A stretch of 64,000 nt of DNA from Bolinopsis microptera (lineage: Eukaryota > Ctenophora > Tentaculata > Lobata > Bolinopsidae): positions 7,809,246 to 7,873,245 of the forward strand of contig NC_087081.1 of NCBI RefSeq assembly GCF_026151205.1, read 5' to 3'. Position 1 is the first letter of the stretch. Every line of letters begins with the position of its first letter. Below are positions 1 through 64,000 of this stretch, piece after piece. The position numbers and the translations under genes are program-made. The notes below the pieces were generated by a model. That model was not told where the DNA came from. It was given only the letters and a program-made list of their open reading frames with translations, and ran no database searches.

Positions 1-330
1 AGAAAAAAGAATAACTTGAGATTCGTTAACTTTAGGTTACACTCTTATTACACCTATTGGTTGAAACTAGATTAAGACCAATCTGCTCAATCTGAACAAA
101 CCCGATCCATATTCAGTTCAAACCACTAGTGTACTTTAAAGCTTCAATAAGGTCCCAAGTATTCGCCGCTCTGCCACGTTGCCTTCAAATTGAGGAAATC
201 CATTCTGCAAGCTGTATGGAAGAGTACCCACCTCATCAATAAAGACGGGTAAAAACCGCCTCTGGACGCTCCTCCAGCTCCAAAACAGTCCCCCCAAACT
301 TTCCATGAGCCGCAACTGGATTCCACAATA
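1..330 (-). mobile_element. CR1-like LINE 3' fragment, array copy 0 (cut by window start)
   Basis: Antisense to the coiled-coil gene. Matches part of the cleaner copy at 31,690-32,537: fragments such as WNPVAAHGS and the RRILGTLL region of a CR1-type reverse-transcriptase C-terminus are readable. The match ends at ATTCCACAAT, where the Penelope-like fragment begins. Confidence 0.8.
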
Positions 331-940
331 GGTGAGTAGATGTTTAGGTATAAAATAGGGGTAACGTGAGTTTAGAGTAATATTGACATGTGTTAATGAC
401 GTAATTGTGTGATAGTACATACAAACGTTTCAACAATTCTCTCCATTATTGCAACAAATTCATATATCCACCAGGTAAGAAAACTCTCAGAGATCTTAAT
501 TTCATACACACCACACCGACAAACCACACTTCACCATACCAAACAGTATCATATGTCTATCCACTCATCACACCAAATCTACGACTGCAAACCAAAAGTG
601 TCATATACACAATTTACGTGTAATTATGTCAAGAGCAATAATAGGGGAAACGAAGTAGAACAGCACATCGATAATTTTACAGAGCATCGAAGACGCAGTC
701 AACAGTCCTTTAAACCTAACTCTATAATGCGTTGGCTGCTCATTATTCAAGTTATCACGATAACATAGAACCAGATATTTCCTTCGTATATTTTAAGAAA
801 TTAACTTTATATATCACCAATAAACGTAAGTGACAGAAGCTTACTACATAATTTATTTAAACCTAGTATCAATAAAACATAGAATAGTGCGAGAAGCACT
901 AAGGGATTCCATTACAACATATTCAAAGACAAATTCTTAA
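331..940 (+). mobile_element. Penelope-like element GIY-YIG fragment, array copy 0
   Basis: Across the copies one can read a C-x4-C-x2-C cluster (CTIPNCIIC), then KCVIYKVTCKLCQELYIGET, then RFSEHRRAV, then a C-terminal KRKVTEAYYINLFKP stretch ending in a stop. This arrangement (cysteine cluster, YxVxCxxC, YIGET, RFxEH) is the GIY-YIG endonuclease end of Penelope-like retroelements. No reverse-transcriptase domain precedes it; it joins the LINE fragment directly. Copy 0 is broken by indels. The transition between YIGET and RFSEH needs a frame change in every copy. Confidence 0.75.
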
Positions 941-1141
941 AACAAATAGCACACGAACCTGCTGTCAGTAGATATTATTTACTGGACGAGTGTAAAACCA
1001 GTGTGTACATCACATTTTCAATGTATATGAACAAAGCGCACTTGATGTAACCTGTATTCAGTGTGTGTAATTTTTAATTTACATTTTAACTAAAGTAATA
1101 GAACATTTTATTATTTACAAACAATTATAAACAAATTTTAC

Positions 1142-1166
1142 CTGAAGATGGCGTTGACGCCGAAAA
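1142..1166 (+). ncRNA. Hammerhead-ribozyme-like core downstream of the Penelope-like fragment
   Basis: CTGAAGA fits the hammerhead core CUGANGA. It is followed by a GGCG/CGCC stem with a TTGA loop and then GAAA, the second core segment. The same motif recurs at 5,736, 10,312 (damaged), 14,865 (damaged), 19,374 (with a G-run insertion) and 24,009, always about 200 bp after the endonuclease stop. Penelope-like elements are known to carry hammerhead ribozymes in their terminal repeats. A U sits between CUGANGA and the stem, and stems I and III plus the cleavage triplet are not obvious, so activity is uncertain. Confidence 0.4.
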
Positions 1167-1472
1167 TTGCCCTACTTCTCCCTAACTTCCTTGTTTCACT
1201 GTCCATGTCTCTGTCCACCGATAATCCAGAGATATCATTAAATCAATATAATTCGTAACTAAATATATCCGAGAGACCACTTTTGACTCGTAATCAATAG
1301 TTTGATTCCAGTAATTTACTACGCTACAATTAATATGCAAGTCGTAACTAATTGGCACCATGATACCACACATACTATTCATAATGATCTGGTAACCAAT
1401 CAACTATTCACCTGTTTGGCTTGATTCAGGGGATACAGTTTATTATACAGTAATATTGATCTGGTAGACAGT

Positions 1473-3180
1473 GTCCGCGGACCGTGTCCGCGACCCGAGA
1501 TCGTGCTATCTCGATACTAGGCCAATGGGACCAAGGCACGAGTGTAGGGAATCAAAGATTTTGCTCCAGAAAAAGAAACCAGCTTAATAGAACCGAAACG
1601 GAAACTAACAAGGAAGTTTTTGGGGGGGGGGGGGGCGGAGTGGGGACTGAAACACTAAACGACACTCTAACAGAACTGAAAGGGACCAAAGGCAGAGTGT
1701 AGGAAACCAATTATTGTGCTCCAGGAAAAAGAAACCAAGCTTAATAGAACGAACGGAAACTACAGGAAGTGACTGAAACTCACAAACGAACACTTTCTAA
1801 CAGAACTAGAAATGGGACAAAAGCAGAGTGTAGGGAATCAAAGATTGTAGCTCCAAGAAAATCGAACCAAGCTTAATAGAACCGAACGGATACTACAGGA
1901 AGTGACTGAAACTCTAAACGAAACCTACATCGGAACTACAGTAAATGACTACAACTCTTAACGACCTCTATCCGAAACAAACAAGAAACCTAACCAGAAC
2001 TAAATGGGGACCAAAACAAGTGTAGGGAATCAAGATTGTGCTCCAGGAAAAGAACCCAAGCATAATAGAACCGAACGAAACTACAGGAAGTGACTGAAAC
2101 TCTATAACGACACTCTAACAGAACTTAATGGTGACCAAAGCAGAGTGTAAGGGAAATCAAAGATTGTGCTCCCAGGAAAAAGAAACCAACCTTAATAGAA
2201 CCGAACAGAAACTACAGGAAGAGACTGAAACTCTAAACGACACTCTAACTACAGAAAGGGACCAAGGCAGAAGTGTAGGGAATCAAAGATTGTGCTCCAG
2301 AAAAAAAGAAACCAAGCTTAATAGAACCGAACAGCAACTACAGAAAGTAACTGAAACTCTAAACGACACTCACAGAACTGAATGTAACAAGGCAGAGTGT
2401 AGGGATCAAGATTGAGCTCCAGGAAAAAGAAACCAAGCTTAACAGAACCGGAACAGAAACAACAGAAAGTACTAAACTCAAACGAAACTCTATCGGAACT
2501 ACAAGAAAAGGACTACAACTCTTAACGACACTCTAACCTGAACTAACAGGAACTAACACATAACTAAATGTTACCAATGCATGAGTGTAGGGAATCAAAG
2601 AATGAGCTCCAGGAAAAAAGAAACCAGCTTAATAAAAAAACCGAACGGAAACAACAGGAAGAGACTGAAACTCTTAACGACACTTTAACATAACTGAATG
2701 GGACCAAAGCAAGTAATAGGATCAAAGATTGTGTTCCAGAAAAGGAACCAAGCTTAACATAAACCGAACAGAAACACAGGAAGTGACTTGAACTCTAATG
2801 ACACTTTTTGGGAGGAGGCAAGAAGTCCAGGAAACTGTAGTATATGGGAACGTTCTGTTCCAAACCCTCCCCCTTACCTGAATAAGCTCTTTACACGCAG
2901 ATCTACATCAACTGACCAACTGGGTATGATGTAAATTTTCTTACTTATTTTAAATATTCCAGGTAATTTATAATTGTTTGTATAATTGCATATTGTTTCA
3001 TATTATCATTATTTTAAACAACGTGAACCAGATAAAGGCTCATACACTGGTTGACCTTACAAACTATAAAATTTCAGAGGATTTCCATTGGGGTGAACGT
3101 TACAGTGGACTGGAGAAGCATTTCAAACAACACCACGAGGAACAAGAGGACCACGAAAATTGCTGAGAGAGGCGACTTGA
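1473..3180 (+). pseudogene. Coiled-coil repeat gene, 3' exons, array copy 1
   Basis: The exon opens after a plausible acceptor (GGTAGACAG) and contains repeats of a 126-bp motif encoding 42-residue units such as TKAECRESKIVLQEKETKL followed by NRTERKLQEVTETLNDTLTELNG-type text. The unit is exactly six heptads with Leu, Ile and Val at spaced core positions, so a long parallel coiled coil is expected. The exon ends near 2,925 with a conserved PPYLNKLF-type tail and a GTAAAT-like donor; a short terminal exon follows, rich in His, Glu and Asp (KQHHEEQEDHE). No upstream exon with a start codon is recognisable. Many indels break the frame here, including a G run at 1,621-1,634. The protein family is not recognised; function unknown. 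Confidence 0.6.
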
Positions 3181-4133
3181 ACAACCAACTAACTGTATCT
3201 ACTCTTGAATTTTTAATAAGTGCATGGTTACACTGTAACCTTGTCAATGAGGGCCCTGTAATCGTCTGAAATCATCTGTAATCAACATTTAGCATGAATA
3301 TTTAACATTACATGAATATACTGTTATCAGCTGATAACTATTAACTATCAAACTATATTATTCCTATGTGGAACTGTGTAATTAAAAACTGTACTGAGCT
3401 AATATGACTTAAACATTTATTATGATAATTACGATTTACATATAATGACTAAATCTTTGATTTTTAAGGCTGAGTTCAACTGTTTAACATTAACATTTGA
3501 ACGAAATCAACACTTATTATAAAAACTCCAACTAATCATCTGACACTGTTCTAATGACTTAATGAGGACTTAAACCCTACCACATTACTTTTTAGAGCGG
3601 AGAACTGAAGCGGTACGACAACAATTGTACAGATAAACAACTGTCCGCGTCTTTTGATCTTGAAGGTTAGCGACCCGTCCTAAAAAATACAAAGTAACAG
3701 GTAAAAGGACGACTTTTAGGAATCAATATTTTCGGTGCCTCATCAAATAGATTAAAATACCTGATAAAAAATAATCAGTAGCAGGGACCATCAAACTTTT
3801 TAAGCTACACCTCTGAATTAAGTCCAAAATTAACGTGTTAATCAACCAAAAAACCACGACAATATGGAGAAAGAATGCGAAAGATATACATAATGGATCA
3901 TTTTGATGATTTCTATCGCTTTTTACTAGGTCACTCTGTACATCACCGCTTTTACGGTCTAGTGATATAACCTACTGAGTATCAATATACTGTCTACAAG
4001 GTAGGTTGGAGTGTAAAGATTACTTATAGAAAATGTACTTCTTCAAAAAAATCACCAATCGCAACACCAACTCATGCATTTTAATAGGTAATAATAATGC
4101 TAATGAGATCATATACTTACCTACTATCATTAG
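3181..4133. repeat. AT-rich spacer of the array unit
   Basis: About 950 bp between the terminal coiled-coil exon and the LINE tail, repeated near 7,773-8,716, 12,317-13,263, 16,841-17,782 and 21,404-22,354. Mostly AT-rich without a long frame. One stretch per copy (for example 13,010-13,140) looks weakly protein-like, with DEYIMDAFDDFYR-type text in a consensus reading, but it has no recognisable family and is broken by indels. Nothing else can be supported. Confidence 0.6.
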
Positions 4134-4922
4134 TAGGTAAGTAAGTAATTAAGTAAAGATTATGGACAAACATCAACACAAGTGTCTACAAAATAATCAA
4201 TGGCACTAAAGTAAAAAAATAATTTGAAATAATATATTTTTCCATCAACATTAATAATATATCAAACTAAATTTTATAATTAATAAAAATCTAATACATA
4301 ATCCTATAAATAATAATTCCATTAATACTACCCAGTGGAATAAAGATACATATGAAACGCTTCTATTGGCCACAAAAGATGAAACCAAAGATATTCATTA
4401 TGTGTCTCCTATGCTTAAAATAACGGTCCTTCAATTTTCCCTAAAAACTTCATTCGAAACATTTCCAAAAATAAAAATCATTTACACTGTGTTTTAGAAA
4501 TCATTTCTTTCTTAAATCCTCCAATCTAACTTAAAGCTAAAACTGTCGAGCATTTTCTTGGACATCTGAAGGATTTGTTCCAGTAAGGAAATGATCGCTC
4601 CGGAAGAAAAGAAGACTGGAGTTCTTAACTTAAGTTACACTCTCTATACACCTATTGTGTTGAACTAGATTAAGACCAGATCTGCTCATCTGACCAAACC
4701 CGAACCATATTTCATTCAGAAACCACTAGTTACTTTAAAAGCGCTTCAAATAAGGACCCCAGGTATTCGCCGCTCAGCCAGCGTTGTCAAATTGAGGATA
4801 TCCAGTCTGCAGCTGTATGGAAAGCACCCACCAGCATCAATAAGACGGGTAAACCGCCTCTGGACGCTCTTCAGCTCCAAAACAGTCCCGCCACATCCAT
4901 GAGCCGCAACTGATTCCACCAA
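4134..4922 (-). mobile_element. CR1-like LINE 3' fragment, array copy 1
   Basis: Begins with the (TAAG)n tail typical of this LINE's 3' end and runs through the 3' UTR and reverse-transcriptase C-terminus to the fusion point ATTCCACCAAT. Compare the copy at 31,690-32,537, where the same protein end is open. The frame is broken here. Confidence 0.85.
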
Positions 4923-5531
4923 TAGGTGTGATAAGTAGGTATAAAATAGTGGTATCGTGAGTTTAGAAATAATGACATGTGGTCAACTGAAACAAATTGG
5001 ATAGCTGATAAATCGATACATACAAACTTTTCAACAATTCTCTCCATTAGTCGCAACAATTCTATTCAATACAGGATAAAACTCTCTGAGATCTTATGTT
5101 TCATCACGACCAACACGCAAACCACACTGCACCATACCAAACTGTATCATATGTCCACTCATCACAACAAATCACGACTGCAAACCAAATGTGTCATAAA
5201 CAAATTACGTGTAAATTATGTCAAGAGCTAAATATAGGGGAAACGATTAAACAGCACACGATAGATTTTCAGAGCATCGTAGAGCAGTCAACAGGGTAGG
5301 CCATTACCTATCCTGATACTGCGTTGGGGCTGCTCATTATTCAGAGTTTCACATAACAAAGAACCAGATATTTTCCTTCGATATTTAGAAATTAACATAT
5401 ATATGCAACCATTAAACGTTAAATTACAGAACTTACTACATTAATTTAGGAGAAACGAATATCCAATAACACAGAAGAGTGCGGAGAAGCTTAAGGGATT
5501 CTTTTACAACATATTCAAAGAGACAAATTTA
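4923..5531 (+). mobile_element. Penelope-like element GIY-YIG fragment, array copy 1
   Basis: Contains ITCKLCQELNIGETI in the open frame at 5,096-5,299, the zinc-cluster/GIY-YIG core, then loses frame before the RFSEH part. Same boundaries as other copies. Truncated at its 5' side, so endonuclease only, without reverse transcriptase. Confidence 0.75.
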
Positions 5532-6063
5532 AACAAATAGCCACACGAAACCTCTGTTCCAGTATGATATTAAGTCTTGAACAGAGTGTAAAACGTGTGT
5601 ACATCACTATTTTCAAATGTAATGAACAATACCATATGATGTAACCTGTATTCAGTGTGTGTAATTTTAAATTATCATTTTAACTAATAGAAAGCAAATT
5701 CATTATAATACAACATTTATATACAATATATAGCCCTGAAGATGGCGTTGGACGCCGAAAATTGCCCTTACTCCTAACTTCCTTGTTTCACTTTTCCTTG
5801 TCTCTTCCAACCGTAAATATATCCAGATATCAGTAAATCAATATAATTCGTAACTAATTATATCCGAGAGAGACCACATTTTGAATCGAAATCAAAAGTT
5901 TGATCATAATTTACTACGCTACAATTAATTATGCTAGTCGTACTAAATTTGCAATCCGAAGATACCAAACAACTATCATATGACCTGGTAACAATCAACT
6001 CATTTCACCTGTGCTTGATTCAGGGTATACTTATATTATACATTAATATGATCTGGTAGACAG

Positions 6064-7772
6064 TGGTACCGCGAGACACGTGGTCCGCGGACCGTGATCT
6101 GGGCCTAATCTCGATACTTTGCCAATGGGACCCAAGCAGAGTGTAGGGAATCAAAGATTGTGCACCAGAAAAAGAAACCAAGCTTAATAGAACCGAAACG
6201 GAAACATACAGGAAGTGACTGAAACTCAAAAAACGACACTCTAACAGAACTTGAATGGGACCAAGGCAGAGTGTAGGAAATCATAGATGGGTGCTCAGGA
6301 AAAAAGATAACCAAGCTTAATAGAAACGAACGAAACTAACAGGAAGAGACTGAAACTCTAAACGACACTTTTAAAACAGAAACTGAATGGGACAAAAGCA
6401 GAGTGTAGGGAATCAAAGATTGTGCTCCTAGAAAAATAACAAGCTTAATAGAACCGAACGGAAACTACAGGAATAGACTTAAACTCTAACGAAACTCTAT
6501 CGGATACTACAGAAAGACTACAACTGCTTAACGACACTCTATCCGAACTACAGGAACATAACACCAGAACTAAATGTGACAAAAACAGAGTGGTAGGGAA
6601 TCAAAGATTGTGCTCCAGGAAAAAGAAACCAAGCTTAATAGAAACCGAACGGAAACTACTGGAAGTGCTGAAACTTCTTAACGACACTCTTACAGAACTG
6701 AATGGGACCAAAGGCACAGTGAAAGGAATCAAAGATTGTGCTCCAGGAAAAAGAAACCAAGCTAAAAACCGAGACAAAAACTACAGGAATTGACTGAAAC
6801 ACTAAACGACACTCTACCAGAACTGAATGGAACCAAGGCAGAGTGTAGGGGAATCAAAGTTTTGCTCCAAAAAAAGAAAAACCAAGCTTAATAGAACCGA
6901 ACAGAAAACTACAGAAAGTAACTGAAAACTCTAAACGAACACTCAAACATAACTGAATGGGGGACTCAAGGCATGAGTGTATGGAATCAATGATTGAGCT
7001 CCATGAGGAAAAAGAAACCAAGCTTAACAGAAAGACAGAACAGAAACTACAGAAAGTAACTGAAACTCTAAACGAAACTCTATCGGAACTACAGGAAAGG
7101 ACTACAACTCTTAACGACACTCTATCCGAACTAACAGGAACTAACACAGAACTAAATGGGACCAAAGCAGAGTGTAGGGAATCAAAGATTGAGCTTCCAG
7201 GAAAAAGAAACCAAGCATAATAGAACCGAACGGAAACTACAGGAAGTGACCGAAACTCTATAACTACACTCTAACAAACTGAATGAGTGGGGAACAAAGC
7301 AGAGCATAGGGAATCAGATAATGTGTTCCAGAAAAAGAAACAAGCTAAACATAACCGAACAGAAACTACAGGAAGTGACTGAAACTCTTAATGCACTTTT
7401 TTGGATGAGGGCTAGAAGTCAGGAAACTGTTAGTATGGGACGTTCTGTCACGGTCCCCCTTGACCTGAATAAGCTCTTTAACACGGCAGCTCTACAATCA
7501 ACAGACCAACTGTGGAATATGATGGGTAAATCTTCTTACGTTTTTTAAATTTTCCAGAAAATGTATAATTGTTTGTAATTAATTGGCATAATTGTTTCAT
7601 ATAATCATTATTTAAAACAACGTGACCAGATAAAGCTCATACCACTGTTGACCTGACAAACTATAACATTTCAGAGGATTTCATAGGGGTGAACGTTACA
7701 GTGGGACTGGTGAAGCATTTCAAACAACACCACGTAGGAACAAAGGACACGATAATTGCGAGGGAGGACTGA
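6064..7772 (+). pseudogene. Coiled-coil repeat gene, 3' exons, array copy 2
   Basis: Same organisation as copy 1. This copy has the longest clean stretch, about 6,957-7,220, in which 42-residue units alternate with an inserted segment (LQERTTTLNDTLSELTGTN) before the repeat resumes. The exon tail (SMGRSVTVPLDLNKLF) and donor lie at about 7,435-7,532. The terminal exon, after an ACATTTCAG acceptor near 7,673, encodes a His/Glu/Asp-rich end and stops at about 7,772. Frame is broken by indels elsewhere. It could be a host gene fragment amplified with its flanking transposons or an unrecognised transposon ORF; no start codon or other domain is visible. Confidence 0.62.
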
Positions 7773-8716
7773 ACAACAACTACAGTTATCTACTATTGAA
7801 GTTTTAATTAAGTGATGGTATACTGTAACCTTTGTCATTGGCCCTGTAATCGTCTGTAATCATCTTTAATCACACATTTAGCTGTAATATTAACATTACT
7901 AATATCTGATTAATCAGCTGTAACCTATTAACTATCAACTAATATTATTCTATGTGTGACTGAATTAAACAGTAACTGACTAATAAGACGTAAACATTTA
8001 TTATTATTAATTACGATTTACATATAATGACTAAAATCTATGATTTAAAGCTTGTTCAACAGTTAACAATTAACATTTGACGAAATCAACACTTATTATT
8101 AAAACACCAACTAATCATTCTCAGCTGTTCTTATGACTTTATGAGGTCTTAAACCCACCAACATTACTTTAGGATTCGTAACTGAAGCGGTAACGACAAC
8201 AATAGAACCAGATAAACAACTGACCACGCTCTTTTGATCTTTAAGTTAGCTACCCGTCCTAATAATTACTAAGTAACTGGTAAAAAGACGACTTTAGGAT
8301 CAATATTTTTCGGTGCCGTCATCAAATAAAATTATAATACCTGATAAAAAATATCAGTAGCAGGGTCACTTCAATTACTTTTTAAGCTACACCTCTGGAA
8401 TAAGTCCAAATTAACGATTTATCAACAACCACGACAATATGGGAGAAAATAAAGCGAAGATGAGTACATAAAGGATGCTTTTGATGATTACTATCGCATT
8501 ATACAAGGCACCTATCATACTAGCCGCTTGTACGTCTATTGGATATTACCCTCTGAGTAACAATATACTGTACTACATGGTAGGTTAGGAGGCGTAAAAG
8601 ATGTACGTATAGAAAATTCTTCCTTCTAAAATATCACCAATCGCTACACCTACGCTAATGCATTTTTTATTAGAAAATATAATGCTATGAGGATCATATA
8701 CTTACCACTAACATTA

Positions 8717-9509
8717 GGTAGGTAAAGTAAGTTGTAAGTAAAGATTATTACAAACATCATCACAATGTCTACAAAATATCATTGCACTAATAAAAAAATA
8801 ATTTAAATAAATATATTTTTCCATCAACATTATATCATTTATCAAATTAAAATTTAATATTAATAACATCTAATACAATAACTATAAATAAATTAATTCA
8901 TATACTTCCCAGTGGAATCAATAATAATGAAACGCTCTTTGCCACAAAATGAAGAAACAAAAGAAAGTTCATTATGTGACCTCCTAATAGCATAAAATAA
9001 TTGGGTCTTCAATTTTTCCCTAAAACTTCAATTCGAAACATTCCAAAAAATAAAAATCCATTTACACTTATTTTAGAATCATTTCTTTCTTAAATCCTAC
9101 CAATCTAACTTTAAAACTAAAACTGTCGAGCAGTTCATTACATCTGAAGTGAGTTTGTTCCAGTAAGGAATACTCCTCCGGAAGAAAAGAAGACTGGAGA
9201 TTCTTAACTTTTAGTTTTACACTCTTATTACACCTATTGGTTGAAACTAGATTAAGTCCGAGATCCTGCTCATTCTGAACAAACCCGATCCATAGTCAGT
9301 CAAACCACTAGTTACTTTAAAAGCTCAATAAGGTCCCCATGTATTCGCCGCCCTCCTGCCAGCGTTTCAAAATTGATGATATCCAGTCTTGACAGCTGTA
9401 TGGAAGAGTAAGCCCACCTCATCAATAAGACGGGCAAACCGCCTCCGACGCTCTCCAGCTCCAAAACAGTCCCCCCCAACTTCCATGAGCCGCAACTGGA
9501 TTCCCAATT
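8717..9509 (-). mobile_element. CR1-like LINE 3' fragment, array copy 2
   Basis: Same fragment and same 5' breakpoint as in the other units, with a degenerate (TAAG)n tail at about 8,717-8,745. Frame broken by indels. Confidence 0.85.
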
Positions 9510-10109
9510 GGTGTTTAGATGTTAGGTATAAAATAGGGTATCGTGAAGTTAGTAATATTGACATGTGTATACGTAAATGTGTGATAGTACATACAAACTT
9601 TCAACAATTCTCTCCATTATTGCAACAAAATCATATTCACACCAGGAAGTAAACTCTCAGAGATCTTATGGTTCATTCACGACCACAACGACAAAAAAAC
9701 CACACTGCACCATACAAACTGATCATAATGTCCACTTCATACAACAAATCACGACTGCAAAACCAAAATGTTTCATATACAAAGTTACGTAGTAAATATA
9801 ATGTCAAAGCTAGATATAGGGGAAACGATAGAACAGCACACGATAGATTTTCAGAGCAATCGAAGAGCAGTCAACAGGCCTTTAACCTATCCTGATAATG
9901 CGTTGGCTGCTCATTATTCAGAGATTCCACGATAACATAAGAACCAGATTATTTTCCATCGATATTTTAGAAAATAACTTATATAGCCACCATTAAACGT
10001 AAAGTGACAGAACTTACAACATTAATTTATTTAAACCATAGTACAATAACAAAAGAAAGTGCGAGAAGCGTAAGGGATTTCTTTTACAACCATATCAAAG
10101 ACAAAATTA
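9510..10109 (+). mobile_element. Penelope-like element GIY-YIG fragment, array copy 2
   Basis: Here the second half is in a readable frame at about 9,820-9,895 (RGNDRTAHDRFSEQ), giving the conserved Arg/Glu part of the endonuclease, while the cysteine cluster is out of frame with it. Confidence 0.75.
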
Positions 10110-10645
10110 AACAAATAAGCACACGAACCTGCTGTTCAGTAGATATATGTACTTGGACAGAGTGAAAAACTGTGTGTACAACACAATTTTTCAATGTAAT
10201 GTACAATACCATTTGCTGTAACCTGTATTCAGTGTGTGTAATTTTTAATTTAGCATTTTAACTAGTATAGAAGCATTTATTATATACAAAACATTTAAAC
10301 AATTTTAAGCCTGAAGTATGGCTTTGACGCCGAAAAATTGCCCTTACCTCCTAACTTCCTTGTTCACTTGTTCCCTTGTCTTCTTCCAACCGGATAATAT
10401 CCAGATCTCAGTAAATCAACTATTATTCGTAACTAATATATCCGAGGAGACCACATTTGAATCGTATCAATAGTTTTGATCCAGTAATTTAACTACGCTT
10501 AACAATTAATTATGTCTATCGTAACTAAATTGCATACCAAGATACAAACATACTATTCAATTATCTGGTAACCAATCAACTATTCACCTGATGCTTGATT
10601 CCATTGGATAACTGTTTATTATACAGAAATATGATCTTGTAGACA

Positions 10646-12316
10646 GTGGTCGCGGAACCGTGGTCCGCGACCGTGATCGGCTATCTCGATACTGCCAATG
10701 GACCAAGGCAGAGTGTAGTATGGAATCAAAAGATTGTGCCCAGAAAAATAAACCAAGCTTAATAGAACCGAACGGCATACTACAGGAAGTGACATGAAAC
10801 TCTAAACGACACTCAAACAGAACTGAATGGGACCAAGGCAGAAGTGTAGGAATCAAAGTGAATGTGCTCCAGGAAAAAGAAACCAAGCTTAATAAACCGA
10901 ACGGAACTACAGGAAGTGCTGAAATCTCTAAACGACACTTTAAACAGAACTGAATGGACAAAACATAGTGTAGGGAATCCAAATAAAGTGCTCCAAGAAA
11001 AATGACAACCAAGCCTTTGAAAGAACCGAAGGAAACTACAGGAATGACTGACACTCTAACAAACTCATCGGAACTGACAGGAAGGACGACAAACTCTTAA
11101 ACGACACACTATCCTGAACTAACAGGAACTAACACAGAACTAAATGTGGACCAAAACAGAGTGTATGGAATCAAAGATTTTGCACCAGAAAAAGAAACCA
11201 AGCTTATAAGAACCGTAACGGAAACTACAGGAAGTGACTGAAACTCTTAACGACACTCTAACAGAACGAATGGGACCAAAGCAGAGTGTATGGAATCAAG
11301 ATTGTGCTCCAGGAAAAGAAAACCAAGCTTAATAGAACCGAACAGAAACTACAGGAAGTGACTGAAACTCTAACGACACTCTAACAGAACTGAATGGGAC
11401 CAAGGCAGAGTGTAGGGAATGCAAAGATTGTGCGCCCGAAAAAAGATACCAAGCTAATAGAACCGAACAGAAACTACAGAAAGGAACTGAAACTCTAAAC
11501 ACACTCTAACAGAACTGGAATGTGACCAAGGCAGAGTGTATGGAATCAAGGATGTTCTCAGAAAAAGAAACCAAGCTTAACACAGAACCGAACATAAACT
11601 ACAGAAAGTAACTGAAACTCTAAAACGAAACTCTATCGTAACTACAGAACGGACTACAACTCTTAACGACACACTATCTGAACTAACAGGAACTAACACA
11701 GAAACTAAATGGGACCAAAAGCAGAGTGTAGGGAATCAAAGATTGTGGCTCCAGGAAAAATAAACAAGCTTAATAGAACCAGACGGAATCTACAGAATGA
11801 CTGAAACTCTTAACACACTTAACAGAACTGAATGGGACCAAAGCAGAGTAATAGGAATCAATGATTGGTGTCCAGGAAAAAGAAACCAAGCTTAACAGTA
11901 CCCGAACAGAAACTACAGGAAGTGACTGAAGACTCTTATGACACTTTTTGGAGAGGCAGAAGACTGAAACAGTTTAGTAATGGGACGATTCTGTTCACCG
12001 TTCCCCCTTACCTGAATAAGCTCTTTACACGCAGCTCTACAATCACTGACCAACTGGGTTATGATGGGTAAGATCTTTCTTACTTTTTTAAATTTCCAGG
12101 AAATGATATTTTTTGTATAATTGCATAATTGTTTCATATAATCATTATTTAAAACAAACAGACCAGATAAAGCCTCATACCACTGTTGACAACCAGACAA
12201 ACTTAATAACATTCAGAGGATATCTTTGGGGTGAACGTTACAGTGGGACTGGTTGATCATTTCAAACAACACCACGAGGAACAAGAGGACCACGAAAAAT
12301 TTGCGAGGAGGACTGA
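10646..12316 (+). pseudogene. Coiled-coil repeat gene, 3' exons, array copy 3
   Basis: Third copy of the 126-bp-repeat exon with its short terminal exon. The repeats run from about 10,705 to 11,935, then the conserved tail PPYLNKLFT and a donor near 12,068, and a terminal exon (VDHFKQHHEEQEDHEKFARR in the present frame) near 12,220-12,316. The same order of plain and insert-bearing repeats as in copy 2 is kept, so the copies arose by duplication of the whole block. Frame is broken by single-base indels. Confidence 0.6.
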
Positions 12317-13263
12317 ACAACAACTACTGGTTACTACTATTGAAGTTTTTAATAAGTGCATTGTACCTGTAACCTTTGTCATTGGGCCCTGTAATCGTCC
12401 TGAGATCATCTGTAATCAACATTTAGCTTGTAATATTAACATTACTAATATACTGTTATCAGCTGTTAACTATTAACTATCATACAATATTATTTTATGA
12501 GACGATAAAACTGTAACAGACTTAATAAGACGTAAACATTTATTATGATAATTACATTTAACATATAATGACTAAAAATTCTTTGATTTTAAAAGCTGTG
12601 ATTCAACTGTTAACATAAACATTTGACCAATCAACACTTATTATAAAAACTCCACTAATCGATCTCACTGTCTATGACTTTATGAGGTCTTTAAACCCTA
12701 ACCAACATTACTTTTAGACGGAACTGAGCGGTAACGACAAACAATTGTACCAGATAAACAACTGACCCGACCCGCTCTTTTGATCTGAAGTTAGCGACCC
12801 GTTCCTAAAAATTACTAAGTAACTGGTAAAAGGAGGCGACTTTAGATCAATATTTTTCGTTGCCTCATCAAATATAATATAATACCTGATACAAAAAATA
12901 TCAGTAGCAGGGTCCTTCATACTTTTTAAGCTACACTCTCTGGAATATGTCCAAATTAACGTGTTTATTCAACAACCACACGACAAATGGAGAAATACTT
13001 GCAAGATGAGTACATAATGGATGCTTTATTGATGATTTCTATCGCTAATTTACTCGGTCACTCTTACATCTACCGCTTGTACTTCCCTAGTGATTATTAC
13101 CTACTGAGTAACCAATATACTGACTACCTTGGTAGGTTAGGAGAGGTAAAGATGTACGTAATAGAAAATTCTTCCTCTAAAATATCACCAAATCGCACAC
13201 CTACGCTATGCATTTTTATAGGTAAATATAATCTATGAGGATATATACTACATTCTATCATTA

Positions 13264-14052
13264 GTTAGGTAAGTAAGTAAGTAAGTAAAGATTATGACAT
13301 AACATCATCACAAGTGTCTACAAAATATCAATGCACTAAATAAAAAAATAATTTAAATAAATATATTTTTTCCATCAACATTAATAATTTATCAAATTAA
13401 ATTTATTAATTAATAAAATCTAACCTTTATCTATAAATAATTAATACATTAATACTTCCCAGTGAATAAAGATTTATGAAACGCTTCTTTGCCACAAAAT
13501 GGATGAAACCAATATATTCATAATGTGTCTCCTTATTGCCTTAAATAACTGGGTCCTTCAATTACCCTAAAACTAAACTTCATCGAAACATTCCAAAACA
13601 AAATCATTTACACAGTTTATTAGAAATCACATTTCTTTCTTAAATCCTTCCAATCTACTTTAAAGCTAAAAAACAGTCGAGCGTTCTTGACATCTGAAGG
13701 GAGATTTGTCCAGTAAGATGACTCGCTCCGGAAGTAAAAGAAGACTGGAGAATTCTTAAACTTTATTTTATCACTACTTATTACACCTATTGGTTTAAAC
13801 AGATTAAGACTCAGATCTGCTCATACTGAACAAACCCGAACCATATTCAGTCAAACCACTAGTTACTTTAAAAGCTTCAATAAGGTCCCCCCCATGTATC
13901 GCCGCTCTGCCAGCGTTGTCAAATGAGATATCCAGTCTGCACTGTATGGAAGAGAACCCTACCTCATCAACAAGACAGGGTAAAACCGCCTCTGGACGCT
14001 CTCCCACTCCAAAACAGTCCCCAACTCCATGAGCCGCAACTGATGCCACAAT
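13264..14052 (-). mobile_element. CR1-like LINE 3' fragment, array copy 3
   Basis: Same fragment. The GTAAGTAAGTAAGTAAG tail is clean at 13,268-13,289. A stretch reading LIEAFKVTSGLTEYGSGLF (about 13,804-13,905, - strand) is the conserved LINE C-terminal text. Confidence 0.87.
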
Positions 14053-14655
14053 AGGTGTGTAGATGTTAGGTATAAAATAGGGTATCGTGAGTTTAGTAAT
14101 ATTGACATGTGTATGACGTAATTGTGTGATAGTACATACAAACGTTTCAACAATTCTCTCCATTATTGCAACAAATTCATATTCCTCACAAGTGGGGGGT
14201 AAGAAACTCTCAAGATTCTAATGTTCATCACGACCACACGACAAACACACTGCACCATAACCAAACTGTATCAAATGTCCACACATCACAACAAATCACG
14301 ACTGCAAACCAAAAATGGTCAAATCAAAGTTACGTGTAATATAATGTCAAGAGCTATGGTTATAAGGTGAAACGAGTAGAACAGCACACGATAGATTTTC
14401 AGAGCATCGAAGGCAGTCCAACATGGAACAGGCCTTAACCTTCCTGCTATGCTTGGCAGCTCATTATTCAGAGATTTCCACGATAAACAAAGAACCAGAT
14501 GTTTCCTTCGATATTAGAAATTAACTTATATAGCACCATTAAACGTAAAGTGAAACAGAAGCTTACTACATTAATTTATTTAAACCTAGTATAATAACAA
14601 ATAAAGAGTGCATAGCTAAGGATTTCTTTTACAACATATTCCAAAGACAAATTTA
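14053..14655 (+). mobile_element. Penelope-like element GIY-YIG fragment, array copy 3
   Basis: Same fragment, more damaged, with an extra G run near 14,192-14,200. The DNA still aligns to the other copies from the LINE junction through the stop at about 14,655. Confidence 0.72.
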
Positions 14656-15184
14656 AACAAAATATTAGCACACGAACCTGCTATTCATTAGCCATTATGT
14701 ACCTTGGACAGAGTGTAAAACTTGTGTACCAATCACTATTTTCAAATAAATGTACAATACAACATTTGAGTAACCAGTATATCCAGTGTGTGTAATTTTA
14801 ATTTAGCATTTTAACTATTATAAAGCATTATATATACTAACATGATATAACAATTTTTACGCCCTGAAATGGCTTTAGACCCGAAAATTAGCCCTTACTC
14901 CTAACTTCCTTGTTTCACTTTCCCTTTGTCTCTTCAACGGAATAATATTCCAGATATCAGTAAATCATATTATTCTAACAATTATATCCGAGAGACCACA
15001 TTTGAATCGTAATACAATATTTTGAACCATTAAAATACTACGCAACAATTAATTATGCTAGTCGTAACTAATTGCAAATCCAAGATACCAAACATACTAT
15101 CTCAATGATCTGGTAAACCAACACTATTCACCTGTTTCTTGATTCAGGGATACTGTATTATACAGTAATTGATCTGGTACGACA

Positions 15185-16840
15185 GTGGTCCGCGGACCGT
15201 GGTCCGCGGACCGTGTACGGGCTATCTCGATACTGGCCAATGGACCCAAGGCAGAGTGTATGGGAATCAAAGATGTCTCCAGGAAAAGAAACCAAGCTTA
15301 ATAGAACCGAACGGAAACTACAGGAAGTGACTTGAAACTCTAAACGACACTCTAACAGAACTGAATGGGACCCAAGGCATAGTGTAGAAATCAAAGATTG
15401 TGCTCAGGAAAGATAAACCAAGCTTAATAGAACCGAACGGAAACTACAGAAGTGACTGGTAACCAAACGACACTTTAACAGAACTGAATGGAACAAATAC
15501 AAGTGTTAGGGAATCCAAAGATGTGCTCCAAGAAAAATGTAAACCAACTTAATAGAACCGAACGGAAAACTACAGGAAGTACTGAAACTCTAAACGAAAC
15601 TCTATCGGAACTACAGAAAGGACTACAACTCTTAACGACACTCCTATCCGAACTAAGCAGGAACTAACCAGAACTAAATGGACCAAAACAGAGTGTAGGA
15701 TCAAAGATTTTTGCTTCAGAAAAAGAAACCAAGCTTAATAGAACCGAACGGAACTACAGGGAAGTGACTGAAACTCTAACGGACACTCTAACAAACTGAT
15801 GGGACCAAAGCAGAGTGTAGGGAATCAAAGATTGTGCTCCAGGAAAAAGAAACCAAGCTTAATAAACCAACAGAACTACAGGAAGTGACTGAAACTTCTA
15901 AACGACACTCTAACAGAAACTGAATGGGACCAAGCAGAGTGTAGGGAATCAAATGATTGTGCTCCAGAAAAAGAAACCAAGCTTAATAGAACCGAACAGT
16001 AAACTACAAAAGTAACTGAAACTCAAAAACGACACTCTAACAGAACAGAATGGGACCAAGGCAGAGTGTAGTAATCAAGGATTGTGCTCCAGGGAAAAAG
16101 AGTCCAAGCTTAACAGAACCAACAGAAACTCAGAAATAACTGAAACTCTAAAACGAAACTCTAACGAACTACAGAAAGGACTACAACTCTTAACGACACT
16201 CTATCCGAACTAACAGGAACTAACACGAACTAAAAGGACCAAACACGAGTGTACGGGAAATCAAAGATTTGTGCTCCAGGAAAAAGAAACACAAGCTTAA
16301 TGAACCGAACGGAAACTACAGGGAAGTGACTGAAACACTTAACGACACTTTAACAAACTGAATGGACCAAAGCAGAGTATAGTGAGACAAAGAATGTGTT
16401 CCAGGAAAAAGAAACCAAGCTAACAGAAACCGAACCGAAATACGAATGACCTGAAACACTTAATGACACTTTTGTTGGAGTAGGCTAGAAGTCGGAAACT
16501 GTTATAGAAATGGGACGTTCTGTTCACATCCCCCTTACCTGATAAGCTCTTACACGGCAGCTCTACAATCAACTGAACCAACTGGGTTGATTGGTTAAAT
16601 CTTTCTTACTTTTTTAAATTTCCAGGAAATGTAATAAATGTATTGTATAATTGCATAATTGTTTCATATTATCATTATTTAACAACGTGACCAAGATAAA
16701 AGCTCATACCACTGTTGACCTGACAAACTATAACAATTCAGAGGATTTCTTGGGGAAACGTTACAGTGGGACTGGTGAAAGCATTTCAAACAACACCACG
16801 AAGGAACAAGAGGACCACGAAAATTGCGAGGAAGGACTGA
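15185..16840 (+). pseudogene. Coiled-coil repeat gene, 3' exons, array copy 4
   Basis: Fourth copy. Recognisable 126-bp repeats from about 15,245 to 16,470, tail and donor near 16,540-16,600, terminal exon 16,739-16,840 with the HEEQEDHE-type acidic/His-rich end. The opening of this copy keeps two perfect CCGCGGACCGTG repeats at 15,191-15,213. Indels interrupt the frame. Confidence 0.6.
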
Positions 16841-17782
16841 ACAACAACTACTGTTTTATCTACTATTTGAATTTTTAATTAAGCTGGCATTGTACACTGT
16901 AACCTTTGTCATTGGGCCCTGTAATCGTCTGTAATTCATCTGTAATCAACATTTATCTGTATTATTAACATTACTAATATACTGTTACAGCTGATAACTA
17001 TTAACTATCAACTAATATTGATTCCATGTGACTGTTTTCAACTGTACTGAACTTAATATGACGTAAACATATTATTATGAAATTACGATTTAACATAAAA
17101 TGACTAAGAAACTTTTGATATAAGCTGTGTTCAACTGTTAACATTATCATTTGAGAAATCTAACACTTAATTTAATAAAAACACCAACTAATCAACTGTC
17201 ACTGTTCTTATGACTTTATGAGGTCTTAAAACCCTACCAACATTACTTTTAGAGCGAACAGAAATGTCGGTACGACAACAATGTACCAGATAAACATCAG
17301 ACGCGCGTTCCTTTTGAACTTGAAGTTACGACCCGTCCTAATAATTACTAGTAACTGTAAAAAGGACGACTTATAGGATCAATATTTCGGTGCTCATCAA
17401 ATAGATTATAATACCTGATAAAAATCTCATAGCAGGGGTCCTGTCATACTTTTTAAGCTTACACCTCTGGAAATAAGTCCAAAATTAAGTTTTTTATCAC
17501 AACCGCCGACATATGGAGAAATAATGCGAAGAAGAGACATAAAGGATGCTTTTTGATGATATCTATCGCGTTTACTAGGTCACTCTTACATCTACCGCTT
17601 GTACGGTCTAGTGATATTACCTACTGATATCAATAAACTGTCTACATGGTAGGTTAGGAGGAGTAAAAGATGTACGTATAAAAATGTCTACCTTCTAAAA
17701 TATCACCAATCGCTAACACCTACGCAATGCATTTTATAGTAAATAAAATGCATGAGGATCATTACATACCTACTATCCATAG

Positions 17783-18563
17783 TAGGTAATTAAGTAAGTA
17801 AGAAAGATTATACATAACATCATCACAAGTGTCTACAAAATATCATTGCACTAAATAAAAAAATAATTTAAATAAATATATTTTCCATCAACATTAATAA
17901 TTTCTCAAATTAAATTTTATTATTAATAAAATCTAATACATTATCTATAAATAATTAATTCAATAATAATTCCCAGTGGAATAAAGATTTATGAAACGCT
18001 TCTTTTGCCACAAAAGTATGAAACCTAAGAAATTCATTATGTGTCTCCTATTGCATAAATAACTGGGTCCTTCAATTTTTCCCTAAAACTTCATTCGAAC
18101 CATTCCAACAATAAAAAATCATTTACACTGATTTAGAAACTCATTTCTTTCTTAAATCCTTCCATCTAACTTTAAAGCTTTAAAACTGACGAGCAGTTCT
18201 TGAAACTTGAAGGGAGTTTGTTCCAGTAAGGAATGACTCGCTCCGAAGAAAAGAAGACTGGAGATTCATAACTTCAGTTACACCTCTTATTACACCTATT
18301 TGGTTGAAACTAGATAAGACCAGATCTGCTCATTCTGAACCAACCCGAACCATATTCAGTCAAAACCACTAGTTACTATTAAAAGACTTCAATGAAGGTC
18401 CCCATGTATTCGCCGCTCTGCAGCGTTGTCAAATTGAGGATATCCAGTCTGCAGCTGTATGGAAGAGTACCCACTCATCAATAAGAACGGTTAAACCGCC
18501 TCGGACCTCTCCATCTCAAAACAGTCCACCCCACTTCCATGAGCCGCACACTGGATTCCCAAT
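17783..18563 (-). mobile_element. CR1-like LINE 3' fragment, array copy 4
   Basis: Same fragment, tail at about 17,783-17,805, fusion to the Penelope-like fragment at about 18,563. Frame broken by indels. Confidence 0.85.
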
Positions 18564-19171
18564 AGGTGTGTAGACGTTAGGTATAAAATAGGTATCGTGA
18601 GTTAGGTAATATTGACATTGTATGACTTAATTGTGTGATAGTACATACACACATTCAACAATTCTCTCCATATTGCAACAAATTCATATTCACACCAGGT
18701 AAGAAACTCTCAGAGATCTTATGTTCATCACGACCTACACCGACAAACACACTGCAAACCATACCAAACTGTATCAATATGTCCCTCATCACAACAAATC
18801 ACGACTGCAAACCAAAATGTGTCATATACAAAGTTACGGTTGGTAAATTAATGTCAAAGCTATATATGGAGGGGAAACGATAGAACAATCACACGATAGA
18901 TTTTCAGAGCATCGAAGAGCAGTCAACAGAGGTCTTTAACCTATCCTGATAAATGCTTGGCTGCTAATTTTCTGAGTTTTCAACTATAACATAGAGACCA
19001 GATATTTCCTTCGATATTGTTAGAAATTAACTTATATAGCACCATAAACGTAAAGGTGACAGAAAGCTTTTACTTACCATTAATTTTATATTAAACCTAG
19101 TATCAATAACAAAGAAGAGTGCGAGTAAGCTTAATGGATTTCTTTTACAACATATCAAAGACACAATTTAA
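18564..19171 (+). mobile_element. Penelope-like element GIY-YIG fragment, array copy 4
   Basis: The open frame at 18,635-18,883 reads GKKLSEILCSSRP and then ITTNHDCKPKCVIYKVT, the N-terminal side of the module including its cysteines. Frame is lost before YIGET. Confidence 0.75.
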
Positions 19172-19711
19172 AACAAATTAGCACCCGAACCTGCTGTTCA
19201 GTAGGAAAATTATGTACTTGTGACAGAGTGGTATACCGTGTGTACATCACTATTTTCCCAATGTAATGACAATACCATTTGATGTAACCGTATTCAGTGT
19301 AGTGTAATTTAATTTAGCATTTTAACTAGTATATAAGCATTATTTATATACTAACATTTATAACAATTTTAAGCCTGAAGATGGTGGGGGGGGGGTTGAC
19401 GCCGAAAAATTTGCCCTTACTACCTAACTATCCTGTTTCACTTGTCCATGTCCTCTTCCAAACCGGATAATATCCCAGATATCAGTAAATCAATATTATT
19501 CGTAACTAATTATAACCAGAGACCACATTAGAATCGTAATCAATAGTTTGATCCAGTAATTTACACGCTACAATTAACTTATGCTAGTCCGTAACTAATT
19601 GATCCAAGATACCAAGACATACTATTCATAGATCTGGTAACCAATCAACCTATTCACCCTGTGTGCTTGATTCAGGGGATACTGATATTATACAGTAATA
19701 GATCTGTAACA

Positions 19712-21403
19712 GGCCGCGGACCCGTGGCCGCGGACCGTGATCGTGCCTATCTCGATACTGCCAATCGGGACCGAATGCAGAGTGTAATGGAAACAAAGAT
19801 TGGCTCCCAGGAAAAAGAAACCAGCTTAATAGAACCGAACGGAAACTACAGGAAGTGACCTGAAACACTAAACGACACTCTAACAAACTGAATGGGACAA
19901 GGCATAGTGTAGGAAATCAAAAGAATTGTGCTCCAGAAAAAGAAACCAAGCTTAATATGAACCGAACGGAAACTACAGAAGTGACTGAAACTCTAAACGA
20001 CACTTTAACAGAACTGAATGGGACAAAAGCAGAGTGTAGGGGAATCAAAAGATAGTGCTGCCAAGAAAAAATGAACCAAGCTTAATAGAACCGAACGGAA
20101 ACTACAGGAAGTGACTGAAACTCTAAACGAAACTCTATCGGAACTACAGGAAAGGACTACAACTCTTAACGACACTCTAATCCGAAACTAACAGGAACTA
20201 ACACAGAACTATATGGGACCAAAACCAGAGTGTAGGGAATTCACAGATGAGCATCCAGGAAAAAAGACAACCAATCTAAATGGAAAACCGACTCGGAAAC
20301 ACAGGAAGTGACTGAAACTCTTAACGACACTCCTAAACAGAACGAAGGGACCAAAGCAAGTGTAGGGAACAAAGAATGTGCTCCAGGAAAAAGGATACCA
20401 AGCTTTAATAGAAACCGAACAGAAAACTACAGAAGTGACTGAAACTCTAAACGAACACTCTACTAACAGAACTGATTGGACCAAGGCAGAGTGTAGGGAA
20501 TCAAAGATTGTTCTCCAGAAAAACAGAAACCAAGCTTAATAGAACCGAAACAGAAATAACAAAAGTAACTGAAACTCAAAACGACACACTAACAGAACTG
20601 GAATGGGACCAGGCAGAGTGTAGGGAATCAAGGATTGTGCTCCAGGAAAAAGAAACCAAGCTTAACAGAAAACCGAACCGAAACTACTAAATTACTGAAA
20701 CTCTAAACGAAACTCTATCGGAACTACAGGAAAGGACTACAACTCTTAACGACACTCTATCCGAACTAACAGGAACTAACACAGAACTAAATTGGGACCA
20801 AAGCAGAGTGTAGGGAATCAAAGATTGTGCTCCAGGAAAAAAGAAACCAAGCTTAATAGAACCGAACGGAAAATTCTACAGTAAGTGACTGAAACTCTTA
20901 ACGACACTTTAACGAGAACTGAATTGGACCAAAGCAGAGTATAGGAAATCAAAGATTGTGTTCAGAAAAAAGAAACCAAGCTTAACAGAACCGAACAGAA
21001 ACTACAGAAGTGACTGAAACTCTTAATGACACTTTTTTTAGGATGAGGCTAGAAGTCTGGAAACTGAAAGTAGAAGGGACGTTCTGTTCACTCCCCCTTA
21101 CCTGAATAAGCTCTTTACAAACGGCACGCTCTACAATCAACTGAACCAACTGGGTTATGAGGTAAATCTTTCTACTTTTTTAAATTTCCCAGGAAATATA
21201 ATTGTTTTGTATAAATTGCATAATTGTTTCATATTATCATTATTTACAACGTGAACCAGATAAAGCTCATACCACTGTTGACCTGACAAACTTATAACAT
21301 TTCAGAGAATTCATTGGGGTAAAACGATACAGGTGGGACTGGTGAAGCATCAAACAAACACCACGAGGAACAAGAGGACCACGAAAATTGCGAGGAGGAC
21401 TGA
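19712..21403 (+). pseudogene. Coiled-coil repeat gene, 3' exons, array copy 5
   Basis: Fifth and last copy. Repeats extend from about 19,770 to 21,030 as blocks of three, then four, then two 126-bp units separated by the shorter LQERTTTLNDTLSELTG-type segments. Tail and donor lie near 21,070-21,165 and the terminal exon ends in TGA at about 21,403. The sixth occurrence of the upstream landmark (24,367) is not followed by repeats, so the array is truncated there. Confidence 0.6.
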
Positions 21404-22354
21404 ACAACAACTTGTTATGTACTATTGAAGTTTTAATTAAGTGCATGGTAACACAGTAACCTTTGTCATTGGCCTGTAATCGTCTTAAATCATCTGTAAT
21501 CAACATTTAGCTGTAATATTAACATTACTAGTATACTTTTATCAGCAGTTAACTATTAACTACAACTAATAATATTCTATGTGAAGTATTAAAACTGTAC
21601 TGACTTACATATGACTTAAACATTTATTATGATAATTACGAATTACATATAATACTAAATCTTGATTTAAAAGCTGTGTTCAACTGTTAACATTAACATT
21701 TGACGAAATCAGACACTTTAATAAAAAAACTCCAACTAATCATCTGTCAGCTTTTCTTATGAACTTTATGAGGTCATAGAACCCTACCAACATTACTTTA
21801 GAAGCGAAAACTGAATGCGGTACGACAACAATTGTAGCATAATAAACAACTGACTGCTCTTATGATCTTGAAGTTAGCGACCCGTCCTAATAAGTTTACT
21901 AATAACTGGAAAAAGGACGACTTTAGGATCAATATTTTCGGTGCCTCATCAAATATATTATAAAACCTGAAAAAAAAAAATATCATTAGCAGTGTCCTTC
22001 CATACTTTTTTTAGCTAAAAAACCGCTGGAATAAAGTCCAAAATTAACGTGTTAATCAACAACCAACGACAATATGGAGAAATAATGCGAAAGAGAACAT
22101 AATGGATGCTTTATGATGATTTCTAATCGCTTTTTACTAGTCATCTTACATCAACCGCTTGTACGTCCTAGTGGATATTACCTACTGAGTATCAATATAC
22201 TTTCAACAATGGTAAGGTTAAGGAGGTGTAAAAGATGTACGTAGAGTAAAATGTCTTCCTTCTAAAAATATCACCAATCGCTACACCTACGCTAAGCATT
22301 ATATATAGGTAAATATAATTCAATGAGGATCATATACTATACCTACTAACATTA

Positions 22355-23165
22355 GTAGGTAAGTAAGTAAGTAAGTAAAGATTATGACGATAACATCAAC
22401 ACAATTGGTCTACAAAATATCATTGCACTAAATAAAAAAATAATTTAAATAAATATATTTTTTCCATCAACATTAATAATTTATCGAAAAAAAATTTATT
22501 AAGTTAATAAAATCAATACAATTATCTATACATAATTAATTCATTAATAACTTCCCAGTGGGAATAAAGATTTATGAAACGCTTCTTTGCCACAAAAGGA
22601 TGAAACCAAAGATATTCAATTATGTTGTCTCCTTATTGCTTAATAACTGGGACCTTTCAATTATTCCCTAAAACTTTCATTCGAAACATTTCCAAAATAA
22701 AAATCATTTACAACGTTTTTAGAAATCATTTCTTCTTAAAACCTTCCAATCTAACTTTAAAGCTTAAAACTGTCGAGCATTTCTTGTACAATCTGAAGGG
22801 AGTTTGTTCCCCAGAAAGAATGACCTCGCTCCGGAAGAAAAGAAGACCTGGAGATATCTTAACATTAAGTTTTACGACTCTTATTACACCTAAATGATGA
22901 AAACTATATTAAGACCAGATCTGCTCATTCTGAAACCAAACCCGATCCAAATTCAGGTCAACACCACTAGTTATCTTTTAAAAGCTTCAATAAGGTTCCC
23001 CATGTATTCGCCGCTCAGCCAGCGTTGTCAAATTGAGGATATCCATCTGCAGCTGTAAGAAGAAGACCCACCTTCATCAATAAGACGGGTAAACCGCCTC
23101 TGACCGCATCTCCAGCTCCAAAACAGTCCCCCCAACTTCCATGAGCCGCAACTGGATTCCACAAT
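22355..23165 (-). mobile_element. CR1-like LINE 3' fragment, array copy 5
   Basis: Same fragment with a clean (TAAG)n tail at 22,357-22,380. Ends at the shared breakpoint ATTCCACAAT near 23,165. Confidence 0.85.
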
Positions 23166-23795
23166 AGGTGGTGTAAGATGTTAGTATAAAATAGGGTATG
23201 CGAGAGTTTATTAGTTTTAAATTGAAATGTGTATGAAACGTAATTGTGTGATAGTACATACAAAACGTTTTCAACAATTCACTCCATTAATTCAACAATT
23301 CATATTCAGACCAGGTAAGAAACTCCACAGAGATCATATGTTCCCATCACGACCACACGACAAACCACACTGCACCATACCAAACTGTATCATATGTGCC
23401 ACTCATCACAAAAACAAAACACGACGCAAACCAAAATGTGTCATAATACAAAGTACGTGAAATTATGTCAAGAGCTATAAATAGGTGAAAAACAAGGAAA
23501 GAAACCAGCAACACATAGACTTTTCAAGCACGGAAGAGCAGTCAATACAGCCTTTAACCTATTCCCCCCCCACCCCCCCCTGAAATAATCCCGTTGGCTG
23601 CTCATTATTCAGAGTTCCACGATAACATAGAACCAGATATTTCTACGAAGTATTTTAGAAATTAACTGTATATAGCACCATTAAACGTAAAGGACAGAAG
23701 ATACCTACATAAATATTATTAACCTAGTAACAATACAAAGAAGAGAGCTAGAAAGCTTAAAGGATTTCTTTACAACAAATTCAAATACCAATTTA
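23166..23795 (+). mobile_element. Penelope-like element GIY-YIG fragment, array copy 5
   Basis: Most damaged copy, with a C-rich insertion near 23,564-23,580. KPKCVI is readable near 23,430. Followed by the hammerhead-like motif at about 24,009. Confidence 0.7.
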
Positions 23796-24382
23796 AACAA
23801 ATAGCACACGAACCTGCTGGTTTTCTTAATATTAAGACTTGGACTGAGTGTAAAAACGTTGAACCAAATTCACTATTTTACAATGTAATGTACAATACCA
23901 TTTTGATGTAACCTGTATTCAGTGTGTGTAATTTTTAAATTTAGCCATTTAAACTAGTATAGAAGCAAATTATTATATACCCCTAAAACAAATTATAACA
24001 AATTTTGCCCGAAGATGGCGTTGACGCCGAAAATTTTGCCTTACACCTAACTTCGCTTGTTTCACTTGTCCCTTGTCTCTTCCAACCGGATGAATGATCC
24101 CAGAATAACAGTTAAATCAAATATTACGAAACTAATTATATCCGAGTAGACCACAATTTGAATCGTAATCAATAGTTTGATTCCGGGGAGGGGGTTTGGG
24201 GGGAGTAAATTACTACGGCTACAATAAATTAAAGCCTAGACGAAAACTAATTGCATCCAAATACCAAAACAACTAATTCATATAACTAGGTAACCAATCA
24301 AACTATTCACTTTAGCTGATTCAGGGATACTATTATTATACAGAATATGATCCCTGGTAGACAGTGGTCCCGGACCGTGTCC

Positions 24383-24603
24383 GCTTTGTCATCAGTCTTA
24401 AGATCTTTCATGAACTCCTTTTTAAACCGAGCTAAGAATCCTTCTGGTGATTCTTCACTTTCTTTTTTCTCTTTTGCATCTGCATCTTTATCATCTTTTA
24501 GAACAGGAGGGGTGGTGGAGATCCCTCTTGAAATACGAGAAATTGAATCAGCTTGACTAAATTGTTGAAGTTTTCTCAGCTGGTGGATGCAGTGCCTTGA
24601 CAT
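24383..24603 (-). CDS. First exon of a mitochondrial-presequence protein, possibly TIM44-like; cut by the array
   Basis: Opens with ATG at 24,601-24,603. The first ~30 residues are rich in Arg, Ser, Gln and Ile and lack acidic residues apart from one Asp (MSRHCIHQLRKLQQFSQADS then ISRISRGISTT), a typical matrix-targeting presequence. A Lys/Glu/Asp-rich stretch follows, then GFLARFKKEFMKDLKTDDK, which resembles the GF-x-x-x-x-x-x-KxE segment after the presequence of TIM44, the matrix tether of the import motor. The similarity is short, so the name is not assigned. Codon 74 or so meets the array junction (GCGGACACGG). The break lies close to where an exon could have ended, so either a splice donor was lost or the assembly jumps here. 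No downstream exon is in the window. Confidence 0.5.
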
Positions 24604-25260
24604 AACCTGTAAAAGACATAATTTTAATTAAACATGATAACAAAAATAAAAATAGTAAACATTAAAGGTCACAAGTATTGAAGACAATTTGATTTCTATA
24701 CATTTAAACACCTAATCAAATTATTGTTTTGATTTACTTTTAAAAATATTTGTTACAAGTTAAGCATGATCACACTTGGTCCCAGACACAAAAAGTTGAC
24801 ACTGGACACCAAACATGCCACTACCATGAAAAACCTGAACACTACACTCATCTCAGTAAGCAGACTTTCGGATACTGACCGTATAAAACATCTAGGGGAC
24901 TTTACAAAATTGTAATTTTGTCCGTGATGGGTGAAATTCCCTGATAAGTCTTTTCTTACCAGGGTCTGTTCCCTATTTTGGAACACAACTATGGTGTCAA
25001 CAGATGGACTACAGTAGGCAAGAAGGCCAAGGGGTTCGCATGCACATAGTAATAATAATAATAATAATTTAAACTTATAGATTATAGTGGCACAACAACT
25101 TAAAATGCACAGGTGTGCCACGAAAACAAGTCAGGATACAAGAAAACCTGAAAAGCAATCCACATTTAGGTTCCAAACCATAGAAAATTGTAAAGACTTG
25201 ATACACTAAATAACAAGGTTAAGGGTATGCACTTAACAGTAGAAACGTTGAAAAAATAGT
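24604..25260. other. Non-coding stretch
   Basis: AT-rich sequence with no supported gene. An (AAT)n run lies at about 25,047-25,067. The upstream region of the 24,603 start should lie here but no promoter motif stands out. Confidence 0.6.
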
Positions 25261-25261
25261 A

Positions 25262-26243
25262 AATTAATTAATATCAAAAGCACGTTTAAAAAGAAACGTT
25301 TTCAGATACACTTTAAAAGATTCCAGTGACATGCAATTCTTAATTTCAAGAGGCAGCTCATTCCATAATTTAGGACCAACTTTCTGAAACGATCTTTCTC
25401 CATACTGTGAATATACTCTAGGATCAGTCAAATAGATAAGATGATTATAATTGGCATATTTAAACATATCACTTAAATAATCTGGTCCCATACCATTAAG
25501 ACATTTATAGACAAGAAGCAATAACTTATATATTGAATTCTGTAACTAATAGGCAGCCAATGAAGGTCTTTCAGAGTGTCTCCTAGATGATCATATTTAT
25601 ATAGTCCTACTATAGCTTTAGCAGCTGCATTCTGAAAGAGTTGGAGTTGGTGGATGAGGTTGTCACTAATTCCATAATAAAGAGCATTGCAGTAGTCCAA
25701 TTTGCAGACAATGATGCTGTTAATTATAAGCTTGAGCTGAGCTTTACTAAAGAGATATTTTCTCCTTATTACATTCCTAAGGAGTCTGAAACAATGCTTT
25801 TTGAGGGACATGATTTGAGGCTCAAAAGTAAGATGATGGTCAATTTGAACACCAAGGTTCTTTGTTGTGCTGACAAATCTGATACAGGTATCATTTGATA
25901 GCTTAACTCCCCCTATACTGACCTGGTTTAGAACTTGAGGTGAGGCGATGATAAGTATTTGTGTTTTTCCAGGATTAAGTTGAAGGCAATATTCAACCAT
26001 CCAGCGCTGTATGGTCCTAGCGCAATTCACAATTTGGATGCCCAGAACATTTACCTGATCACAAGGTTTGAAAGTTTTATATACCTGGTGGTCATCTGCA
26101 TATCCTTGCACATTGAATCCAGATTTCTCGATGGTCCTATACAGAGATCTGATGTATATGTTGAATAGCACCGGTCCTAACACAGAACCTTGAGGTACAC
26201 CAAATTCTAGAATGATCGTATCACTAGTAGAAGAGCCTATCAC
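25262..26243 (-). pseudogene. CR1/L2-like LINE reverse transcriptase, 5'-truncated and frameshifted
   Basis: The upstream frame (26,243 to about 25,545) contains GVPQGSVLGPVLFNIYI and the catalytic GYADDHQVY, followed by LNPGKTQ and LGVQID, the standard order of reverse-transcriptase motifs 4-7 in CR1/L2-clade LINEs, then LHWLPISYRIQY. A one-base shift near 25,540 moves the frame to YKLLLLVYKCLNGMGP and the C-terminal GPKLWNELPLEIK, ending at a stop near 25,264. The endonuclease and the first palm motifs are missing. A 19-bp direct duplication (TATCACTAGTAGAAGAGCC) sits at the 5' break, 26,219-26,257. Confidence 0.88.
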
Positions 26244-26868
26244 TAGTAGAAGAGCCTATAGTGTACTGTCAGGAACTAACCTAAGGCCCATCCTCACAAC
26301 AAACTACCATATATTATGTCAAAAGACTACATCGACATAATAAACAGCAAAGTAATTATTATTATTATTAAATCTAAAATAGCTAAAATAGCTAAAATAG
26401 CTAAAATAGCTACGTAATAATTTAATAAATTATTAACAGGCCCCTTAACGTGGGCAATAATATACGCTTTATAAATTATATAATAAACAAATTGAAGTCT
26501 ATTTTTCCAATGTTGTTAAGTGTTTCTTTAGATCTGTTTTGGTTTTTCGTGGGAGTTCCCACATTTGTTGGTTGAGATTGCTCAACATAACATACATGCT
26601 TGACTGCTTTATTGACCCGGACAGGCACCGGGGGCAGACATCCCAACACCAGTGTGTTGGAACATAGTGTTGGTCTGCTTCAGGACGTGTTAGATCCTAG
26701 AGAAGCCGCCATCCCCTCTACTGCTTTAGCTCAGCGGCAGCATGAGCCCTGGTTTCCTGCCACATTGGTACCTCTGAAAGTACAGAAAAGTGGTGGATTT
26801 CGGGGTCCAGGATACTCCCTCTTTGTTCTTTGTGGTGGTAATATTTCTCTGAGATGTTTGCAGAGTCT

Positions 26869-27210
26869 TTATTTCATGATCTTTCTAGTTGGATAAATCC
26901 TGGAGAGCATCATTTTGTCCCCAAAGAAATTCGACTCTCCTAATGAATGATTTTGTGTGCTGCTTTTTGTTAACACTTCATCTAGATAGGAATGTGAGTC
27001 TGCCCCACCCAGCTCTTCTTTCAGTTGCAGGCAACTGGTGTCTTGCACCTCCAGACACAATAGGAGCTGGTGTATGGGAGAATCAATGAAGCTGTTACAG
27101 AAACGACAGGCCCCACCACTGCCACCACCCATGATCTTTTGGATATTCGCAAAGAGTGGTGAGCTGCCGTGAATGTAGTCCATTATTCGGCTGTCCAGAT
27201 TTTTACTCAT
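26869..27210 (-). pseudogene. LINE C-terminal fragment with CCHC zinc knuckle
   Basis: The frame reads RIMDYIHGSSPLFANIQKIM and then CRFCNSFIDSPIHQLLLC, a C-x2-C-x8-H-x4-C knuckle of the type found after the reverse transcriptase in several non-LTR clades. Neither end has matching flanking domains, so it is a decayed remnant. It may belong to the same insertion as the LINE tail at 27,270. Confidence 0.6.
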
Positions 27211-27269
27211 GTTGTGCCCGAATAAAAAGTTGTTTTTGTCTAGGAGCAGCCCACTGTTTTTGATCTTTG

Positions 27270-27480
27270 TGATAAAGTAAAGTAAAGTAAAATTTATGAC
27301 ATCACATCATCACACATGTCTACAAAATATCATCGCACTATGCAAAAAATATATAATAAATATTTCCCCACCAACATTAATTATTTATCAAATGCAATAT
27401 TTTTTTTTTAAATCAAAACATTATCCTATTTTTAAAACCTAATCAAATTTCCCAGTGGAATAAAGATTTATATCACATCA
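27270..27480 (-). mobile_element. Diverged LINE 3' tail
   Basis: (TAAAG)n followed by text matching the 3' end of the LINE at 31,700 (CATCACAxxTGTCTACAAAATATCA) with many substitutions. An older copy of the same LINE family. Confidence 0.75.
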
Positions 27481-28615
27481 TTTTTAAATCACACCCCAAA
27501 GATTGAATCATTGCACTTTGGTTTAATTGAATGTATATATTATTCAAATGACCTTTGCCAACAAATAAGTTCGCCACTGGCACTGAAACCAATTCTTAAC
27601 AGTAACCTAACCATGAGATGTTATCCTAAAGGGCCCCTGCGGGAGCTATGCCAATATTTTTAACGGATCAAGACACACAGATCAGTGATCCACCTTGATT
27701 AGATAGATTAGATTAGATTAAGCTTTGAAGCTACATTTTATATCCGTGAACTACACAATATAAACTAAAGCATGTTTTAGTGTAGACTTTTTGTCACAAC
27801 AAGACTGCAACCTTAGAACTATAGTAACAGTTCTATAACCGGAACCCCTAATGTCTGCTAACAATTTTCTTCTAGTCCTAATATGAGCGCAGCCTTGTCT
27901 CTAAAAACTTAACTAAACCAGCGTTTCGGTGTGTGCATACGCTTTCAGGCACACGCATCCGTTGCCCCGTTAGTTACCTGTCCTTCCAAGACCAAACTAG
28001 CAGTCAAGGACGAAAAGTCATACACCAAATGGGCATTATATTTTATGAATTGTTTTACATCTTTTTATTCAGTAAAATGTGCCAAAATTAAATTCCTAGT
28101 TTCATAGAAATTTTTTGTTTCATTGATCGATCAGCACACTGAAAAAGAGAAGTCAGCATTTTATTGGAATAACTGAAATGAAATCAAACTACTATAACTC
28201 CTGATAATAAGAACTGAGAAATTAAAAATATTTTGTTATATTATTAAGTAAAGCTTAAGCAATGTTAAATCTATATTAGAAAGATTTTAAAAACAAACAA
28301 ATAACTATTCTTGGTCCATAATGAATATAAGTGAACCAAGAACAATATTGCGCTGTACCACGTTGACGATATGACAAATATATAAATAGAACTTGATTTT
28401 TCGATTATTATTATAACGGGTCCAACGACAATTTGACTTTTGCTATGTGTTGATTCAGCCAAATTAATTATTATGTAATCAAGTCTATTTTTTAGTTAGT
28501 TGTCATTCGGCCACATATTAAACAATTTTTATTGCAGTACATTTATAAATGTATCAAAATATGTTATTGTAATTTTGCATGGCTGAAATGTAATAACGCT
28601 TAATTTATATATATA
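27481..28615. other. Non-coding stretch
   Basis: AT-rich, no open frame with support on either strand. A short GATTA-type run lies at 27,700-27,720. Nothing else recognised. Confidence 0.55.
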
Positions 28616-29125
28616 ATTTGACCAAAACCCATAATCATGGGTAGAGTGGACCGCTGCCAGTGTCTCTCTTTCCCAAACAAAAGGAAATGATATTAATTTG
28701 ATTGACCGTTCTCAAATGCAAAATGATACCGAGAATGAAATCGGTCGCTCGCTTTTCCCATTCATTCACGGCTTACGAATTGTAATAAGTTTCGATTGAT
28801 TAGGTACATCAATCAGATGCTGTAAAAATCTCTTTGGGTTGCGTTCGGGTCGATACCTAGTATTTCGGGGTAAGGGTGGTAGTTATTACTTATTGAATTA
28901 GCTGAAGTTTATTGAATCTTTATTGCTGAGTACAGCTGCCTTTGGGTAGTTCTTCTTAATCTATTACAATTGTAAATGAATGGGAAAAGCGAGCGACCGA
29001 TTTCATTCTCGGTATCATTTTGCATTTGAGAACGGTCAATCAAATTAATATCATTTCCTTTTGTTTGGGAAAGAGAGACACTGGCAGCGGTCCACTCTAC
29101 CCATGATTATGGGTTTTGGTCAAAT
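28616..29125. mobile_element. 510-bp foldback element with ~150-bp terminal inverted repeats
   Basis: The left arm, 28,616-28,766 (starting ATTTGACCAAAACCCATAA), is an almost perfect reverse complement of the right arm, 28,975-29,125. The ~210-bp centre has no ORF. Flanks are TA-rich, so a target-site duplication is ambiguous. A non-autonomous DNA transposon (MITE) is the simplest reading. Confidence 0.85.
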
Positions 29126-30376
29126 ATCATCTCTTTTTGATTATAATGTCAGGGTACTTTATAAAGTCGAAATATAAACTGATATCTTCATTAATAATGA
29201 GGAAGTTTCAACAATTTCGAAATTTTTCCTTTAAAAACATTTCCTTGTGTTTAGGTAAGCATATCGGTCGATCACTGACTGAATATGCCACTTAATACTC
29301 ATTCAAGTTGGCATTAAATTCATTTATAATGGCATTAAACTGTCGTGGCAAAGCAGAATTTGTTGGAAATCACAAATGAGCAAAATTCTCACCTTTCGCA
29401 CGTGCAAACTTTGAGCGGACGTTGCGTGCGCATCCAATATTGAATCGCCGTAAAATTTTGCATGTAATTGTTGTATATATAGTTTGATAAGCATGCAAAG
29501 TTTCAAAGTATTTCAAGAAGAACTGTTATCACAACGGCACTCTAAAGTTGACAGAAAATGACGAAAACAGAAATTTTCAGTGATTTTAGCAATTTTCTAT
29601 CAATTTGGGCGTGTCCCCACGTGTGCAACTTTTCGATTTTTAACTTTAAAACTAGCCTAATGCACAATTTATATCTATAGGAAGCAGAACTGAGCTCCAC
29701 AACCCAAGGCATGGCCCAACACCAGAGAATACTAAATCGCAAAATTGACGTTTTTATAAAATAATTCTTCAAAAAAGCACAAACTTCAATGACGAATATC
29801 TTTATGAAGGAGCAAGCTAGAAAAACTTTCCGGTAGATTTTCAGAATGCTTGAACAATTATCTAAGGTAAAAATTTCCTCAGATTTTGAATAAAATTACT
29901 TTTTAATGGTGTAAAATCATTTTTAAAAGTTATTACTTTGTCAAAAAACAAGTTTTAAAAACGGTTAACTTGATGACGTCATCAAGGGGTGTTCATGACG
30001 TCAAATAATTTGTTTATACAATGTAAACTAAAGTGTAAACAATTATTTTCAAGACCTGTGGTCGGAAATGGCTGTATCTTTTATACTTTTGAATCTATGG
30101 ACAATTGAATACAGGCTACAATTGACTGGCAAAGCGTCTATCCCTGAATATATGTATATGTATATGTATGTATGTATGTATCACGACAATCTGTCGTAAA
30201 ACAGGGGTTCTAGGAAACCCATTTCCCGATGCTCCTGAAACTTGAAACTTTTTTTGCAATCGATTTGGTCAACGTCTAGACGTCCTGCAAAGTTTCAGAT
30301 CTCTAACTCAGTTTTAACGTGGTTTTTAAGGCACCTGAATATGGCGATTTCGGGTTTTTTACCGAATTTCGTATAA
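29126..30376. other. Non-coding stretch
   Basis: AT-rich, no supported gene. A GTAT/GTATAT microsatellite is at 30,151-30,181 and two TGACGTCA sites are at 29,974 and 29,997. No strong coding frame on either strand. Confidence 0.5.
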
Positions 30377-30528
30377 CAGTGCTGGCGAGTATTTTATGCA
30401 AATTTCTTAAAAATCTCAACATAACTATTTTTTATTCCTGTCATCTTTGACATCAAATTAGAATGTTTTGAACTAAAAATAAATCTGCTGAACGACTTCC
30501 GATGAGTCTTAATGCCTGAAAAACTCCT

Positions 30529-30586
30529 GCCGGAGGCGGCGGCCTTCGGCCGCCGCCTCCGGCCGGAGTGCACGCTTCGCGTGCAC
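30529..30586. repeat. Pair of perfect hairpins, both with TTC loops
   Basis: First hairpin: a 16-bp perfect stem (30,529-30,544 with 30,548-30,563) around TTC. Four bases later, second hairpin: GTGCACGC, TTC, GCGTGCAC (30,568-30,586). This is almost pure GC inside an AT-rich region. Confidence 0.95.
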
Positions 30587-30609
30587 GAAAGAGGCTTGTA
30601 ACGTGAACC

Positions 30610-30676
30610 AAAGGGGGTATAATAGTAAAGGGGGTATAATAGTAAAGGGGGTATAATAGTAAAGGGGGTACATAGT
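30610..30676 (+). repeat. 17-bp tandem repeat AAAGGGGGTATAATAGT, three perfect plus one degenerate copy
   Basis: Three identical copies at 30,610-30,660, then AAAGGGGGTACATAGT. It lies just after the double hairpin within the same presumed element. Confidence 0.95.
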
Positions 30677-30716
30677 ATACCCACAATAAATGCACCGGTC
30701 GTGCTTGCCAGCACTG

Positions 30717-31689
30717 TGATAATTAATTGAATTTTCCAATTTTAAAATAATGTAAAACACATAAAAATTGTTTTTATTTGTGTTTTGATTATTATGATTT
30801 ATTTTAGTTTTGTAGTTTTATTTTAATTTTCTGAGACATTTTAAAGATAACATCTTTTTAAAATATTACAAAAAGTAATTTAAACAACAAATAAAGTTTA
30901 TGCTTCAGCTTTCATTTTGTATAATTATTAGAACTAACAATGCAAAATTTTTTTAATAGGATAATTATATTTCTATTTCTAAACACAAGTATAACAACTT
31001 TGCGCGCGCACTGATCCAATTAATTGAAAATTAAAAATTTTTCGTTTGTGCAACAACTGTCAAAGCTTGTGGGCTGTGCCATGCATCATAAATTTCCATT
31101 ATCAATTTCAACCACACTATATTTGATATTGCTCAATTGTATTAACAATTGTAGCGCGATGCACTACTGGGTCGCGCGCGCGCATCCAATAATGCTTCTC
31201 GCAACCACAGATTGTGGTATGCAGATTGTGGTATGCAGATCGGCGAGATGCGAAGGATTGACATCGTGAATCAATAATAACAAATAATCGCATTGTTTAC
31301 ATATTTTTGAAGTAGTTAGTAGCGCGCGCCGCGCCGTTAAGTCACTCAGTCACCTCAATAAAAATTATTAATAGATTGTAACCGGTAACAACTAACAATG
31401 CACTGTTAGTTACCAATTACTTCTTTCAGCTTTGGGCCATTTACAAAATTGACAATATTGACTGTCAGTCAAAGTACTTGCAACGTTTCTTATAAATATA
31501 AATAATCCTTTTACGCTGCAAAAGCTTTAGGTCACGTACATTTGCGTCTTCGACTCAACAAACTTTACCAGCTAGTTGCTTCAGTTAGCAAAAAAGAAGC
31601 CAATCAGCCAGTAAAATTTTCTAAGGATGTAATGAGTGATGCGAGGGACAGTGTATGTGATTGATGAATACTATACACCATACAATCTG
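30717..31689. other. Non-coding stretch
   Basis: AT-rich with islands of GCGCGC (31,004, 31,175, 31,322). A 14-bp duplication AGATTGTGGTATGC is at 31,209-31,236. No supported gene. Confidence 0.5.
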
Positions 31690-32537
31690 TTTATGATCGG
31701 AATTTGATAAGTAAGTAAGTAAGTAAAGATTATGACATAACATCATCACAAGTGTCTACAAAATATCAATGCACTGAATAGAAAAATAATTTAAATAAAT
31801 ATATTTTTCCAACAACTTTAATAATTTATTAAATTCAATTTTATTAATTAATAAAATATAATACATTATCTATAAATAATTCATTAATATTTCCGATCCC
31901 AGTGGAATAAAGATTTACAAAACGCTTCTTTGCCACAAAAGGATGGAACCAAAGATATTCATTATATTTCTCCTTATTGTTTAAATAACTGGGTCCTTCA
32001 ATTTTCCCTAAAACTTCATTCGAAACATTGCAAAAATAAAAATCATTTTCACTGTTTTTAGAAATCATTTCTTTCTTAAATCCTTCCAATCTAACTTTAA
32101 AGCTTAAAGCTGTCGAGCAGTTCTTGACATCTGGAGGAAGTTTGTTCCAATAAGGAATGATTTGCTCCGGAAGAAAAGAAGACTGGAGATTCTTTACTTT
32201 AGTTACACTCTTACTACATCTATTGGTTGAAACAAGATTAAGACCAGATCTGCTCATTCTGAACAAACCCGATCCATATTCAGTCAAACCACTAGTTACT
32301 TTAAAAGCTTCAATAAGGTCTCCACGTATTCGCCGCTCTGCCAGCGTTGTCAAATTGAGAATATCCAGTCTACGGCTGTATGGAAGATTACCCACCTCAT
32401 CAATAAGACATATAAACCGCCTCTGGACGCTCTCCAGCTCCAAAACAGTTCCCCAACTTCCATGAGCCGCAACTGGATTCCACAATTGGACACAATACTC
32501 AAGATGAGGTCTTATCAATACTTTATAAATAGCTATC
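31690..32537 (-). pseudogene. CR1-like LINE, 3' part (interrupted by a hAT-like element)
   Basis: The best-preserved copy of the LINE found in the array. The frame from 32,557 to 31,844 reads YKVLIRPHLEYCVQLWNP, LELESVQRRF, RIRGDLIEAFKVTSG and IIPYWNKLPPDVKNC, the standard C-terminal landmarks of CR1-type LINEs, followed by about 60 extra residues and a (TAAG)n tail at 31,708-31,730. The 5' continuation (IREQVV) lies beyond the hAT-like insertion at 33,983-34,010, which restores the conserved text before YKVL. Beyond that the LINE is lost, so it is 5'-truncated. Confidence 0.88.
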
Positions 32538-33990
32538 ATTACAACTAGGCTATCCATTATCGGTATGAAATCTTTTATCTAGATAAACAGATAAAGATTT
32601 AGGTTTTATCTAGATAAAACCGATAAAACCGATAATTTTTCTGCTGAAGGCCAAAGCCAAAATGTATTCCAAATTTCGCAAAAACTAATTGTCGACTTTT
32701 ATTACTGTTTACCAGTAATCTTGCTAAAGTAGGTCACTTCCTTTCTTTTTAAAATATTAGAGCATCAGTTTGCTTCTCCGGGGAGCAAAGGGCACCGTTT
32801 TCTTCAAAACAGTAGACCACTGGTTTCCTTCTCCTGAGAACAGTAACACACAAGTTCTCTTCAAAACAGTAGACCACTGGTTTCTTTCTCCTGAAAACAG
32901 TAACGCACTAGTTCTCTTCAAAACAGTAGACCACTGGTTTCTTTCTCCTGAAAACAGTAACGCACTAGTTCTCTTCAAAACAGTAGACCACTGGTTTCTT
33001 TCTCCTGAAAACAGTAACGCACTAGTTCTCTTCAAAACAGTAGACCACTGGTTTCTTTCTCCTGAAAACAGTAACGCACTAGTCTCTTCAAAACAGTAGA
33101 CCACTGGTTTCCTTCTCCTGAGAACAGTAACGCACTAGTTCTCTTCAAAACAGTAGACCACTGGTTTCTTTCTCCTGAAAACAGTAACGCACTAGTTCTC
33201 TTCAAAACAGTAGACCACTGGTTTCTTTCTCCTGAAAACAGTAACGCACTAGTTCTCTTCAAAACAGTAGACCACTGGTTTCTTTCTCCTGAAAACAGCA
33301 ACGCACTAGTTCTCTTCAAAACAGTAGACCACTGGTTTCCTTCTCCTGAGAACAGTAGTGTACTAGTTCTCTTCAAAACAGTAGACCAAGGGTTTCCTTC
33401 TCCTGAGAACAGTAGTGCACCAAATACCAATTCTCCTCGAAACAGTAAAGCATTTAAAGTGATTCAGTGAACCGTTTTCTTATCCTGTTGATAACTTTGA
33501 GCAACAGATTCTTTCTCCTGAAGACAATGTTTCACGCCCAGAACACTTACGGAATTCAATTGAGTGCCCTGTCGGTATTTTTGACTCTTGTTAACAGTAA
33601 CATGCTCGTTCCCGGCTCCAGAATGGTTGTAAGGTAAAACGCCAGCACCCTCAAGAGAACAATGTCAATAACCATCTCTGGATTTCTACATTTCATACAG
33701 TTCCAGTTCCATAGGTATACAAATGTAAATAAACCTCTTAAGCTCACATCTAAGTAAACTACCTCTTCTATCATACTAGAAGACGTTTGGGACTGTTTCT
33801 TGGATTACTTGGGAAGGCAAAAACACTAATATTTCTTTACAATTTTACGGTATTGTGGCAGTATTTTCGGTAATATCTAGTGAATTTTTATAAAAATATG
33901 TTTTATCTAGATAAACAGATAACTTTTTTTAACGAATTATCGGAGATAATTATCGGTTACGATTATCGGAGTGGATAGCCAAATTACAAC
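32538..33990. mobile_element. hAT-like non-autonomous element with 8-bp target-site duplication, inserted in a LINE
   Basis: The body, 32,546-33,982, starts TAGGCTATCCA and ends TGGATAGCCAA (imperfect inverted termini). It is flanked by identical 8-bp ATTACAAC (32,538-32,545 and 33,983-33,990). Subterminal inverted motifs TTTATCTAGATAAAC and CGATAAT occur at both ends. The interior holds an 11-copy 57-bp minisatellite and no transposase. An 8-bp duplication fits hAT elements. Removing the body and one duplication restores a continuous LINE reading frame. Confidence 0.82.
32800..33430. repeat. 57-bp minisatellite (about 11 copies)
   Basis: The unit contains AAAACAGTAGACCACTGG, then TTTCTTTCTCCTGA, then ACAGTAACGCACTAG. 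As 57 is a multiple of three, open frames persist on both strands (about 109 and 132 codons). They are artefacts of periodicity: 19-residue repeats with no domain and no start context. Confidence 0.95.
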
Positions 33991-34413
33991 CTGTTCTCTA
34001 ATAACTGACAGATGGATGTCTGGAAAGTTAAACAATGTCCCTTTTTATGTCTTAAATTATACACTACAGTGTATGTATCATGTATGTGTATCATATCAAA
34101 AGGTATAATATCCTTATGTATGATTTTAGATCTTTCAGCAGGACATATAATCACGATTTCGAGATAATTCGTATGAACTATGAGTCTATGGGGACTGTTA
34201 GAGACCTTATTATAGAGTCCTTAGTCAACCCCAAAGATTGATCTTTAGCTATTTAAAAAGCACTGTCAGTCGCCATTGTTAATTGAATTTAATGGACAAT
34301 TGGCATTGACTCTGTGGTAAGTCGAGTATTTCAAATCAGTGTCTAATTTATTTTGATAGTTCATTTCAAACTAATACATGTCATTCAATTCTTAACGATC
34401 TGTGCACTTCAGA

Positions 34414-35094
34414 ATGTGTACTCTCAGGGAGAAAGAGGAGTTCAATGAAGAAGAAAGCAAAACCGTGGAATTCAAGGCACACAAGGTATTGGGTTACACA
34501 CAGATGCCTGCTAGAGCTATTTCTGAGCACAAATACCAGCCTGCCTCCAGAACTTTATGTGCCTTTCTTAACATAAATAAGTTGTGTCACTTATACCTAG
34601 GAATACAAGACAATGGTACAGTGAAGGGGCATTATATGTTTGGAGCTCAGATGGAACATTTTAATCAAAATCTAGATTTGTTGATGAAGGAACGATTTGA
34701 TCCCCCTGTAGACAGATACCGGTATGTTGTTAACTTCAAAAAGGTAGAGGCTTTTGACGGGGCTGCTGTCTATCCTAGTACTCCAGGACTTACCATAAAA
34801 CAAGAACACAAATTGCTCTTGCAACCAAATGTTTGCTGGTGCGAACAAGAAATCTCTCAACTTCAATTTCAAGGTGGAAAAAATCCACCCCTTTATGTGA
34901 TTCATGTTCAAATAAATAAATGGGACCCTAACAGAGACAGCAACGGGTTCAAAGTGTGGCCATATTTCACTACCGAGGAAGGCAAGTGTTTTACAAGATA
35001 CAATGCTAGTAACCATGAAGTTCCCCCAGATCAAGTTATTGAGCAAACTAGACTTGACCTACAGGAGCTTCTGTCGGAAGTGTCAGTACACTGA
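34414..35094 (+). CDS. Schlafen-like protein with AlbA_2 domain (226 aa)
   Basis: Single open frame from ATG 34,414 to TGA 35,094. Residues ~10-20 (EESKTVEFKAH) match the E-x-x-x-x-E-F-K start of the Schlafen AlbA_2 domain. Residues ~47-70 read RTLCAFLNINKLCHLYLGIQ, equivalent to the hydrophobic CAFLN...LxIGIxDxG core, then DNGTVKGH. The region to about residue 215 is consistent with the remainder of a Schlafen core or SLFNL1-type protein; no helicase part follows. AlbA_2 proteins bind nucleic acid, and some Schlafens cleave tRNA. The acidic nuclease residues cannot be assigned confidently here. The start could instead be spliced: CACTTCAG immediately precedes the ATG, so an upstream exon is possible. 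Next gene downstream is AP5M1, same strand. Confidence 0.75.
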   Translation: MCTLREKEEFNEEESKTVEFKAHKVLGYTQMPARAISEHKYQPASRTLCAFLNINKLCHLYLGIQDNGTVKGHYMFGAQMEHFNQNLDLLMKERFDPPVDRYRYVVNFKKVEAFDGAAVYPSTPGLTIKQEHKLLLQPNVCWCEQEISQLQFQGGKNPPLYVIHVQINKWDPNRDSNGFKVWPYFTTEEGKCFTRYNASNHEVPPDQVIEQTRLDLQELLSEVSVH

Positions 35095-35825
35095 TTGTGA
35101 TGCATTATTTCTGCACTGTAAATTGATATTTTGTCAACGAATTCTTTTAAGATTACATGTTGTACCTATTGATATGTTGAACAAAATAATTATAAATTTC
35201 AAAATTGTTGCAGGCTGCTTTAATTCAGAATGATACATTACATTTCTTAAAGGTTGTTTTAAGTTTATGTTTTCCTTTTAACTGTAAAACTTCAATTTAA
35301 ATAGAAACAATGATATATATAATGAGGTGTTCTGCACCACATAGTTCTGTAATACTTACGTATTAGCTTTGACCCAATGTCATGGTTTGGGACGCAAATA
35401 GCTTTGAATCATAACTTTGACTCAGCAAAGGGTTTTTAGAAAAATGCCAAATAAATGTATAACTGTTAACAAGGTTATCAGGACTGTAATAGGACATTTT
35501 CAAAACTTTCCTTCCATCAAAGATTCTCTGGATATACCACTTCCAGTAACTTGGTGGCAACTTATGCAACTCTCGCCAACCTCACTAATTGGTCACTGAT
35601 AAAAATTTCAGTCAAAACCACGAAATTTCGGTCAAGGGGACGGCAGAAAAGCTCCTCTTCAAAAATATTTCAAAATTATTTCAAAATCTCTTTTTATATT
35701 CTGATGATTTTCCGTTTATCAAAGCTTTCTTCGGGAATAAAACTTTGAGTACCTCAATCGTGTCTTGTGCCATCCTCAGTGTCCTAATAAGATGGTCATT
35801 GAAAAATAAATTCTGTTGATTAATG

Positions 35826-35833
35826 TATAAAAG
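35826..35833 (+). promoter_or_regulatory. Candidate TATA box of AP5M1
   Basis: TATAAAAG lies 57 bp upstream of the AP5M1 ATG at 35,890. Position is reasonable for a TATA box with a short 5' leader. No transcript evidence. Confidence 0.35.
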
Positions 35834-35889
35834 AGCAACCACCTAACCAATATCAGAGCAACTCTCCTAACAAAGCACTTCCTACTAGA

Positions 35890-38800
35890 ATGAGGTTACG
35901 GAGACTTATCCTCCTGGACAAGAAACTGTTAACTGTTTTGTACTCTCACACTTTCTACGTCACAGAATCCCAGTGTCTTAATGATCCTCTCTATTGCGAG
36001 ATTCCAACCAAAGTCGAGATTTTAGTGAAAGCATTTGTTGAAAAGTACTCTGTTGAAAGTGAATACAAAATAAACTTCAAGGCTGGTCGTGATTCTTGTG
36101 ATAGGGAGGACTGGTTTCCTGTGATCTCTATAAATGTAAGTTAGTTAAATGTTAGTTAATTAAATGTAAGTTAGTTAAATGTAAGTTAATTAAATGTAAG
36201 TTAATTAAATGTAAGTTAGTTAAATGTAAGTTTATTAAATGTAAGTTAATTAAATGTAAGTTAATTAAATGTAAGTTATTTAAATGTAAGTTAATTAAAT
36301 GTAAGTTAATTAAATGTAAGTTAATTAAATGTAAGTTAATTAAATGTAAGTTAATTAAATGTAAGTTATTAAATCAAAGTTCTAAACAAGGGATAGTTTA
36401 AAAAACAACGCCCAAGTCTAATCTTTCCCTAAAACAAAAACAAAAAATTAAAAACTTCATTGCAAATTCCGCCAATATCTCATAACTCAAATTACGGAGA
36501 TAATGCAGGTCAAAGATATTATTCAAATAAAGATTTCTTTTACATAAATCATGCACAATCAGCGAGAAAAGATTGCTTTGGGGTCTTCCTCTTCTCCCTG
36601 GTAAGTCCAGTGTATTGATGGCAAAAATGAGGGAAGAAAACGCTGGTCCGTCAATAGGACCCCGCAAAACATGTCCTAACATTCTCCACCGACTACGGGC
36701 CACTTTTTCTGACAATGGTTCAGCATTGCAGCGTTTATACAAGTTTTTGTTGGAGATGACTCCTGGGTACTTTATATTCAAAATAGTGCGAAGATGTCTG
36801 CGGTGAACAAAATCTAGTTTTTCAAGGAATATTTTGGGGACGGCCCAACAGGATGAGTTGTACATAAGAACCGATACGACTAAAGCATTATACAGTATTA
36901 GACGTTTGTTTAGGGGCAGTTTATCACTCCAGGCCTTCTTGTAATTGTTAAAGGCAGCATATCCCAGGTTTATGCGACGCTGAATATCAGCTTTGCTACA
37001 CAAGACGGACCCTAGAGTGATACTTTTCCTCCATGCTTCATTCCCCGACACTAATTTTCCATCACTGTCGACTTCACCCGTACTAGCTAAATAAACATGA
37101 GTGAAGTCCGTTTTGTCTTCATTGACAAAGAGGTTCCATTTCTCGAGTATAGCTGTTGCCTGGGGCAAAATAGCTCTCAAGTTGTCTTCCTCTTCATCAT
37201 TGAAGTCAACATCATCAGCATATTCAGTGTCAAGTGGAAGGCCAGCAATAGTAATCGGGGGGATCGGCCTATCTAAACTGATTGTTATAGTCCATCTAAG
37301 TTCATTCAAAGCACCAGCCAAGACAAGGGTGAACAGACAGCCGGATAGACAGTCACCTTGGAAAGCTCCAAGGAGACTTAAAAACTCAGCTGAAAGAACT
37401 CCATTTACCTTCACCCGTAGCTTTGTGTTGGACAACAACAACCGGACAATCCTCAGCTCATCCTCAGTACAGCCACACAGTTTCAGGAGTTCAAGAATCG
37501 TAGTGCGTTTGATCGTGTCAAATGCACTAGACATATCAATGCCCATGCGATGATACTCCCATTTCTTTCTTTGGACAACTGACAGTAGAACTCGCTGACA
37601 CCAAACAATATCAGCACAAGAACGAGCGCGTTTATATGCACACTGCCATGGACCAGTGAAGGCGTTCACTTTTTCTTCTATCCTTTTAAGTGTAGCCATA
37701 GACAGAAATTTTCTGGCTGCATTGGACAAGGTGAGTGGACGTAAATTCTTCAGAGGACCAATAGGTTTTTTTGGCTTCTGTAAGGGTGTTATAGTGGCCT
37801 CTCCAATGGAAATGGGGAAAGTATGTGTCTCGAAACAACTGTTTATGATTCCAGCATAATGTTCATGGACTGTACTATTAGAGTACTTAATTAGCTCGTT
37901 GGGTATTCCATCGTAAGTTAATTAAATGTAAGTTAATATCACTCAATTATCATACCATTTCAAAATAAGGTTATTTAAAACACAAGCATTTAATAATAGG
38001 TACATACCATGATTCATTAATTAATCTAACCTATATTAATTAAACTGTAAAACAATAATTTACAGGTAGACAGCAATGATATCTGGCCAGTAGTGTACCT
38101 CACAACATCTAAACACATTATTATCGGTATTCCACTAATGAAGAAGAGCGACACTTCAACAGGGTTTAGCAGAACCCCTGAAATACCCGCCACTCTGCAG
38201 CTACTGGACACGTTTGGGATCTTTTTGAGAGAGTTGTCTTCTGAACTCTCTGCTGAAGAGCCAGTGGTGGGTTGATGTTAAATAATACTTTACAATTTGA
38301 ATTAATGAATTCCAGACTCCATCTGGATCGACCTAGGCAGGGCAACGAAGTTGACACTTTTATTGTGAAATATTTTAAACCAGTTTAATGCTTTTTTATC
38401 TTCAGTTTGACATTGAGGATGTACTTAATTTTGTGGCTCCGTACGGTATTCTAACCAACAGTTCTGTGGCCAACTTTAAGAATGCTTTATCAGGAACAGC
38501 TGTTCTAGAGACTTCTAGTAGAGGTGCCACTTTGTGTACCAGGCTACTTGTGTACCACTTGTGTACCAGGCTACTTGTGTACCACTTGTGTACGAGGCTA
38601 CTTGTGTACCACTTGTGTACCACTTGTGTACCACTTGTGTACCACTTGTGTACCACTTGTGTACCACTTGTGTGCTACATCGTTAAAAAATCAGTAAAGT
38701 TTGGAAAAAGTGTTGGCTTTCACCGTAACGATAAATTTGGAAACAATGATATTATCCAACTGTATGTAGCTAACTTATTGATTTCGTGTTAAAGTGATCT

Positions 38801-41800
38801 AAGGATATTTATACGTCGACAGCTGTCATTAGAGCTGTGATTTTATCTTTGTATTATATACCTAATTTTATAATGATGTGAATTAAAAAGGTGTATTGAA
38901 ATGTTGGACATTTTCTGATGGGTTACTTTTCCTTGGATTCAATCAGCATAAAGGGATTTGTCAAATCTGGAAAAATGTATACTGTATATTGTATACATAC
39001 TTACATATTATGTGTTGTGTTTAGAGTAAATAAAAACACTAAACTGATTAGCCAGAGTTTACGACATTCCAATGTTTCCATGTCTTGATAATAATATTAT
39101 GTAATATAAGAAAATATCTTTAGTCTTTACATGCCACTATATTGAGTATATCGCGGCTTACAGCTGTGACTTTGAACCATGATTTTAAATAATATGTGAT
39201 TATCACTCGTTCTTTCGTATTAGAAGACACTCTAATTCGAAGATGTACAATGTACTGAAACTAACAGGACTGTTAAATGTTCATCACCCTTCACTCTTCA
39301 GATAGGGCCTGTCGTGATATCATGGATCGCTTAGGTTCCACCAGGATCTGGTAGTCCTCATAATTCTGCGGCCTCTATGTTTCGTCATCTCGCACAACTC
39401 TTTAAGAATCTTGTGGATTTGGCATGTGAAAATTTGCAGCCTTCCAGACATTGATTGGGTTAACGAGGTGTCGTACGTCACCTCAAGATCGGGTGATAGG
39501 GGGCTGACCAGGCCAGAACCCAATTGATTGGGTCTTAGGTCACGTGATTATGAGCCTGAGGTCACGTGACTATGACGTCACCAGACCTTCCTCTCCGTTT
39601 CCCGCTCATTGGACCAGGTGAGCTTGCATGCATGTGAATGTGGGTGTAAGTATAGCTGTACTGTAGTTTATACCTAATTAAACCCCTATAGAAACCGAAA
39701 ATTTATTTTCTGGCAGAAAGCTAGAAATTTACCAAAATATCGTCATTGTTTTAAATTTATTTTGATGACCATTCCTGACCTAAAATCGCACGAGAAATCG
39801 ATTAAACTTGGTTTCAGAACTCAACAATGCTTCCTTATGTCTTAAAATCCATGTTTTATCAATACAATCAACATCTCGATCATGTAGTTAAACTTATTAC
39901 TTAACGGATTCAAGTATAGTTACGCGGTAGACAAACTAAAACAAAATTGTAGGTTTATAACCTACCAGGACCTGCGCCGAGTTAAACTCGTCGAAGGTAA
40001 TATTTGGAACAAATATTTTACGAGTATCACCCGTTAAATAAACTTATATGTATAAAAACCGCTATCATTTCCTATATAAGAATGCCTCTCAAAACGGCAT
40101 TTGTCAACAACAATCAAGCCGTTGAGAGGCAAGTGGCTCTTATGTCAACCTGTGGTAAGAAGGTGGTAGGGGAGGATAGGAAGTCTGGGCAACAAATTGC
40201 TGTCGCAGAGCACAGACAGCAAACGAAAAAGCAGAAGAAGTGAAGGTACAATAAATCAGATATACTGTATTTCCTAAGTGGCTCACAGGCAGGAGCTCAA
40301 CCATTATTTCTTGTATTGTCACAAAAAACGTCTGTAGCTTAACTTAATTTCAGATCACATCAATCATTATAATGGATTATAAATAATGCTAAACATTAGC
40401 CATATTAACTGAAGAGTATTATGTAGGCTTTTAACAACCATATAATGCTTTATATCCCACACCCAAGTAACGGAAATGCAATTGATGTTAACCTGTCGAC
40501 AATATTTCAGAAAAGATTCCCGCAAGCAAGCATGTTCCTTCGTTCTGCTCTGATCTCTACTCTGTTACTAACTGATGATGGACTTTGATACGATTCGTTG
40601 ATATGATTTTTTGACGTATTGTATACAGCTTGCACTTAACCATATGGTTCAGACAAAAGGACAATTAAACTGGTGTTTTGTCTTTAACGGGTGATACTCG
40701 TAAAATATTACCTTCGACAAGTTTAACTCGGCGCACGTCCTGGCAGGTTATAAACCTAATTTTGTTTTAGTTTGTCTACCGCGTAACTATACTTGAATCC
40801 GTTAAGTAATAAGTTTAACTACATGATCGAGATGTTGATTGTATTGATAAAACATGGATTTTAAGACATAAGGAAGCATTGTTGAGTTCTGAAACCAAGT
40901 TTAATCGATTTCTCGTGCGATTTTAGGTCAGGAATGGTCATCAAAATAAATTTAAAACAATGACGATATTTTGGTAAATTTCTAGCTTTCTGCCAGAAAA
41001 TAAATTTTCGGTTTCTATAGGGGTTTAATTAGGTATAAACTACAGTACAGCTATACTTACACCCACATTCACATGCATGCAAGCTCACCTGGTCCAATGA
41101 GCGGGAAACAGAGAGGAAGGTCTGGTGACGTCATAGTCACGTGACCTCAGGCTCATAATCACGTGACCTAAGACCCAATCAATTGGGTTCTGGCCTGGTC
41201 AGCCCCCTGTCACCCGATCTTGAGGTGACGTACGACACCTCGTTAACCCAATCAATGTCTGGAAGGCTGCAAATTTTCACATGCCAAATCCACAAGATTC
41301 TTAAAGAGTTGTGCGAGATGACGAAACATAGAGGCCGCAGAATTATGAGGACTACCAGATCCTGGTGGAACCTAAGTGATCCATGATATCACGACAGGCC
41401 CTACTCTTCAGAGCACCTACAGAGCAGTGCAAAGCTAGCTCCTACAATCACTGTAACACTAAAGGAAGCAGTCAGAGGGATAATCTACAACAGGAAACGG
41501 TTACAAGACACTTTTGATTACACTGGCTCCCTTTATGTGAGTCTGAACCGTTATTTAAATGTTTTGTAGTCTACTTATCTAATTAACGAACTGTTTGTGT
41601 ACTTTTGTTGAGAAATTATGAGCACAACTCGATACTGCATTTGTTGAATAATGAGTACTACTAGGTTAAATGGATTTGTTATGGAAACAGGTATCAATTG
41701 CTCAGTATTGCTTGCAAAGCTTGTTAACTTGTTTATTAATTGATGATAATTAATTAATTAATTAATTGACAATTCAATCCACACGTTCAGCTAGTATCGA

Positions 41801-43691
41801 CACTACCAGTAAAAACAGACATCTCGGCGACATTGCTGACCACCCTAGACCTGACTGATGTAGTCCCTGGCCCTCAGCTGGACAAGTTCCATGATACTTC
41901 CAAAGAAAACAGGCTGCAGCTCTTTTTAACACCCGGCTACGACGTCACTGAAGTGTTCAAGTGAGTTTCCAATTTTTGACCGCTGTTTCGCGTGATCCTG
42001 TAGGACTCCAAGGACTCCAAAAATATATATAATTATTAATTATATATATACTTATTGTATATTATATACCATAAATATTAACGCAACAGACTTAGATCTC
42101 GATAGTCTTTAAGCTGTCGCTAACTAGACTTATAACTGTACTTTTTTTAAATAGTTTACCAATCTAATTTTTGTTTCATTTCAGGTACGCATTTGAGCAG
42201 CTGAAACCGCCAATTTTCGCGACCTATAAAGTGACAAACGGTCATCCTGGTCTCGCCTTCACGCTAGATCTTCAGTTCTTTCTTGAGCAAAAGATATCAT
42301 TCGATTTTATCGAGGTATTGCTATTGACAGTTTTAAAGTAGTTAAGTGTAGTTTAAATGTCTTGAAGTAGTTTATATGCTTAAATAAAATACTAGCTTAA
42401 TTAAGTAATTAATCGATACACTATACCACTACTTTTATTGTTTAAGATATTATCATGATAATGTAATGATATTATCTACTTTCAATTTCCATTATTTAAA
42501 TCCTGTTCACAGTTAAATTATTTCTATGGAGTGGAATGATTCCTGGGACCTCTTCCGACCATTTCCCGTTGAAATCGCTTTGTTGCGAATTATGTCCGAC
42601 AAAAGCTTAAATTGGGACGTATTTGACGGTACTATGATAAGTTAACATTTCCCCCCTATTTTGTCAGGTGGCTCTACCCTTTCCTAACCGCGGTCCTATT
42701 AACTCTCTGAAGTTTGAACCTCAAAACAGTGATGTGGTAATGAACAAGAAGAAAAATCAGATTATTTGGAGACGAGCTAAACCCCCCGTTACAGGTATTA
42801 TTTAAATAAACTAGCAGGAACCCGTCTAACTCTAAAGTGGTGTCAAGACTCGAGAGACTAAAATAATTATTACCTATTTAATTCGCGTTTTTGACACCAC
42901 TTGGGAGTCCAAATTTTGGGCACTAAAATTATTATTCCTTGGCCAATTTTTTATTTTTTCATGCTGATTTGAAGGCCATTAAAGCATTTAACCCAGTCAA
43001 AAAAGTTTCAGTTGTATATCTTTTACGGTTTTTGCGGAAAGTTGCGTTAAAGTTGATGCCGTGGTGTCAGTAAAATGGCACAGATATATATATATATATC
43101 GTCTCGCTTTATATATAGTAAGATATCATATTTTTATATAATATTTAATATCACTCAAAAATCGAGCTAACAAGTCAACAATAACATCTCTTTATATGGG
43201 CATCACGTGTTATCCCTCAGAAAAGTTATCACTGACGGGTAACCTCACGTTTGACTCCCGCCATTCCCGTCTGGACGGACATCCCCAGCTCAGAGACCTC
43301 AACTCGTACGCGGACATCTCCTTCAAGTCAAGTTCCACTACAATGAGCAAGATGAGGCTAGATAGGGAATCTGTGACGGTGTTTCCTGGTATCAAGTTCA
43401 GGTTTATATTAATATTATATATCCACTTTCAGGAGCTTTTCTTAAAACCTCTATCTCTTGCACTGTAAGCCACCATTTTTACATTTTTCACCATACTGTA
43501 GTTCAGATTTATACTTATGTAATAATATTCATCATAATATTATCTCGGTGATAACATTGATATTTACTGTATTCTACTGTATAAAACTTGATTTAATTAA
43601 ATAAATTATATTTAGGTTGAACTACGAGGTGAAGAGCACTGGTCAGAGTATAAGGGTATGGAACTCTGTCGGGGAAGTGTTTGATCAGTAG
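35890..43691 (+). CDS. AP5M1: AP-5 complex mu subunit, nine exons, 457 aa
   Basis: Exons: 35,890-36,135; 38,066-38,266; 38,406-38,523; 41,412-41,536; 41,791-41,960; 42,185-42,314; 42,668-42,794; 43,221-43,401; 43,616-43,691. Phases agree at every junction and the total is 458 codons including the stop; vertebrate AP5M1 is about 490 aa. Diagnostic text: DIWPVVYLTTSKHIIIGIPL (N-terminal longin-like part, cf. WPVVAF...CVPLV in vertebrates), FVAPYGIL, then the mu homology domain with FPNRGPINSLKFEPQN and SLTGNLTFDSR, ending IRVWNSVGEVFDQ. AP-5 works at late endosomes and lysosomes with SPG11 and SPG15. Intron 1 contains an antisense LINE and a donor-like minisatellite. Intron 3 contains a Mutator-like element whose target duplication forms the exon-4 acceptor. 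The exon 2 donor (GTGGGT) and exon 3 donor (GTGCCA) are weaker than the others. Confidence 0.9.
36132..36370 (+). repeat. 15-bp minisatellite of splice-donor-like units at the exon 1 donor of AP5M1
   Basis: About 16 copies of TAAATGTAAGTTAAT, beginning exactly at the genuine donor AAAT|GTAAGT. Two further copies at 37,911-37,936 lie on the other side of the antisense LINE, showing that the LINE landed in or beside this repeat. Confidence 0.93.
36398..37911 (-). mobile_element. LINE reverse transcriptase, open frame of ~505 codons, 5'-truncated, in AP5M1 intron 1
   Basis: Continuous frame from the left-hand stop at 36,398 back to about 37,911. Landmarks in order: GEATITPLQKP, LRPLTLSNAARKFLS, GIDMSSAFDTI (motif A with Asp), FQGDCLSGCLF (motif B), TEYADDVDF (motif C with the catalytic DD), then RHLRTILNIKYPGVI and RWRMLGHVLR, the C-terminal text of many non-LTR elements. 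No endonuclease is present because the copy starts mid-domain. The frame has no stop or frameshift over 1.5 kb, so the insertion is relatively young. Antisense to AP5M1. Clade not assigned. Confidence 0.88.
38526..38674 (+). repeat. GTGTACCACTT minisatellite next to the exon 3 donor of AP5M1
   Basis: Tandem 11-12-bp repeats (CTTGTGTACCA and a longer form with GGCTA) start three bases after the inferred donor at 38,524. If the donor is not used, the frame runs on through the repeat to a stop at 38,792, which would give a truncated protein with a Leu/Val/Tyr/Cys-rich tail. Confidence 0.9.
39294..41412. mobile_element. Mutator-like non-autonomous element with ~720-bp inverted repeats and 9-bp target duplication
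   Basis: The body, 39,303-41,403 (2,101 bp), starts TAGGGCCTGTCGTGATATCA and ends with its reverse complement. Perfect 9-bp direct repeats CTCTTCAGA flank it (39,294-39,302 and 41,404-41,412). The arms (39,303-40,038 and 40,683-41,403) are near-identical inverted repeats. The 644-bp centre has no transposase, only a short frame from 40,082 (MPLKTAFVNNNQ...). Long inverted repeats with a 9-bp duplication are characteristic of MULEs. Each arm carries the same 67-codon frame reading towards the outer end, a by-product of the inversion. It sits in AP5M1 intron 3. Confidence 0.9.
39535..39585. promoter_or_regulatory. E-box/CLEAR-like and CRE motifs in the MULE arm
   Basis: AGGTCACGTGAT, then AGGTCACGTGAC, then TGACGTCACC within 51 bp. 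The mirror copy is at about 41,122-41,172. GTCACGTGAC is the consensus bound by TFEB/MiT factors, and TGACGTCA is the CREB/ATF site. Motif presence only. Confidence 0.5.
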
Positions 43692-43856
43692 AGAGATTCA
43701 GTATCAATGCCACTGCAAAACAAGAAACTGTTTGATCAGTAGAGAGATTCAGTAGCAATGCCACTGCAGAACAAGAAACGGTTCGATCAGTACTAGTAGA
43801 GAGATTCAGTAGCAATGCCACTACAGAACAAGAAACGGTTCGATCAGTAGTTTTGA
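43680..43856 (+). repeat. Three-copy ~52-57-bp repeat across the AP5M1 stop codon
   Basis: Units share GATCAGTAGAGAGATTCAG and then GCAATGCCACTGCA. The real stop codon TAG at 43,689-43,691 is part of the unit (GATCAGTAG), so the stop context recurs at 43,734-43,742 and 43,841-43,849; the middle copy has an extra TACTAG. Confidence 0.9.
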
Positions 43857-44418
43857 AGATAACGCAGATGGAAGAGTTTTGATATTTACTTAATTTAGTT
43901 ATGTTTGTTCCAAGACGGTTGTTAATTTATTTTTGTTAGACTTTTGGATGATTCAAGAATAACTTAATAATATTATTATATGATTGTCAATTACTGAACG
44001 TCAAAACTTTTTTGTGTAACTTATCGTGTGATTTCATTTTGTATACTTCTTAATTAAAGTTTATTGTTCTGTTCATTCGTTATTCAACACATTTTGTTCG
44101 AATGCAAATTTTTTTTAATGTACTGGCACCAATAATTCCATTAACACAAATAAAAAATGTAATATTAACTAAGATCCAGTTCTAGTTAAAGATGAACTTT
44201 ATACTTTCAAGTTTAATGTTGTTATCTGAATATAATTATCTCTAACAAATCATCTCAGGTAGATTTTTTAAGGAGAAAACATTACTGGCAGCACAATTAG
44301 TTGGGAACTACTAATTACATTACAACACAACATCAGATATCATTAAAGAAGGAAGACTGATTGATCGAGAAGCACCACCCTCTTCGCTACTATCTCCAAT
44401 GAGTATTTAGGTACATTG
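43857..44418. other. Intergenic stretch between AP5M1 and the F-box gene
   Basis: AT-rich, with the AP5M1 3' end and F-box 5' region. ATTAAA-type polyadenylation signals at 44,052 are candidates. No other gene. Confidence 0.5.
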
Positions 44419-45636
44419 ATGGAAGATATAATTGTGTCAAACAATAATCAGATTGATCTGGATGATGCCTTAGCTTTCATTGGATCAATCGTGAGCACTG
44501 TTGACAGTAAAGCAGACCACATTGAAACAACCTCCCTACATTGGCTCAATGATGACTGCTTGAGACTGATATTTTCGTTTATTTCTAGGCAGACTCTTCA
44601 GTCAGTTCATGTCCAATTAGTCTGCAAGAGATGGTTTACACTGATAAACTCTATGATGTTTCGTAGACCAAAACTGAATTTGTTCACGGCTACTGAATAT
44701 CATAAAGATGACAAATATCCTAGAGATGAGAATGTAGTTCAAATTGGACATAGTGTTTTCAATTTTGTTCAGGCCTTGTATTTTACAGAGGAAATAGTAT
44801 CTGAGCTGATGTTATCGAAGAGAAAAGAACCATATAACTTCTCCGCTACAATCGAGGTAATTAAAGTCGTTCCATCGGTGAGCACTATTAAAATTCGCTA
44901 CAGGGCCATCGTGCAATTGTGTCCTAATCTTAATAAATTTTCCACCGATAGATGCTTAGGCCTCCCTATAGTAGATCTAGAGGAAGTGGGTCTTCAACCG
45001 TTTTTATTCCCCTCAAACCTCAACGAACTTTCGATTACAAACAAGTGGATAAAGGAACCAGGTCTGAGCCACATTATTCAATCAAGCTGCATGACGTTAC
45101 AAAAACTCAAATTAACAAGAGCTGGATTATTTTCGGGGCTGTCCATAGTTGAGCACTTACACGGCTGTAAGATGAAGGTTCTAGACCTTTCTGGCTGCTT
45201 CAGACTTAAACCATCTATTTTCTCGTTTATCTTCAAAGCTTATCATGGTACACTTGAAGAGCTACATTTCCCAACATCCATCATGACAATACCAGTCCCC
45301 GCTGGGCTGATCATGGAGAAATTGAAATGTGTAACTATGTATGAGATCTGCCAAAACGGTGGAATCAGGGAACACGATGAAAATGTTGTAATGAGCTTGT
45401 TTAGATCCATGGTGAACGTTGAGAGTCTCACTATATTAACAGACGATCGTCCCTTGTACCGCAGATTTGCACCATGTCAATATTTCGATTATATGAGCAA
45501 AATAATGACGTTAAAAAACCTAAAAGAGATAACTTTACCACTTGAACCTATGAGGAACACCATCTTTGGAAGCCATTCAATTATAAGGGAACTTAAAGAA
45601 CTGGGCGTGAAGGTCAGGATAGACTGTAATTACTGA
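44419..45636 (+). CDS. F-box protein with divergent leucine-rich region (405 aa)
   Basis: Single open frame from ATG 44,419. Residues ~41-82 form an F-box: HWLNDDCLRLIFSFIS, then LQSVHVQLVCKRWFTLI, matching the LPxExLxxIFxxL...VCxxW pattern that binds SKP1 in SCF ubiquitin ligases. After it the protein has irregular Leu-rich segments (LNELSITNKWIKEPGLSHII, LQKLKLTRAGLFSGLS, MKVLDLSGCFRLK) with about 25-residue spacing, typical of the FBXL type, where the repeats hold the substrate. No clear orthologue is recognised, so no symbol is given. It appears to be a single-exon gene, and the 3' end is clear (TGA at 45,634). Confidence 0.8.
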   Translation: MEDIIVSNNNQIDLDDALAFIGSIVSTVDSKADHIETTSLHWLNDDCLRLIFSFISRQTLQSVHVQLVCKRWFTLINSMMFRRPKLNLFTATEYHKDDKYPRDENVVQIGHSVFNFVQALYFTEEIVSELMLSKRKEPYNFSATIEVIKVVPSVSTIKIRYRAIVQLCPNLNKFSTDRCLGLPIVDLEEVGLQPFLFPSNLNELSITNKWIKEPGLSHIIQSSCMTLQKLKLTRAGLFSGLSIVEHLHGCKMKVLDLSGCFRLKPSIFSFIFKAYHGTLEELHFPTSIMTIPVPAGLIMEKLKCVTMYEICQNGGIREHDENVVMSLFRSMVNVESLTILTDDRPLYRRFAPCQYFDYMSKIMTLKNLKEITLPLEPMRNTIFGSHSIIRELKELGVKVRIDCNY

Positions 45637-45795
45637 ATAATATATTGATCTGTATAACACAGGTGGGAGGGTGAGCCAATCAGTTTCCAGCAATGACCAA
45701 TCAAAACCGGGGATCGCCGTCACGAGTAAAAACAAATTTGGTTAATTTCCCCTCTGTTACTTACTTTGTTACTTTGTAGGGTTTCATAGAATCCT

Positions 45796-46116
45796 CTATC
45801 GGGCCATCGAAAAAGTCGACCCCCCGGACAGTGTAGAAACTGTTTTATCACCACTCCAATCAAGCAAGGAGTTTCCATTCCGACGGCTGTATCCTGGAGC
45901 TGGAGGCTCGTCCGGAAATGACTTCACAAAGTTCGTTAAAGCTGCTTTGAATTGCATAGGATCCTCGATGGTGTGCATATGTGTTGGGATTACATTCCAT
46001 AATCGAGGTCCAGTGACTGCAAATGAGTTGTCGTGTAGTGCTTGATTACGTTGACTGCTGGACTTAGCTATACTGAGCACAACTGCTTTTTGACCATGTC
46101 TGTTATCTAAATTCAT
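45796..46116 (-). pseudogene. LINE C-terminal remnant
   Basis: Short open frame with NSFAVTGPRLWNVIPTHM, FKAALTNFVKSFPDEPPAPG and NGNSLLDW, the recurring end of several CR1/L2-type LINE proteins (SF..GPxLWNxLP...FKxxLxxxL...PDxPP..GY..xNxNSLLxW). No upstream reverse transcriptase remains, so it is a 3' fragment. Confidence 0.7.
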
Positions 46117-47513
46117 TTACCATATATCTATTAGTTATTTAGTTAAACATATTTTAATCATTAGGTTAAATTGAGCAGAAACGTGAGTAGAAATATTTTA
46201 GTCATAATAATATGTTGAAACATTTAATTCAATTTGAAATAAAAAATTCAATTTGAAATAAAACTGCTTTATCTTATAGGAATTATAATGTCTATTATTT
46301 CTAGATTTGTTTGATTATTTATAAGTTAAGATATCTAAAAAATTATAAATATTTCTGGATTTGAATTTGCTTCAAGACTATATTTCATGCAGTTTCTATC
46401 GTGCAGTTTCTATCGTATCGTGTTTTATTTTCTATCATGTTTTATTTTCTATTGTGTTGGTTTGATGTTGTAGTTCTGACAATTAAAATTTTGATAACTT
46501 ACAATTTCAATTTTTAAAATCTTACTCAATAGTCTTACTGCTATTTAAAAACACAATATGGTACATCATGTTGTGATGTTGTATTTACTGGAACACAATA
46601 TTCCAAATCTATCTAATAACTGTAGATATTTTCTCTATGATAGTATCACGTGGTATAGTTAGTTAACTAGACTTCATTGACCCTGTTACAGGAGTATACA
46701 CTACACTGTCTTAATTTGTACTTGTAGACGACCAAAAGGGAGATTTTTTAGTAGCCAGCTGGTTAAAATTACCAAAACATTTATCATGTTACAATATAAT
46801 TATATGTCAACGACCTCCAATCCCTAAATAAAATTTGTGGCTAGTTTATAATATCTTATTAGTTATTTGGTATTCTTGATGATAAGTGTCATCCCGATAC
46901 CCGTTATTTTTTCCCGATCCATGACTCAAAGTGCCGAAGGCACAAAAGAGTCAAGGACAAGGGTTAGCAATCGAGGTTTTTTTGGGGATATGGTAGCTTT
47001 GCGACCGTGCGACCGTGCGAGCGTGCGTGCCTGCGTACGTGTCGCCCACGTGTCTGCCTGCGCAAAGTTATTTTGCGCGAAAATCTGAATTAAACAATTG
47101 TTGGCGCGCGGTGCTGAAATGTTCAAGTACATTGTTAATTTCACCATGTACGCATCCCGCTAGGGACTAATTGATAGCATAGTATTATTATTTTGAGTTA
47201 GTATTACTATTTTGCACAGATCCGTGTCAGGTTGCATAAACAATAAACATATGGTTACATAGAAATATACACGATTTTCAAATTAAATATGGAATTATAT
47301 CAACTGGGCGGCGCTCGGCCTGTCACTCCGCCATATCTGCATGCTTATAAACAGTAAAGACTGGGGTTCCCAGGTGGTATGGAATATGATCAAATACTCC
47401 ATCACGGATCGGGAAATTGAGCGGCCATCCACAAAAGAAAAGCGGCCGCATTTCTTGTTAATCATGCTTATTAAAAAATTTGACATTAATATATACGAAA
47501 CTTTCTATCAGGA
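46117..47513. other. Intergenic stretch upstream of the zinc-finger gene
   Basis: AT-rich to about 46,860. A short GC-richer part at 46,990-47,065 has GCGACCGTGCGACCGTGCGAGCGTGCGTGCC runs of imperfect 8-bp repeats. No supported gene; small frames here lack any domain. Confidence 0.5.
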
Positions 47514-48656
47514 ATGTCAGTTCAAGAAACAGAAACGTTTGAGGAGGTTTATATCAAAGAAGAGATGATAGACGCTCAACAAGTTAACACTACTTCAACC
47601 TGGTCATCATCAGTATGCTTTGGTAAATGTGAGGAAAACAACGAAAATAACAATCTGAAAGCTGAGGGTGTGCCGGCTAATCAGTTTGAAGCTGGTTCAG
47701 AACACTTCAACCAAGTAGGTGAAGTTGTAAAGATAGAGGATGTGCCGGCTAATCAGTTTGGAGCTGGTTCAGAACATTTCAACCAAGTAGGTGAAGTTGT
47801 AAAGATAGAGGATGTGCCGGCTAATCAGTTTGAAGCTGGTTCAGAACATTTCAACCAAGTAGGTGAAGTTGTAAAGATAGAGGATGTGCCGGCTAATCAG
47901 TTTGAAGCTGGTTCAGAACATTTCAACCAAGTAGGTGAAGTTGTAAAGATGGAGGAACTGACGGCTTGTCAGTTTGAAGCTGGTTCAGAACATTTCAACC
48001 AAGTAGATGAAACTCTATCTATTGGGGAAACCATTCCTTCTGGGACTGGACAACACGCTGAGCTTGCTAACAAATGTGCATCATATGACTACAGGACTTC
48101 TGGAAAGTTGAAAACACAGAAACAGACGCACTCCGGAGAGAAACTTTATTCCTGCAGTTTGTGCGATCATAAATATAATCAATCGAGTTCTCTTACTGTC
48201 CACAAACGGAAACACACCGGAGAGAAACCTTATTCTTGCAGTTTGTGTGATTATAAAACGAGTGATTCGAGTGCTCTTAGGGTTCACAAACGGACACACA
48301 CCGGAGAGAAACCTTATTCCTGCAGTTTGTGTGATTACAAATCAAATCAATCGAGTCACCTTACTGTTCACAAACGGACACACACCGGAGAGAAACCTTA
48401 TTCTTGCAGATTGTGTGATTTTAAATCGACTCATTTGAGTGCTCTTACAGTTCACAAACGGAAACACACCGGAGAGAAACCTTATTCCTGCAGTTTGTGT
48501 GATTACAAATCAAATCAATCGAGTCACCTTACTGTTCACAAACGGACACACACAGGAGAGAAACCTTATTCTTGCAGATTTTGTGATTATAAAGCGAGGC
48601 GTGCATACCCTCTTTTCATTCACGAACAGATCAAACACAAAGGAGAGAAACCTTAA
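47514..48656 (+). CDS. C2H2 zinc-finger protein with 24-residue SUMO-motif repeats (380 aa)
   Basis: Open frame from ATG 47,514 to TAA. Residues 53-172 are five 24-residue repeats (VPANQFEAGSEHFNQVGE then VVKIED). The C-terminal half has one degenerate finger (CASYDY..., second Cys missing) and six canonical C2H2 fingers joined by TGEKPYSC linkers. Predicted contact residues (-1,2,3,6), finger by finger: QSSV, DSAV, QSHV, HSAV, QSHV, RYPI; fingers 3 and 5 are the same. A DNA-binding nuclear regulator is expected. Repeated V-K-I/M-E matches the SUMO consensus, as do IKEE (Lys15) and LKAE (Lys49). The last finger has a four-residue His spacing and the protein stops straight after GEKP. No KRAB, BTB or ZAD domain is seen. 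No orthologue assigned. Confidence 0.88.
   Translation: MSVQETETFEEVYIKEEMIDAQQVNTTSTWSSSVCFGKCEENNENNNLKAEGVPANQFEAGSEHFNQVGEVVKIEDVPANQFGAGSEHFNQVGEVVKIEDVPANQFEAGSEHFNQVGEVVKIEDVPANQFEAGSEHFNQVGEVVKMEELTACQFEAGSEHFNQVDETLSIGETIPSGTGQHAELANKCASYDYRTSGKLKTQKQTHSGEKLYSCSLCDHKYNQSSSLTVHKRKHTGEKPYSCSLCDYKTSDSSALRVHKRTHTGEKPYSCSLCDYKSNQSSHLTVHKRTHTGEKPYSCRLCDFKSTHLSALTVHKRKHTGEKPYSCSLCDYKSNQSSHLTVHKRTHTGEKPYSCRFCDYKARRAYPLFIHEQIKHKGEKP
47669..48028 (+). repeat. 72-bp in-frame tandem repeat in the zinc-finger gene (five copies)
   Basis: Five units, each 24 codons. Units 1-4 are nearly identical at the DNA level, pointing to recent expansion; the fifth has diverged and lost the VKIE lysine. Confidence 0.95.
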
Positions 48657-50856
48657 CACAATGCTGGGTCCGAAATTAAAGATGGCTACAATTTTGAAAA
48701 GGCTTGTTTTTTCTGGATTCATAATAGGCGAATGTTGTGACTGTAATCCTAAATCCAAGGACGCTTTGTTAAAACACCGAATTAGATTACTTTCATACCT
48801 TCGGGCCTTTTCACAATAATTTTCCTAAAAGCAATTTAGTGGGAGCGCCTGAATAGAGGAATATTATTCACTATTATTTTATATCTAGGTAAACTATAGG
48901 TAAAAATATAATATTAAACATAAGCTAAAATGTATTAAAATATGTTTTAATTGGTCATTAGAACCGCCTGTCATCGTCCAGCTTTCAATTAAGACATGTA
49001 CTGCCTCAGTTGAACAAAAGTTAAATCCAAGAAATGAAGGAAGAAGAACTTCGTTTAAAGTTAGCATGTTTGATAAATTTGAGGTTGAGTAGTTGAGGGA
49101 ACACTTTACGAGTTCTCAACTATTGATAATGTAAATGATTGGTCCCCAAGTTAATTTCTCATTCACAAAATCATCGGCCTTCGCACTGTTTGCAGTTTAG
49201 ATAGAAGTAACTGTTTTGCTGCTGATGTCTACAATTAAGTTGTTATGCGATTCCTGAGACCACTCTATCATCCAATTAAATCAATGCTATGTTTATAATT
49301 ATTGCAGAATTATTCACACAGTGTAATTAAACTCAATGTAAATGTGATGTGAGAAGTTCACAATAGAGTAATAGGCATATTCAAACTTGATAATAAACAT
49401 TAGCACCAATTAGCTGTACAGGACTTTCTTTGATTATTTATTTAATTCTTATAATTTTTTTTACAACTATTAAAATCAATGTACCATCGACATACATAGG
49501 TGACATAGAGACATGGGTAGGTAGGATTACATTGATTGTGCTTTATCACATTTGACTTCATTTGACACTCCCCTTTCAATAAATCAATCTAATATAATAT
49601 TAGATCGTACTAATAAAAACTGTAATAAATCGCCGATGGCTCCTTGTGCGTGACTTCATCTAGTGTGTTGATTATTTTGTGTGCATTATCTTGAATAAGT
49701 TCTATGCTCAACTAAGTATATTATTCTATACCTTATCAGTTATATTCACACCGTGTGTTTGGATTTTTTAACTCTTTTTAAAGGAAATTTCACGAGTTTT
49801 TCTTGTTAACCGAAAGGCACGATAGTTTTCTAGCGCTCAAATTCTCTCTCATTGGAGGAAACCAAGACACGTGATGCAAATGCTAGATAGTTATTGGACA
49901 GGACCACTGTCAAACTTAATCTCACCGCTGGTAAATTGGTTTTTGTGAGAATGAAATTCGAGAACCCGCTTTTGAGACAATGTAACATTTTGTTTGACTG
50001 TCAGAGTTAGCTATTTTTACCAAGTCACACTGAAAGTCTGCATAATTGAAACTGTTCGGTGTTTTATCTAAAAATAACTGCTTTCTGGTGGAAAATGACG
50101 TGTTAAATCACATTAAATGTGTGATGTAATAAAATGATACCTTGGCTGCTGAGTGCTACACACGATAATTCCCGAAGTTCAAGCGGAGGGATAGCGTGAC
50201 ACGAAACTAAGCCAAGGAGTTATTTGCCCATAATTATCACCTTGGCTTAGAATGCAATAATGTGTAATGTGATATACACAACATACAATAAAGTGTGTTA
50301 TGTATCGTGTGCAACTGTTATTTGTTTTGAAACTTCCTACACTGCTTATCAGGACGACTCGCAGTTATACTCTTGCGACTCTTGCGGGGAATTATCAGCG
50401 TTCAGAGCTCACCACTTTCCGGGGATTTAATTATCGGACATAATTATTAATTATATTATATAATATAGGTGTGATCAGGAGACAATGGTTGACAGCAAAT
50501 CGTGTGTTTTGTGTCGTGAATTAGTTACCAAATGTGACATAAAACTTCTCTGATGAGTTATGAGTATTTTGACGAATACTACTGTAGACACAACCCCAAT
50601 AATTATATTAATTAGTCTAATCAGTATTTGTTTTGCCTTGGCACATGTTCAAATCTTGGCACATGTTCAAATCGCTGAGCGCGAAAGACAATCCATCTTT
50701 TTATGATATTTTGTGCGCGCGTTTAGAACTTGGGCGCGCACGTGGCTGGTCCGGTTCCGGCATAAATGCAGTTCGATTCTCTTAGTATAGGGAGTAATAC
50801 GTTGTTGTATACACAATACATAAAGGACGGCCATGCAGTTAGGCCTTAGGGCTTAG
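48657..50856. other. Long non-coding stretch
   Basis: Downstream of the zinc-finger gene. AT-rich with no supported coding frame. GATAATAAA-type signals near 49,390 could be polyadenylation sites. An inverted pair CCTTGGCTG (50,141) / GCCAAGG (50,210) and CACCTTGGC (50,240) gives weak local structure. Nothing else recognised. Confidence 0.5.
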
Positions 50857-51462
50857 AGGCCATCTACTTAGGACGTCCGGCAAATAGGGAGGTTGTAGTT
50901 TTAGAATTCCGGACAGGGGTGGTGGTTTCTGAAAATCCGGAAATTTTGGCAGAATTATCGAAAAAGTCCCATTATTATTTCAACTCTTTGGATTTTTATT
51001 TAAACAATGAATCTGAGTTGGTTTTATTTGTACTCTTAAAATTAGCTAGAAATCCGGACGTCCGGGGAAGGGGGGGGGGGGGGTGGTTTTGAAAATTCGG
51101 ACAGGGGGACAGTGACGTAACGAATAGAAGGGCTCCGCTGACCCCGCTGTGCGGGGGGGGGGGGGGGGCAAATCGTCGTTTGAATGTGGGACAAGTTCGA
51201 AAACTTAACTTTACTAGCAAAACTGCGCGTTTTGCTCTAGATTGTAGATACACACTTCTTTAGAGATTTTACCGGCGTATCCTCTAAAATCACCTAATTT
51301 GTTCAATTTTAGGGAGGGCACCAAAAGGGGAGGATGGAGGAGGCGCTTTCTCGGCGGGAGGGGGGGGGGGGGGGGGGGGGCACCAACAAGCAACGTTACG
51401 CCACTGCAGGGGGAGTGGTCTGAATATCTGCGATTTTGGCGGACGTCCTAAGTAGATGGCCC
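50857..51462. mobile_element. 606-bp inverted-repeat element with candidate 5-bp target duplication
   Basis: Ends AGGCCATCTACTTAGGACGT (left) and ACGTCCTAAGTAGATGGCCC (right) are inverted repeats of about 22 bp. CTTAG flanks both sides (50,852-50,856 and 51,463-51,467). The interior has homopolymer G tracts at 51,068-51,082, 51,154-51,168 and 51,360-51,380, and internally repeated CCGGACxxGGG motifs. No ORF of note. A non-autonomous DNA transposon; superfamily not assigned. Confidence 0.75.
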
Positions 51463-52145
51463 CTTAGTTGTCAGACGTTGCCCAAACATCATCCCAAATA
51501 TCATCCCATCGATAAAAATGGGCGAAGGAGAAAACAGATGTTGCGATTAATTACAATCAGGTAGACACAGAGTCTAGTTAAATGGCTGAAATAAGCAAGT
51601 CATTTTTCCCCAAAGAGCAATGAAACAAATTTATATTGAATTTCAATCAATAAAATAAATCGAAATTAACTGTAGATGAAAAGGTCTATCAGTTGCTAAT
51701 TAGTTACTTGAAGAATAAGTGATATTTTGTTCTCGAAAAGGAATCGGAATAACTTTCGAACGCTCAATATTATGCTAAAGAAGATCAGGTACGCCGAAAA
51801 ACAATTTCATGCCAGTTTGAATGTATCATATTTTGTAGTAGTTATCGATATAAGCGAAGAACATTCTTATTTGGATTGAAAGAAGGCTTCAAGGCCTGTC
51901 TGAAATAAAAAAACCCGATATTTCTGAAATAACGGAACAAAACGAATTAACCATCGCAATAAATTAATTTACCTTAACAATTAAAGTTAAAAAGAATCAG
52001 TATCCGCTTTAAAGTGGTCTGTTTAACAAAACAATCACTGCAAATGTTAGTTTAGTCATTGTTTACTACTAGGTAAGGTCTTCTTCACGGTGTAAAGTTA
52101 TGACCGAGAAGAGCAGAAATCGTCACCAGTTCATGTATGATGTAT
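51463..52145. other. Non-coding stretch, 3' flank of the RhoGAP gene
   Basis: AT-rich, no supported gene. It includes the presumed 3' UTR of the - strand RhoGAP gene. Confidence 0.5.
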
Positions 52146-55100
52146 CTACAACCTCCAAGCAGGCCGGCTACTACCTGATCTTTTACCGGCGTTGTCCGAC
52201 TTGGTCCTGGTTAAAACTCGAGTAGGTTTCACAACTGATTTGACTGAAGCTGCACGTGCAAGGTCCGCGCGCCGCACAGACTCAGTGATCTGATTACCAG
52301 TTTTCAGTTTGCGGGACACGGTGGACTGAGGGGGGACGGCATCTGTTTTATTTGTCCTGCTGTTTGAACCAGCCCTGAAATTCAATCTTATTATTCGGGG
52401 GAAGGATAAAGGATAAAGTACATTTAATTAAGAGGCCAGTCCCCAATCAAATTCATAAAGCAAATATCAGACAGACAACGTTTACTACCCGAAATAGCAT
52501 TAATTCATTCAATGAAGCATGATGATAAATAATCTATGATAATTGCTAATTATTAATTTATTAATTAGTCTCTACCTGCTAGCGTTGCGTAAAGGTATCC
52601 TAGTTTTCCTTGTAGTTGTTGACCGAGTCCCCGGCCTGGTGCTTTTATCACTGCGATAGAAGATTCTTTACAAAAAAGGCACATTCTTAATGCGAAAAAA
52701 CTATATATTACATGTTCAAACACTGCATGTTCGCCAACAAAGTAGGCTATCAACAATCAACAAACCATGAATAAGTAGCAACCATGTTATCAACTCCCAA
52801 AATACCTGTTCATATTCTCCCACTGGCTCGCCAGGTTTTTAGTAAAACCCCTCGGTATTTTAGTTCGAGGTGTGATGTTGATCTTGTTCATGTCCACTTC
52901 ACCGCTGTGTTTTGGTGTACGAGCAGGCTTGGCAGGGGTTACATTGGGAGTGACGTTAGGGGTGATGGTGTTTGAGCAAGGTTGGTTGGGTGTCACGGAA
53001 GTGGAAACTGGTGCTATGTTCTCTTTAACAGGACTACCTGAGAAACACATTAATTACTCAGAAGTGATACGAATGGATGGGCTCAATTCTGATCTCTGAT
53101 AAAAAGCACTAATAAATTAATAAAAAGCACTGAATTTACTTATTCTAATCTCTGAATGTGATAAAAACAAGTCCAGGTTTGATTTAATGTTTGTACCTTG
53201 AACTGTGCTTGATATCTGGTCGTCTTGAAGCACTTGCTTAATCCAGTCTCTACTCAACTGTCCGGGATCTGTTTCCGAACTTACTGTTATCGGACAATAA
53301 TTTGGTACAGAGGAAATTTGTTCATCAGCATTGATAGTTCTGTTATTTATTGAGGCAGAAGGTTTCGTCCCGTTGTTTCCCGAAACACTCAGATTACTTT
53401 CAAGGGTCAGATTTGTGGCTTGCTTCCTGACCACAAGTGCCCGTTTTGAGTCCGTTTTCTGCTGCTCCGGGAGGTTAAGAGGAGTTGTGGGTGCTAAGCT
53501 GGAACCTTGCCGATCTCTCAAAACGACACTTGACTTTATCGATTGCATGGGAGTTAGATCTGAAGACCCAGAACTCGTTCCAGAACCTGAACTATTTGCC
53601 GAAGTGTTTGGTTCGTCAAAGAATTTGGGTAACGTTTGACCGTGTTCAGTGTCGATTTCTGCAGGAATATTTCTTGTACTGTTTCCTGAAAGTCGGGTGT
53701 TATAAAAAATGAACCAATTTGTTTAGTCTCACAGCAAAACTGATGTTTGACATCCTTTGGAAATTCGATCCCGATAAATAAACGACTTTTTCATTATACC
53801 AGGAATATTGAATTCATTACAAAAGTTACCTATCCAGCGAGAGAGTTGAACCAGGTCTTGGGGTGGAGAAACATCTGAACTTCTAAGCGCTAAGGAGTCC
53901 GGTTGAAAAGCCGGCATTTCAGGCATGATCACTCTACTAATTTTTGGTGGTGACTTAATAGAGTCTTCAAAGATCGCCTGAACCGAGGGAGATTCAGTGA
54001 GATTCTTGGAACAGTTCGGCTCGATTGATAAGTTGAGTGGAGCTTTACCTGACGATAAAGTCGAACAAGAATTTGCTGTGTTCGGATTTCTAGTCGTGAC
54101 ACTCACATCAGAGCTCAATCTCAGGGTAACATCTCGTGATCTACATTCCGATAATTCAAGTTCGGATAACATTGATCTGGCGTCAGAGCATTCGGATGAC
54201 AGGGATTTCTCCGCAAGGGGGTTTTCTTCTAGGGCAATAATTGGCGGTAACTGAGGGAGAGCACCAAACTTTGGAAAATCTACCCTACTGGAATCAGGAT
54301 CCAGTTGAAATGTGGTGTTGTTTCCAAAGAAATTAGACATGTTTTGAGTAATATAGGTCATGTGAGACTCATTAATACCGGTAATGTTCAGTGTTTCATC
54401 GGGAGTTTTATAGCTGGCGTTTGGTTTTGATATGATTACTGAGTCTTCAAATTCCACCTCCCCAGTGACCTGACCTTCACCAATGTTATCTGAGCCAGAC
54501 TCTGGAATGTCTGCATCAAGCGAGTCAAAGTTCAATTTTTGCTGGAGAGCGGCCAATTTTTCAGTCGATTGTGCAAGTTGTTGACAGAAATTCTTATCAA
54601 ACTCTCGAACGTTCAAGCTCATGTCAAGTCTCGTTATTTCGCGTGAGGTAAACAAATCAGTCATATTGTTAGCCAAATCTGAGGTCTCATTCCGGGTATT
54701 CGATAAATCAGACTGAGAAATAGTTCCATCAGAGGTTCCAGATTTGGTTGACGATAAACTGGACCTCAGTTTCTCGCACCCGGGTGATGCCTTGCTACCA
54801 TTCCCGTAAGGGGACTTAGCAATACAGTTTAATGAAACTCTGATGGGAGAGAAAGGCTGGAGTTTGTTCATGCTAGATCTACTGAAAGTTTGCGGAGTAA
54901 TATTAATAGCATTGAGAGACACGCTGTGACGAGCAGCTGTGAAGGAGTCCCCGGAGACGGAGCGGACTTTGGGGGGACTGAGGGGTAGGCCAGCCAGACG
55001 AGGTGAACGTCGAGAGACGGGTGTATTTGTGACCTGGCGGAGGTTGGGTTTAGTGGGGGTGTTTATCGGGTCCAGTTGTACTTAGGGGTCGTTCACATTA

Positions 55101-58100
55101 TATTACGTAATCACTTGGCAAAACAATCAACAGAAAACACTAAGTCTGTGGATCGAGGTTCATATAAACATCTCAATTAAAGAAAGCAACACACCTGAAC
55201 ATTAGCTAAACTGATTGGAGCAGATCGTCTGAGTCTGGGGCTCCTCCTGCGGGGCGGGGCGGCATCTACCTTTACCTCCTCTGTTACCTGGCAACTCTGA
55301 AGATAAGAGTCCCTTCGTCTGTGCAGGTTTACGTTAGGTGATATTGGGATCATGTGACTCTTCTTCGCGGGATGATACTCGATAGATACGTCCAACTGAG
55401 GTTGCAGGGTGATTTAAATATTAGTCCCACATTTCCGTCGAATCCTATTATGATATACTCCACATGTCTCCCATCACAAAGTCTGTCTAATATTGGCGTT
55501 TTAGACCTTAGTTTGGCGCTGGAAACTTAGTCTTTAGTTCACGTTAGCAGCCCATTATAATTCGTATCCCAACTTGAATATGATTTACGATTACCTTACT
55601 CGGGAATATTATAGCGGGTTAATTTATGACTGGGAAAATTAATAACCGGGAAAAATATGGCGGACTTTCCCAAAACCCGCCAAATTATCCCGGTCATGTA
55701 TTTACCGGTGGCCGACCTTTCAATTTTTTTTCAGAGGTCAACAAATTTTCAACCGAAATTTCTGTTTTTGTTACTTGTTAAAGAAGTTGTTTCAATTTAC
55801 AGTTACTGATATTACTCAGAAATAGAAAAAAAGACACGTCTAGTATTTAAAGGAAAATAAATCTATAACAATAATAAGTCAAATCTTCATTAAAGCGTAT
55901 TCTCATTCTCATTATCGCTAATGTCCCCTCCATTATCATTATTGATATCCCCCTGCTGCTGACCGTCAAATTCGAAGTTGTATTGTTGTCTTAACAAGAC
56001 TTTCATTTTGTCCGCTAATGGGGCTACTGCTCTGAAGGTCAGCCGGAGCTTAATTTCCTGCCCACCGCTTGGTATTGGGGAACGTCTTGGCTTTGCATCT
56101 TCAACTGCTCCAGTAATCAATCCACCGTGGACCATGATTGATTGGGGACCAGCTTTTGGTACACTGGTTAATGTTTACTATAATATTAAAGTATTACAAT
56201 TACATAAAATTTTAGATAAATATAAATTCCCTTTGCTTAGGACGTACCAAAATATCCAAAAATGAAACGATGCACCTTAGCACACAACACAATACATAAA
56301 CAACTGGCAGTGTATCCTCAGAAAAGAGCCCTATAGATAAACCTGGCCTGGGTAAGACCTGCATTGCGATTGCTATTCAGCGATGTGTGCTCTACAAGTC
56401 ATCACATACCTGAGTTACAATCACGGTTGCAGTTTTATAACTCACAATTAAAAGTTCCTCGTTATCGGCCGAAATCAACAAATACACGCCGAAATCAACA
56501 AATACACGCAACAGCCATAGATAAGAGCCTTATAGTACACTTAAATCGAAGAAATATGGATATCAAAAACACTATATGTTACATCTTGACCTTATCTACA
56601 CTTAAAATCTTGCCGTCTCTGATATAATGATACTTTGTTGGCTGAGCAGTAATCATTTCCTTCATTTTTACAACAAGTTTCTGGTGAGCTGCTTTCTCCT
56701 CCCTATTTCTGTCAGGTGTGATGTACCATGTGTGGTACGCTACATAATTAGATTTCTTCAGATTTCTTGCTCGAGCAAGAACCATTTTGACTGATTCCGT
56801 GCAAGCCAATGTCACTTTTAACGGTCTTGGTTTACCACTATCTGCAGGTTTTTTAATCCCGATCAAACTTGCTGCCACCACTTGAGGATCACACCCCGAT
56901 GATTCCCAAATTTCGGTAATCACTTCTTCTGCCACTATATGTGGATCACTGCCGTAATTCTCTGGCACACCGTAAACAATGAAATTCTTACTGCGGACGT
57001 CATCTTCAACTACAGTTTTTACAGCTGTCTTTATACTGTCAATCGACGGAGCACTGGTAGTTGTTTCACAGTTCTCCTTCACGATGTCGCACCATGTTTT
57101 TTTCATCTCAGTTTGTACAGTTTGCTGGACAGAGTCGAGCTCTTTCTGTTGCTGTTTGATAAGATCCTTCTGATAATTGAGCTGCTCTGATTTCAGTCTG
57201 TCTATCGTACTGGCCGCAGATTTACATAGTTCAATATTGCCTGTCATCAATTTAGAAAGTTTTTCAACAGCATTAGCCAAGGGGTCTTTCGTAATGGCCA
57301 TTAATCTCGAATGATTCAGCTCTGTAACGGTTTGAGTTTTCGAGAGTTTCAAAATGTCATACAACGCCACTGATAACTCTTTTTCGAGTCTGTTCAAATT
57401 TTCCACAGTGAAGTCCATTGTACAAAGCAAAGGCAAGCTGAGTAGCTGGCGTGTCGATGTAAAGATAAAACAACTGATAAGAGAGCAATTAAAATTGTTG
57501 CAAATGCTAGAATAACTGATTGTAACTGAATAACTGATTGTAACTGAATAACTGATTGTAACTGAAATAGTGGCACAGTTTACTCACTTCATGGGCAAGA
57601 AAAGTGAGAATCACGGTCCACCCTGAAATCTGATTTCCACTGCTTCAAAAGTCTTCTCTAGCACATATGAGACTTCAGGTAAAATATGATGATCACCACC
57701 CCCTTGGAACCCCATAATCTGAGTCGGCGGGTTTTTTTATGACTGGTAAAATTTTTGACCGGGAAAAATATGGCGGAATCTTCCAAAACCCACCACTTTA
57801 TCCCGGTTATAATAATCCCGAGTAAGGTACATAATTTAAATTCAATTTCGAATTTACCGCACTGCGCGAAAACAGGAAAACTTTCAACACAAGCCACTCA
57901 CCGCGCCCTACGTTTACAAGCTTATAAACCGTGACAGCATGTTTCGTTTCCTGCCTTGTCCACAAAATGGCGCGCAAATAACAGAATATAGCAAAATTCA
58001 AGTAAATCATCAGCAACTCACCCGAGGAGAGGGGAAAAGCTTCTTCTTACTGATTGTAGTGTCAGTTATTCCAGGTGTTGCTGCCCCATGTTCTAGCTGC

Positions 58101-61100
58101 TTCACATAAGTTGACGGAGAATATTCTCCTAGTTCTGAAAAATACGTCGATAACAACAAATACCAATGATAAATATCAAAACTATCCATGAGAAACTTCC
58201 CAAAGAGGAATCTAAATTGTCAAGCATGATCAGCCTTGAACCACATCTGAAAAAATATTAAAAGATTGGAATAACACAGAATATCTTAACAAATTGAAAG
58301 ACACAACACTCCTTATAAGGTAGTCACGTGGTTGTGGGATAAAGCTAAGTACTAACCAGGTTGTACAGGAGACTCCAGATTGGGCTCAACGTTACAGTTG
58401 TTAACAACCACTTCAGAGTTGTTTATGTTGTTAATTGACAACCCCGTTGTGTATGTTAACCTCTTTTGTTGGTCGTTAAAACTACCAGGCTTTGCCTGGA
58501 CATGATAAGAATTTTAGTTATATTATATATTTTTAAATACGTTACATACGTTAACACTCATACCACCATTATATTATCCATGCATATTGCATAAGAAGAT
58601 CAGAAAAATCGATGAGCCCCAAAAAGTTAATTTCCAATACGTGATTAGGAAAATTCCGTGATTTAGTTAGGAAAATCCGGTGCTGCATAAAAACAAGAAG
58701 AATCTATGAAAATATGAAACATACCTTGAAGCAGAAGACGGGTGCCTTCTCTTTCTTCTTTTTATCAGTAAGTGGAGTGTCACAACCTGTCTGTTCGCCT
58801 GTAACATCAGTAACATCTGTAGTGGTCGAAGTGGTGGTGGTGACTGTACTGCCCTCAGAACTGCGGTGGACACGTGATCTCTTGCGCTTTAGTCGCGACT
58901 TACGATAGCGGGATGTCCTGAAAGTGTGTTCATTTTACATTGTATTCGACGACGACATCTGCATGGGATGTTCCATCAGTCCCTTGTCACCTAACATTAT
59001 CGAAACACCACCATAAAATCACGTGACGTCATCACAACACAACGTGACGTCACAGAAATTAAAAAATCTTAACCAGATCAATCATCCCAATCATTATAAG
59101 AAGGTAAAATAACAAGGTATTATAACTTAACAATAAGATGCCACACTCACAATCCCTCGCTGAGCCTCTGTTTAAAGTTCTTCCGCTTAACGGGATCAGC
59201 TTGTGGTGACATGTCAAACTTAGATCTCTTGTTTGGGGGATCTGTGATAATGTAGTGGTTAGATACAATAAAGCTTACTCCTTATAATGCAACGTGAAGT
59301 CGCTGGCTGTTATTGTGTGTATATATCTGCATTAACTTTATGGAGGGCGCGAAAAGTTATCTTTTTATGGAGGGCGCGGAACATTTAAAAACATAAATTT
59401 ATATTTTCAAGCACAACTAATAGTCCGTAAGACGGACATAGCCGATACCGTTAGTATAGATAATAGATAACATTGTGCCATTCATTGTAGAACGTTGTGA
59501 CGTCATCAAAACAACACGTGACGTAATCAAAACATCACGTGACGTCATCAAAACAACACGTGACGTCATCAAAACATCACGTGACGTCATAACAAAACCA
59601 CGAGATGTCACAACACCACACTCACCTAGATCTACTGGTGAGGGAAAGTCCGTCACATTTACTGTTGTGTTATTCGGTTTGGCTGGTTTCTTCCTGGGAT
59701 CGACAGGAGTCTGTCTCAATAACGCTTTCCTGTAACATTTGTTGTGAAATATCACGTGACGTCTTCACAAAACTACGTGACGTCATTCGAATACCACGTG
59801 ACGTCATCAAAACATCACGTGACGTGTCAGCAACGCTTTCTGTAGTCTATTTTCAAGACTTTTTGTCCAGACTTATATAATTATACAGCGCATATCCCTA
59901 TGGTAAAAATTATCTGTAGGGTATTAAATAATCTACTCGGGCATACAACATGACAACTTTAAACATATAAAGAGTCGTAATGTTAATGATATTATAAAAC
60001 TGTGGAAAAATAATTATAACAAATACTGGAAATAACTGAAATATGTGTAATAACATAAATATCATTATAATATCTGCAAATTCCGTATTTATAAAACGTG
60101 TAACTGTAGCAAGACAGGTAACAAGACCGGTTATATTGCTTGGAGTTACTTGTGACGTCATCAAAACAACACGTGACGTCATCACTAAACCACGTGACGT
60201 CATTTGACAGGACATGTTATATTTCCCGGAGTTACTTGTGACGTCATCAAAACAACATGTGACGTCATCACTAAACCACGTAACGTCATTTGACAAGACA
60301 GGTTGTTTGTCTCGGAGCTACTTTAAAGTAAGTAACTCAAGTGGATGTTACAAGCGATATCTGATCATTAACAAGATGGTCACTTATATTGGCTGAAAGT
60401 TAATAATATTCAGTTGTGGAACTGTAGGTTAAAATAACTTACTGATAGGAGCGATATAGAAACTAAAGTATGAACTTCAAGTTGCACGATAATATAATAT
60501 TATATCAAATGTAACGATCATCAGAACTATCTTATTTTAACTATAAATCTCATGATTTAGTAGATTTCAGATCATAGCATTTGGTGACAAAAGTACAGCC
60601 AGTAACGTCGTTCACGTCATACCATGCATTAACAATTTCAAATTATTCTTTTTTCAAATTATATTTTTAATCAATGGCTCATGTCTACAAGTGCAGGTTA
60701 GTGTTGGAATTCATTTAAATTTTACATAAATTAACTAATTTCTAAAGTTATTAGTAACAATAAATTAAATCAGATTTGATAATAATTATTTTATTCAGCT
60801 TCCTAAGAGTCCATGCTACTTACCGGCCGTCCGCGGTCATGTTCCTTCTTAAACAGTACCTACGGTCAACATAATTATGACATAATATTACTAGCATTGC
60901 TACAATCCTAAGCTACATCTGCACAACTATAAGAGTTGTTAAACTGCTGAAGGTTAATCCTTAATTAAACATCGTAATCCTTCCTTCATTTCTCAAATGA
61001 TTGTAATTTTATTACTCTTCTTTCGTATGTTTTAAATAATCCCCTCAAAGCTTCTACGAAGAATTAAAATTCACTTTATTCCAAAATCCAAAGTTGTATT

Positions 61101-63861
61101 ATTGTCCTACTACTATTAATATGCGAACCCCCCACCCCCTCCCCCCCCCCCCCCCCCCCCCCCCGACAGATATTCTCGATATTCCTATAATTGTTAGATC
61201 TCCTCATTTAGATTACCTGTACAGTACATAACAATGGACTCTACATGGTGAATGTTAGGATCATGACAGGTGAATTAAAATAAAACTATTCGAATGATTT
61301 GAGACTATAAAAGTTTAGCAAGTCGAGCGAGTTAAAACTCCGTATGATAATATGGAGGGAACTGTATAAATTATAACTAGCTGTATACCTGCGCTGAGCC
61401 GTGAGAAGAGGAGTTCCGATAACAGGTCCACGTGGAGCAGGCCCAGGTGTTCTGATACAGGGAGTAGAGAACGACAGATCTGTGAGGGAGTAAAGTTACA
61501 GATCTGTGGAGAAACTTAAACGAAGTCTAATTTTATACAGAGGTAATTTGTTATAAATATTTGAGTCAGGCCATATTTAAAGGAATACAATAGAGAACTG
61601 GAGAAGTAAATTAACAGGGATTCGAGGATGAAAGTTAAATAGCTAAGCAGCATTATGCAATTCAGCACATCCAAATAAGAAGCAATACTCCACCTCCGTG
61701 TATGGGAATATTTCTCATCTTATTCTCAACACTGAGATCTTGGTTAGAGACGGACTTTCTAGTTAAAGTTGGTCTGGTTCTCAAAACAACAGAGTGTTTA
61801 GTCGTCGTCTTGTTGTGTTTGAACACGCTGGTTAGTATACCTAAATGTATTGCTATTACCATCATGTGACGTCATCACAACACCTCGTGACGTCATCACA
61901 ACACCACGTGACGTCATCACAACACCACGTGACGTCATCATAACACCACGTGATGTCATCACAACACCACGTGACGTCATCACAACACCACGTGACGTCA
62001 TCATAACACCACGTGACGTCATCATAACACCACGTGACGTCATTATAACACCACGTGACGTCATCACAACACCACGTGACGTCATAACAACACCACGTGA
62101 CATCATGTGTTTGAACACACTGGAGGTGTTGCTATTACCGTATTAATTTTTGTTTCAAATTGAAATCCTGTGATTAGTTACAGAAGAGTACTTCAATTTA
62201 ATGTATAATGTATAATGTATAATGTATATGTTGTACACTACCAGAAAGAGATCCGCTACGTTTTCGTTTCCCTTTCAAAGGTAACTTGTACGCTGCTTCC
62301 TGTTCACTGACACCCCAAATACCTGATAAAATATCGTTTTAGAATAATATACAGTGTATAAGGGGCCCTGTATAACAGTGATTGCACTGTCGTGTGCTTC
62401 TGGTTGAGTTATTATCTTATTTTCAATTATTTGCCTCTACATATACTCGACTGCTCCGTTTATTTATTAACAGTACTTCTTGAAAGCAAACAGGTAACAC
62501 TGACTTTTAATAACCATCCTCTCTCAGTGTATCACTAACAGTAAGGTAGAGTATCATGCTCTGTGCAAGATGGGCAATATACTAAGTTAATAAACTAATA
62601 AACTAATAAACTAATAAAGTAATTAACTAATAAAATAATGGACTGTAATAACTGTCCCGCACTCACCACTAAGTTCCAGTATCATGCTCTGTGCTCTGTG
62701 AGCGATATCATCAGGAACCAGACCAATCACTGAACTGTTCTGAACGTTTACAATTTATAGAATTCTGATTCATTATATGACCATTCTGATATGAGATTTG
62801 CTCTAATTTTCTTAACTTGAAATCATAATATTATAAATCATTAAGGATCAGTGGTACTAAACTAACAAACTACTAAACTGATGAACTAATTTAAAAACAA
62901 ATTAACAAATTAACAAATAAATGAACTAATTCCCACGCTTTCTGACTACTACAAAGTAGCACCTGTATAAGAGTCTCCATAAGCTGGGTCTCCAGTTTTA
63001 TATTAGTGCCCTCAGCAGCAGAGCTAGTGGCTCGTATCACATTAGGTGTAATAACTACAGCAAGGTTTGATGACGTCATCTTGTTAGATGAGCTCTTCTC
63101 CGCCACAGTATGTAGGAACGTTGTCAGAAACTGTTGGGGATGTAAAGATGGTTAGGAGGCAAAGTTACTTATTATCAGGATATGATTTCTAGTTATTTTA
63201 ATTAATATAATCCGTATTTAATAGTCTTTTATTATATTTTAATGATCGCGGAGGCAGAACCGAGTGCAAGTGGATTGTAATGCAAATTGTAATTGATAAT
63301 GAACAAATAATATGTACAGTATTCATATTCAATAATCTATATAAGTTATAAGTGATATGGCATATCATCACTTAAAGATTATATCTTAAATATAAATAAA
63401 AGTAAGAAGTAAGTTATATTAAGTTATAATACCTGTAAAGTGTGTCGGTTAATGTCAGGTAAACAGAGCGTTAGTGATAACACTGCTTGCATTCTGTCAT
63501 CTTCCTCTTCCAACATCTGACTCTGTGGGTTATCGTATTTATTAATTAAATTTACTAATCTATTAATTTATTAATTTATCAATTAGTTGATGTCCTAATT
63601 AACTAATTAACTAATAACTTAATTTACTAATTAACTTATTAGATTAATATAGCTTATCTTTAGCTAATCTGCTAATCTACTGATTTAAATCGCAATACTA
63701 TGAGACAAGGCCTCTCTGGTCTCTGTCACCTGAACAAATGAGTTATAGAGATCATACGTCAGGAGCGGTACAGGGAGTTCACGTAAGAACTGTTTCATAA
63801 GACTGGCAACATCATGAGGGTTCGATTCCTCGTCAATACCATTACCCTCATTTAGCGAGAT
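52146..63861 (-). CDS. ARHGAP11A/MP-GAP-like RhoGAP protein, 3' 18 exons (5' end outside window)
   Basis: Exons, 5' to 3': 63,861-63,730; 63,522-63,433; 63,130-62,963; 62,739-62,667; 62,322-62,242; 61,479-61,389; 60,859-60,824 (36-bp microexon); 59,729-59,626; 59,241-59,151; 58,917-58,725; 58,495-58,357; 58,134-58,022; 55,395-55,195; 55,080-53,830; 53,685-53,197; 53,037-52,806; 52,650-52,576; 52,374-52,146. About 1,264 codons. The first three exons hold the RhoGAP domain (LMKQFLRELPVPLL, LCLPDINRHTLQ, SSSNKMTSSNLAVVITPN); the arginine-finger exon lies beyond the window. Next come IGLVPDD, KGKRKRSGSLS, two RRSPRL motifs and a basic tail, in the same order as ARHGAP11A, a mitotic RhoA GAP. Repeated INITPQ/INITPR suggests Thr-Pro phosphosites. 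The 55,195/55,080 junction fits only if the donor is four bases further (GTGT|GTTGC) or a base is wrong. Confidence 0.82.
55890..56135 (-). CDS. Unrecognised short frame in the same element
   Basis: Frame of about 81 codons (MVHGGLITGAVEDAKPRRSP then IKLRLTFRAVAPLADKMKVL), ending in an Asn/Asp/Glu-rich tail. The frame stays open upstream to an AACCAG acceptor-like site near 56,170, so it may be a second exon of the ORF1-like gene. No family recognised. Confidence 0.3.
   Translation of the reverse strand: MVHGGLITGAVEDAKPRRSPIPSGGQEIKLRLTFRAVAPLADKMKVLLRQQYNFEFDGQQQGDINNDNGGDISDNENENTL
56462..56503 (+). repeat. 20-bp direct duplication
   Basis: Two copies of CCGAAATCAACAAATACACG-type text in tandem within the 2.2-kb element. 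Confidence 0.85.
56579..57418 (-). CDS. LINE ORF1-like protein within the 2.2-kb element (279 aa)
   Basis: Open frame from ATG 57,416-57,418 (MDFTVENLNRLEKELSVAL). The N-terminal ~130 residues are predicted coiled coil (YQKDLIKQQQKELDSVQQTV). From residue ~145 comes RSKNFIVYGVPENYGSD, then VVAASLIGIKK, RPLKVTLA, LARARNLKKS and WYITPDRNREEK, the pattern of the RRM-like domain of ORF1 proteins of invertebrate LINEs (xxNxIxxGVPE...RPxKVxx...LK...ITPDR...ER). Such proteins bind RNA and trimerise through the coiled coil. No reverse transcriptase is nearby. An intact frame inside DNA-transposon-like ends is unusual. It might be spliced to the frame at 56,135-55,890 (donor GTCAAG after SVDK), but this is weak. 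Confidence 0.6.
   Translation of the reverse strand: MDFTVENLNRLEKELSVALYDILKLSKTQTVTELNHSRLMAITKDPLANAVEKLSKLMTGNIELCKSAASTIDRLKSEQLNYQKDLIKQQQKELDSVQQTVQTEMKKTWCDIVKENCETTTSAPSIDSIKTAVKTVVEDDVRSKNFIVYGVPENYGSDPHIVAEEVITEIWESSGCDPQVVAASLIGIKKPADSGKPRPLKVTLACTESVKMVLARARNLKKSNYVAYHTWYITPDRNREEKAAHQKLVVKMKEMITAQPTKYHYIRDGKILSVDKVKM
57508..57566 (+). repeat. 18-bp tandem repeat (three copies)
   Basis: Copies of AATAACTGATTGTAACTG just upstream of the ORF1-like frame, in its presumed 5' leader. Confidence 0.9.
58990..59052. repeat. CRE/E-box repeat, short intronic cluster
   Basis: Two units with CACGTGACGTCATCA and ACGTGACGTCACA in an intron of the RhoGAP gene. Confidence 0.85.
59495..59608. 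repeat. 21-bp CRE/E-box minisatellite, about five copies
   Basis: Units with ACACGTGACGTCATCAAA. Each carries TGACGTCA (CREB/ATF palindrome) overlapping CACGTG (E-box). Adjacent to the exon ending at 59,626. Confidence 0.93.
59752..59828. repeat. 21-bp CRE/E-box minisatellite, four copies
   Basis: Four units with CACGTGACGTC variants, immediately upstream (on the gene's strand) of the exon at 59,626-59,729, so the exon is bracketed by two clusters. Confidence 0.9.
60146..60306. repeat. Duplicated ~87-bp block with three CRE motifs each
   Basis: Two blocks (about 60,146-60,221 and 60,233-60,306) share GTTACTTGTGACGTCATCAA, a central CATGTGACGTCATCA or CACGTGACGTCATCA, and ACGTCATTTGACA. Confidence 0.9.
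61862..62110. repeat. 21-bp CRE/E-box minisatellite, about twelve copies
   Basis: Long uniform array with CACGTGACGTCATCA as core, unit 21 bp. It is open as 7-residue repeats on both strands (DVITTPR, MTSRGVV), which is a periodicity artefact. Located in the intron between exons 62,242 and 61,479 of the RhoGAP gene. Confidence 0.95.
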
Positions 63862-64000
63862 CTGAAAGATGAATTTACTGCAGTAATCAACTAATAAGGG
63901 CTCTGAAAATAATTATATACATTGAATCAATGATATCATCTTTACGATGAAGCATGATTTTTTTAAATTTAAAGATGCCTCCGGTTGGCGTCCCTTTTAA

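What the first reader, a model, noticed from the sequence alone, without database searches (positions are those of the whole stretch)
1..24382. A 4.6-kb tandem array that co-amplifies a coiled-coil gene end with two retroelement fragments
Every unit has the same LINE/Penelope-like fusion point and the same order of parts, so a composite locus formed once and was then amplified. This is not rDNA, histone or any named satellite I recognise. The coiled-coil sequence is unnamed and may be a host gene, a transposon ORF or part of a new macrosatellite.
Basis: partly seen in the sequence, partly recalled or inferred. Interest (0 to 1): 0.8.

Follow-up and report, generated by a model that had tools for sequence, protein, structure and literature searches.

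The report
Misplaced raw-read copies of tandem repeat
A 4.5-kb repeat made of the end of a host gene and the ends of two retroelements probably does occur in tandem in this animal's DNA, but the copies seen here look like uncorrected sequencing reads pasted into an assembly gap, so their differences and their place on the chromosome cannot be trusted.

Summary
The tandem order is in the sequence: about 5.3 units in window 1-24384, 8.3 in all (C10:7795543-7833629). The unit is a Penelope-like 3' end, a short dispersed repeat, the 3' end of a Laminin_G_3/coiled-coil host gene, and an antisense LINE 3' end. But it appears to sit here as a gap filled with an uncorrected long read. (1) Fourteen full units differ from their consensus by 2,128 substitutions (ts/tv 0.16) and 3,705 indels, mostly 1 bp; six LINE copies of this genome give ts/tv 2.57 and 0.02 indels per substitution. 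(2) Sharing of differences between units is close to independent noise; the consensus is 99% identical to clean Penelope-like copies. (3) Window 3441-24384 recurs on C8 with 12 differing columns, errors included: one read used twice. (4) A clean LINE lies 7,323 bp beyond the C10 edge and 7,327 bp beyond the matching base on C8, so both flanks were laid on the same LINE of that read. The genome fits Bolinopsis microptera, whose published assembly used wtdbg, TGS-GapCloser and pilon. A nearly uniform composite macrosatellite probably exists; its locus and copy number are unknown.

The parts
1..24384 (+). Part inside the window of one noisy tandem block (C10:7795543-7833629); unit starts at about 571, 5165, 9742, 14289, 18792, 23413
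   Evidence: identity to consensus per 500 bp
3441..24384 (+). Stretch shared with C8:17104194-17125133 (opposite strand), 12 differing columns in 20.9 kb: apparently the same read placed twice
455..1247 (+). Penelope-like 3' end (GIY-YIG region), present in every full unit; the unit consensus is 99% identical to clean copies elsewhere
1250..1520 (+). Short dispersed repeat (consensus 662-942), two 94% copies in the C6 flank, one of 84% on C1
   Evidence: window limits approximate
1524..2830 (+). 126-bp (42-aa) coiled-coil repeats: 3' part of a Laminin_G_3/coiled-coil host gene, 5' part absent
2831..4137 (+). End of that gene's reading frame and its 3' flank; single units 77-88% to the clean gene regions on C1 and C2, consensus 85-94%
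4138..4919 (-). LINE 3' end, antisense; recurs at 8725-9511, 13270-14055, 17787-18566, 22360-23168
24385..24627 (-). Clean coding frame with a mitochondrial-type leader (by eye), cut by the fill edge at 24384/24385
31708..32489 (-). Clean LINE copy outside the array, 7,323 bp from the fill edge: the apparent anchor of the gap fill

Best explanation
The window block is an assembly gap filled with an uncorrected, error-prone long read (probably PacBio CLR) from a highly uniform 4.5-kb tandem repeat. The read (at least 44.7 kb, about 9.8 units, if C10 and C8 share one read) was used for the C10 gap and, inverted, for a C8 gap. In both, the flanking contig was laid on the read by its own LINE copy, which resembles the LINE inside each unit. 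The biological unit is a composite: a Penelope-like 3' end, a short repeat, a 3' piece of a Laminin_G_3/coiled-coil gene, and a LINE lying antisense behind the gene. One such composite formed, was amplified by unequal exchange or rolling-circle copying, and is kept nearly uniform. Shown: noise spectrum, near absence of shared variants, C8/C10 identity, anchor distances. Inferred: species, software cause, single read, amplification mechanism. Unknown: true locus and copy number.
For: Noise: 14 units vs consensus, 61,559 aligned bases, 289 ts and 1,839 tv, 2,336 insertion and 1,369 deletion events. Controls from the same genome: 15 pairs among 6 LINE copies, 226 ts, 88 tv, 5 indel events; 3 pairs of flank LINEs, 62 ts, 29 tv, 14 indel events; gene copies C1/C1, 13 ts, 10 tv, 2 indel events; C1/C2, 21 ts, 19 tv, 11 indel events. 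Substitutions carried by 1/2/3 units: 1,438/249/43, against 1,496/242/39 expected for independent noise. Consensus 99% to clean Penelope-like copies (29 of 43 matches) while the 14 array matches are 88-92% (40 of 450 candidates scored). Noise starts at the fill edges, yet the LINEs 743 bp (C8) and 3.3 kb (C2) outside are clean. C8/C10: 12 differing columns in 20.9 kb. Anchors: LINE 7,323 bp (C10) and 7,327 bp (C8) beyond the same read base; C2 LINE at 3,272 bp, phase distance 3,130, ratio 1.045; C6 at 8,225 and 8,133 bp on another unit repeat, ratios 1.017 and 1.009. In (26 of 26 candidates scored; 24 of 24) the only clean matches are gene copies on C1 and C2, no clean unit. Methods passages of PMC10232365: wtdbg, HiRise, TGS-GapCloser, pilon.
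Against: No unit-like anchor was found on the other side of any of the four fills (36.3, 19.9, 17.6, 15.5 kb searched), although the tool's paper says reads bridge the gap and align to both sides; it also speaks of 2 kb of aligned sequence beside the gap, while three of the four anchors lie 3.3-8.2 kb away, and it describes error correction as the normal step, though it can be left out. The methods passages I saw do not give the options used. The substitution bias (T to A, G to T) has the same strand relative to the unit in all fills; I have no source that this is a CLR bias, and reads of both strands would be expected. Sharing by four or more units is above chance (14 positions against 5.8), so a few real variants or consensus faults exist. 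The LINE anchor of C10 is only 93.6% to the consensus, against 97.6 and 98.0% for C2 and C8. One other LINE fragment (C10, ratio 1.116) and one other repeat copy (C6, 1.10) in the flanks do not fit the anchor rule. Control ratios vary: ts/tv falls to 1.1 and indels rise to 0.28 per substitution in one gene pair. The species is inferred: 232 contigs here, 346 scaffolds in the published table.
Confidence: 0.92

Rival explanations
1. An old, real tandem array at this C10 locus whose units drifted apart neutrally, plus a recent 20.9-kb segmental duplication to C8.
For: The assembly shows tandem units on C10, C8 and C2 and one on C6; C8/C10 near identity.
Against: ts/tv 0.16 and 1.74 indel events per substitution, against 2.57 and 0.02 in six LINE copies and 1.1-2.1 and 0.09-0.28 in the pairs; star-like with almost no shared variants within or between loci; same LINE distance on both chromosomes to 4 bp in 7.3 kb.
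Confidence: 0.03
2. The gap fill is noisy but correctly placed: the repeat really lies at one of these loci (C10, C8, C2 or C6).
For: No spurious anchor was found on one side of each fill; a 101-bp satellite abuts the C10 left edge.
Against: C10 and C8 appear to use the same read with left edges 17 kb apart on it, so at least one of the two is wrong; the C10, C8, C2 and C6 fills each have one side that fits an anchor on a dispersed repeat.
Confidence: 0.12
3. The reads come from extrachromosomal circles of the unit rather than a chromosomal array.
For: Units are nearly identical and no clean chromosomal copy was found; the C6 fill is one unit long.
Against: No direct test; a uniform chromosomal satellite predicts the same. 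The C6 length may only reflect gap closing.
Confidence: 0.06
4. A biological mutator acted on the array (strand-biased T to A and G to T).
For: Strong bias of constant strand in all fills.
Against: More indels than substitutions, stops at fill edges, absent from LINE copies nearby.
Confidence: 0.01

Closest known systems
TE-derived and composite satellites / macrosatellites (class from general knowledge)
   Same: Kilobase unit containing retroelement pieces and a gene piece, in tandem, nearly uniform.
   Different: No clean assembled array, locus or copy number is available here; known only from noisy sequence.
Long-read gap-closing artefacts (TGS-GapCloser type)
   Same: Error-like sequence bounded by clean sequence; repeat-driven wrong choice of reads, which the tool's paper names as a risk (PMC7476103, passages).
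   Different: Large fill (38 kb), apparently the same read in two chromosomes, with the anchoring repeat traceable to within 4 bp; only one side of each fill explained.
Penelope-like elements
   Same: Clean source copies have long frames with a C-terminal GIY-YIG-like region.
   Different: Only a 3' end is in the unit; Pfam GIY-YIG is below its cut-off (17.3 vs 22.6 bits).

Membership tests
Gap fill with an uncorrected long read | Indel-rich, private differences unlike natural substitutions | tested here: met
   controls
Gap fill with an uncorrected long read | Sharp change from noisy to clean at the edges | tested here: met
   noise up to the edge; LINE 743 bp (C8) and 3.3 kb (C2) outside are clean; the bases right at the outer edge could not be judged
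Gap fill with an uncorrected long read | Flanks align to the read on both sides | tested here: inconclusive
   one side explained in 4 of 4 fills, the other side in 0 of 4
Gap fill with an uncorrected long read | Assembly made with a read-based gap closer | tested here: inconclusive
   says so for Bolinopsis microptera; identity of this genome inferred
Satellite / macrosatellite | Head-to-tail units on one molecule | tested here: inconclusive
   8 units with independent errors in one block; one molecule only if the fill is one read
Satellite / macrosatellite | Units homogenised | tested here: met
   sharing close to noise; 14 of 4,502 positions shared by four or more units (5.8 expected), 4 by five or more
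Satellite / macrosatellite | Chromosomal location and copy number | not testable with these tools
   needs accurate reads or FISH
Penelope-like element | RT plus C-terminal GIY-YIG in source copies | tested here: inconclusive
   GIY-YIG E 0.0059, below cut-off, no RT family reported for the partial frame; RT motifs recognised from recall only
LINE (non-LTR retrotransposon) | RVT_1 domain in source copies | tested here: met
   one source copy (L022 frame), E 1.2e-31; clade not tested
Segmental duplication C10/C8 | Block made of natural sequence, with no shared placement cue in its flanks | tested here: not met

The most novel reading that the evidence does not exclude
The animal carries large, still-uniform arrays (or circles) of a composite unit that holds about nine 42-aa coiled-coil repeats (seven exact motif matches) in a nearly open frame of a Laminin_G_3 host gene, against two or three in the clean genes. 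Such an array could act as a reservoir that expands or converts the gene's coiled-coil region.
Probability: 0.12. Interest if true: 0.5.

Novelty: new member of a known kind. Interest (0 to 1): 0.22.

Why it matters
It shows a practical trap: tandem units that look like an old, drifted array can be raw reads pasted into gaps, recognisable by indel excess, very low ts/tv and near absence of shared variants. Any study of segmental duplication, satellite age or pseudogenes in this assembly should screen for such fills. The underlying composite repeat is probably real DNA for which no clean copy was found in the assembly.

Tried and rejected
Neutral drift of an old array, a C10-to-C8 segmental duplication and a biological mutator were tested and rejected. 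An element with fixed ends was considered: the blocks on C10, C8, C2 and C6 begin and end at different unit positions, so no. My first spectrum used a poor multiple alignment and overstated substitutions (about 10%); it was replaced by pairwise alignment to a refined consensus. Histones gave no noisy array to serve as a control (18 matches, none with stops). Tim44 was guessed for the exon at 24385-24627 and not supported (0 matches at E up to 10). A stretch between two Penelope-like ends on C3 held frames of other retroelements and did not help. Shared repeats between the unexplained sides of the fills were looked for; C6 and C8 share one of about 89%, which I could not fit to an anchor. The rRNA search failed. 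Paper searches: for satellites or repeats in this species (7,683 papers hold two of the terms; the 12 listed do not hold the species name); two searches were used as listings only.

Full report
What is in the window. Window 1-24384 holds tandem units of about 4.5-4.75 kb. The window is G000:C10:7809246-7873245, and the block runs from C10:7795543 to 7833629, about 8.3 units. The same unit occurs on C8 (17097615-17125133, opposite strand), C2 (about 16269912-16294413) and once on C6 (15852897-15857509).

What the unit is made of. In consensus coordinates (4,502 bases): a Penelope-like 3' end from about 4393 round to about 660, a short dispersed repeat at 662-942, 126-bp coiled-coil repeats of a host gene from 941 and that gene's 3' flank to about 3495, a LINE 3' end in antisense at 3496-4276, and a spacer of about 117 bases. 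The host gene is clean in three places: L015 and L016 on C1 (423 aa each) and L017 on C2 (478 aa). Its Laminin_G_3 domain passes the Pfam cut-off in all three: L015 and L017, L016. The unit lacks the Laminin_G_3 part. A Penelope-like source copy has a long frame with a GIY-YIG-like C-terminus (Pfam E 0.0059, below cut-off); a LINE source copy has RVT_1.

Why the copies look like noisy reads. In one search the 91 pairs of the 14 full units were similarly distant, 0.77-0.84 substitution identity. After refining the consensus the 14 units showed 2,128 substitutions (289 transitions, 1,839 transversions), 2,336 insertion events and 1,369 deletion events over 61,559 aligned bases. Six LINE copies, the best six of 40 scored and including the window's own, gave 226 transitions, 88 transversions and 5 indel events in 15 (not independent) pairs. 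Other controls are less extreme but still far off: three flank LINE pairs, 62 transitions, 29 transversions, 14 indel events; gene copies C1/C1, 13, 10 and 2; C1/C2, 21, 19 and 11. Substitutions carried by one, two and three units number 1,438, 249 and 43; independent noise predicts 1,496, 242 and 39. At four or more units 14 positions are seen against 5.8 expected, 4 of them at five or more, out of 4,502; these may be real variants or consensus faults. The consensus is 99% identical to 29 Penelope-like matches elsewhere, while the 14 array matches in that search reach 88-92% (40 of 450 candidates scored). It is 97.6, 98.0 and 93.6% identical to the LINE copies in the C2, C8 and C10 flanks. 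The noise reaches the edge of each block.

Why the placement is doubtful. Window 3441-24384 equals C8:17104194-17125133 with 12 differing columns in 20.9 kb, apparent read errors included. From the C10 edge to the first good LINE copy in the flank is 7,323 bp; from the matching base on C8 to the LINE in the C8 flank is 7,327 bp, of which about 6.6 kb lie in the fill. So both flanking contigs seem to have been laid on the same LINE copy of one read. On C2 a LINE lies 3,272 bp from the edge, where the unit phase predicts 3,130 (ratio 1.045; the four full units there are 2.9-4.5% longer than the consensus). On C6 two neighbouring pieces of the 662-942 repeat lie at 8,225 and 8,133 bp (ratios 1.017 and 1.009). 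Against this: a 208-bp LINE fragment in the C10 flank (ratio 1.116) and a second repeat copy in the C6 flank (ratio 1.10) do not fit, and the opposite sides of all four fills show no unit-like anchor in 36.3, 19.9, 17.6 and 15.5 kb.

Source. Total 264.65 Mb and C1 of 26,206,493 bp fit Bolinopsis microptera: 265 Mb, 13 chromosomes, largest 26.2 Mb (PMC11797021, passages including part of Table 1); the contig count differs (232 here, 346 there). PMC10232365 (passages) reports PacBio CLR, HiFi or Iso-Seq libraries on Sequel II for its species; it does not say in those passages which one B. microptera had, but assembles it with wtdbg 2.4 and the sponges with hifiasm, from which I infer CLR. For B. 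microptera it names HiRise, TGS-GapCloser 1.1.1 and pilon. I was already looking for uncorrected gap filling before seeing that passage (search terms). PMC7476103 (passages) says that misalignments due to repeats may raise misassembly and that correction can be left out; it also says that reads bridge both flanks, with 2 kb of aligned sequence beside the gap, which three of the four anchors here do not meet.

What is probably real. Units within one fill have independent errors, so they were read separately; if the C10 fill is one read, one molecule carried at least eight of them in tandem, and the union of the C10 and C8 fills implies a read of at least 44.7 kb. No clean unit was found although all candidates were scored; the tool warns that a missing match does not show absence. 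The repeat is therefore probably present in the animal without a polished copy in the assembly. Its coiled-coil frame in the consensus is nearly open, with a few frame changes that may be consensus errors. It holds seven exact copies of a repeat motif, about nine repeats by their spacing, against 2, 2 and 3 exact copies in the clean genes. Function is not shown; I take it to be a satellite without a selected product.

Change on checking. The confidence was lowered from 0.93 to 0.92, because the paper's 2-kb rule and the library type of B. microptera had been left out of the weighing.

Noticed in passing
window 24385-24627 (-): A coding frame with a mitochondrial-type leader ends exactly at the fill edge; the rest of the gene was not found and Tim44 was not supported.
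   Followed up: partly
L025 (C2:4242300-4245800) and loci: Penelope-like 3' ends occur as close inverted pairs: of 24 neighbours within 15 kb among the 52 matches, 22 are minus then plus (3' ends outward), 1 plus-minus, 1 minus-minus; two outward frames in L025, 285 and 391 aa.
   Followed up: partly
C10:7791663-7792908 and 7794828-7795540 (L002, L003): A satellite of about 101 bp in two blocks ends 2 bp before the left edge of the fill.
   Followed up: partly
C1 about 182-190 kb (L015) and 604-611 kb (L016): The Laminin_G_3/coiled-coil gene region is present twice in opposite orientation, 95-99% identical in the longer matches.
   Followed up: partly
window 39303-39948 and 40758-41403: 646-bp inverted repeat, 100% complementary arms, 809 bp apart.
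   Followed up: no
window 48117-48593: 84-bp (28-aa) repeats that look like a C2H2 zinc-finger array (motif recognised by recall).
   Followed up: no
window 59497-62106: Several arrays of a 21-bp unit, most containing GTGACGTCATCA.
   Followed up: no
all fills: Substitutions are mainly T to A and G to T on the unit's + strand; G is the base most often lost in all six groups, A the base most often inserted (tied with C in one). The cause of this bias is not explained.
   Followed up: partly
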